From the IMG/VR virus record IMGVR_UViG_3300022602_000266, positions 1 to 33,978 of that record: a stretch of 33,978 bases of DNA; one strand, 5' to 3'. This document shows positions 1 through 33,978 of the stretch, in pieces. Origin of the DNA: a virus. Both the position numbers and the translations under genes were made by a program. The first letter of the stretch is position 1. Each line of letters begins with the position of its first letter. The notes beneath the pieces are model-generated. The model saw only the letters and a list, made by a program, of their open reading frames with translations, did not search any database and was not told where the DNA came from.

Positions 1-42
1 ATTGATTGGAACCATATTGAAGATAGATTGGGTCTAATGTAA
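1..42 (+). CDS. Fe/Mn superoxide dismutase, last 13 codons (remainder at 33384-33893)
   Basis: The first 42 bases read IDWNHIEDRLGLM followed by TAA, which is the C-terminus of the superoxide dismutase encoded at the right end of the window. It is a partial copy created by the 127-base overlap between the window ends, not a separate gene. The stop TAA at 40-42 shares its last base with the ATG of the next gene. Confidence 0.95.
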   Translation: MDWNHIEDRLGLM

Positions 43-127
43 TGGGGTTACACACCAACGACATTGCTAGACAAATGGAAACTGTTGCTGAGTCCCGACA
101 GCGCCTGGCCCAGGAGCAAACTGCTGA
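1..127. repeat. Terminal direct repeat, left copy
   Basis: Bases 1-127 are identical to 33852-33978. The repeat covers the end of the superoxide dismutase gene and the start of the next gene, and both reading frames continue correctly across the join. This indicates a circular or terminally redundant molecule of about 33,851 bp. A length of exactly 127 equals a common maximum assembler k-mer, so it is more likely an assembly overlap than a true phage terminal repeat. Confidence 0.95.
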
Positions 128-359
128 GGTCAAGATCATGCAAAAGGTCAATCGTGTCAATCGCGAGGCCTTTCTTGACAAGTATCCCGGACAAGTTGAA
201 CATTGTCTTCGTTTAACAATGGAACGCTTACAAGCTGGACTTGATAAACGACAAGGTTGTGATATTAGTAACACATCAACTTGGCTAATGTCTACTGTAG
301 AATTACAAGAATTGGCCAACACTGCATATTTGTTAAATGAAATTCGTAAAGGATTCTAA
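42..359 (+). CDS. Small helical protein upstream of terminase (hypothetical; weak terminase small subunit candidate)
   Basis: This is a 105-residue protein rich in Gln, Glu, Arg and Leu and probably mostly helical, with no signal peptide or membrane segment. Its start overlaps the superoxide dismutase stop as TAATG, and its own stop overlaps the terminase start the same way, so translation of the three genes is probably coupled. Lying just before the terminase large subunit is the usual place for a small terminase subunit, and about 100 residues is at the small end of that range. However, I see no clear helix-turn-helix, so that role is only positional. Another candidate for the small subunit lies at 28971-29375. 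Confidence 0.8.
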   Translation: MGLHTNDIARQMETVAESRQRLAQEQTAEVKIMQKVNRVNREAFLDKYPGQVEHCLRLTMERLQAGLDKRQGCDISNTSTWLMSTVELQELANTAYLLNEIRKGF

Positions 360-1990
360 TGTTAGATTCTGCATTGTTGATGCGTCGAGCAATAAGATAT
401 GTTTGTGATACACATGGCATAACCCCTGAACAATTAAAAAGCAACAATCAATTTCCTATTAATAAATTTCAAGAATATGTCTTCGAAGTACAAGAAGACA
501 TGCGTTTCAATCAATTAAAATACTTCAGACCTTTTGAACATCAGCGTAAGTTTTTTCGAACTGGTTCGGCCGAGCGTCGTGGTATATTAGCAGCCAATCG
601 AATTGGAAAGACAGTGTCTACCTGTTTCGAAACTGCTATGCATCTAACTGGACAATATCCCGAATGGTGGGAAGGAAAACGATTCAACAAACCAATTACA
701 GCAATGGTAGCTGGTGAGGGATGGAGTCAAGTGGCATTAGTATTACAAAATGAATTGCTGGGCACTAATGATGTCAAAATACGAGAAAATATTGGCACTG
801 GTGCCATACCTCGAGATTCTGTTGTGTTTGAAACTATGCGTGGTGATGGAGCCAATTGTATAGGTGTTGAAATACGACATCGATCAGGTAGCAACAGTTA
901 TTTGTTATTTGCCAATTATACCCAGGAAGTTAGGCAAATGCAGGGTTTTAAATTAAACCTTGCTGTATTCGATGAACAACCGCCCGATGATTTCTTCTCA
1001 GAAATTGTGACAAGAACAGCCACAACACAAGGGCAAGTACTTTGCTCGTTTACTCCGTTGAAAGGTCTAAATGGACTTGTATCAAAATTCTGGCATGCTG
1101 AAGAAGGGTACGAACACATCCGAGTATCATGGGACGATGTGCCCGAATACGATCCCTGGGGCGAACCATTTTTGCTTAATCATACAAGAAAACAACTTGA
1201 ACGCGATTACTTGCCACACGAGCGCGATGCTAGACGCAATGGTGTTCCTGTTATGGGTAAAGGTGCAGTGTTTCAAATTCGTAATTGGCCCACTTATAAA
1301 ACTGGTGATTATGATTTTAGAAATACCAGCGGCATACATCGTGTTATTGCTCTTGATTTGGGATTGATAAATGATAAGACTGTGATCAGTTTGATGTATT
1401 GGATGCCACACGAACAAGAAGCTTGGTTACATACACAAATCTGTGTAAAAGGCACAGAAGAAGCAAATCCATTAAATTATGTTAATCACCTTATGCGCCC
1501 TGAAGTTTTTGGTACTCCTATTGTGTTACCTGCTGATGCAGGCACTCAAGGCCGTTATACAATGAATAGTCAAAGTCTAAGAGAATTTTTTGAAGATTAT
1601 GAGTTAAATTTATGGCCCGATGCTATTTTAAATCCACCCGATGAACATGGTAAACAAACTAATCACAAAAGTTTTGGTATCAATGTAATGCGTCAAATGT
1701 TGGAAATAGGTACATTTCATGTCAATGAAAATTGTGTAGATTTTTTGCGAGAAGCACAAAACTACTATGTAGATGAAAAAGGCAGATTTTCCGATCCCGA
1801 TGACTGTATTGATAGTGCAAGATATGCATTGATTGCTTGTTTACAGGGCATTGCTGAACCCTATGATGGTCGAAGTCCACAACAAAGAATGGCAGCATTC
1901 AAGCATAACATGAATGTAGCACGAGGCCGTCAAGATAAACAAAAACCCATGTGGAAAAGAACTTGGAGTGCAGAAGGTGGAGTAATGTGA
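359..1990 (+). CDS. terL: Terminase large subunit
   Basis: This is the 543-residue DNA-packaging motor ATPase and headful or end-cutting nuclease, which acts at the portal of the procapsid. The Walker A motif GILAANRIGKT is at residues 75-85, Walker B LAVFDE at 201-206 with the acidic pair D205/E206, and a coupling motif SFTP at 230-233. The RNase H-like nuclease domain follows with the expected acidic residues: D333 in ALDLG, D393 in PADAG and the DPDD cluster at 479-482 before DSARYAL. The HLTGQYPEWW segment after Walker A is typical of terminases from short-tailed phages. Length and motif order are complete. The ATG overlaps the preceding stop. Confidence 0.96.
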   Translation: MLDSALLMRRAIRYVCDTHGITPEQLKSNNQFPINKFQEYVFEVQEDMRFNQLKYFRPFEHQRKFFRTGSAERRGILAANRIGKTVSTCFETAMHLTGQYPEWWEGKRFNKPITAMVAGEGWSQVALVLQNELLGTNDVKIRENIGTGAIPRDSVVFETMRGDGANCIGVEIRHRSGSNSYLLFANYTQEVRQMQGFKLNLAVFDEQPPDDFFSEIVTRTATTQGQVLCSFTPLKGLNGLVSKFWHAEEGYEHIRVSWDDVPEYDPWGEPFLLNHTRKQLERDYLPHERDARRNGVPVMGKGAVFQIRNWPTYKTGDYDFRNTSGIHRVIALDLGLINDKTVISLMYWMPHEQEAWLHTQICVKGTEEANPLNYVNHLMRPEVFGTPIVLPADAGTQGRYTMNSQSLREFFEDYELNLWPDAILNPPDEHGKQTNHKSFGINVMRQMLEIGTFHVNENCVDFLREAQNYYVDEKGRFSDPDDCIDSARYALIACLQGIAEPYDGRSPQQRMAAFKHNMNVARGRQDKQKPMWKRTWSAEGGVM

Positions 1991-1991
1991 C

Positions 1992-1999
1992 TATAAATA
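1992..1999 (+). promoter_or_regulatory. TATAAATA late-type promoter element before portal
   Basis: TATAAATA lies in the 34-base gap between terminase and portal, 25 nt before the portal ATG. The 13-mer TGACTATAAATAA at 1988-2000 occurs again exactly at 7444-7456 before another gene block. It matches the T4 late promoter core TATAAATA. Transcription starting about 7 nt downstream would leave a leader of about 18 nt that includes GGAAAA. Confidence 0.6.
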
Positions 2000-2024
2000 A
2001 CTAATAAACAACTGGAAAAATAAT

Positions 2025-4346
2025 ATGTTAGATTTGAAAAATGTTGTAATAAGCAATCTAAATGGGCATACAGGAATGATGGCCCGTTTTGTGAAGATGA
2101 AGAGCTTGTTAGACCAAAAGTGCGCAGCAAATTTGCGTTTGTTAGCAACAAAGAATAATATTAACCGCACAAGTGATTATCATTATCTAGTATTACCCGT
2201 AAATGAATCAACAGATCCAATGAATGGATTGGATTATATTCATCCAGTTGTAAAACCTGTTGTTGATTATGCTACAAGTGTTATAACAAAAGGAATGGCA
2301 CAAAACGGTGAAATTAATTTTGAATTTGTTGCTGATAATGAAGCCGATGAAGCGGCAGCACGACAAGCAACAGAAATGGTTCATAAATTATTGAACCAAA
2401 ACAATGATCCTCACTTTATCCTACAACACTGGGTAATGGATGCTTGTTTACATAAAAATGGAGAAATGATGGTTGCACCTATGCGCGAAAGTTTTGTGCG
2501 TTATGTAACTACATCAGGAACAGAAGATCAATTATTGGCATTTGAACAACAGGCCGCAGAAGCAGGATTGAAAGCCAAAAGATCTAGCAAGCGCAAACGC
2601 CATGTGGATATGCAAAAGGTTATGGCCGAGACTGCTGAATTTAGTCAAGGTGTACCCGAAGCACAACGCCAAGAAATTATACAAACACACATAGACAATT
2701 TTAAACATCTTGCTGATGCTGATCCTGAAGAAGATCCCGAAGCAATTAAATTAGGATTAAAACTTCCTGAAAGCATTGAATTGCGAGACATGCCGGGTCA
2801 TATTCGTGATAGTATTCGCCGCAATACAATTTATGATGCAGAATATAAATTAACTGGTTATAACATTAATGTTAAATTTAGACCAATTGCACAACATTAT
2901 TGGATGTGTGATCCAACAGTTATCAGTATTGAAGAACAACCATTTTGTGGCTTTTACAAGCCTATGTCAATTCAAGAAGCAACCGAATTATATCCCGATA
3001 TCGATTTAGAGGAGTTTAAAGTCTATGCCGAATATTCCAATGTGGGTTCATATCAAGCTGGATCACTCCTTAACAATTTGGCTATTCATGCTCGTGATAG
3101 TGTGCCTATTAACGGACTTCCTGCACAAGGTTATTCCGCACAGGAGCCTGAAGCAAGACAAGTTACTGTTCTTACTGTTTGGAATCGTTACGATATTGAT
3201 AATGATGGAGAGTTGGAACTTATTGAACTTATCTACAGTGGCCAATATGTTATTTCAGCTCGTGAAGTAGAATTTATACCAGTAGCAAATATGGTTCCAA
3301 AACCACTCGCACAAAATTTTTATGGTATGGCTATTGCCGAATCAGTAATCCCAATGCAAGAATACATGACTGGTGGATACAGAGCTGAATATCTATTGGG
3401 ATTGTTACAAGCAACTCCAAGATTAGGTGTTAAACCAGATCGTGTTGATTTTGAACAAATACAAGATGGCGAAGCAGCAATCTTTATTTTAGATAGTAAA
3501 TTTAATCCTGCAACCGATGTGTATGCAATGCCAGTACCAAATGGCAATCCACAATTCTTGGATAACACAATGAATCGTATGCAACAGGATCAAATGGCCA
3601 TGGTTGGTATGACAAGTCCACAAGATGTGTTTAATCCAGAGATTATGGATCCGGGCAATAGTGGTGCTAAATTAAATTTGGCATTAAGCCCCAATCAAAT
3701 TATTCAAGACAACACAGTTAAAAATTGTGCAGAAGGTTTAAAAGATGCTATTTGGTTGATATGGCGCACATTAATTGCACATGGTGATGATTATGGTGTT
3801 AAGAAACTAGCACAACAATTTCACCCTGAAGGCAAAGCAGAGTTTATGGATTACAAAGCATTTGATGACATGAACTTTAACGAGCGTAAAACTATTCACA
3901 TCGATCTTGCCCTAGGCATGAAGAGTGAAGAAAATAGTTTACAACGCAGTCAAATTATCAAACAAGCACAAAATGGACTGGCACAAGAAATTGCTATGTT
4001 AAGTCAAAGTGGTTCATTGACCAAGGCTGGGTTTAAGAAAATTCGTAAACCCTATGAAGATATGCTTTATACTTTAGGGGTAAAACAAGCCGACATTTAT
4101 TTGCCCACAGAAGAAGAAGTTATGGAAATGGTCAAACAAAGTAAACAACAACAAGCTCAGCAACAACAACAAGCTGCACAGTTGGCACAAGAAATGCATC
4201 AAGCTGATATGGCAAATAAACAAGCCAAGACTAGTCTTGATACAGTCCGTGCACAACAAATTCAAGCAGATGTTGCAGGCAATAGTGCCAAAATGCAACT
4301 TGATGGTGCTAGTTTAATTGGTGAACATAAAGCCAGAGCTTTTTAA
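2025..4346 (+). CDS. Portal protein
   Basis: This 773-residue protein is close in length to the P22-type portal (about 725). It forms the dodecameric channel through which the terminase packages DNA and to which the adaptor attaches. The N-terminal half carries portal-like segments (HPVVKPVVDYATSVITKG near residues 70-90), and the central section around residues 445-470 has the conserved helix GGYRAEYLLGLLQATPRLGV. The C-terminal 70 residues are Gln/Ala-rich and probably coiled coil, like the barrel extensions of P22-type portals. Its place between terminase and scaffold/capsid is the standard one. The ribosome-binding site is weak (GGAAAA), and a TATAAATA element lies 25 nt upstream. Confidence 0.92.
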   Translation: MLDLKNVVISNLNGHTGMMARFVKMKSLLDQKCAANLRLLATKNNINRTSDYHYLVLPVNESTDPMNGLDYIHPVVKPVVDYATSVITKGMAQNGEINFEFVADNEADEAAARQATEMVHKLLNQNNDPHFILQHWVMDACLHKNGEMMVAPMRESFVRYVTTSGTEDQLLAFEQQAAEAGLKAKRSSKRKRHVDMQKVMAETAEFSQGVPEAQRQEIIQTHIDNFKHLADADPEEDPEAIKLGLKLPESIELRDMPGHIRDSIRRNTIYDAEYKLTGYNINVKFRPIAQHYWMCDPTVISIEEQPFCGFYKPMSIQEATELYPDIDLEEFKVYAEYSNVGSYQAGSLLNNLAIHARDSVPINGLPAQGYSAQEPEARQVTVLTVWNRYDIDNDGELELIELIYSGQYVISAREVEFIPVANMVPKPLAQNFYGMAIAESVIPMQEYMTGGYRAEYLLGLLQATPRLGVKPDRVDFEQIQDGEAAIFILDSKFNPATDVYAMPVPNGNPQFLDNTMNRMQQDQMAMVGMTSPQDVFNPEIMDPGNSGAKLNLALSPNQIIQDNTVKNCAEGLKDAIWLIWRTLIAHGDDYGVKKLAQQFHPEGKAEFMDYKAFDDMNFNERKTIHIDLALGMKSEENSLQRSQIIKQAQNGLAQEIAMLSQSGSLTKAGFKKIRKPYEDMLYTLGVKQADIYLPTEEEVMEMVKQSKQQQAQQQQQAAQLAQEMHQADMANKQAKTSLDTVRAQQIQADVAGNSAKMQLDGASLIGEHKARAF

Positions 4347-4349
4347 AAA

Positions 4350-4356
4350 CTAAATA
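4350..4356 (+). promoter_or_regulatory. CTAAATA promoter-like element
   Basis: CTAAATA lies in the 31-base gap after portal, 21 nt before the ATG at 4378. Sequence and spacing fit the TAAATA family found before many blocks in this genome. No second promoter hexamer is evident. Confidence 0.45.
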
Positions 4357-4377
4357 ACACAGTTAATTGGAATTGAA

Positions 4378-4734
4378 ATGATAGAAGATGAGGTAATAGA
4401 TGCATTCAATAATCGACCCCGAGTTGATTTGAATAATATTAAAACAATGTCACCTGCACAGCAAGACAAAGTCAAAGTCTGGGGCAGTCAAGCTGAAAAT
4501 TTGTTGGCAAATAGAGAGTTTGCAATGTTTGTACATCAATTTAAATTTGAAATGACCGATGCGTTGATAGATATTAAAACGCATACCGAACAAGATAATA
4601 CAACACGCATAGCTGTAAGTAATCAGCTTGCGGGTATAGAGAGTTTTATTACAATGCTGAAGAGAGCAGTGTATTTTAAAAACCGGGTGGTAAGTTTACA
4701 GCAAGGAAAACTAGTTGAAAACCCCAACCCTTAA
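4378..4734 (+). CDS. Hypothetical protein between portal and scaffold
   Basis: This is a 118-residue protein of unknown function, predicted soluble and largely helical, without signal peptide or membrane segment. It sits between portal and scaffold, so a role in head assembly is plausible from position only. The ribosome-binding site is poor (TTGGAATTG). The next gene begins 14 bases after its stop. A CTAAATA element lies in the gap before it, which could give this gene and the scaffold their own late transcript. I do not recognise a family. Confidence 0.8.
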   Translation: MIEDEVIDAFNNRPRVDLNNIKTMSPAQQDKVKVWGSQAENLLANREFAMFVHQFKFEMTDALIDIKTHTEQDNTTRIAVSNQLAGIESFITMLKRAVYFKNRVVSLQQGKLVENPNP

Positions 4735-4748
4735 CTTAAGGAGATACT

Positions 4749-5945
4749 ATGGACGCCATAGTCGCTGATCGCCCTAATCTCACACCTGAGACGGTACCGA
4801 TCGAAAATGTCAGTGTAGGCTTGGATGCAATAGCTGCAAAGATGGCCGCAATGAAAGAACAAACATTGCGTAACCAAATGAAAGCTACCGAGAACGCTGA
4901 AGCAGGGTCAGAAAAGCCGGCAGGCCAAACTGCTCCTGTGGCACCAGAAGGAGTCAAAGTTGATGATAATAATGTTGTCGACAATGATACTGATGTTTTA
5001 GAGCCAGAAATCGAAGCAACTAATGCTAACGATAGTGAAGTTTACGATGAAGCACAAGCCCCTCAAGAGGTAAGCCCAGCAGATTCGAGTAGTGAAGATA
5101 TTATTGATTTCTTGGAGTTTGCAGAAACAAACCCCAACGCTAAATTTAAATTTATGCGTAATGGAAAAGAAATTGAAATTGACGCGAAGAAAGCCGCAGC
5201 TATTTTAGGCCAAGGAGCAGCGATAAGTGAAGATGCAAGACAATTAAAGATTGAAAAAGCTGAGTTCGAGGAATACTTACAAAATAAGCGAGCCGAATCA
5301 GAAGGTCTTTTATTGGCAATGGAATTTACAATTCAGCCTCAATTGCAAAAAGCATATGATGAAATTGTAAAAGTACAAGGTTACCAAACTACCTTTCAGC
5401 AACAGTTGGCAGCAACGAATGATCCCGGAGCACAAGCCCGCATTCGTGCTAACATGCAAAGGAATGAAGCTTACATTCAGCAACAAACTCAATTGATTAA
5501 TCAATTGAAGCCAAATGTAGAACAATTCTATAACATGCGTAGTCAACAAGTGCAACAAGTTCTTGAAAATAATCGCAAGAGTTTCAAGGACAAGGAGTTA
5601 AAGAACCAGTATGTTTACAATGAAGTTCGTGAAAAAGTAGCAAAAGGTTGGAGCGGAGCGGAAGGACAATTGGTCCCTGGTATTAAAAATATTGATCTTA
5701 TATCAAGTGATGAGCATTTAATGACTTTGTTACGCGATGGATTAAAATATCGAGATAGACCAGCAACCAAATCAGCAGGCAATAGCATTGCTGCGTTAAC
5801 AACCCGCAAAGCAGGTACAACCATTGCAAGTAGAGCCGGAAATCAAATGTCTGATCTTCAACAAGCAGCCAAGTCGGGCGATAAAAAAGCCCAAGATAAC
5901 TTATTAGTGGCCAAGCTACAAGCATTACGGTCACAAAGAAGATAA
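4749..5945 (+). CDS. Capsid scaffolding protein
   Basis: This 398-residue protein lies directly before the major capsid gene, with a strong ribosome-binding site (AAGGAG, 7 nt before ATG). The first 120 residues are acidic and low in complexity. The middle (about 150-300) is a long Gln/Glu/Lys-rich helical region likely to form coiled coil. The C-terminal 60 residues are basic and end in LRSQRR. Acidic N-terminus, helical rod and basic C-terminus are the usual layout of scaffolds of short-tailed phages, where the basic tail binds the coat protein. Scaffolds diverge quickly, so the call rests on layout and position rather than a motif. Confidence 0.8.
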   Translation: MDAIVADRPNLTPETVPIENVSVGLDAIAAKMAAMKEQTLRNQMKATENAEAGSEKPAGQTAPVAPEGVKVDDNNVVDNDTDVLEPEIEATNANDSEVYDEAQAPQEVSPADSSSEDIIDFLEFAETNPNAKFKFMRNGKEIEIDAKKAAAILGQGAAISEDARQLKIEKAEFEEYLQNKRAESEGLLLAMEFTIQPQLQKAYDEIVKVQGYQTTFQQQLAATNDPGAQARIRANMQRNEAYIQQQTQLINQLKPNVEQFYNMRSQQVQQVLENNRKSFKDKELKNQYVYNEVREKVAKGWSGAEGQLVPGIKNIDLISSDEHLMTLLRDGLKYRDRPATKSAGNSIAALTTRKAGTTIASRAGNQMSDLQQAAKSGDKKAQDNLLVAKLQALRSQRR

Positions 5946-5968
5946 AAGACATTATATAGGAGATTAAT

Positions 5969-7393
5969 ATGTCAACAGGTTATATTAGTACAGCGGCTAT
6001 TGGTAATGGAACAACAACACCTTACGCTTTAGATATCGTTGTAAAAGATTTAGATTTAGATGTTTCAAATCGTGTTAAAGATGACACACCAGTTTTAAAC
6101 ATGTGTATGGCCAAAAAGCGTAAAGTTGTTAGCACTTTACCTCTATGGACAAACGATGTATATCGTTTACCACAGATCCAAGCTAACCAAGAAGGCCAAG
6201 CAGTTAGTTCAGCATTAGTTGAGCAAAACCAGCGTGCCAACTTAGGTAACTACACACAAATTTTCAGTACAGTTGTTGGTTCAACAGGTACTGCTCGTGC
6301 TGTAGAACAATCAGGTGGAGATCCACAAGCATATCAAGAAGTCAAGCAATTGATCGAATTGATGTTTGATGTGGAAGCACAATTAGTGCGTAACGACCAA
6401 ATCGGTACAAAATACTCAGGACAAGCTGGTATTGCATACGGTTTTGGTACAGTTGCAAATGTGGCATACCAAAGTTCTTATAGCAATGTAAGTGCAAGTT
6501 TTGGTAATGTGGCATATGATGCATTAACACAAGCTGCATTGTTAAGCAGCGCAACTAGCGGTGCTATCGCTGGTAATGTTGCATACCAAGGTACAGTTAA
6601 TGGTACAGTATGGAGCGATCCACAAACTGGTCGTCGTATGGGTTCACTAGCTTCTTTTGCTGGTACACAATCTTGGAATCCAGCTGGAACTGCTTACACT
6701 TATTACAACAATGAGTCAAGCGATACAGTTTTATACGCAACAGGTTTTACAATTGGTGCACAAATTACTGGTTCAGCTAGTGCTGCTCCTGGTACAAGTG
6801 GTACTCTTGTAAACAACGGTGAAGGTCTAGGAAATAACTTCTATTCTTATACTGCACAATTGCAACAATTCAGCCCAAGTCTATACAAGCAATTGGTTAC
6901 AGTTGCTGAGCAAAGATTCAATGCCAAGATTCGTACAATCGTATGCCCAACAAGCCTACGCACACACTTATCTGACACATTCCCTGCATCAAGAAGCATC
7001 AACCGTGTGAACAGTGAGCGTGGTGACACAATCGCTACATACGAAGGCGACTTTAACTACACATACGAAATATTTGATTCATGGATCATGGACCAAGTTG
7101 GTATGAGCAATAGCATTTACTTCTTGAATGAAGAAGTGCTACAATGGGGTTCATTGCGTGATCTAGGACCAAACAACGAAGTATTCTCAAATGCTGATGC
7201 AAGTTTAGATCAGTTTATCTTAGAAGGTACTTTGATTGTTCGTAACCCAGCTGGTGTTGCTGTGTTGAATGATATTTCAGCAAGCGGTAACTATGTTGGT
7301 TTCAATGGTTCAGGCAATACATATTTGACAGGTTCTACAAGAGCTTCTGCAAATGTGGTACGCTTGAATGCATGGGATGCAATCAGCTTCTAA
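5969..7393 (+). CDS. Major capsid protein, SU10-like HK97 fold
   Basis: This 474-residue protein has a strong ribosome-binding site (AGGAG) and a terminator just after it, as expected for the most abundant virion protein. Residues 34-145 (TPVLNMCMAKKRKV, the PQIQANQEG segment, LIELMFDVEAQLVRND) and 221-230 (GRRMGSLASF) follow the pattern of the SU10 / phiEco32 major capsid family (HK97 fold). The C-terminal third (YEIFDSWIMD, FLNEEVLQWGSLRDLGP, LEGTLIVRNPAGVAVLND) also fits. Residues 150-218 look like an insertion, rich in Gly, Ala and Asn with repeated NVAY motifs. A 45-residue Gly/Asn/Ser-rich C-terminal tail follows the last conserved strand. Confidence 0.93.
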   Translation: MSTGYISTAAIGNGTTTPYALDIVVKDLDLDVSNRVKDDTPVLNMCMAKKRKVVSTLPLWTNDVYRLPQIQANQEGQAVSSALVEQNQRANLGNYTQIFSTVVGSTGTARAVEQSGGDPQAYQEVKQLIELMFDVEAQLVRNDQIGTKYSGQAGIAYGFGTVANVAYQSSYSNVSASFGNVAYDALTQAALLSSATSGAIAGNVAYQGTVNGTVWSDPQTGRRMGSLASFAGTQSWNPAGTAYTYYNNESSDTVLYATGFTIGAQITGSASAAPGTSGTLVNNGEGLGNNFYSYTAQLQQFSPSLYKQLVTVAEQRFNAKIRTIVCPTSLRTHLSDTFPASRSINRVNSERGDTIATYEGDFNYTYEIFDSWIMDQVGMSNSIYFLNEEVLQWGSLRDLGPNNEVFSNADASLDQFILEGTLIVRNPAGVAVLNDISASGNYVGFNGSGNTYLTGSTRASANVVRLNAWDAISF

Positions 7394-7417
7394 TCTTAAC
7401 GATTAGTTTGCAAATGG

Positions 7418-7439
7418 GAAAGGGCTTAGAGGCCCTTTC
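7418..7439 (+). terminator. Rho-independent terminator after the major capsid gene
   Basis: GAAAGGGC (7418-7425) pairs perfectly with GCCCTTTC (7432-7439) across a 6-base loop and is followed by TCTCTTTG. It lies 25 bases after the capsid stop. It would end the terminase-to-capsid transcript, and a TATAAATA element at 7448 can restart transcription for the tail block. Confidence 0.85.
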
Positions 7440-7447
7440 TCTTTGAC

Positions 7448-7455
7448 TATAAATA
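7448..7455 (+). promoter_or_regulatory. TATAAATA late-type promoter element before the tail block
   Basis: TATAAATA lies immediately after the capsid terminator and only 5 nt before the ATG at 7461. The surrounding 13-mer is identical to that before portal. With a T4-like start site 6-7 nt downstream, the transcript would begin at or next to the ATG, which has no ribosome-binding site. Confidence 0.65.
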
Positions 7456-7460
7456 AGTAT

Positions 7461-8066
7461 ATGAGCGAATTTGATAACTACCAAGACAAAAGTGAATTGT
7501 CTGGACCCGATCCAGAACACAATCCTGACCAGTATCGCCAAGATAAAGGTGGACTGGCAACAAAAGACAATGGAATTGCCGACAGACTATTGCAAAATGA
7601 CAAACTATTCAATGAATTGAAAAGTGGAACATGGAAACGCGAAGGCTGGAACAAGAGCAAAAACATAAAAACTACTACTGGCCGCGAAGATGGTAAATTT
7701 TTTATCAAACGCGAACAAATGAATGTAGCAGTTATTGCTGAACAATGTGCCGAATATCGTAAACGAGCCGAAGACGGTTATGTGGATCCATTAGCACCAG
7801 TAATGCCTGATGGTAAATTGGGTTATAAATGGATGGAATTGCCTGATGCAATTGCAATACAAATCGGTGAAGATTATTTTGGTGGCATGAGCTGGCATAC
7901 GATTAAACGAGATAAAACTCTTAAAGCACAATTTTATCGAGTTGTAGAACAAGAGTATCCGGCATTTATATGTTATCCTGGCGGTAAATTGCCAATACCA
8001 ATTCAAGTCCCTTATCCAGCAAAAGTAGGGCAAACAGCATTTTTTAAAGGGGCCAATTTTAGATGA
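7461..8066 (+). CDS. Hypothetical head/neck-region protein
   Basis: This is a protein of 201 residues from ATG 7461. A TTG at 7443 is in frame but would overlap the TATAAATA promoter element and the terminator tail, so I reject it. The first 90 residues are hydrophilic and probably disordered or helical. The rest contains aromatic-rich stretches such as YKWMELPDAIAIQIGEDYFGG and a proline-rich C-terminus (GGKLPIPIQVPYPAKVG). It lies between the capsid and adaptor genes and ends in an ATGA overlap with the adaptor, so it is probably a virion or head-completion protein. No family recognised. The start codon lacks a ribosome-binding site and may be read from a leaderless transcript. Confidence 0.8.
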   Translation: MSEFDNYQDKSELSGPDPEHNPDQYRQDKGGLATKDNGIADRLLQNDKLFNELKSGTWKREGWNKSKNIKTTTGREDGKFFIKREQMNVAVIAEQCAEYRKRAEDGYVDPLAPVMPDGKLGYKWMELPDAIAIQIGEDYFGGMSWHTIKRDKTLKAQFYRVVEQEYPAFICYPGGKLPIPIQVPYPAKVGQTAFFKGANFR

Positions 8067-8818
8067 GTGGAAATCTATTACCAGTACAATCCGGAGATGA
8101 TTTAGTTTCATTCGTACAACAATTTACCGGAAGTAATGATGCGAATGAAATTCAACAATGCGTATATCTAACTGAATTAATGATGCGTAACATTGAGTTA
8201 CCGGCATTGCGTACCAATCCATGGAGCACTATTGGATATGCAAATCAATATGGACAAGTTCCTATTCCTGCAGATATGAATAGACCTATTTTATTCTTTA
8301 ATCAAGGTCCCAATACAGTTGCTGCCAGTGGCGGACCAAATAGTGCCACAGTTGGTCCTTGGATTGTTTATGATCGTATTGGTGATCGAGATATTATTAC
8401 AGAAATTTTAGATCAATATCTATATCTTAATCCAGTTAATGTACCACAAGTTTATCGTGGTAAATTTAGTGAGGTAGGACAAAATTATGAGTTCGTCCCT
8501 CAAATTGGCGCCGGGACTGCAATTAATTTATATTACTATACAACATGGCCATTATTGTTTACCACAGACAATAGCGGTAATCAAGTTCAAACAAATGTTG
8601 TATTGAGTTCATTCCCTGAAGGTTATGTATATGGTACTTTACACAATTACTATTACAAGCGTAAAATGATGGAAGATGCTGACAAATGGTTAGCCAAGTT
8701 TAATCTTGCTTGGGATACTATTGAAGATCAGAATAATAAAGGCAAATGGAGTGGTGGACATAATAAACTAACAAGTGTATTTCAGCCACGCAGAGATCAA
8801 AGATTCTCATTGAGATAA
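8063..8818 (+). CDS. Head-tail adaptor protein
   Basis: This 251-residue protein lies directly after the capsid region and before the tail genes, and starts in an ATGA overlap. Its features fit the adaptor of SU10-like short-tailed phages, which links portal to nozzle. The N-terminal half is helical (YLTELMMRNIELPALRTNPW), the middle carries beta-rich stretches, and a C-terminal Tyr-rich helical segment (YGTLHNYYYKRKMMEDADKW, residues 197-216) is followed by an Arg-rich end (PRRDQRFSLR) that could contact portal. Assignment rests on position, length and these motifs. An alternative is another neck protein. Confidence 0.75.
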   Translation: MSGNLLPVQSGDDLVSFVQQFTGSNDANEIQQCVYLTELMMRNIELPALRTNPWSTIGYANQYGQVPIPADMNRPILFFNQGPNTVAASGGPNSATVGPWIVYDRIGDRDIITEILDQYLYLNPVNVPQVYRGKFSEVGQNYEFVPQIGAGTAINLYYYTTWPLLFTTDNSGNQVQTNVVLSSFPEGYVYGTLHNYYYKRKMMEDADKWLAKFNLAWDTIEDQNNKGKWSGGHNKLTSVFQPRRDQRFSLR

Positions 8819-8831
8819 AAGGACAATAACA

Positions 8832-11330
8832 ATGGCTAATGTCAGCGTAGGAAGTACAACAGGTTTATATCAAATAAACTCTGTAAACACAATATTAACC
8901 AGTGCACAGAATTTATATACTCTGTTGGCAAACAGTAATAGTATTGGATTTTATTTAACTAATAGCAATGCTGATGTTTCAGCAACAACATTATCTACAG
9001 GTGTAACCAGTGGCACCTATGGTAATATTAATTATATTCCAATTATAACTGTAGGTACTGATGGTCGTATAACCAGCATCAGTACAGTTGAAACAACACA
9101 AAATAATTATAGTAATGTAAATGTTGCAGCTTATTTGTCAGGCACAGTTACTATTGGTAATTTAACTGTTGATGCTGGTGTATATTGGGCCAATGGACAA
9201 CCATATAGTTCAGGTGGAACAATCTATGGTAATAGTAATGTGGCTGCTTACTTGCCAACTTATACTGGAACACTAAACAATAGTAGCACAATTATTGGTA
9301 TTAACAATAATGTTTCATTGTTATCGGCCAATTTAACCAGTTTCGAAACTTATGCCAATGTAACATATAGCACCATTGCTAATGCAGCAAGTCAAGAAAC
9401 AGAAATATCTAGTTTAAGAGCAAACATTACTGCTGCCAATGCTGCAATTGTGTCAACGAATGCCAATGTAAGTGCTTTCGAAACTTATGCTAATGCAACT
9501 TATGCAACACAAACCGCATTAAGCAATTTTGAAACTTACGCCAATATTCAGTATGCAACTGCATCAGGATTAACTGCGGCAAATACAGCACTAACTAATT
9601 TTGAAACTTATGCAAATGCCACATTCCAAACAACTGCAACTGCATACAGCAATGCCAATGTAGCAAGTTATTTGCCTGTTTATAGCGGAAACATTAGTGC
9701 TGGTAACTTAACAGTTGTAACCAATTTATATTCTTCAGATATTATAGCAACCAATGTTGCTATTGAAGGCGATGCAATTATATATGGTAACTTGACAGTT
9801 CAAGGTAATACCACAATTATTAACAGTAACACAATCGTTACCAATGACAAATTATTAATATTAGCCAATAATCAAAGCACAGGAGTTGCAGTCAATGGTG
9901 CTGGTATACAAGTTGGTAATACTGCCATTGCAACATTCTTATACAACAATTCAACTAGTACATGGCAAAGCAATTTAAGTATTGCTCCAACAACTGCTGC
10001 AAATAACACAGTTAGTTTAGGTGTTAGCACCAATTGGTGGAATACAGTTTATACGACTGGTGTTACAGCAACAAACTTAACTGGCACATTACAAACCGCT
10101 GCACAACCAAATATTACCAGCGTTGGCTCATTAAGTTCTTTATCAGTAACTGGCGCAACAACAAGTGGTAACTTAATTACTACAAATGGTTTATTTTGGG
10201 CCAATGGAACTCCATATAGCACTGGTGGCGGAGGCGGAAGCAGCACCAGTATTAGCAATGGTTCAAGTAATGTAAGTATTGCTACTACTAATGGCAACAT
10301 CACAATGTTTGCCAATACTGGCATTATTGATGCTAGTCTAACAACTGGAGCAATTTACTTACCAACAGGCGGTAATACAGCAAGACCTACTGCAAACATT
10401 GCAGGTGCAATACGATTCAATACTGATTTGAAAAATCCTGAATGGTATAGCGCATACGATAATACATGGAAGTTCTTTAGTCAAATTTATACTCCTACTC
10501 CTCCTGGATATAATGTTAACTATTTGATAATCGCAGGTGGAGGTGGCGGTGGTGGCGTTTATGCCGCAGGTGGCGGTGGTGGTGGTTTAATATCTGGAAC
10601 TGCAACACTAACTGTTGGCACAACATACTCGGTAGTAGTTGGTGCTGGTGGTGCAGGTGGATCAAATCCTGGAAGTCCCGGACCCAGTGCTGGCGGAACA
10701 CAAGGTTCCAATTCAACTATCGCTGCATTAAGTTTGACTGCAATTGGTGGCGGTGGCGGTGAAGGTTATGGATATTATAACGAAGGCGGATCTAGTGGAG
10801 GTTCAGGCGGCGGTGGCGCACCAGGTAATGGTGGCCCAGGCAATGCTGGATTTGCAGGAACTAGCGGCCAAGGCAATGCAGGTGGAACCGGAGGATCCAA
10901 TAATGGAGCTCCAGGTGGTGGTGGTGGAGCCGGGGCCACAGGAACCGATGGTGGTGCAAATTATCCAGTTAATGGTGCTAATGGTGGTGTTGGTGTAGCC
11001 AATTCAATTACAGGCTCTAGCGTTTATTACGCAGGTGGTGGAGGATCGGGATGTTATGCCAGTTATACTCCAGGTTCAGGTGGAACTGGAGGTGGTGGCT
11101 CAGGTGCAGCAAGCGGCCCGGCAACAGCAGGAACTGCCAACACTGGAGGTGGTGGTGGTGGAGCAGGAACTGGTGGAACAAACACTGGTGGAGCAGGTGG
11201 TTCGGGAGTGGTAATACTTTCAGTGCCAACTGCGAATTATTCAGGAACAACAACTGGATCGCCAACAATTACCACAAGTGGTGGCAATACAATCCTGACT
11301 TTCACAACATCAGGTTCATATACAGCTTAA
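8832..11330 (+). CDS. Tail fibre protein with glycine-rich C-terminal domain
   Basis: This 832-residue protein has a good ribosome-binding site (AAAGGA). Residues 90-285 contain repeats of the type NVAAYL.TYTG and four copies of FETYAN at 171, 216, 233 and 257, probably trimeric beta/coil shaft elements. Near residues 300-345 there is an IEGDAIIYGNLTVQGNTTI segment typical of phage fibre shafts. Near 505-545, TANIAGAIRFNTDLKNPEWY resembles phage fibre segments before the tip. Residues 560-800 form a glycine-rich domain (NYLIIAGGGGGGG onward), a fold used as a receptor-binding tip in some phage adhesins. It is therefore the probable receptor-binding protein. Length and composition leave little doubt that it is a virion fibre. 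Confidence 0.88.
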   Translation: MANVSVGSTTGLYQINSVNTILTSAQNLYTLLANSNSIGFYLTNSNADVSATTLSTGVTSGTYGNINYIPIITVGTDGRITSISTVETTQNNYSNVNVAAYLSGTVTIGNLTVDAGVYWANGQPYSSGGTIYGNSNVAAYLPTYTGTLNNSSTIIGINNNVSLLSANLTSFETYANVTYSTIANAASQETEISSLRANITAANAAIVSTNANVSAFETYANATYATQTALSNFETYANIQYATASGLTAANTALTNFETYANATFQTTATAYSNANVASYLPVYSGNISAGNLTVVTNLYSSDIIATNVAIEGDAIIYGNLTVQGNTTIINSNTIVTNDKLLILANNQSTGVAVNGAGIQVGNTAIATFLYNNSTSTWQSNLSIAPTTAANNTVSLGVSTNWWNTVYTTGVTATNLTGTLQTAAQPNITSVGSLSSLSVTGATTSGNLITTNGLFWANGTPYSTGGGGGSSTSISNGSSNVSIATTNGNITMFANTGIIDASLTTGAIYLPTGGNTARPTANIAGAIRFNTDLKNPEWYSAYDNTWKFFSQIYTPTPPGYNVNYLIIAGGGGGGGVYAAGGGGGGLISGTATLTVGTTYSVVVGAGGAGGSNPGSPGPSAGGTQGSNSTIAALSLTAIGGGGGEGYGYYNEGGSSGGSGGGGAPGNGGPGNAGFAGTSGQGNAGGTGGSNNGAPGGGGGAGATGTDGGANYPVNGANGGVGVANSITGSSVYYAGGGGSGCYASYTPGSGGTGGGGSGAASGPATAGTANTGGGGGGAGTGGTNTGGAGGSGVVILSVPTANYSGTTTGSPTITTSGGNTILTFTTSGSYTA
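9342..9617 (+). repeat. FETYAN repeats in the tail-fibre gene
   Basis: Four copies of a unit encoding FETYAN followed by an aromatic/Ala/Thr tail start at 9342, 9477, 9528 and 9600 in the tail-fibre gene. Spacing is irregular (45, 17 and 24 codons). The copies differ in third codon positions (GAAACTTATGCC, GAAACTTATGCT, GAAACTTACGCC, GAAACTTATGCA), so this is an old duplication under selection on protein, not a recent DNA repeat. Confidence 0.8.
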
Positions 11331-11339
11331 GGAAAAACG

Positions 11340-11669
11340 ATGAGTCATTATGCAAAAGTATTAAATGGAACTGTAATTAATGTTATAGTTGCCGAACCGG
11401 AATTCTTTAAAACATTTGTAGATACTAGTCCCGGCACTTGGATACAAACCAGTTATAACACACGGGCAAATGTTCATTTGCAGGGAGGCACTCCATTGCG
11501 TGGTAATTATGCCGGAATTGGCTATGTTTATGATGTTAAAAATGATGTATTTTATACACCAAGACCCGGTCCTGAATGGACATTGAATACCACAACTTGG
11601 ACTTGGACTGCTCCCGATGTCGTAACAACCGGCAACACAACAACAACTGGCAACACAACACAAGGATAA
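11340..11669 (+). CDS. Small tail-associated protein with YAGIGYVYD motif
   Basis: This is a 109-residue protein with ribosome-binding site AAGGAA. It has the layout of a small protein often found in aquatic phage tail clusters: N-terminal HYAKVLNGTVINVIVAEPEF, then GTWIQTSYNT, PLRGNYAGIGYVYD (residues 53-66), and a proline-tryptophan end (PRPGPEWTLN, WTWTAPD). The last 15 residues are a TTGN repeat. It lies between the tail fibre and the nozzle, so it is probably a minor virion or fibre-associated protein. The exact role is unknown. Confidence 0.8.
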   Translation: MSHYAKVLNGTVINVIVAEPEFFKTFVDTSPGTWIQTSYNTRANVHLQGGTPLRGNYAGIGYVYDVKNDVFYTPRPGPEWTLNTTTWTWTAPDVVTTGNTTTTGNTTQG

Positions 11670-11672
11670 TCT

Positions 11673-13349
11673 ATGGCAATGCAGACCGTTAGAACTCCTT
11701 TTACCAAAATGACATTCACACCCGATGTGCCAAGTTCGGCATTGACCGCGAATGAATATAATGCTGGATACAATGTTGAAAGTGATGTACGCAGTGTAAA
11801 AAGTGTATTGGGTGAAGAATATATTTTGAATCAAATTACAGGCAATGTAATTTATACCACAGGCGGTTTTTTAGAAACCACAGATTTTTATTTTTTAGTA
11901 GCCACTGAACAAGGATGTTGGTACTTGATTGATAATGCCGGCATTGGTAATATTACTCCAACAAGTTATGGTACATTTGGTAGTGGAACTTATAGTGCCA
12001 GCACTGTGATAACTTCAAGTTGGAATGGCGAAGTTGTATTTTTAAATGATCAAATTAATCCACCAATGTATTATCTTGCTGGATATCCCACATTGGCATT
12101 ATATGATCATCCTGATCCTGTTACAGGACAAACTTATGTTTGGAATTATGATGTAACTATTCCCACAAGTGGACCACAACAGGGCAATACGATTCCACTT
12201 TACAGCAGTTTAACAACTGCTTTTTTAAGAGTATATAATAGCCCCAATGTTGGTAGTTTATTAGTTGCTGGTAATTTATCAGGAGTTATTGCTCCTAATG
12301 TTACTATTGCAACTCCAGGCACAGTACAAAATTTACCAACTACATTGCGTTGGAGTCAAAACTTTGGATTAAATTCAGTAGCAGAAACTTGGACTCCTAC
12401 AATCAGCAATGTGGCCAACGAATTAGAAATAAATGTTCGAGGACCACTTGTAGATGGATTTACTTTGAATGGTAATTTCTATATATTCAGTTATTGGGAT
12501 TGTGTGTTAATGAGTCCAATTGCTTATACTAGTACTAGTGCTCCGGTATTTGCATTTACAACAGTTACACAAGGTCGTGGTTTAATAAATGAAAATTGCT
12601 GGGCCATTGTAGACCAAACTGCATATGGTATTGATGCAAGGGACATTTGGAGTTTTAATGGCAGTAATTTTACTCCCATAGGTGATCAACGAGTTAAAAA
12701 TTATTTGTACAGTAATATTAATCCCAATTACACCGATCAAATTTTTATGATTCACAATAGTGAAAAATATCAAGTTGAAATTTATTATCCCGATTTAAAC
12801 AGTACCGGACATTGTAATCAAATGTTGGGTTATAGATATGATTTAGATATTTGGAATCCACCAAGACAAGTTAATCAAGCCACTGCCGCAGTTGAGTCTC
12901 CAATTTGGACCGGCAATGTAGCAAATTTGGCCAGCAGAACTGTTGTTTACAGTAGCTATGCTGGAAATGTCAGTTTAATACAAAAAGATATAGGTACAAG
13001 TTTTACCAGTAATGTAAGTAGCAATGTTGCTATTAAAAGTTTGTTTGAGCGTGACAATATCAGTTTTGGTCAAGATTATTCAGCAAGTATTCAAGTACAT
13101 CGTGTATATCCTGAAGTATATGGTACTGGTAATATTAATATTGCAGTTGGCGGAGCAAATGCAGTAGGCAATACCGCAGTTTATAGCGCAACACAAACAG
13201 TGCCGATACAAACCGATAATCCTTGGGTACAAATTCCACAAAATGAAAATCGCATAACCAGCGTACAATTTAGTGGTAATAGTAATGTCAACACATGGCA
13301 GTTAAGCGCTGCAAATTGGCAAATTACAAAAGTACAGGATACTCGTTAA
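11673..13349 (+). CDS. Tail nozzle protein (probable)
   Basis: This is a 558-residue beta-rich protein with ribosome-binding site AAGGAT. Segments such as YEDV-type openings (YNAGYNVESDVRSVKSVLGEE is replaced here by NEYNAGYNVESDVRSVKS, residues 27-44), WNGEVVFLNDQINPPMYYL (115-133), FTLNGNFYIFSYWDCVLM (260-277) and GIDARDIWSFNGSNFTPIG (319-337) follow the pattern of nozzle or tail-tubular B-like proteins of short-tailed phages, which form a beta-propeller tube below the adaptor. Position after adaptor and fibres agrees. Its stop overlaps the ATG of the next gene as TAATG. I am fairly sure it is a tail structural protein and less sure that it is the nozzle. Confidence 0.75.
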   Translation: MAMQTVRTPFTKMTFTPDVPSSALTANEYNAGYNVESDVRSVKSVLGEEYILNQITGNVIYTTGGFLETTDFYFLVATEQGCWYLIDNAGIGNITPTSYGTFGSGTYSASTVITSSWNGEVVFLNDQINPPMYYLAGYPTLALYDHPDPVTGQTYVWNYDVTIPTSGPQQGNTIPLYSSLTTAFLRVYNSPNVGSLLVAGNLSGVIAPNVTIATPGTVQNLPTTLRWSQNFGLNSVAETWTPTISNVANELEINVRGPLVDGFTLNGNFYIFSYWDCVLMSPIAYTSTSAPVFAFTTVTQGRGLINENCWAIVDQTAYGIDARDIWSFNGSNFTPIGDQRVKNYLYSNINPNYTDQIFMIHNSEKYQVEIYYPDLNSTGHCNQMLGYRYDLDIWNPPRQVNQATAAVESPIWTGNVANLASRTVVYSSYAGNVSLIQKDIGTSFTSNVSSNVAIKSLFERDNISFGQDYSASIQVHRVYPEVYGTGNINIAVGGANAVGNTAVYSATQTVPIQTDNPWVQIPQNENRITSVQFSGNSNVNTWQLSAANWQITKVQDTR

Positions 13350-15790
13350 TGGCAACAAATTTTGGTTTAACAGTTTCAAGCCCACAGGTCAATATAATTC
13401 AAAGTTTGAATTATCTGTTGGCCACACAGGCCAACGCAGCATCCAGTGTAGTAAATTATAATGGCAATGTTTTAGTTGCCAATACTACCACTGGAGCTAT
13501 TACTAGTGTTTATAGTAATGGAGCTTCTCAAACCGGAACCATTAGTTATTTGTATGGCTATGTGGATGTTAAGTATGCAAACTCGGCAACTGGTGGATCA
13601 GGTTTTACCAGCAATTGTCAATATGCAAATTATTATGGTGTTTATAACAATAACACAGGAATAGAAAGTAGCAATCCAGTAAATTATCAATGGACACAAG
13701 TTGCTGGTGGATTTGGCAATACCAGAACTTTATGGTACACTACTGGTGGTGGTAATACAATTAATTTTTCGGTTGCAAATGCAGCGCCATCAATTTATTA
13801 TGAACCAGTAATTGATAATGTGCCAATATTATTGGCAATTGTGGCAAATAGCGCAGTTATAACAAACAGTATTGCTCCAGCAGCAATTACCAATGTACAA
13901 GTTGCTGGCAATACTATTACTGGACATAATATTCAACTAGGTACAATTACAGCAAATTTATTGGCTGTAGGTACAATTATTGTTGCCAATAGTATCCAAA
14001 GTAATAATGCAATATTTGGTAATTATCAATCGCCAGGATATTGGTTAGACTCTTCTAGTGGCAATGTTCGTTTTGGCGGCAATGTATCTATTGGTAATAA
14101 TTTAACTGTGGGCAATAATGCTGTAATTGGTGGTAATGTTACTATTAATGGAATTGTTACTTCAGGAAATATCAATGCCAATGTAGTAACCACCACTGCA
14201 CTACAAACACAATCGGCTACTACAGTGGTTAATACTGTAGGTGAACAAAATGTAAATCCAGTTACTTTTGTTAATGGTAATACCAGTGTTTATGGTCAAC
14301 CAGGTTATTTATGGCCTACTAATACTCGAGGATTTGGTAGTGCAGGTGCAACAATTATTCCTACTACAAATGGCAGTGTTGTTGGTAGTCAAATTACTGT
14401 TAATTGGAATACATTTATTAATACATTGCAATACAGTTCATATAATTTAGTTGAATTATGGAAAAATGGTCAAAGTTATTTTTATCAAAATAATCTACAA
14501 AGAATAACTTGTGCTCTTCAATTAAACTTGCCTGGATCAGGAGTTACTGGTGTTACCGACATGTATACGGCCACCGGACTTAATGGTAGTTTGTTAGTCT
14601 ATAATTATCCCATTATCAATCCTGCTAATCCCGGTACTTGGTATAGTGGTGGTACTCCTAATCAAACTGGCAATGTTCAATCATTGTCAAGTGGAACTAC
14701 TTCTTCATTATATTCTCAAATTTCGGCCTTTGCCGCTCGAGACGGCGCAAGTGGCACTTATTTTGGTGCAACTTCTGTTTTGCCCAACCTTGATAGTAGC
14801 ATACCATTTTTCTCATATGCAGCAGTACCAATTGCCCAATCAGTATCATCTTCTCCGCCAACTTATGGATTTAATTCGGTGGTAGTTGGTGCTGGCGGAC
14901 AAATAATGCGTGTTCATTATAGTGGTAATGGGCCAGGAACTAATTCATATACAACATCAAGTTATGTTTCCGAAACCAGTGGAGTTTTGGCCGATTTATA
15001 TGATGTTGCAATTGGTACTTCAACAACAAGCAGTACCAGTGTATTAACTGTAGCAGTAGGTACTGGTGGAACAATACTTACTACTTCAAGAAGCTATCTA
15101 GCAGATGGGGATAATGAATATCAATTTTCCAGTCAAACTGGATGGGTTCAACAAGGATCAAATACTTCATTTAATTTAAATGCTGTTTGTAGTAATTGGC
15201 AAGGCGGAATATCTAAATGGGTAGCAGTAGGCGATTATGGTACTATTGTAACTGCTGGTGCTAGTGCCAGTGGATGGACTGTACAAAACAGTGGAACTAC
15301 TAATCCTTTATATGGTGTTGCTTATAGTGGCGGAAGATGGACGGTAGTTGGAGCCAACGGTATAATATTAACCAGCACTGATACAGTAAATTGGTCACAA
15401 ATAAGTAGTCCATATCCTGGACGAGATTTATATAGCATTTGTGTAGGTATTCAAAATAGTAGTCAAATGGTTGCCTGCGGCCAAGAAATAATGATTCAAA
15501 GTACAAATAGCGGAGTAACTTTTAGCAATTTGTATGTTGGTGGATCAAGTTTGGCCAGTAATTTAACTAGATTACAATATTATGGTAGTTGGGCTAATAT
15601 TGCAACTCAAGATGAACCACCAGCACAACAACAAATTGCCAATGGTCAAATTGTATCCGGTAGTTATACTGATAGCAATTATGTTGCCGGCAATCCGCAA
15701 GTATACTATGTGGTTGTTGGTAGTTTGACTGGCAATACTACAATCTATTCATCACAGACTAGCTTGACCGTAACTGAATTTAAACGATAA
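13349..15790 (+). CDS. Large tail protein with fibre-like middle and beta-propeller C-terminal part
   Basis: This is a protein of 813 residues from ATG 13349, which overlaps the preceding stop (TAATG). An upstream start at 13295 is rejected because it would overlap the nozzle gene by 55 bases. Residues about 185-290 (NVQVAGNTITGHNIQLGTI, NVSIGNNLTVGNNAVIGGNV) resemble shaft segments of tail-tip and fibre proteins. From about residue 560 to 740 there are repeated segments (VVVGAGGQIMR, LTVAVGTGGTILTTS, WVAVGDYGTIVTAG, WTVVGANGIILTST). These look like blades of a BNR / photosystem-assembly-factor beta-propeller, a fold used for sugar binding. It may be a second receptor-binding protein or a tail-tip protein. 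Confidence 0.82.
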   Translation: MATNFGLTVSSPQVNIIQSLNYLLATQANAASSVVNYNGNVLVANTTTGAITSVYSNGASQTGTISYLYGYVDVKYANSATGGSGFTSNCQYANYYGVYNNNTGIESSNPVNYQWTQVAGGFGNTRTLWYTTGGGNTINFSVANAAPSIYYEPVIDNVPILLAIVANSAVITNSIAPAAITNVQVAGNTITGHNIQLGTITANLLAVGTIIVANSIQSNNAIFGNYQSPGYWLDSSSGNVRFGGNVSIGNNLTVGNNAVIGGNVTINGIVTSGNINANVVTTTALQTQSATTVVNTVGEQNVNPVTFVNGNTSVYGQPGYLWPTNTRGFGSAGATIIPTTNGSVVGSQITVNWNTFINTLQYSSYNLVELWKNGQSYFYQNNLQRITCALQLNLPGSGVTGVTDMYTATGLNGSLLVYNYPIINPANPGTWYSGGTPNQTGNVQSLSSGTTSSLYSQISAFAARDGASGTYFGATSVLPNLDSSIPFFSYAAVPIAQSVSSSPPTYGFNSVVVGAGGQIMRVHYSGNGPGTNSYTTSSYVSETSGVLADLYDVAIGTSTTSSTSVLTVAVGTGGTILTTSRSYLADGDNEYQFSSQTGWVQQGSNTSFNLNAVCSNWQGGISKWVAVGDYGTIVTAGASASGWTVQNSGTTNPLYGVAYSGGRWTVVGANGIILTSTDTVNWSQISSPYPGRDLYSICVGIQNSSQMVACGQEIMIQSTNSGVTFSNLYVGGSSLASNLTRLQYYGSWANIATQDEPPAQQQIANGQIVSGSYTDSNYVAGNPQVYYVVVGSLTGNTTIYSSQTSLTVTEFKR

Positions 15791-15793
15791 ATA
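15788..15793 (+). promoter_or_regulatory. TAAATA element 5 nt before the gene at 15799
   Basis: TAAATA overlaps the stop codon of the preceding gene (TAA at 15788-15790) and is 5 nt before the ATG at 15799. The gene has no ribosome-binding site. The same TAAATA-5/6 nt-ATG arrangement occurs at 7450 and 28959. Reinitiation after the nearby stop is an alternative way to translate the gene. Confidence 0.45.
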
Positions 15794-15798
15794 ATAAT

Positions 15799-18700
15799 AT
15801 GGCAACACAAACTGCACAACAATTACAATATCAGCAAATGATTTTGAATCAAATTAAAGCTGGTATGACTCCAACGGCATTTAGTTTAAGTATTGCAGGA
15901 TGGACTCCGGCACAAGCACAAGCGGCATATAGTGCAACCAACCCTGCGCCAACAAATGCCAGTATTGCACAACAACCAGTTGCTCCGACACCGGTTGCTC
16001 CAACACAAACATTTGCACAAAGTTTAGGTTTAGGCAATTTGCCGGCTGCGCAACAAACTGAAATTAATAATTTAAATTCTACACAACAGGCTCAATTACA
16101 ACAACAAATTACACAAGCTGGAGCATCGGCTCCAACAACTGTTGCACAAGTTCAAAATATTGCAGGAAAATTTTTAACCACTACCCCTGGCACTACCGAA
16201 TATCAATCGGCTCAAGCAGCGCAGCAAGTTGAACAAGCAACAGGACCAGCAACTCCAGTAGCACCTACATCAACAAGTGCTAGCACAACATCAACCCAAA
16301 CACCTGCACAACAACAAGCTACTGCTTTGCAACAATTGCAATCAGCACAACCTGCGTTATATAATCAATTGCAATCGGCTGGATTACTGCAACAAGCGGC
16401 TGCCCAAGCAGTAAGTACCAATACTGATATTGGTGTTGTAGCAAATCAAACTATTGCTACATATCAGCAACAACAAGCGCAGGCATTGGCGCAACAACAA
16501 GAAGCAGCACAAGCCCAAGCGCAGGCACAGGCACAGGCACAGGCACAACAAGCTGCGGCTGCTCAACAGGCAGCTGCTCAGGCCGCACAAGCACAAGCGG
16601 CTGCTCAGGCCGCACAAGTAGCTCAACAAAATGCAGCAACTCAAGCTGCTCAACAAGCAGCTGCTCAACAAGCGCAAACAACTGCTCAACAACAAGCGCA
16701 ACAAGTAACTGCACAAAATCAAACTACTGCGGCTCAACAAGCTGCGGCAGCTACTGCGGCTCAACAAGCAGCTGCTCAACAAGCAGCACAAATAACTGCA
16801 CAAAATCAAGCACAGGCACAAGCACAACAAACTGCTGCCACTGCTGCTCAACAAGCTGAAGCGGCCCAACAAGCACAAATTCAAGCAAAAAATACAACTA
16901 CACCAGTAGCACCAACTCCAACGGATCCAGTAGCTGCTGCAATTCAAGAATTGCAACAAAATCAACCCAATACTTATAATGCGTTACAATCAACAGGACT
17001 GTTACAACAAGTAGCACAACAAGCAGTTAGTTCAGGTCAAGACATTGGAGTACTAGGAAGCCAAGCTGTTGCTACATATCAGCAACAACAACAAGCTGCT
17101 TATGTAGCAGCAAATCCTGAATTACAACAAAATACAATTACTGCATTGGGTCAACAACAAGCTGCGGATGCAGCCGCATCTCAAGCACAGGCCGCTGCTG
17201 AAAATCCTAGTAATACTTTTAGTGGACTTGAAAATACTATTAGCAGTGGATTAAGCAGTATTGGCAGTTTTGTGGATCATAATATTCCTGGTGGATGGGC
17301 CACAGTTGGTGCAGCGGCATTATTGGCAGTTGGTATTACTGATCCAACATTGTTGAGTTCTGCAAGCGATGGAACTTTAACTGCTGATCAATTAACGGCC
17401 GCCGGAGTAGATCCTACAACAGTCAGTACCAATATTGCCAATGGTTTAACTGATGGAACCATTCCTCCAGAAAGTGTTGGATTAAGTTCAGCTCCTACAG
17501 TGGGCACAGATGGTGCTATAACAACAACTGCCGCTGACGGTGCAACTACAACTACTGCTGCCGATGGTACGGTATCAACAACTGCCGCAGACGGTAGTGT
17601 GGCACCCACAACGGCATCAGGAACTCCTAGTACAGTTTCTGCATTGAATACCGACCAAGTTTCTGCATTAAATACAACACCAGTAACTCCGGCTAATACC
17701 GTTTCAGTAACATTACCTGATGGCACTGTGGGCAGTTATGATGCTACAACAGGTACTGTTTATAATGCTGATGGTACAGTAAATGCAGCGGCAACCAATG
17801 CAGCGCCAGTACCAGGCGAAGGTGCACAAGTTGCAAGTAACGCTTCGGGACTTCCTCAAGCTGCAACTAATGCAGCAGATACAACACCAGTTGCACCTAC
17901 TACGGACACAACTGGTACTTCTATATTTTCAGGTTCAAGTATTAATCCAATTGCCAATGGACTAACTAATTTAGGTATAACAAGTCCAATTGCCAATGGA
18001 GCATTAACAGGTGCAGCAACTAGTGCTGCAATTGATGCAGTTACCGGTAAACCTATAACTGCAAGTGGTCTTTTAACCGGTGCTGCTACTGGTGGTATTG
18101 CCAGCGAAATTGGAAGCTATTTGCCTGACTCAACAGGTAGTGCAGTACAGGCTGCAATTAATGGAGCAACAACTGCTGCTGGGGCAAATGCAATTGTAGA
18201 TATTGCAACTGGAAAACCAATAACTGCTACATCATTGGCCGAACAAGCAGTTGTAGGAGCCGCTGTTGGAACTGCAGTCAGTGGATATAATAGTTCTGTA
18301 AACAATGCCAATGGAACTACAACTTATACCTGGGACGATGGTAGTACAATGACTACAAATAGTAGTGGCACTCCTACATCAGTTACTGATAGCAGTGGTG
18401 CAGTTATTGGATTGGGAACTGTCAATCCCACAACCGGCGCAGTAACTCCCAATAGTGCAACTGTTCAACCTGTGGCCACTGAAGATAATGGTGATGGAAC
18501 TACCACAACAACTTATGCAGATGGTAGTACGGTATCTCAAAATGCCAATACCGGCGATACCACCGGTATAACAGCGCCCACAACTCCTACAACTACTGCT
18601 ACTGTTCCCACAAACGAAATTCCCACAACTACCGCTACTGCACCTGCAGGTATAATAGATAATGGCAATGGTACTAGCACACAAACTTATGATGATGGCA

Positions 18701-19452
18701 GTACCGTAACTACCGATAATAATACCGGAGATACTGTTAATACCACAGATAGTACAGATAATGGAACAACCGGAGTTAATGTAGATTCTGGTACTGCCGC
18801 AGCAGTTGGGGCGACCACCGCTGCCGCAGCAACTACTCCTAGTTCAACAACACCAACAACGCCAAGGCAAGGATTCTTACCAATACCAACATTTACCGGC
18901 GAAGCATTAACTAATCCTGGTGTTAATCCTGGATTTATCGAACCTAGTCCTCAATATAATCCCACTGGAGTTCCTGGTATGGATCAATATTATTGGGGAC
19001 AACAAGGAACAAATGCTCCGAATGCTCCTACAACAGGATATGGTCAAGCTAGTCAATTGGGACAATTGATATCACCACAGGCTTTGGGTTATCCAACTGC
19101 TCAAAATATGGCCGCAGTTGGATTACAATATAATCCCACAATTGGAACATTACAACGCGATGTTTATAATAATCCAGTACAAATGAATACTGTGGCTCCT
19201 GTAGTTCCAGGAGTAGCAAATGCTTACGGACCAACTACACCTGCTCAGGCAGCAACTGGCGTTGGTGGCGGGGTTCGTTTAGGACAAAATCTAAATTATA
19301 TAGCTCCTGCAACACAATTGTCAGGAACTCCCAGCGCAGGACTAGTTCCGGCTGGCACATTTACAGCAATTAGTCCCACAGATTTAGCCGCACAATTACA
19401 AGCTCAAGCAACTGCTGCTGGTTTGGCTTCTGCAGGTACAACCGCCACTTAA
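15799..19452 (+). CDS. Very large Ala/Gln/Thr-rich virion protein (probable internal or ejection protein)
   Basis: This is a 1217-residue protein of low complexity. Residues 177-227 and 380-430 are two copies of a 51-residue unit (LQQLQ.AQP.LYN.LQS.GLLQQ). They flank a 140-residue Gln/Ala helix-forming stretch encoded by CAA, GCA and GCT runs. Near 495-515 is a short Ala/Gly/Leu-rich helix (ATVGAAALLAVG). Residues 720-835 are Gly/Ala-rich, possibly membrane-active (repeated VTGKPITA and IATGKPITA). Three copies of a DGST/NTGDT unit lie between about 836 and 980. The C-terminus (PRQGFLPIPTFTGEALTNPG) is Pro-rich. Position before further internal proteins suggests a DNA-ejection protein. No enzymatic motif found. 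Confidence 0.8.
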   Translation: MATQTAQQLQYQQMILNQIKAGMTPTAFSLSIAGWTPAQAQAAYSATNPAPTNASIAQQPVAPTPVAPTQTFAQSLGLGNLPAAQQTEINNLNSTQQAQLQQQITQAGASAPTTVAQVQNIAGKFLTTTPGTTEYQSAQAAQQVEQATGPATPVAPTSTSASTTSTQTPAQQQATALQQLQSAQPALYNQLQSAGLLQQAAAQAVSTNTDIGVVANQTIATYQQQQAQALAQQQEAAQAQAQAQAQAQAQQAAAAQQAAAQAAQAQAAAQAAQVAQQNAATQAAQQAAAQQAQTTAQQQAQQVTAQNQTTAAQQAAAATAAQQAAAQQAAQITAQNQAQAQAQQTAATAAQQAEAAQQAQIQAKNTTTPVAPTPTDPVAAAIQELQQNQPNTYNALQSTGLLQQVAQQAVSSGQDIGVLGSQAVATYQQQQQAAYVAANPELQQNTITALGQQQAADAAASQAQAAAENPSNTFSGLENTISSGLSSIGSFVDHNIPGGWATVGAAALLAVGITDPTLLSSASDGTLTADQLTAAGVDPTTVSTNIANGLTDGTIPPESVGLSSAPTVGTDGAITTTAADGATTTTAADGTVSTTAADGSVAPTTASGTPSTVSALNTDQVSALNTTPVTPANTVSVTLPDGTVGSYDATTGTVYNADGTVNAAATNAAPVPGEGAQVASNASGLPQAATNAADTTPVAPTTDTTGTSIFSGSSINPIANGLTNLGITSPIANGALTGAATSAAIDAVTGKPITASGLLTGAATGGIASEIGSYLPDSTGSAVQAAINGATTAAGANAIVDIATGKPITATSLAEQAVVGAAVGTAVSGYNSSVNNANGTTTYTWDDGSTMTTNSSGTPTSVTDSSGAVIGLGTVNPTTGAVTPNSATVQPVATEDNGDGTTTTTYADGSTVSQNANTGDTTGITAPTTPTTTATVPTNEIPTTTATAPAGIIDNGNGTSTQTYDDGSTVTTDNNTGDTVNTTDSTDNGTTGVNVDSGTAAAVGATTAAAATTPSSTTPTTPRQGFLPIPTFTGEALTNPGVNPGFIEPSPQYNPTGVPGMDQYYWGQQGTNAPNAPTTGYGQASQLGQLISPQALGYPTAQNMAAVGLQYNPTIGTLQRDVYNNPVQMNTVAPVVPGVANAYGPTTPAQAATGVGGGVRLGQNLNYIAPATQLSGTPSAGLVPAGTFTAISPTDLAAQLQAQATAAGLASAGTTAT
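16327..16479 (+). repeat. Internal duplication, copy 1 (51 codons)
   Basis: Encodes residues 177-227 of the 1217-residue protein: helix-forming LQQLQSAQPALYNQLQSAGL and onward to TIATYQQQQ. Copy 2 is at 16936-17088. The two share roughly 60-65 percent of residues by eye, and the DIGV and ATYQQQQ positions are fixed. Confidence 0.85.
16936..17088 (+). repeat. Internal duplication, copy 2 (51 codons)
   Basis: Encodes residues 380-430, IQELQQNQPNTYNALQSTGL and onward to AVATYQQQQ. It is the second copy of the unit at 16327-16479, separated from it by the Gln/Ala-rich stretch. Confidence 0.85.
18307..18735 (+). repeat. Three DGST/GDT-type repeats in the 1217-residue protein
   Basis: Three units of about 25 codons, at roughly 18307, 18487 and 18658, encode NG-type turns followed by T.TY.DGST and N.(N/S)G(D)T, with TTTYTWDDGST, TTTTTYADGST and TSTQTYDDGST as cores. 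They look like short beta-hairpin repeats of a rod or linker. Confidence 0.7.
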
Positions 19453-19465
19453 ATAATAGTAAATA
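19450..19465 (+). promoter_or_regulatory. Two TAAATA elements before the gene at 19495
   Basis: TAAATA occurs at 19450-19455, on the stop codon of the preceding gene, and again at 19460-19465. They are 39 and 29 nt before the ATG at 19495, which has a ribosome-binding site (CGGAGA). The second gives a predicted leader of about 22 nt, close to the spacing at other blocks. Confidence 0.45.
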
Positions 19466-19494
19466 CATAATATGAATAAAATCGGAGATAATGA

Positions 19495-20217
19495 ATGAGT
19501 GCAAGTAAATCAGGTGGAACAAGCACCACAATCCCAACGCTGAGTCCAGAACAAAATGCAATGATTGCGGCGCAAACTGGCTTATATACAAGTCAAATTG
19601 CACCTGCTTACGCAACAGCAGTATCTGGGGCAACTAATTTATACAATCAAGAAGCTGGCGGCGTAACAAATGCTGCACAGAATCTAGCTGGAACTGCAAA
19701 TCAAGCCCAAAATGTCTTGGGCGGCACTGGCGAATCAGCATTGACTTCAGGCGTAAATGCACTACAAAATTTAGCAAGTCCAGCATATCAACAAGCTGAA
19801 ATGCAAGCGGCTTTGCAACCAGCTGAAGCACAATACGCACAAAATATTGCACAACAAGGAGCACAATTTGGTGCTGCTGGACAACTTGGTAGTGTAAGAC
19901 AAGCATTAGCAGCTCAACAAACTGCCGGTGCAACACAAGCAGCTCAACAACAAGCTGCTGCACAAGTTTTACAAAATATTGCTAGTCAACAACAAAGTGC
20001 TGGCGCAAGTCTAGCAAGTTTGGGACAACAGGGATTAACAGGGGCACAAACAGCCGCAGGACAACAATTGACTGCAAGTATGGCACCACAGGCATTATAC
20101 AATCAATATGCAAGTGTATTGTTTGGAACACCCAGCACAAGTTATAATCCTAACTTTAGTGGCACACAAACTACTACAACAAGTACTAATGCTGGTCAAG
20201 CCGGTATTAGTTTATAA
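19495..20217 (+). CDS. Ala/Gln-rich probable internal virion protein
   Basis: This is a 240-residue protein with ribosome-binding site GGAG 7 nt before ATG. It is almost all Ala, Gln, Gly, Ser and Thr, with predicted long amphipathic helices from 20 to 200 and a Thr/Asn-rich C-terminus (FGTPSTSYNPNFSGTQ). In short-tailed phages, small Ala/Gln-rich helical proteins encoded next to the transglycosylase-bearing protein are ejected with the DNA and help build the trans-envelope channel. Composition and position fit that group (compare P22 gp7/gp20). No motif fixes it. Confidence 0.78.
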   Translation: MSASKSGGTSTTIPTLSPEQNAMIAAQTGLYTSQIAPAYATAVSGATNLYNQEAGGVTNAAQNLAGTANQAQNVLGGTGESALTSGVNALQNLASPAYQQAEMQAALQPAEAQYAQNIAQQGAQFGAAGQLGSVRQALAAQQTAGATQAAQQQAAAQVLQNIASQQQSAGASLASLGQQGLTGAQTAAGQQLTASMAPQALYNQYASVLFGTPSTSYNPNFSGTQTTTTSTNAGQAGISL

Positions 20218-20226
20218 GGATTACAA

Positions 20227-22836
20227 ATGAGTTTAACAATTAATGATATTATGCAAGGTGCTAGTGATCCAGGTCAAGCATTAAGCAATTATGTAGGCAA
20301 TTTGCAAGTTGGTGGACAAGCATCAGCAGCTCCAACTGTGAGTTCGGGAATTAACAGTTATCAATTTAATCCCGGACAAGCGCAAACTTCTATGCCTGCA
20401 CAAAATCCTTATAGTTTAACTAGTCCTACAGGAACTGCACCAGCACCACAAATGCAAATGCCTATAACCAGTGCACCACAAATGCAACCGGTTTCACAAC
20501 CACAGGGATTACAACCTGCAGTTCCCCAATCCATGGCACCACAAGTGCAGCCAGGTCCAGCACCACAAGTGCAGCCAGGTCCAGCACCACAAGTGCAGCC
20601 AGGTCCAGCACCACAAGCAATGTCCGCGCCAATAAATATGGCCGGAATTTTAGCTCAACCTATTCCTAACGCTCCTGTAAGCCCACAAGTAGGGCAACAA
20701 GTAATGGGTCAGCAACCTGCAGCGTATACACCTCCTGCAAATCAAATGCAACCAACAACTCCACAAGGTGGAAATGTTTATGGTAACATGTTGCAAATAG
20801 AAAGTAGAGGTCAAAATTATAATGCACAAGGACAACCTTTGACAAGTCCTGCAGGTGCAATGTTTGCAGCACAAGTTATGCCAGGAACTGCTGCCAATCC
20901 AGGTTATGGCATTAAGCCTGCTGCCGCACAAACTCCAGAAGAGTATAATCGTGTTGGTCGTGAGTTCTATAACGCAATGTATAACAAATTTAATGGAGAT
21001 CCCTATAAGGCTGCGGCTGCTTATAATGCAGGTCCTGGTCGTGTAGATTCTGCTGTTAAACAAGCACAAGAAAAAGGCGGAGATTATAGAGATTATTTGC
21101 CCGCAGAAACAAAAGCCTACTTGAATAAACTTCAAGGAATGAACCATGCACAAATTAGTCAAGTTGCATTACAAACAAAACCCGATCAAGCTGCAAGCGA
21201 TGATATGCATAATGCATTACATGCAGATCATTTTGTAGCTAATCAAAATCGTTGGGATGTCAAAGCCAATTATGCTTTTAATGATTCGGCTCCGGCAATG
21301 GTGCGTAAAGCAGCAGCAGCACAAAGTGCCAATGATTTAGATAATGCAAACAAAACTGAACAAGCACGACAAGTTGGCGAAGCTGCAATTGCCAAAACCG
21401 GTGCCGGAGATGGTACTGATCTTGCAAAATATATGAGTCAACAAAATGGTGATCAAGGTAGTTATATCAAGGCTTATTTGTATCGTAGATTTGGCTTAAA
21501 TGATTTGGCTGTTAACGAACAACAAAAATTAGGTGCCGGAGACAAATGGGCCACAGCATTAGATGAACGAGGCAATAGAGCATTAGTGCAATATAATGCA
21601 AATGGTATGCCTAAAATTGGATTTGATAGTACTGGTAAACAATTAGATCAAAATGAAATGGCACGCTTTGCTACTGGTGCTACTGGTAAGGGCGCTGTTA
21701 CTGAAGGCACAGTTGGGTACGATAAAAATGGTACACCATATACTAGAACAGTATTACCAAATGGTCAAGGACTATTGTTTACAAATGCACATACTGGTGA
21801 GACCAGCAAGTTTGCTCCTGAAGGTTATAGAACAACTCCAGTAAGTCCACAAGAGCGTGCACAGTTTAATATGGCAGCACAAGTTGAAAAGCGTATGCGT
21901 CAAGACAATAGTGATGCTGCAAGAACTGGATCAACACCTATTCATACTGAAGAAGCAATACAAGCAGAAAAAAATAGAATCATGAGTGGGTATGGCCCAA
22001 CTTATACACCACCAGCATCGGCTCCTACACCAGTAGCTCCTCAGACTGGACAAATTGCAACGCCACAAACAGTACCTCAACCAGGTGCTGCGCCTGCTCC
22101 AGCTGCTCCACAAATACAAACACCACCAACACCTGCACCACAAGTAGCTGGTGATTGGGCAACGCCCGAAGCAAATGCTATTGCAGAACGCAATCCAACT
22201 GCTGCGGCTATAGCAAGATATGAATCAGCACCACCAAGCGCAACTGGTCGTAACAGTGCAGGTGCTGCTGCGTTAATGAATGATGTGCGTAAAATCAATC
22301 CTGAATACAATGATCAAAAGTATAAAACTGCACAAGTTGTACGAAATGATTATGCTAAATTAAGTTCAGGTAGTGCAGGAGCACAAATACAAGCAGTTAA
22401 TCGTGCAATACCACATATGGATCAATTTGAAGCTGCTGCACGAGATCTTAATAATACGCAAAGTCCAATATGGAATACAATTCGTAACGAGTATGCTAAA
22501 AATATTGGCGCAGTTCCTCCAAGCAATGTTGAAGCCTTGCGTGGACTAGTTACAACCGAAGTACAAAAAGCAGTTGCTGGTGGCTTAGGTGGTGTTGGCG
22601 AGCGTGAAGATCTAAAACGACAATTGGGTACTGCACAAACTCCACAACAATTTGCTGCAATTATTAAACAATACCAAGGTTTAATGGCAACACAAGCTGA
22701 AGGTTTAAAGAACAATTGGGTAGCTAATGGATTACCTGCAAGAGAATTTGACAATAAACTTGTGCCAAGAGCTCGTGAAGTTTTGGAAGCAACCAAAAAA
22801 ACAAATAATAATACAAGGAGCCAGTGGTCGCAATGA
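20227..22836 (+). CDS. Internal virion protein with lytic transglycosylase (SLT) domain
   Basis: This 869-residue protein has ribosome-binding site AAGGAT. Residues 1-180 are Pro/Gln-rich and flexible, with a 3.4-unit tandem repeat (APQVQPGP) at 104-129. Residues 183-300 form a soluble lytic transglycosylase domain: catalytic Glu192 in QIESRG, then SPAGAMFAAQVMPGTA (207-222) and AYNAGPGRV (265-273). It would cut peptidoglycan locally during DNA injection. In the second motif, Phe-Ala-Ala replaces the usual Gly-Leu-Met. A Pro-rich linker near 590-640 separates a C-terminal helical domain that probably anchors it in the virion core. Its stop overlaps the next ATG. Confidence 0.9.
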   Translation: MSLTINDIMQGASDPGQALSNYVGNLQVGGQASAAPTVSSGINSYQFNPGQAQTSMPAQNPYSLTSPTGTAPAPQMQMPITSAPQMQPVSQPQGLQPAVPQSMAPQVQPGPAPQVQPGPAPQVQPGPAPQAMSAPINMAGILAQPIPNAPVSPQVGQQVMGQQPAAYTPPANQMQPTTPQGGNVYGNMLQIESRGQNYNAQGQPLTSPAGAMFAAQVMPGTAANPGYGIKPAAAQTPEEYNRVGREFYNAMYNKFNGDPYKAAAAYNAGPGRVDSAVKQAQEKGGDYRDYLPAETKAYLNKLQGMNHAQISQVALQTKPDQAASDDMHNALHADHFVANQNRWDVKANYAFNDSAPAMVRKAAAAQSANDLDNANKTEQARQVGEAAIAKTGAGDGTDLAKYMSQQNGDQGSYIKAYLYRRFGLNDLAVNEQQKLGAGDKWATALDERGNRALVQYNANGMPKIGFDSTGKQLDQNEMARFATGATGKGAVTEGTVGYDKNGTPYTRTVLPNGQGLLFTNAHTGETSKFAPEGYRTTPVSPQERAQFNMAAQVEKRMRQDNSDAARTGSTPIHTEEAIQAEKNRIMSGYGPTYTPPASAPTPVAPQTGQIATPQTVPQPGAAPAPAAPQIQTPPTPAPQVAGDWATPEANAIAERNPTAAAIARYESAPPSATGRNSAGAAALMNDVRKINPEYNDQKYKTAQVVRNDYAKLSSGSAGAQIQAVNRAIPHMDQFEAAARDLNNTQSPIWNTIRNEYAKNIGAVPPSNVEALRGLVTTEVQKAVAGGLGGVGEREDLKRQLGTAQTPQQFAAIIKQYQGLMATQAEGLKNNWVANGLPAREFDNKLVPRAREVLEATKKTNNNTRSQWSQ
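20536..20617 (+). repeat. 24-bp tandem repeat, 3.4 copies
   Basis: A 24-base unit starting GCACCACAAGTGCAG is repeated perfectly at 20536-20559, 20560-20583 and 20584-20607, with a 10-base partial copy to 20617. It encodes APQVQPGP in frame. Identical third positions mean recent expansion by slippage or recombination, so copy number may vary between related genomes. Confidence 0.95.
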
Positions 22837-23624
22837 AATCAATGAATGTAACTTTTGATGATGGCACTAGCCATACCTTTGATGATGTTCCTGATGAAGT
22901 AACGCAAGATCAAGTTAATGCCAAAGCGGCAGAAATGTTTCCTGATAGAAAAATTATGGATACAAATCAAGGTCCACATCCTGATGCTCCGCCTCCAATT
23001 GAACAGACTTATCCTCAAGTATCTAGATCCAACGAAGCATTGGCTGGATTAAAAACTGCATGGGATGTGGGCAATGCAATAGCCAGCAGTCCATTGGGAC
23101 ATGCAGGAGAATTGGGAGCAGGTTTATATGGAGCAGCAAAATTATTAAGACCAGGTGCTCCTGCTGCGCCATCTGCGCCAGTTGCGCCAGCAACACCTGC
23201 TGCGCCAGCAACAACATTTACTAATGGTGCTAATCCTGCATGGGATCAAGCATTAAAACAACCTTATACTGCTCCACCAGCTGCTCCAGCTACGCCACCA
23301 GTTGGCGGTCCTGCTGCACAGCAAGGTAGTGGTTTCTTAGAAAACATTGCACAAAAATATGCAAACATTAGTCGACAATTTGCGCCAACATTACAAGGCA
23401 TAGCCGAAAGTCCATTGGGTCGTGTAGTTGGTGGTGCAGCAAGAATAGCCGGTAGTACTCCGGCTATAGCGGCACAATTGGCTTTACACAGTGGTGGATT
23501 GAATACTAACGAAGATCGATTACTTGCTGACAAACATCGTTTAGAAGCGCAAATGCTTTTAAACAAACATGCCGCCGAATGGAACAAATATCAACAAGCT
23601 AAACAAGCTGTACAAGGACAATAA
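22833..23624 (+). CDS. Probable internal virion protein
   Basis: This is a 263-residue protein from ATG 22833, which overlaps the preceding stop as ATGA. A GTG at 22824 sits too close to the AGGAG. The N-terminal 45 residues (VTFDDGTSHTFDDVPDEVTQ, then a helix ending MFPDRK) form a small domain seen at the start of phage internal and structural proteins. The middle (about 100-165) is an Ala/Pro-rich linker. The C-terminal third is helical with small-residue Gly/Ala runs (RVVGGAARIAG) and a charged coil (NEDRLLADKHRLEAQMLLNKH). Following the transglycosylase protein with an overlapping start, it is probably also a core or ejection protein. Confidence 0.8.
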   Translation: MKSMNVTFDDGTSHTFDDVPDEVTQDQVNAKAAEMFPDRKIMDTNQGPHPDAPPPIEQTYPQVSRSNEALAGLKTAWDVGNAIASSPLGHAGELGAGLYGAAKLLRPGAPAAPSAPVAPATPAAPATTFTNGANPAWDQALKQPYTAPPAAPATPPVGGPAAQQGSGFLENIAQKYANISRQFAPTLQGIAESPLGRVVGGAARIAGSTPAIAAQLALHSGGLNTNEDRLLADKHRLEAQMLLNKHAAEWNKYQQAKQAVQGQ

Positions 23625-23627
23625 TAA

Positions 23628-24113
23628 ATGGATTTAACTGAATTAGTAAATGAATTAGAAGCTACATTTGCAGCAAATTTTGTTGCTTATTACCGTACTC
23701 ATGTTGCACATGTTAACACAAAAGGTCGTAACTTTTATCAAGATCACAAACTACTTAAGAAGATCTATATTTTCATGCAAGAACAAATAGACCCCCTTGC
23801 TGAAAAGTTACGCACTTGTGGAGCCATGATGCCCAATGCTTTAAGTGTTACCTGTGAATTAAGTCCAATAAAAGATCAACCCACAGAAGGCTCAAGCACA
23901 ATGTTATTAGAGCAAGTGTTAAATGATGTTTTAGAACTAATAGACCAATATCACAAATTAGCAATAGAAGCCGATAAAGTTGGTTATATTGATATATCCA
24001 ATATGAGTGCGGATGCGATAGGCCAATTAGCCAAGTACAAATGGCAATTAGAAGCCACTGTGGAAAACCCCATTGCTGGGGTAGTTGCAAAAAGTCCATT
24101 TGAAATGTTTTAA
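23628..24113 (+). CDS. dps: Dps-type ferritin-like protein
   Basis: This is a 161-residue protein of Dps length. The ferroxidase signature is complete: His28 (THVAHVNTKG), His40 (FYQDHKLL), Asp55 and Glu59 (EQIDPLAEKLR). The intervals of 12, 15 and 4 residues equal those of H51, H63, D78 and E82 in E. coli Dps. The helix after LRTCGAMMP and the C-terminal helix (DAIGQLAKYKWQLEATVEN) fit the four-helix bundle. Dps dodecamers oxidise Fe(II) with peroxide, store iron and, in many bacteria, coat DNA. It starts 3 bases after a probable internal-protein gene, so it is probably expressed late and might protect DNA or enter virions. There is no basic N-terminal tail, so DNA binding is uncertain. Its end overlaps the convergent gene by 4 bases. 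Confidence 0.88.
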   Translation: MDLTELVNELEATFAANFVAYYRTHVAHVNTKGRNFYQDHKLLKKIYIFMQEQIDPLAEKLRTCGAMMPNALSVTCELSPIKDQPTEGSSTMLLEQVLNDVLELIDQYHKLAIEADKVGYIDISNMSADAIGQLAKYKWQLEATVENPIAGVVAKSPFEMF

Positions 24114-24430
24114 AAATTTTCGTTGTAAAACTTTTCTACTGCATCCATAAAACTATTTAAATCAAAGGTACCTCCTTCCAGCCTTGTTCCCATTGTATCT
24201 AAATAATATAATTCTATTTTGTCAGGTGCAATTTCATCATAGACAATTTCAATGCGTTTATGTTGTCCTATAGTTAAATCTTGTGTTCGTTCTAAATCTC
24301 GATCATGCATAATAATTTTCCCCATATTGTTTCCTTGGTTTAACCAATCAAGCAATTTTTTAATTGCTTGTTCATTTTCATATTGGGCTTGTTGCCGTAA
24401 AGCTTCATTCCTTATACTCAATAAATTCAT
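24110..24430 (-). CDS. Hypothetical protein, last gene of the minus operon
   Basis: This is a 106-residue soluble protein. Residues 1-35 form a charged helix (ALRQQAQYENEQAIKKLLDW). A beta-rich part follows (KRIEIVYDEIAPDKIELYYL) and then a short C-terminal helix. It begins in an ATGA overlap with the co-chaperonin stop and ends overlapping the convergent Dps gene by 4 bases. I recognise no family. Being the fourth of four overlapping genes implies joint expression with the GroES-like protein. Confidence 0.78.
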   Translation of the reverse strand: MNLLSIRNEALRQQAQYENEQAIKKLLDWLNQGNNMGKIIMHDRDLERTQDLTIGQHKRIEIVYDEIAPDKIELYYLDTMGTRLEGGTFDLNSFMDAVEKFYNENF

Positions 24431-24675
24431 TTTACCGCGTATACATGATCTGCATGTACGATATGAAAATTTTCAGTATTGGAAATTTTAATCGGCATTG
24501 CATTGCCCCAATTTAACACAATCAAATCATCAACTTTGAGTGTTTCAACTTCGGAACCAACACTGAGTATTCGACCCAATGTAACCAAACTTGTATCTCT
24601 AAATACAATGCCACTGTCACTGGAACTTTCACTTTCTTGCATTTTAACTGTAATGTATTTTCCTATTGCTTTCAT
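24427..24675 (-). CDS. GroES-like co-chaperonin
   Basis: This 82-residue protein follows the cpn10 pattern from end to end: MKAIGKYITVK (strand 1), the mobile-loop region SSSDSGIVFRDTS (about 17-29), GRILSVGSEVETLKVDDLIV (34-53) and the C-terminal HIVHADHVYAVK, which matches the usual ILREDDILAVL end. At 82 residues it is shorter than GroES (about 97), mainly because the roof loop is cut down to LNWGNAMPI. T4 gp31 is the known case of a phage co-chaperonin that replaces GroES on host GroEL to fold the capsid protein, and a similar role for the large capsid protein here is plausible. It overlaps both neighbours by ATGA. Confidence 0.85.
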   Translation of the reverse strand: MKAIGKYITVKMQESESSSDSGIVFRDTSLVTLGRILSVGSEVETLKVDDLIVLNWGNAMPIKISNTENFHIVHADHVYAVK

Positions 24676-25001
24676 TCTATTTCTCCTATTTTAGTATATT
24701 TCAATAAAAAAGCGGTTCTTTCAGGTGTATCGCCAAAACACCGTTCTGCAAATTCAATTATACTACAGGGTTCACCATTAAACACCCAGTCATTTGGAGG
24801 CAAGGTCTGTTGTTGTACCTGTTGTGATAATTGTCCATACTGCACAGGATATTGATAATAGTGTTGATTATATTGTTGATTATAAAGTTGACTGGCGTGT
24901 GCGGCAAGTTGTTGCAGGCTCATACCCTGTGCTGGATTAGTTACCATAGGTTGTCCAACACTAAATGTTCGCCCATTATTAGATGTTGGATGTTGACTCA
25001 T
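24672..25001 (-). CDS. Gln/Tyr-rich small protein (hypothetical)
   Basis: This is a protein of 109 residues from the ATG at 25001, which follows GGGACGAC. An upstream start at 25040 is less likely because it lies deeper within the acetyltransferase-like gene and has no ribosome-binding site. The first 75 residues are low-complexity Gln/Tyr/Pro. The last 35 form a conserved-looking domain (CSIIEFAERCFGDTPERTAF). The gene overlaps the upstream gene by 23 bases and the co-chaperonin by ATGA. The C-terminal domain may bind a partner through an adhesive Q/Y tail. Function unknown. Confidence 0.75.
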   Translation of the reverse strand: MSQHPTSNNGRTFSVGQPMVTNPAQGMSLQQLAAHASQLYNQQYNQHYYQYPVQYGQLSQQVQQQTLPPNDWVFNGEPCSIIEFAERCFGDTPERTAFLLKYTKIGEIE

Positions 25002-25518
25002 TGTCGTCCCATGTAATGCGTTTGTATGCAATACTGCCATTGACAGTAAATCCCATTTGAGTATGTAAGCGCATAAATGCAGTTTGTTCGGCTCTTATGC
25101 TACTATTGCTTAATACTGGTATTTGATGTATCTTGCAATATGCTTCCCATTGTTCTAATACCTGTGCAACTAATTTTATTCTATTGCGTATGCTCAATGT
25201 CAAATCCAAATGTATAAACTCACCTCCAGCTATTTCTTCTTCGCTATAGGCCAAATAGTTTCCACGATCCAACCAAGCCCACGCAATCAGTCTTGAGTTT
25301 TGCTTGGCCACGGTAATTAAATCTCGATTGGTGTTATAAGCCATGTCTGTGATAGCATGATTTAAATTATAACTCATGCGTGTACGATTAGGAGTAAACA
25401 CTCCCAATATTTCTTGGCTGTAATTGGTCTGCATCAAATCCATTATCGGTTCGATGTCATTGTGTGTTGCTCGACTCCAGAGCCAAGCATCCTTTTCGGT
25501 ATGACTAAACTTATTCAT
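24979..25518 (-). CDS. GNAT-like acetyltransferase (probable)
   Basis: This is a 179-residue protein, first gene of the minus operon, with a strong ribosome-binding site (GGAAAGGAAAAG before ATG). The order of elements suggests a GNAT fold: an N-terminal RATHNDIEPIMDLMQTNY helix, a central strand LIAWAWLDRGN, then HLDLTLSIRNRIKLVAQVLE, which occupies the place of the acetyl-CoA-binding segment. The C-terminal part (RAEQTAFMRLHTQMGFTVNG) matches the usual GNAT ending of a helix followed by GF. The R/Q-x-x-G-x-G/A loop is replaced by SIRNRI, so catalytic competence is uncertain. The substrate is unknown. Confidence 0.7.
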   Translation of the reverse strand: MNKFSHTEKDAWLWSRATHNDIEPIMDLMQTNYSQEILGVFTPNRTRMSYNLNHAITDMAYNTNRDLITVAKQNSRLIAWAWLDRGNYLAYSEEEIAGGEFIHLDLTLSIRNRIKLVAQVLEQWEAYCKIHQIPVLSNSSIRAEQTAFMRLHTQMGFTVNGSIAYKRITWDDNESTSNI

Positions 25519-25581
25519 AACTTTTCCTTTCCACTGTGTTTTATTTAGCTAAATATTATTATATTGAAAGGAAAAGTTATG
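25516..25581. promoter_or_regulatory. Dyad-symmetric bidirectional promoter region
   Basis: A 15-base arm at 25516-25530 (CATAACTTTTCCTTT) is the exact inverse of 25567-25581. A 14-base perfect palindrome TATTTAGCTAAATA at 25542-25555 shares the same centre (25548.5). The palindrome gives GCTAAATA on both strands, each 23 nt before a start codon (25579 plus, 25518 minus). The outer arms carry the ribosome-binding site and start codon of both genes. Confidence 0.75.
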
Positions 25582-26136
25582 CCCAGCGGTAGATTTAGAG
25601 ATCTAAGCCAATACATACAAATTGGTAATTTTTTAATTAATGAAAATAAATTTTTGGACAGTTTAGAAGAGCTGGCCACAGGATGTATAGTATCTCGCCC
25701 TGAAATCGGTCGTCATAGACAGGGATATTCTATGTACAGTATTGTTAGAATCAGTGATAACAAACGAGTTATGACTGTGGGACATAGAATTGCTATGATG
25801 TTAAAGTTACGAAAAGAACTAACGCATGATGAATTTGTTATTCATACCTGCAACAATAATCGTTGCGTAAATCCCACGCACTTGATCATTGGCGATTATT
25901 ATACCAAAGACAAGATAATGGTTCAAAAAGGACATGTACATCATAGACACAGTCTTGCACGATCAAATAAAATTCCACGAAAACAAGCCAACAGAAAATA
26001 CAAATACACTGATCAAGAAATCACTTGGATTAGAAATGCTGACAGCCGTGACATAGCTGCACGATACAATTGTTCACGAATGAATGCCAGTAAAATGCGT
26101 TGGGAATGTCGTAATAGATATCAATGGTTAAAATAA
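25579..26136 (+). CDS. HNH endonuclease with C-terminal helix-turn-helix
   Basis: This is a protein of 185 residues from ATG 25579 behind a GAAAGGA ribosome-binding site. An in-frame TTG at 25564 would lie inside the leader. The HNH core is IHTCNNNRCVNPTHL (88-102) with His89, Cys91, Cys96, Asn98 and His101, preceded by GHR with His69. This is the form seen in homing and phage-type HNH nucleases. Residues 143-183 (YTDQEITWIRNADSRDIAAR) look like a helix-turn-helix DNA-binding tail, common in free-standing homing endonucleases. It may be a selfish element or a packaging- or takeover-related nuclease. It faces the acetyltransferase-like gene across the bidirectional promoter. Confidence 0.88.
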   Translation: MPSGRFRDLSQYIQIGNFLINENKFLDSLEELATGCIVSRPEIGRHRQGYSMYSIVRISDNKRVMTVGHRIAMMLKLRKELTHDEFVIHTCNNNRCVNPTHLIIGDYYTKDKIMVQKGHVHHRHSLARSNKIPRKQANRKYKYTDQEITWIRNADSRDIAARYNCSRMNASKMRWECRNRYQWLK

Positions 26137-26146
26137 AGGAAACACA

Positions 26147-26404
26147 ATGATTTACAAAAACCTAGTACACAAATTTGAATATACTGTTAGAGAGTTGTTG
26201 GGCGCCGACATGACCGAACAAGAAATCTATAGTTTGGTCAGTCTTACTTTAAATGATTGGTTAGTGGATGGCGAATTCACTGAAGAATACCGACAAATGG
26301 CTGCACAAGCTCTAGCACTAAAAGAACAGTTGGTACAGGAACCAGAACCAGAACCACAAATAATTGGTCTCAATGGTGAAACTATTACCAGCAAGCTGAA
26401 TTAA
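26147..26404 (+). CDS. Small acidic protein (hypothetical)
   Basis: This is an 85-residue protein starting 10 bases after the HNH gene with ribosome-binding site AAAGGA, so probably on the same transcript. It is acidic and helical, with a C-terminal EPEPEP stretch. No family recognised. Its last codons form one arm of a 9-base inverted repeat with 26475-26483. Confidence 0.75.
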   Translation: MIYKNLVHKFEYTVRELLGADMTEQEIYSLVSLTLNDWLVDGEFTEEYRQMAAQALALKEQLVQEPEPEPQIIGLNGETITSKLN

Positions 26405-26483
26405 CCTGCTTTCGGCATTGTGGAGGAAATGGTGAAAACTGTTTCCACTGCATCGAGCTAGTACACCATTAATCGGTTAATTC
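26398..26483 (+). ncRNA. Candidate structured RNA or long-stem element
   Basis: GAATTAACC (26398-26406) pairs perfectly with GGTTAATTC (26475-26483). Inside, AATGGTG (26428-26434) pairs with CACCATT (26464-26470). An alternative inner hairpin is GGAAA/TTTCC (26425-26429, 26442-26446). Nested perfect stems in a 94-base gene-free stretch suggest a folded RNA. It is not a tRNA: there is no cloverleaf or T-arm, and the outer stem is 9 bases. Function unknown. Confidence 0.4.
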
Positions 26484-26502
26484 GCGAGTATTTAACATTT
26501 GC

Positions 26503-26535
26503 AAAACACCGGTTTTTATGCAATAATGCTAAATA
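26503..26535 (+). promoter_or_regulatory. Promoter module AAAACACCnnTTTTTA ... TAAATA
   Basis: AAAACACC (26503-26510), TTTTTA (26513-26518) and GCTAAATA (26528-26535) recur with identical spacing at 27434-27466. The TAAATA end is 20 nt before the ATG at 26556, which has a GAAAGGA ribosome-binding site. Confidence 0.55.
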
Positions 26536-26555
26536 TATATTTGAAAGGATATTTT

Positions 26556-27248
26556 ATGAATAGTTGTGCAAAAGTAATATTTAATAAGAAAGAAGTAAGA
26601 AGTAAGAATGGCCAGGGGCCCTTGCCTTACGGCCTGACTTCGTCCGAGGACGCACCTTCAGTGCTACCACTGCTTTCGCTTGCTGCGAAAGAGGAAGACC
26701 TGGAAGAAACCTGCAAGGGTTTGAGAAGAGAAATAGTCAAATCCAGACCTTTGATTGATTTGGATATGATCAGCTATGCAAGACTAAGTTTGTTAAATGC
26801 CAAAATGGCAGACAATGACGGCAATACCTATTTGAGACTTGCGGCCAATATGGATATTAGTTTTAACAACAATCCACAATTTCAAAAGTTTAAATGGCGT
26901 GTGACCAACAAGCGTAGTGAGTTTTATGCTAACATTCCTGCGGGTTGGGAAACTGATCTAGCCTATGGATCAGCATGGGAATGGTTTAATGATTTAACCT
27001 GCCACAAATGGATTGGTAAAGCCACATACAGATTAAATTACAAGGACAAAGAAAGCAAGATGAAATTGGTGCCCTTTACTGCAATGGTGTTATGGACACA
27101 TGGCGAAAACATGCACTATAAATTTTGGGTGGAAAATGCAGAAGTTGAAGGTGTATTTAATTTAGCCAGTGAAAGCAAGTTTTACATGGCAGCAAGCCAA
27201 CCCATTAAAAGTTTTAAACCCGTGGGCATGCGAGTGATACAGTTATGA
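26556..27248 (+). CDS. Hypothetical protein with a GC-rich palindromic segment near its N-terminus
   Basis: This is a protein of 230 residues from ATG 26556. The GTG/TTG-type start 19 codons upstream would run through the promoter. Residues 19-45 (GPLPYGLTSSEDAPSVLPLL region) are encoded by a GC-rich block of four hairpins unlike the AT-rich rest. From residue 60 (LIDLDMISYARLSLLNAK) the protein looks ordinary: mixed alpha/beta, Trp-rich (GWETDLAYGSAWEWFNDLTC), ending GMRVIQL. It overlaps the next gene by ATGA. I recognise no family. Confidence 0.78.
   Translation: MNSCAKVIFNKKEVRSKNGQGPLPYGLTSSEDAPSVLPLLSLAAKEEDLEETCKGLRREIVKSRPLIDLDMISYARLSLLNAKMADNDGNTYLRLAANMDISFNNNPQFQKFKWRVTNKRSEFYANIPAGWETDLAYGSAWEWFNDLTCHKWIGKATYRLNYKDKESKMKLVPFTAMVLWTHGENMHYKFWVENAEVEGVFNLASESKFYMAASQPIKSFKPVGMRVIQL
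26610..26691. repeat. Cluster of four hairpins, GC-rich, inside a coding region
   Basis: Four inverted repeats follow each other: 26610-26626 (GGCCAGGG/CCCTTGCC, one mismatch), 26641-26652 (CGTCC/GGACG), 26659-26672 (CAGTG/CACTG) and 26673-26691 (CTTTCGC/GCGAAAG, perfect). The block is visibly GC-rich and uses codons such as CTG, CCC, TCG and TCC that are rare around it, yet the frame stays open. This resembles palindromic elements inserted in frame, such as those of Rickettsia. Confidence 0.6.
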
Positions 27249-27430
27249 GACAACATCGTGCACCAAAAAGCATTCCATTGGAGTTTCACAAGTATCACAA
27301 TGTTGAGATAAGACCCTCACAAAAGATGCGGGGACAGGGCTATTACCATTGTTTGAATTGTGACAAATGGGTAGCGTGGTTAAGCAAAAGCGACAGTGAA
27401 GCAGCAAGGCAAATGGGCCTGCTAAAATAG
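27245..27430 (+). CDS. Small CxxC protein (hypothetical)
   Basis: This is a 61-residue protein starting in an ATGA overlap with the previous gene. It has HKYHNVEIRPSQKMRGQGYY followed by HCLNCDKWVAWLSKSD. One Cys-x-x-Cys pair with nearby His residues may bind a metal, possibly as half a zinc site. Small proteins of this layout occur in aquatic phages without known function. Confidence 0.7.
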   Translation: MRQHRAPKSIPLEFHKYHNVEIRPSQKMRGQGYYHCLNCDKWVAWLSKSDSEAARQMGLLK

Positions 27431-27433
27431 CCC

Positions 27434-27466
27434 AAAACACCACTTTTTACTCCAAATACATAAATA
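27434..27466 (+). promoter_or_regulatory. Promoter module AAAACACCnnTTTTTA ... TAAATA (second copy)
   Basis: AAAACACC (27434-27441), TTTTTA (27444-27449) and CATAAATA (27459-27466) have the same internal distances as the copy at 26503-26535. TAAATA ends 24 nt before the ATG at 27491, leaving room for the AGGAG site in a short leader. Confidence 0.55.
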
Positions 27467-27490
27467 TTATATGTATAACAGGAGTAATCA

Positions 27491-27889
27491 ATGGCAACAT
27501 TTTATTACCGAACGATAAAAAAGATGGAGCCCAGACTGGGACAACGGTTCAGTACCGAGTATTACAAACAAACTCAAACCGAATACCAACGCCTTCGTGA
27601 TCATGTGCGAACCACGCTGGAAGCAGTCATACTAGCAGCCGACGAAAATCACTGCCTACAGGACCTGGAAACACCGTTAACGGGCTTTCCAAAGAGCCAA
27701 AAACAACCAAATTACACCGCCTTTGAAGTCATGAATGATCTCTTGGAACAATTGCAATTAGAGCGTGATTTACCCAATGGCATGCTGGGCCGATGGAATA
27801 GACTCTTTGCGAATTCAAGCTGGGCAATCACTTTAATCCCCGAAGCCCGACGGTTAAATACTGGATGCGAGTTCAATTATATAGATTAA
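27491..27889 (+). CDS. Hypothetical protein
   Basis: This is a 132-residue soluble protein with ribosome-binding site AGGAG, first gene after a TAAATA promoter element. It is mainly helical and charged (QTEYQRLRDHVRTTLEAVIL), with a Trp/Arg-containing C-terminal half (GMLGRWNRLFANSSWAITLI). The next gene starts 25 bases before its stop. No family recognised. Confidence 0.72.
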   Translation: MATFYYRTIKKMEPRLGQRFSTEYYKQTQTEYQRLRDHVRTTLEAVILAADENHCLQDLETPLTGFPKSQKQPNYTAFEVMNDLLEQLQLERDLPNGMLGRWNRLFANSSWAITLIPEARRLNTGCEFNYID

Positions 27890-28173
27890 ATTACCCGGGC
27901 TGGGATTTGGTCAACGAATATTATCGTTGGAATTTGACTTGGCCCCAGGGACAACAACCACGAGGACATAGATTGAGTTGTCCAGGATGTGGCAGAGATT
28001 TGAATTATCAAGCAGTCACACAAGGACATCAATGCCCGGGAACACTGACTGCAGATCCAGTAAAACCCAATCACCGAGCACAACGACGAGGTAGACCTAG
28101 AAAAAATGAAGCTGAAAGAATGCTCGGGGAATATGCTCAAAAATCCCGGCATAGAATTGTTTATAGCGAATAA
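27865..28173 (+). CDS. Small zinc-ribbon-like protein with AT-hook-like tail
   Basis: This is a 102-residue protein overlapping the previous gene by 25 bases. Residues 38-60 hold CPGC and GHQCPG, a Cys/His set that could bind zinc. Residues 73-79 (RRGRPRK) match the AT-hook core GRP flanked by basic residues, which binds the minor groove of AT-rich DNA. The two together suggest a small DNA-binding protein, perhaps a regulator, in an AT-rich genome. This is inferred from motifs only. Confidence 0.7.
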   Translation: MRVQLYRLNYPGWDLVNEYYRWNLTWPQGQQPRGHRLSCPGCGRDLNYQAVTQGHQCPGTLTADPVKPNHRAQRRGRPRKNEAERMLGEYAQKSRHRIVYSE

Positions 28174-28185
28174 TTCAGTTATAAT
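28157..28185 (+). promoter_or_regulatory. Host sigma70-type promoter
   Basis: TTGTTT (28157-28162) and TATAAT (28180-28185) are separated by 17 bases. The -10 is perfect and the -35 shares the first three bases of TTGACA. The expected start near 28192 gives a leader of about 20 nt before the ATG at 28212. This differs from the TAAATA elements elsewhere and would allow expression by unmodified host RNA polymerase. Confidence 0.55.
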
Positions 28186-28211
28186 ACAAGTTCAACCCCA
28201 GTACTAAAATC

Positions 28212-28427
28212 ATGCCCCGATACCGAGTCTGTTTAATGCGAACTCAAGAGATCACTGTAACAGCGATTGCTGATTCGGCACAAGAAGCCGAAAGAATAGC
28301 CCAAATAGAAGCCGAGACTTGGCAGTGGCCCCGGGGACAGGTTCGTGTACAAAGCACAAGAAATCTCAATGCTGAAGAAACTCATGATAGCAGGACTGCT
28401 GATCCTGTCCCAAGTAGCACCGGCTGA
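28212..28427 (+). CDS. Small hypothetical protein
   Basis: This is a 71-residue protein, the first gene after the sigma70-type promoter. RTQEITVTAIADSAQEAERI and the WQWPRGQVRV strand suggest a small alpha/beta protein. The C-terminal 20 residues overlap the next gene in another frame (59 bases). The ribosome-binding site is not clear. No family assigned. Confidence 0.6.
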   Translation: MPRYRVCLMRTQEITVTAIADSAQEAERIAQIEAETWQWPRGQVRVQSTRNLNAEETHDSRTADPVPSSTG

Positions 28428-28740
28428 AAACTGGATTAATTATGCCAGCGATGTCAAGAATCAAGACTATGACTTTGACGGCACCTCAATAACACACCAT
28501 GACAATCAAGGTCGGGTGTTAGTGGTTTGGCATAGACAAATTCAAAATAGAAATCTCGTAACGATCTCTAGAACCGAATTTCATTGTGCAAGTCTGAGTT
28601 ATAGAACTGTATATGAATTAAAATTTGAAGACACTGAATTGGTTTTAGAATCGCATCGTGAACAACAACCTTGGAGTTATGCAGTTCCCGGTGGATTAGA
28701 ATGGCGATTATTGAATTTGACTTGTCATGAATATAGATAA
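28369..28740 (+). CDS. Secreted surface-adhesin E-like protein (probable)
   Basis: This is a protein of 123 residues from ATG 28369. A GTG 24 bases upstream would lengthen the signal n-region. It begins with a signal peptide (MLKKLMIAGLLILSQVAPA, cut before ENWIN), so the product is exported. The mature part resembles the surface-adhesin E family, often seen in Betaproteobacteria: NWINYASD at the start, YDFDGTSI, RVLVVWH, a Cys in EFHCASLSYRTV, QPWSYAVPGG and a last Cys in LNLTC. The two cysteines probably form a disulfide. No other gene in this genome has a clear signal peptide. Behind a host-type promoter, it looks like a cargo gene altering the infected cell's surface. Confidence 0.72.
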   Translation: MLKKLMIAGLLILSQVAPAENWINYASDVKNQDYDFDGTSITHHDNQGRVLVVWHRQIQNRNLVTISRTEFHCASLSYRTVYELKFEDTELVLESHREQQPWSYAVPGGLEWRLLNLTCHEYR

Positions 28741-28956
28741 ATTTCCGGATCCCAAGTCCACTTGGACCGATGTCTGAGCAAGATGGGTTTGATGAGTTTG
28801 AACACAGACTCTGAGTCCGAGAACTCTTGACAGGGTAAAACACCGGTGAACCGGGACGAATCTTGATGAACGGTGATAAATCTTGGTGAAACTTGGTGAC
28901 CTGTGAAATCTACTCGCCACCTAAGCGCAACGGAATATTTTTCATAATTTTCCGAC
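28741..28956. other. Non-coding region with iteron-like repeats
   Basis: This is about 216 bases without a credible gene. It contains AATCTTGATGAA (28859-28870) and AATCTTGGTGAA (28879-28890) at a 20-base period, with GGTGA at about 28845, 28872, 28884 and 28895. The 8-base palindrome CACCGGTG (28841-28848) and the near-palindromic GACTCTGAGTC (28808-28818) lie nearby. Repeats of this kind can be origin iterons or operator sites. This stretch is the best candidate for a replication or packaging site, but nothing proves it. Confidence 0.4.
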
Positions 28957-28964
28957 GCTAAATA
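28957..28964 (+). promoter_or_regulatory. GCTAAATA element 6 nt before the gene at 28971
   Basis: GCTAAATA lies at the right end of the non-coding region, 6 nt before an ATG without ribosome-binding site. It matches the GCTAAATA of the bidirectional promoter and of 26528, and the short spacing of 7448 and 15788. It would drive the run of small overlapping genes 28971-30123. Confidence 0.6.
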
Positions 28965-28970
28965 AATTAT

Positions 28971-29375
28971 ATGACGAATCTGAACAATAGTAACATTAAT
29001 CCCCGGACTGGTCGAGTCCGGATAAGTTCACGCGGTGGCGCAAGGCCCGGTGCCGGTAGAAAGCCTGGCGGAAGTAATAAACTTAAACTAGAAGACTTGT
29101 TAAAAGACATTGAACTGCATACCAACATGACCTTTAGTCAACGCATAGCCACCAACTATCATGAGGCTATTCTCCGTGGAGACCATGCTGGAGTCCGTGA
29201 CTATGATAAGATACTGTTGGGCAAGTTGGTAGCTGACAAACAAGAAGTTGAAGTCACCAACACCGAGTCAGCTGTTGAATCCAAGCGTGAAGCATTCTCG
29301 GATGCATTACGAACTTTAAACACAGTGCATTCCGAGACTGTGACACCTATAACCGCCAGAAAGAAAAGTTCATGA
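28971..29375 (+). CDS. Basic GARPGAGRKPG-motif protein (possible terminase small subunit)
   Basis: This 134-residue protein has a Gly/Arg-rich N-terminus, RGGARPGAGRKPGG (residues 21-34). That motif is frequent at the start of phage terminase small subunits and other small phage DNA-binding proteins. Then comes a helical region (KLEDLLKDIELHTNMTFSQR, YHEAILRGDHAGVRDYDKIL). In a circular genome it lies about 5 kb before terL. The first codons contain a perfect 7-base hairpin (29002-29020, CCGGACT/AGTCCGG). There is no ribosome-binding site. The terminase role is an inference; a regulator is also possible. Confidence 0.72.
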   Translation: MTNLNNSNINPRTGRVRISSRGGARPGAGRKPGGSNKLKLEDLLKDIELHTNMTFSQRIATNYHEAILRGDHAGVRDYDKILLGKLVADKQEVEVTNTESAVESKREAFSDALRTLNTVHSETVTPITARKKSS

Positions 29376-29686
29376 TTAAACCTTTAAGTCAGACTAAAAC
29401 ATTAACTGCCGAGGCAGCATTGAATCGTCATGCTCGTGGTCAAAAGATTCAGGCCAATTTTAAAGAGCCAGAGCCTAAAACTCTTCAACCCTGGATTGCG
29501 AGTCAACAGGGATCAATAGTGCCACACAGTTCAGCTCAGGCTCAGAGAACACGACGCTACCATGAACAAATTCATGCTGCACATACGGGTGGTAGACAAA
29601 GTTCAGCAAGGATCACTGACCAACTAAATCCTGATCAGAGTATTAGTCAAGAGCGCCGACAAGGGCGCAGATTCCCAGGCCTATGA
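29372..29686 (+). CDS. Hypothetical basic protein
   Basis: This is a 104-residue Gln/Arg/Ser-rich protein with no hydrophobic core, probably disordered or nucleic-acid- or protein-associated. It starts in an ATGA overlap with the upstream gene and ends in one with the downstream gene, so it is translated as part of the set. No family recognised. Confidence 0.7.
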   Translation: MIKPLSQTKTLTAEAALNRHARGQKIQANFKEPEPKTLQPWIASQQGSIVPHSSAQAQRTRRYHEQIHAAHTGGRQSSARITDQLNPDQSISQERRQGRRFPGL

Positions 29687-30123
29687 GACCTAACTTTCTT
29701 CCTCGTAAACGATTGTGGACTCAGAGTCCTGGACCCCGGACTGGATCAGCTCCAGTTTCAGGACAGGTTCCAGAACTCCAGGCCGCCGGCTCGGTACAGT
29801 CCCTTCAATCCCCGGAGAATCCAGAACCCTATCCCAGTCTATATACTGCTCAGGACCTAGAACGATTACAAACACGGCGCCTTGAAGAACAACTTGTAGA
29901 TGGACAGGATCACGAACCCTGGGATGATTTCTCCATCATGAATATCGGTGACACCCCCTTTGTGCACAGTGAAAGTGATTTAACAAATGCACTAGAGGCG
30001 TTTCAAAAAACGGATTTCGACGAGTCCACCGTGACACCCCCTGTAGAAAAATTTCCTGTCGCACCCAAGCCCAATGCTGAACCATCAATCTGGGATCAGG
30101 GCCGTGTTTATAGACATAAATAA
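29683..30123 (+). CDS. Hypothetical Pro-rich protein
   Basis: This is a 146-residue protein. Residues 1-65 are Pro/Arg/Ser-rich and flexible, followed by a short helix (AQDLERLQTRRLEEQ), then an acidic middle (DGQDHEPWDDFSIMNIGDTP) and a mixed end (VEKFPVAPKP). It overlaps the upstream gene by ATGA, and the CATAAATA element covers its stop codon. Function unknown. Confidence 0.7.
   Translation: MRPNFLPRKRLWTQSPGPRTGSAPVSGQVPELQAAGSVQSLQSPENPEPYPSLYTAQDLERLQTRRLEEQLVDGQDHEPWDDFSIMNIGDTPFVHSESDLTNALEAFQKTDFDESTVTPPVEKFPVAPKPNAEPSIWDQGRVYRHK
30115..30122 (+). promoter_or_regulatory. CATAAATA element before the small basic gene cluster
   Basis: CATAAATA overlaps the stop codon of the gene ending at 30123 and is 26 nt before the GTG at 30149. 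The spacing is in the long class shared with the elements before 2025, 25579 and 27491. Confidence 0.45.
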
Positions 30124-30148
30124 AAGTATATAAAAAAGGTCTCGAATC

Positions 30149-30319
30149 GTGCCACTAAAAAAATCAAAATCAAAACAGGCTTTTAGCGAAAATGTTCGCA
30201 CAGAAGTCCAAGCTGGTAAGCCTGTTCGACAAGCCGTTGCTATAGCTTATTCAGTGGCTGGTAAAGCCCGAAAGACTGGCAAGAAAATTAGTGCCACAAT
30301 GCGAAAGGAAAAGAAGTAA
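30149..30319 (+). CDS. Small Lys-rich protein common in aquatic phages
   Basis: This is a 56-residue protein from GTG 30149, too short for the usual gene cut-off. It reads MPLKKSKSKQAFSENVRTEV, QAGKPVRQAVAIAYSVAGKA and a basic tail. The KPxxQAVAIAxSVAGK core is a widespread pattern in small proteins of uncultured tailed phages, with no assigned function. It is highly basic, so nucleic-acid binding is possible. Its stop overlaps the next ATG (TAATG). Confidence 0.85.
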   Translation: MPLKKSKSKQAFSENVRTEVQAGKPVRQAVAIAYSVAGKARKTGKKISATMRKEKK

Positions 30320-30600
30320 TGCGCCATCACAGTGCAGAATCACAAGGCGAAAGCACTCGTGTCAAGAAGCCATCAAATTCCAGCACACAAGGTGCTCCAG
30401 GTGGTCGTGGAGGTACAGATCCGCATTCGGGTTATGTACAGGCCCGTAGTCAAGCATACCACAGTCAGACGGTGAGTCCCACTTACACAAGACCTAGTGC
30501 GACCAAGATGACTCGCACTGAACATCAACTAGACAATCAAGAAGACAACACCAGCCGCTTCTCAGATACAAAAAGATTAAAACAAGGAATCAGCGAATGA
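30319..30600 (+). CDS. Hypothetical Ser/Gln-rich protein
   Basis: This is a 93-residue hydrophilic protein, probably disordered (GAPGGRGGTDPHSGYVQARS). It is joined to its neighbours by TAATG upstream and ATGA downstream. No family recognised. Confidence 0.72.
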   Translation: MRHHSAESQGESTRVKKPSNSSTQGAPGGRGGTDPHSGYVQARSQAYHSQTVSPTYTRPSATKMTRTEHQLDNQEDNTSRFSDTKRLKQGISE

Positions 30601-30968
30601 AAGCCAAAATCAGCAAAGGCGTTTACAATCTAAACCCTACACAAATGGTAATGAAACTTGGTGGCGAACAACAACGCGAAGCCAACTCTGCAGGACCAGT
30701 CGATATGTCGCCAGGACGCAATGACGAAATACACACAGTGCCAGCAGATACTGCCACTGGTGGAGTACTTGCAGCACGAGCAGCAGGCGAAACAAAAATT
30801 GCTCCAGAAGGTCGGCCACCAGCAGAACACTTCACAGGAGTTGAAAAACGCACACATGCAGGACATACTGCAATGCGTACAAGATTGCATCACAATGCCC
30901 ACAATCATGGTGAACGCAAACTACACGAAGAACATCATAACGCCGTTAAACGGGCCAAAGGAAAATAA
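30597..30968 (+). CDS. Hypothetical His/Lys-rich protein
   Basis: This is a 123-residue protein. The C-terminal third is His- and Arg-rich (HTAMRTRLHHNAHNHGERKL) and ends KRAKGK. The middle is Gly/Ala/Pro-rich. It may bind metal or nucleic acid through the His/Arg tail, an inference from composition alone. The start overlaps the previous stop by ATGA. A competing frame at 30658-30975 looks like a shadow. Confidence 0.72.
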   Translation: MKAKISKGVYNLNPTQMVMKLGGEQQREANSAGPVDMSPGRNDEIHTVPADTATGGVLAARAAGETKIAPEGRPPAEHFTGVEKRTHAGHTAMRTRLHHNAHNHGERKLHEEHHNAVKRAKGK

Positions 30969-30971
30969 ACT

Positions 30972-31379
30972 ATGAAAAACTCTACACTAAGCCGCAAAAG
31001 TAACAATGACATGAAAAAGGGACCTGGAGCACATACTGCTAAGCCGCAAGGTGATCAAAGCGGCGATGGTGCAGACTTTGCTTTTAATGGTCAAATGGGC
31101 AACGGTGTTAACCGTGAATCAAATCGCTTTGCAGGAAATCAACACGCAGGCGTTACTAATCCTGATCAATTAATCAATCACGGACTCAATCAAAAGAACC
31201 GTGTAGGCAATGCCAGTGACAGTTGGGTGGACCGTGATGAACGGGTTGGACCCAGTGTTACTCGTGACCCACAAAAGAAAACTATTGCAACTGCTGCACA
31301 GGGCCGTAATACAGTTGTGGGCGGTGCCCGTCGTGAATATCCTGCTAATCCAGATGCAATCAATGTAGGATCTAAATAA
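30972..31379 (+). CDS. Hypothetical protein
   Basis: This is a 135-residue protein with a Gly/Asn-rich, hydrophilic sequence (GDGADFAFNGQMGNGVNRES; DSWVDRDERVGPSVTRDPQK). The ribosome-binding site is GGAAAA, within the end of the upstream gene. Its stop overlaps the next ATG (TAATG). It may be a disordered or virion-linked protein. Function unknown. Confidence 0.72.
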   Translation: MKNSTLSRKSNNDMKKGPGAHTAKPQGDQSGDGADFAFNGQMGNGVNRESNRFAGNQHAGVTNPDQLINHGLNQKNRVGNASDSWVDRDERVGPSVTRDPQKKTIATAAQGRNTVVGGARREYPANPDAINVGSK

Positions 31380-31696
31380 TGAGCACATTTGTTCCACAAT
31401 CAAATTTTACCACTATCCCTACTACCACTACTGGTGCTAATACAAAAGTAGCATTTGGTGGAGTTAGTTCATTTCAGATTGATGTTGTTGGCAATACTAC
31501 TTCGGTAGGACTTACAATCACCAATGGTGGACCCATTAGTGGTGTATTGGCCAACACAGTTGTACAAGCAGGCGCAACCAAGACAATTACATTACCAGGA
31601 CCCAAAGCAGGACCAGGCAATGTATTTGTTTGGACACAAGCATTAAGCGGAACTAGCATAGTTTATGTTACTCCCGGCATTGATTTAGGATATTAA
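31379..31696 (+). CDS. Beta-rich small protein, possibly a virion protein
   Basis: This is a 105-residue protein of Val/Thr/Gly strands (FGGVSSFQIDVVGNTTSVGL; KTITLPGPKAGPGNVFVWTQ), probably an immunoglobulin-like or other beta-sandwich, with no Cys. Such proteins often decorate heads or tails, but it sits away from the structural block, so this is only a guess. Overlapping start TAATG. Confidence 0.72.
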   Translation: MSTFVPQSNFTTIPTTTTGANTKVAFGGVSSFQIDVVGNTTSVGLTITNGGPISGVLANTVVQAGATKTITLPGPKAGPGNVFVWTQALSGTSIVYVTPGIDLGY

Positions 31697-31697
31697 A

Positions 31698-31964
31698 ATG
31701 ACCAATAAAAAACCCACACTAGCTGCCGCAGCTAAAAAAATGGAGATGCACCACAAGAAGGCTGCTGAACATCATGCAGAGGCCGCTCGACATGCCAAAT
31801 GGATTCAAGGTGCCATAAAGCATCCAGGCGCACTGCATCGAGAATTAGGCGTCCGAGCCGGAGAAAAAATTCCTACTAAGCGATTGGCAGCAGCCGCTCG
31901 AAAGCCCGGAGTTGAAGGCCGGCGTGCCAGACTAGCTGAAACACTAAGAGGATTTAAAAAATGA
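31698..31964 (+). CDS. Small basic protein with HPGALHRELGV motif
   Basis: This is an 88-residue protein. Residues 1-35 form a His/Lys/Ala helix (AAKKMEMHHKKAAEHHAEAA). HPGALHRELGVRAGEKIPTK (residues 42-61) is a pattern often met in small proteins of aquatic phages, followed by a basic tail. It ends in ATGA with the next gene. It may bind nucleic acid; there is no proof. Confidence 0.78.
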   Translation: MTNKKPTLAAAAKKMEMHHKKAAEHHAEAARHAKWIQGAIKHPGALHRELGVRAGEKIPTKRLAAAARKPGVEGRRARLAETLRGFKK

Positions 31965-32125
31965 AAAAAATGTCAATGGCCTCGGCCAAACGAGAAAAAT
32001 CAGAAATGCCTGCAGGCATGATGGCTCACAAAGCCAAAGCCGAAACACATCGACAAATGATGGAACATCACAAGACAAAGATGGACCAACACATGGCCAA
32101 ATTGCGTGCCATGAAAGGAAAATAA
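31961..32125 (+). CDS. Met/His/Lys-rich 54-residue protein
   Basis: This gene is below the usual length cut-off. It starts in an ATGA overlap with the upstream gene and ends one base before the next ATG. Eleven of 54 residues are Met and five are His (MPAGMMAHKAKAETHRQMME and on to HHKTKMDQHMAK). A single amphipathic basic helix is likely. Met/His-rich helices can bind copper or buffer oxidants, but the function is unknown. Confidence 0.75.
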   Translation: MKKMSMASAKREKSEMPAGMMAHKAKAETHRQMMEHHKTKMDQHMAKLRAMKGK

Positions 32126-32126
32126 T

Positions 32127-32474
32127 ATGAAACAAAGATTAAGTGCCGAAGTTGCTGCTGACCAAGCAAGTGAGGCTTGTTATACACATATCGACACTCG
32201 TTATCGCAATCCACATGCGGTTGTCAATGTCAACGCACCAATGGGACCAAGAACGGGCAATGAAGGTGCACACAGTGCCAAGCGCGGTAACTTTTTAGAT
32301 GCCAAGGCATCAAGACAACCATTGGCCGATGAAGTACAGGGTTTATTAGAAGCCCGCGGACAAAAACACAAAGACTATCTTGCTGAATGGGATACTAAAC
32401 CTGGAATGGGTTCAGATGATGAAGTAACTCCAAAGTCATTCTCAAAAGGCAAGCGTAGTCGATATAGAGACTAA
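32127..32474 (+). CDS. Hypothetical protein
   Basis: This is a 115-residue hydrophilic protein (YTHIDTRYRNPHAVVNVNAP; PRTGNEGAHSAKRGNFLDAK), Lys/Arg-rich at the end (KGKRSRYRD). It starts one base after the previous stop, with GGAAAA as ribosome-binding site. It is the last of the small-gene run before a 113-base gap. No family recognised. Confidence 0.75.
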   Translation: MKQRLSAEVAADQASEACYTHIDTRYRNPHAVVNVNAPMGPRTGNEGAHSAKRGNFLDAKASRQPLADEVQGLLEARGQKHKDYLAEWDTKPGMGSDDEVTPKSFSKGKRSRYRD

Positions 32475-32484
32475 TTCTAGCTGG

Positions 32485-32557
32485 GCCGCCAGGGCCTGAA
32501 TCGGGGAACCTAATGCTGTAGACACCTCGTTATTCCTAAAATTCTGTTACTGGCGGC
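32485..32557 (+). ncRNA. Candidate structured RNA before the gene at 32588
   Basis: GCCGCCAG (32485-32492) is the exact inverse of CTGGCGGC (32550-32557), closing a 73-base element. CGGGG (32502-32506) can pair with CCTCG (32525-32529), including one G-U pair. Its GC-rich start contrasts with the surrounding AT-rich DNA. It could be a small RNA, a leader structure of the gene at 32588 or an atypical terminator. It matches no RNA class I know. Confidence 0.4.
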
Positions 32558-32566
32558 ATTTTGTAT

Positions 32567-32572
32567 TATAAT
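32567..32572 (+). promoter_or_regulatory. TATAAT -10-like hexamer before 32588
   Basis: A perfect TATAAT sits 15 nt before the ATG at 32588. No convincing -35 is present (TGTTAC at 16 bases). Its start would fall near the GAAAGGA site, so this promoter is doubtful. The gene has no TAAATA element. Confidence 0.3.
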
Positions 32573-32587
32573 TGAAAGGAACATACA

Positions 32588-33382
32588 ATGAAAAAAATTA
32601 CAACTCCTGCTACCGAATCAGCATGGGACTCTACTCCTGCAGTAGCGGAAATTAAAGAAACTGCAAAACGATCAATCAAACCACGCGAGGAGCCTCAAGT
32701 TCTAGAACGCATAGAAGAACCTATGTATGATCTAGAAGGTCTAATGACCGACTTTCCTACTGCTCGAGAATTAGAACAATTTGTTTATGATAAAACTGGT
32801 GTGGTATTAAACCTTAAAGGTCGTTCAAACCGATTTAAATATCAAACGGCCATGGATGTGCTTAATGGCAAAAAGGCCGATGCAGCATTATTGGGTACAG
32901 AAAATCCCTATGTAGATAAAACAGAACTAGTTCCAGTTGAACCTTTAAAAGAATTACCATTTCCTCCAATTGAAGTACAGGGCTTTAGAGAAGTTGTGCG
33001 TTTTGTTACAAAACGATTCCCACATCCCGATAGTGATTGGAAAGCCAGCGGACAACACTGCGAGGTTGTATTTAGAAAATACACCAATAATGCAATTACA
33101 TATGAAATACTTGGACCAATTGCAGCTCGTGCTATAGGAACAAGATTAAACAAATACGGCAAAGAACAACCTGAAAAATATGAATGGATTGATCCACGCC
33201 AAGGTGAACAATTGGTTCGCCATCCCAATGGCAATTATACACCAATCGGCACACGCTTGCGAGCATTCATGCAACAACAAAAAATCAATAAAACAAATGC
33301 ATGGGCAGCTTGGATTGATCGAGATTTTACAATTGGCGGGGATCAAAATTCTTTAACCACAGATCCTTGGGCATTATCATAA
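32588..33382 (+). CDS. Hypothetical protein upstream of superoxide dismutase
   Basis: This is a 264-residue protein with ribosome-binding site GAAAGGA. The first 55 residues are charged and flexible. A helical part (PTARELEQFVYDKTGVVLNL, RFKYQTAMDVLNG) follows, then a mixed part with many aromatic residues (GFREVVRFVTKRFPHPDSDW; NGNYTPIGTRLRAF) and a Trp-rich end (NAWAAWIDRDFTIGG). It precedes the superoxide dismutase gene by one base, so it probably shares its transcript. Function unknown. It may be late and structure-related, as it opens the operon leading to terminase. Confidence 0.8.
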   Translation: MKKITTPATESAWDSTPAVAEIKETAKRSIKPREEPQVLERIEEPMYDLEGLMTDFPTARELEQFVYDKTGVVLNLKGRSNRFKYQTAMDVLNGKKADAALLGTENPYVDKTELVPVEPLKELPFPPIEVQGFREVVRFVTKRFPHPDSDWKASGQHCEVVFRKYTNNAITYEILGPIAARAIGTRLNKYGKEQPEKYEWIDPRQGEQLVRHPNGNYTPIGTRLRAFMQQQKINKTNAWAAWIDRDFTIGGDQNSLTTDPWALS

Positions 33383-33383
33383 T

Positions 33384-33893
33384 ATGAAGGAACTAAAACA
33401 AACGCCATTGCCTTACGCAAAATCAGCTTTGGAACCAGTTATGAGTCCTGAGACCATTGTATACCATTATGGACATTTGTATAAAAAGTATGTGGACAAT
33501 TACAATGATCACATTAATCCTGCATTTAATCATGCAGGTGCTTTTTTACATGATATTTACTTTACACAATTTTGTCATCCTGTTACAGGCGGCAATCCTG
33601 GTGATCTTACGCAAGCATTAATTAAAAAACATTTTAAATCATTAACTGGCTTAAAAGCCCTAATGAAAGATGCTGCAATGAAGATACAAGGATCAGGTTG
33701 GGTCTATTTAAGTACTGATGGCAAAATTAAAATTATTCACAATCATGAAATTCGAGATGACATTGTATTATTAATTGATTGGTGGGAGCACGCCTGGAGC
33801 CTAGATTACAAATGGGATAAAGAAAAATATATCGATAACATTTGGCAAATCATTGATTGGAACCATATTGAAGATAGATTGGGTCTAATGTAA
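33384..33893 (+). CDS. Fe/Mn superoxide dismutase
   Basis: This is a 169-residue protein; the enzyme turns superoxide into oxygen and peroxide. All four metal ligands are present: His28 (YHYGH), His56 (AFLHDIYF), Asp132 and His136 (DWWEHAW). LPYAKSALEPVMSPETIVYH at the start, GSGWVYL (103-109) and the end DYKWDKEKYIDNIWQIIDWN match the family. It is about 20 residues shorter than E. coli SodB, mostly between the first and second ligands, where the usual helical hairpin is missing. His121 (HNHEI) may lie near the second-shell position held by His in some iron enzymes. Its stop overlaps the next gene, which overlaps terL, so the three are probably translated together. Confidence 0.9.
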   Translation: MKELKQTPLPYAKSALEPVMSPETIVYHYGHLYKKYVDNYNDHINPAFNHAGAFLHDIYFTQFCHPVTGGNPGDLTQALIKKHFKSLTGLKALMKDAAMKIQGSGWVYLSTDGKIKIIHNHEIRDDIVLLIDWWEHAWSLDYKWDKEKYIDNIWQIIDWNHIEDRLGLM

Positions 33894-33978
33894 TGGGGTT
33901 ACACACCAACGACATTGCTAGACAAATGGAAACTGTTGCTGAGTCCCGACAGCGCCTGGCCCAGGAGCAAACTGCTGA
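33852..33978. repeat. Terminal direct repeat, right copy
   Basis: Identical to bases 1-127. It marks where the circular sequence was cut, and features in it duplicate those at the left end. Confidence 0.95.
33893..33978 (+). CDS. Partial duplicate of the small gene before terminase
   Basis: The first 28 codons of the 105-residue gene at 42-359, repeated because of the 127-base overlap. It runs off the window end and is not an extra gene. Confidence 0.95.
   Translation, partial: MGLHTNDIARQMETVAESRQRLAQEQTA

Follow-up and report, generated by a model that had tools for sequence, protein, structure and literature searches.

Probable T4-late-type TAAATA promoters in small podoviruses without recognisable gp55 or sliding clamp

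The 33,978-nt stretch of viral DNA analysed here (positions 1–33,978 of IMG/VR record IMGVR_UViG_3300022602_000266; hereafter the window) carries TAAATA elements ahead of many of its genes. Very probably these are T4-late-type promoters, that is, promoters devoid of a −35 element that would be read by a gp55-like factor on the host core RNA polymerase. This reading builds on the enrichment, conservation, spacing and context of the sites as well as on their avoidance in coding DNA. Positions 1–127 recur exactly at 33852–33978 as a direct terminal repeat, indicating a complete, circular-mapping genome of 33,851 bp, which encodes TerL, portal, major capsid protein (MCP) and tail genes of its own and thus lacks a feature of satellites that use helper virion proteins. 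For pooled analyses, the window was combined with 23 related phages to give 24 genomes, and gene starts were taken from a simple caller, with key families re-checked. These relatives are not independent samples because near-duplicates occur among them (e.g. G009/G012 and G007/G018). Members of this clade are small short-tailed phages, chiefly from lake metagenomes, with podovirus-type genomes of 34–37 kb. A TerL scan of host genomes returned a single, distant match (34%) and gave no host.

Enrichment, spacing and context of TAAATA

Within 45 nt upstream and in sense orientation, TAAATA precedes 13 of the 42 start codons of the window, as compared to 3.4 ± 1.7 in dinucleotide shuffles, none of which (0/2000) reached 13; antisense copies are found in 2/42 of these regions. 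Hence, in frequency and, as described below, in spacing before genes the motif stands up to the comparison with shuffled sequence on which the original prediction had been made to depend. Across the whole window TAAATA is even scarcer than expected (28 versus 38.5 copies), being concentrated before genes. In the 24 pooled genomes no other hexamer, including the Shine-Dalgarno (SD) hexamers, is as strongly enriched before genes (190 occurrences versus 11.3 expected, 16.8-fold). On the whole, the observation is stronger than first stated. The shuffles and the pooled ranking lead us to reject chance or AT-richness as the source of the set as a whole, the copy at 31373 (0 nt from the start and overlapping a stop codon) probably being a chance occurrence. 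Overlap with stop codons was likewise rejected as a cause, since permuted hexamers, including the control TAATAA, are enriched only 1.7- to 6.3-fold.

That the hexamer is a translational or stop-codon-linked signal, or an effect of AT-richness, rather than a promoter appears very improbable. It is true that the sites closest to start codons occupy the SD position and that the copies at 15788 and 19450 overlap TAA stops, but the weak enrichment of the permuted hexamers argues against it, as does the location of the majority of sites 18–29 nt upstream of starts that have an SD sequence. Moreover, TAAATA is avoided in the coding DNA of the clade on both strands (0.33 and 0.21 of expectation), and translation does not explain the antisense part. 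In most phages without T4-type late transcription the coding ratio is ~1.0–1.4, that is, there is no avoidance; in P22 the antisense ratio is also low (0.55), at very small counts.

All sites and distances to start codons given in the original prediction (25, 21, 29, 23, 23, 20, 24 and 26 nt as well as 5, 5 and 6 nt) were found to be correct, and the 13-mer TGACTATAAATAA indeed has exactly two copies (1988 and 7444). The proposed two fixed distances held for one class only: spacing is bimodal, with a sharp class at 4–5 nt and a broad peak at ~18–29 nt. Ribosome-binding sites had been ascribed to most long-spacing and to none of the short-spacing genes, which agrees with the pooled data, as an SD sequence is present at 75% of the long-class but only 6% of the short-class genes, the latter all starting with ATG. 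At promoter sites, but not at other copies, TAAATA is preceded by the dinucleotides AC, GC, CA or TA. The fifth and sixth bases past the box are A or T in 90% of cases, marking an AT-rich downstream segment, and 143 long-class sites revealed no information peak 15–40 nt upstream that would correspond to a −35 element.

Promoter sites, predicted starts and early promoters

The long-class sites precede genes throughout the window and most are conserved at orthologues. On the plus strand, TATAAATA at 1992–1999 lies 25 nt before the portal gene (2025–4346; TAAATA 23–28 nt upstream in 21/24 genomes) and ACTAAATA at 4349–4356 lies 21 nt before 4378 (conserved in 23/24). Two copies at 19448–19465 (+), at 19460 and, overlooked at first, at 19450, are located 29 and 39 nt before 19495 (10/14 genomes, 19–29 nt). 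In the divergent region, GCTAAATA is found at 25542–25549 on the minus strand, 23 nt before the minus-strand 25518 gene (13/15 genomes), and at 25548–25555 on the plus strand, 23 nt before 25579 (12/14 genomes); together both sites form the palindrome TATTTAGCTAAATA. By eye, the product of the 25518 gene is GNAT-like. Further plus-strand sites are GCTAAATA at 26528–26535, 20 nt before 26556 (both of the two genomes with this gene), CATAAATA at 27459–27466, 24 nt before 27491, and CATAAATA at 30115–30122, 26 nt before the GTG at 30149 (TAAATA at this gene group in 10/12 genomes).

The short class, also on the plus strand, is best represented by TATAAATA at 7448–7455, 5 nt before the ATG at 7461 of the gene that follows the capsid gene, an arrangement present in all 24 genomes with a spacing of 4–5 nt. 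Between the major capsid gene and this site, a terminator-like hairpin (7416–7441, +) with an 11-bp stem (−17.8 kcal/mol, z = −3.9) leaves little room for any other promoter; this also argues against a non-promoter reading. The hairpin does not appear in the list from a consensus terminator scan because its tail contains too few T residues, and similar hairpins occupy most orthologous gaps. GATAAATA at 15786–15793 shares bases with the TAA stop preceding it; located 5 nt ahead of the start at 15799, it is restricted to the window, its gene being unshared. GCTAAATA at 28957–28964 lies 6 nt before 28971 (13/18 genomes, 5–6 nt). A further site not listed originally, GTTAAATA at 27853–27860 (TAAATA at 27855), is located within the gene 27491–27889, 4 nt before 27865 (4–5 nt in 6/9 genomes).

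From these features we infer promoter activity, start sites and leaderless translation as follows. Guided by a gp55-like specificity factor, the core RNA polymerase of the host would melt the DNA at [A/G]CTAAATA or NATAAATA, and transcription would start 6 nt beyond the last A of TAAATA. A spacing of 18–29 nt would then yield a leader of 13–23 nt that contains the SD sequence, whereas a spacing of 4–5 nt would place the start at, or within one base of, the A of the ATG. The 5-nt class fits the T4 geometry with a predicted +1 at this A, so that the short class implies leaderless transcripts, a consequence missing from the original prediction; the gene behind the capsid gene and its hairpin would be the clearest case.

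Early genes, in several relatives at least, may be driven by consensus sigma70 promoters, some of which overlap TAAATA. The best candidate of the window is TTGTTT-N17-TATAAT at 28157–28185 (+) before 28212 (score 11.9). In the corresponding early region several relatives carry the consensus TTGACA-N17-TATAAT (score up to 16.5), which in relative G002, at the gene orthologous to 27491, overlaps CATAAATA and TATAAATA. A comparable role of sigma70 promoters at early genes has been proposed for RB49 and S-PM2. Overall, TTGACA/TATAAT pairs upstream of genes are close to background but real at a few early sites, and ordinary −10/−35 promoters were therefore rejected as an explanation of the TAAATA set.

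Search for the reading factor

No gp55 was found in any clade genome by PHROG profiles, by six-frame HMM searches including hmmsearch --max or by profile–profile comparison, in which clade proteins reached at most 1.1% with hhalign as compared to 99.3% for the controls; likewise, no gp45 clamp was detected in any clade genome, whether by PHROG profiles, in six frames or by profile–profile comparison. The earlier statement that gp55 and the clamp are not recognisable thus extends to the entire clade. Proteins of the window and its relatives gave no match to gp33 families of PHROGs/Pfam, and nine near-complete relatives contributed 118 non-structural proteins, none of which matched a PHROG/Pfam sigma factor. 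A recognisable late sigma of the phiEco32 type is lacking in the window and relatives, and its late consensus tAATGTAtA is not among the top hexamers before genes, which are TAAATA and SD sequences instead. Host clamp-binding motifs were not found in the conserved proteins. As far as PHROGs/Pfam can recognise them, replication, recombination and sigma genes are missing from the window and the nine near-complete relatives, and lack of replication genes is a property of helper-dependent satellite phages.

Two clade-specific proteins were considered as factor candidates. That encoded at 25579–26136 (+) resembles HNH endonucleases by PHROG matches and carries a C-terminal helix-turn-helix-like domain in its predicted structure, its best Foldseek match being I-HmuI (weak, E = 0.05); it is present in 14/24 genomes, no homologue was found in MW202484, and it was rejected as HNH-like. 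The small helical protein at 26147–26404 (+), found in all nine complete genomes of the clustering set, was rejected as its predicted structure matches no PDB fold, leaving it a candidate accessory factor only. The products of 32588–33382, of the 25518 gene and of 7461–8066 were set aside because they also occur in MW202484, which lacks TAAATA promoters.

Relation to known systems and possible sources of the factor

The gp55-type late system has been described as confined to T4-related phages (PMC2988020). Published variants of its promoters include (a/g)C before the core in Aeh1 and NATAAATA in S-PM2, and the clade sites carry the 8-bp box TATAAATA or such variants. Like the late promoters of T4, Aeh1 and S-PM2, they combine a TAAATA core, preceded by (a/g)C or NA, with an AT-rich segment thereafter and no −35 element. 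The T4-late-type reading is further supported by conservation at orthologues, the −13/−12 variants, location before virion genes, leader lengths and spacing as in gp55 phages, and coding avoidance, which is weaker in the T4-likes. TAAATA also ranks first before genes in T4, Melnitz and S-PM2, and 133rd or lower, or is absent, in HTVC010P, P22, P-SSP7, MW202674 and MW202484. Melnitz-type T4-like phages (Kyanoviridae) share the exact 5-nt TAAATA–ATG class, which is found chiefly ahead of the gene that follows gp23 and a terminator-like T run after the capsid gene, as in the clade. However, their genomes carry genes for both gp55 and a sliding clamp, and their boxes are mostly TATAAATA, those of the clade rather [A/G]CTAAATA. 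The clade also differs from the T4 type in the conservation of a large, presumably leaderless class throughout.

As the factor is unrecognisable in every clade genome, it would be either a divergent protein of the phage or supplied in trans, by a co-infecting T4-like phage or by the host. An own late factor diverged beyond recognition is a serious possibility, if short of an even chance. The podoviruses phiEco32 and 7-11 provide the precedent: phiEco32 gp36 reads single-element late promoters with starts 6–8 bp downstream, and both late sigmas are only 15% identical. They are nevertheless recognisable as sigma factors, and their consensus sequences (tAATGTAtA or GTAAtg-(16)-aCTA) are unlike that of the clade. 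Sigma70 early promoters would give the phage an early phase of its own, and the 25579 and 26147 products show that clade-specific non-virion proteins exist, but the blank gp55 and sigma searches speak against an own factor, and the conserved unknowns are small, or shared with MW202484, or, as for 26147, match no fold.

Virophages use the late promoters of giant viruses. By analogy, the clade could be helper-dependent despite its own capsid, with late genes requiring the gp55–RNA polymerase, and perhaps the clamp, of a co-infecting T4-like phage. We regard this as possible though not particularly likely. It would account for T4-type promoters alongside undetected gp55 and gp45, and is in line with the missing replication, recombination and sigma genes, the pronounced scarcity of TAAATA in coding DNA in either orientation, the capsid–terminator–leaderless arrangement shared with T4-like phages, and an accessory gene of one relative that is common to T4-like cyanophages (55%). 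MW202484 (Podoviridae sp. ctfne034), the nearest catalogued relative, which shares the virion module of the clade (~51% identity for TerL and MCP), points in the same direction, as it carries Erf, SSB, Cro and RusA and has TAAATA before none of its genes. However, the sigma70 early promoters weaken complete helper dependence for all genes, the virion and packaging set is full, and no helper was identified; the missing replication genes are weak evidence, since the deposited annotation of the isolated phage HTVC010P also lacks one. A host sigma factor reading TAAATA without a −35 element would make a phage factor unnecessary, but this is improbable: TAAATA makes a poor sigma70 −10 element because it lacks the conserved T at the end of TATAAT, and MW202484 does not use the signal despite sharing the virion module, although its host may differ.

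Taken together, the probable T4-type promoters, conserved and avoided in coding DNA, in unrelated podoviruses without detectable gp55 and gp45 point either to a previously unrecognised specificity factor or to one phage pirating the promoter system of another. The short class offers a clear case of likely leaderless late messages, in both the clade and T4-like phages, and upstream enrichment of TAAATA together with coding avoidance provides a simple genomic fingerprint for phages under gp55-type transcription. It is conceivable, if on balance unlikely, that widespread complete tailed phages abandoned a late switch of their own along with the genes for replication, and that their virion genes fire only from T4-type promoters through the gp55 of a co-infecting T4-like phage; if so, such phages would represent a bacterial counterpart of the virophages.

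Genome, relatives and early promoters

The window record carries a 127-bp direct repeat at its ends and thus represents a complete, circular-mapping genome (33,851 bp). PHROGs assigned terminase, portal, major capsid and tail-type structural proteins, GroES, a ferritin-like protein (gene at 23628) and an HNH endonuclease, and Pfam a Fe/Mn superoxide dismutase (33384-33893); neither database yielded a polymerase, helicase, SSB, recombinase or sigma factor. The superoxide dismutase and ferritin-like genes suggest oxidative-stress functions, which have already been described for freshwater phages (PMC6802176).

IMG/VR contains at least 513 relatives of the capsid protein; 23 of its records, several of them circular and 35-37 kb long, were fetched to form the comparison clade. 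Completeness is indicated by repeated terminal sequence in G001, G004, G006, G007 and G009 only, the remaining 35-37 kb records being taken as near complete. A simple script served for gene calling, and start codons were re-examined in key families only. The nearest catalogued relative, Podoviridae sp. ctfne034 (MW202484), shares the virion genes and gene 32588 (32588-33382) with the clade but encodes Erf, SSB, Cro and RusA and has TAAATA before none of its genes.

Early regions of several relatives contain consensus TTGACA-N17-TATAAT promoters, some with TAAATA inside, which points to an early phase of the clade's own. In four relatives (G001, G002, G006, G007), a conserved leader, ACATTG...AACATTA(A)GGAGGCTTAC, follows consensus sigma70 promoters and precedes unrelated small early genes.

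TAAATA before and within genes

All TAAATA sites and distances to start codons listed in the original prediction proved correct. The hexamer occurs in sense in 13 of 42 upstream-45 regions of the window as compared to 3.4 expected, a count reached by none of 2000 shuffles, so that TAAATA passes the comparison with shuffled DNA proposed there. In the 829 upstream regions pooled from 24 genomes, TAAATA is the most enriched hexamer (190 versus 11.3 expected); its permutations reach 1.7- to 6.3-fold enrichment at most. The distribution of distances to the start is bimodal: 45 sites lie 4-5 nt away, and a second, broad maximum spans ~18 to 29 nt. The same treatment of upstream hexamers puts TAAATA at the top in T4 late, Melnitz and S-PM2 DNA; in HTVC010P, P22, P-SSP7, MW202674 and MW202484 it comes no higher than rank 133 or is missing.

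Comparison of orthologous genes, with start re-assignment allowed, gave counts that are not independent, since the relatives include near-duplicates: TAAATA is kept before the gene that follows the capsid gene (7461) in 24 of 24 genomes, always at 4-5 nt, before gene 4378 in 23/24, before the portal gene (2025) in 21/24, before the minus-strand (25518) and plus-strand (25579) members of the divergent pair in 13/15 and 12/14, and before the short-spacing gene 28971 in 13/18. The spacer between site and gene is constant in length and variable in sequence. Orthologues of TerL, 4749, GroES and 32588 have essentially no upstream TAAATA, and the signal is therefore specific to certain transcription units. 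Hairpin-like sequence lies at 32475-32587 and in orthologous gaps, just upstream of the conserved gene 32588.

Within clade genes, the observed-to-expected ratio of TAAATA against synonymous-codon shuffles is 0.33 in sense and 0.21 in antisense, permuted hexamers having medians of 0.57 and 0.76. Sense/antisense ratios are 0.77/0.51 in T4-like phages, 0.86/0.58 in T4 and 0.80/0.46 in S-PM2; other phages lie at 1.0-1.4 and P22 at 1.87 in sense, its antisense value of 0.55 being an exception based on small counts (4 versus 7 copies). If ectopic promoters do harm, antisense copies should be avoided; an effect on translation would hardly account for such avoidance. The sites, which resemble the T4 late system at the DNA level, are very probably promoters of the T4 late type.

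Source of the reading factor

That neither gp55, the T4 late sigma-type factor, nor the sliding clamp gp45 is recognizable, as originally predicted, held in profile, six-frame and hhalign searches of the clade. In 14 clade records, neither phrog_234 nor phrog_12791 had a match at E<=10. Profiles from 11 gp55 and 3 gp45 sequences found nothing in six frames of clade DNA, and in hhalign comparisons with the 45 protein clusters shared most widely in the clade, probabilities did not exceed 1.1%, as compared to 99.3% for the Moby and S-PM2 controls. Among 118 non-structural proteins of nine near-complete relatives, Pfam and PHROGs (the latter for the first 25 of 34 families) returned only methyltransferases, glycosyltransferases, nucleases, SOD, ferredoxin-like and similar proteins. 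The factor may be a protein of the clade's own that escapes recognition, a tentative reading of somewhat below even chance; its supply by a co-infecting T4-like phage is rather unlikely, and use of a host sigma factor appears improbable. These readings concern the source of the factor and are not alternatives to the promoter reading.

Outside the window, two large non-structural proteins resemble small palm-type polymerases by eye (L120 13183-14757 in G003; L130 280-1449 in G008); neither matched Pfam or PHROGs at E<=0.001, and for the latter no phage homologue was found. The product of L124 6510-7145 (G005), a ferredoxin in PHROGs, is 55% identical to T4-like cyanophage genes labelled purM or ferredoxin, reflecting inconsistent database naming.

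Form of the box and the short-spacing class

No -35 information is present upstream of the TAAATA sites, and A/T bases come after the box. The dinucleotides AC, GC, CA and TA precede TAAATA at promoter sites, not at other copies; these contexts equal published variants of late promoters, that is the T4 box TATAAATA at -13 to -6, (a/g)C at -13/-12 in Aeh1 and NATAAATA in S-PM2 (PMC2988020, PMC2984593), the T4 placement being derived from positions named in these papers and the 8-bp box length. A gap of 5 nt behind a box whose last base is -6 would place the predicted +1 on the A of the ATG. Short-class genes all start with ATG, and 6% of them have a Shine-Dalgarno sequence versus 75% of long-class genes. 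A stable hairpin (-17.8 kcal/mol) before 7461 ends 6 nt upstream of the box and therefore leaves little room for another promoter or leader; a consensus terminator scan, whose tail rule demands more T, did not call it a terminator.

A sharp class of 39 TAAATA sites at 5 nt, with none at 4 nt, also exists in 80 Melnitz-type T4-like contigs (L173-L252), 23 of the 39 sites being those of a single family, whose gene follows gp23, often behind a T run. The order capsid gene, hairpin or T run, box and ATG is thus common to the clade and gp55-encoding T4-like phages. A search of the open PMC subset, where absence does not prove novelty, found no earlier report of leaderless late messages in T4-like phages; the TAAATA-N5-ATG class of the Melnitz-type phages suggests that such messages may be made there.
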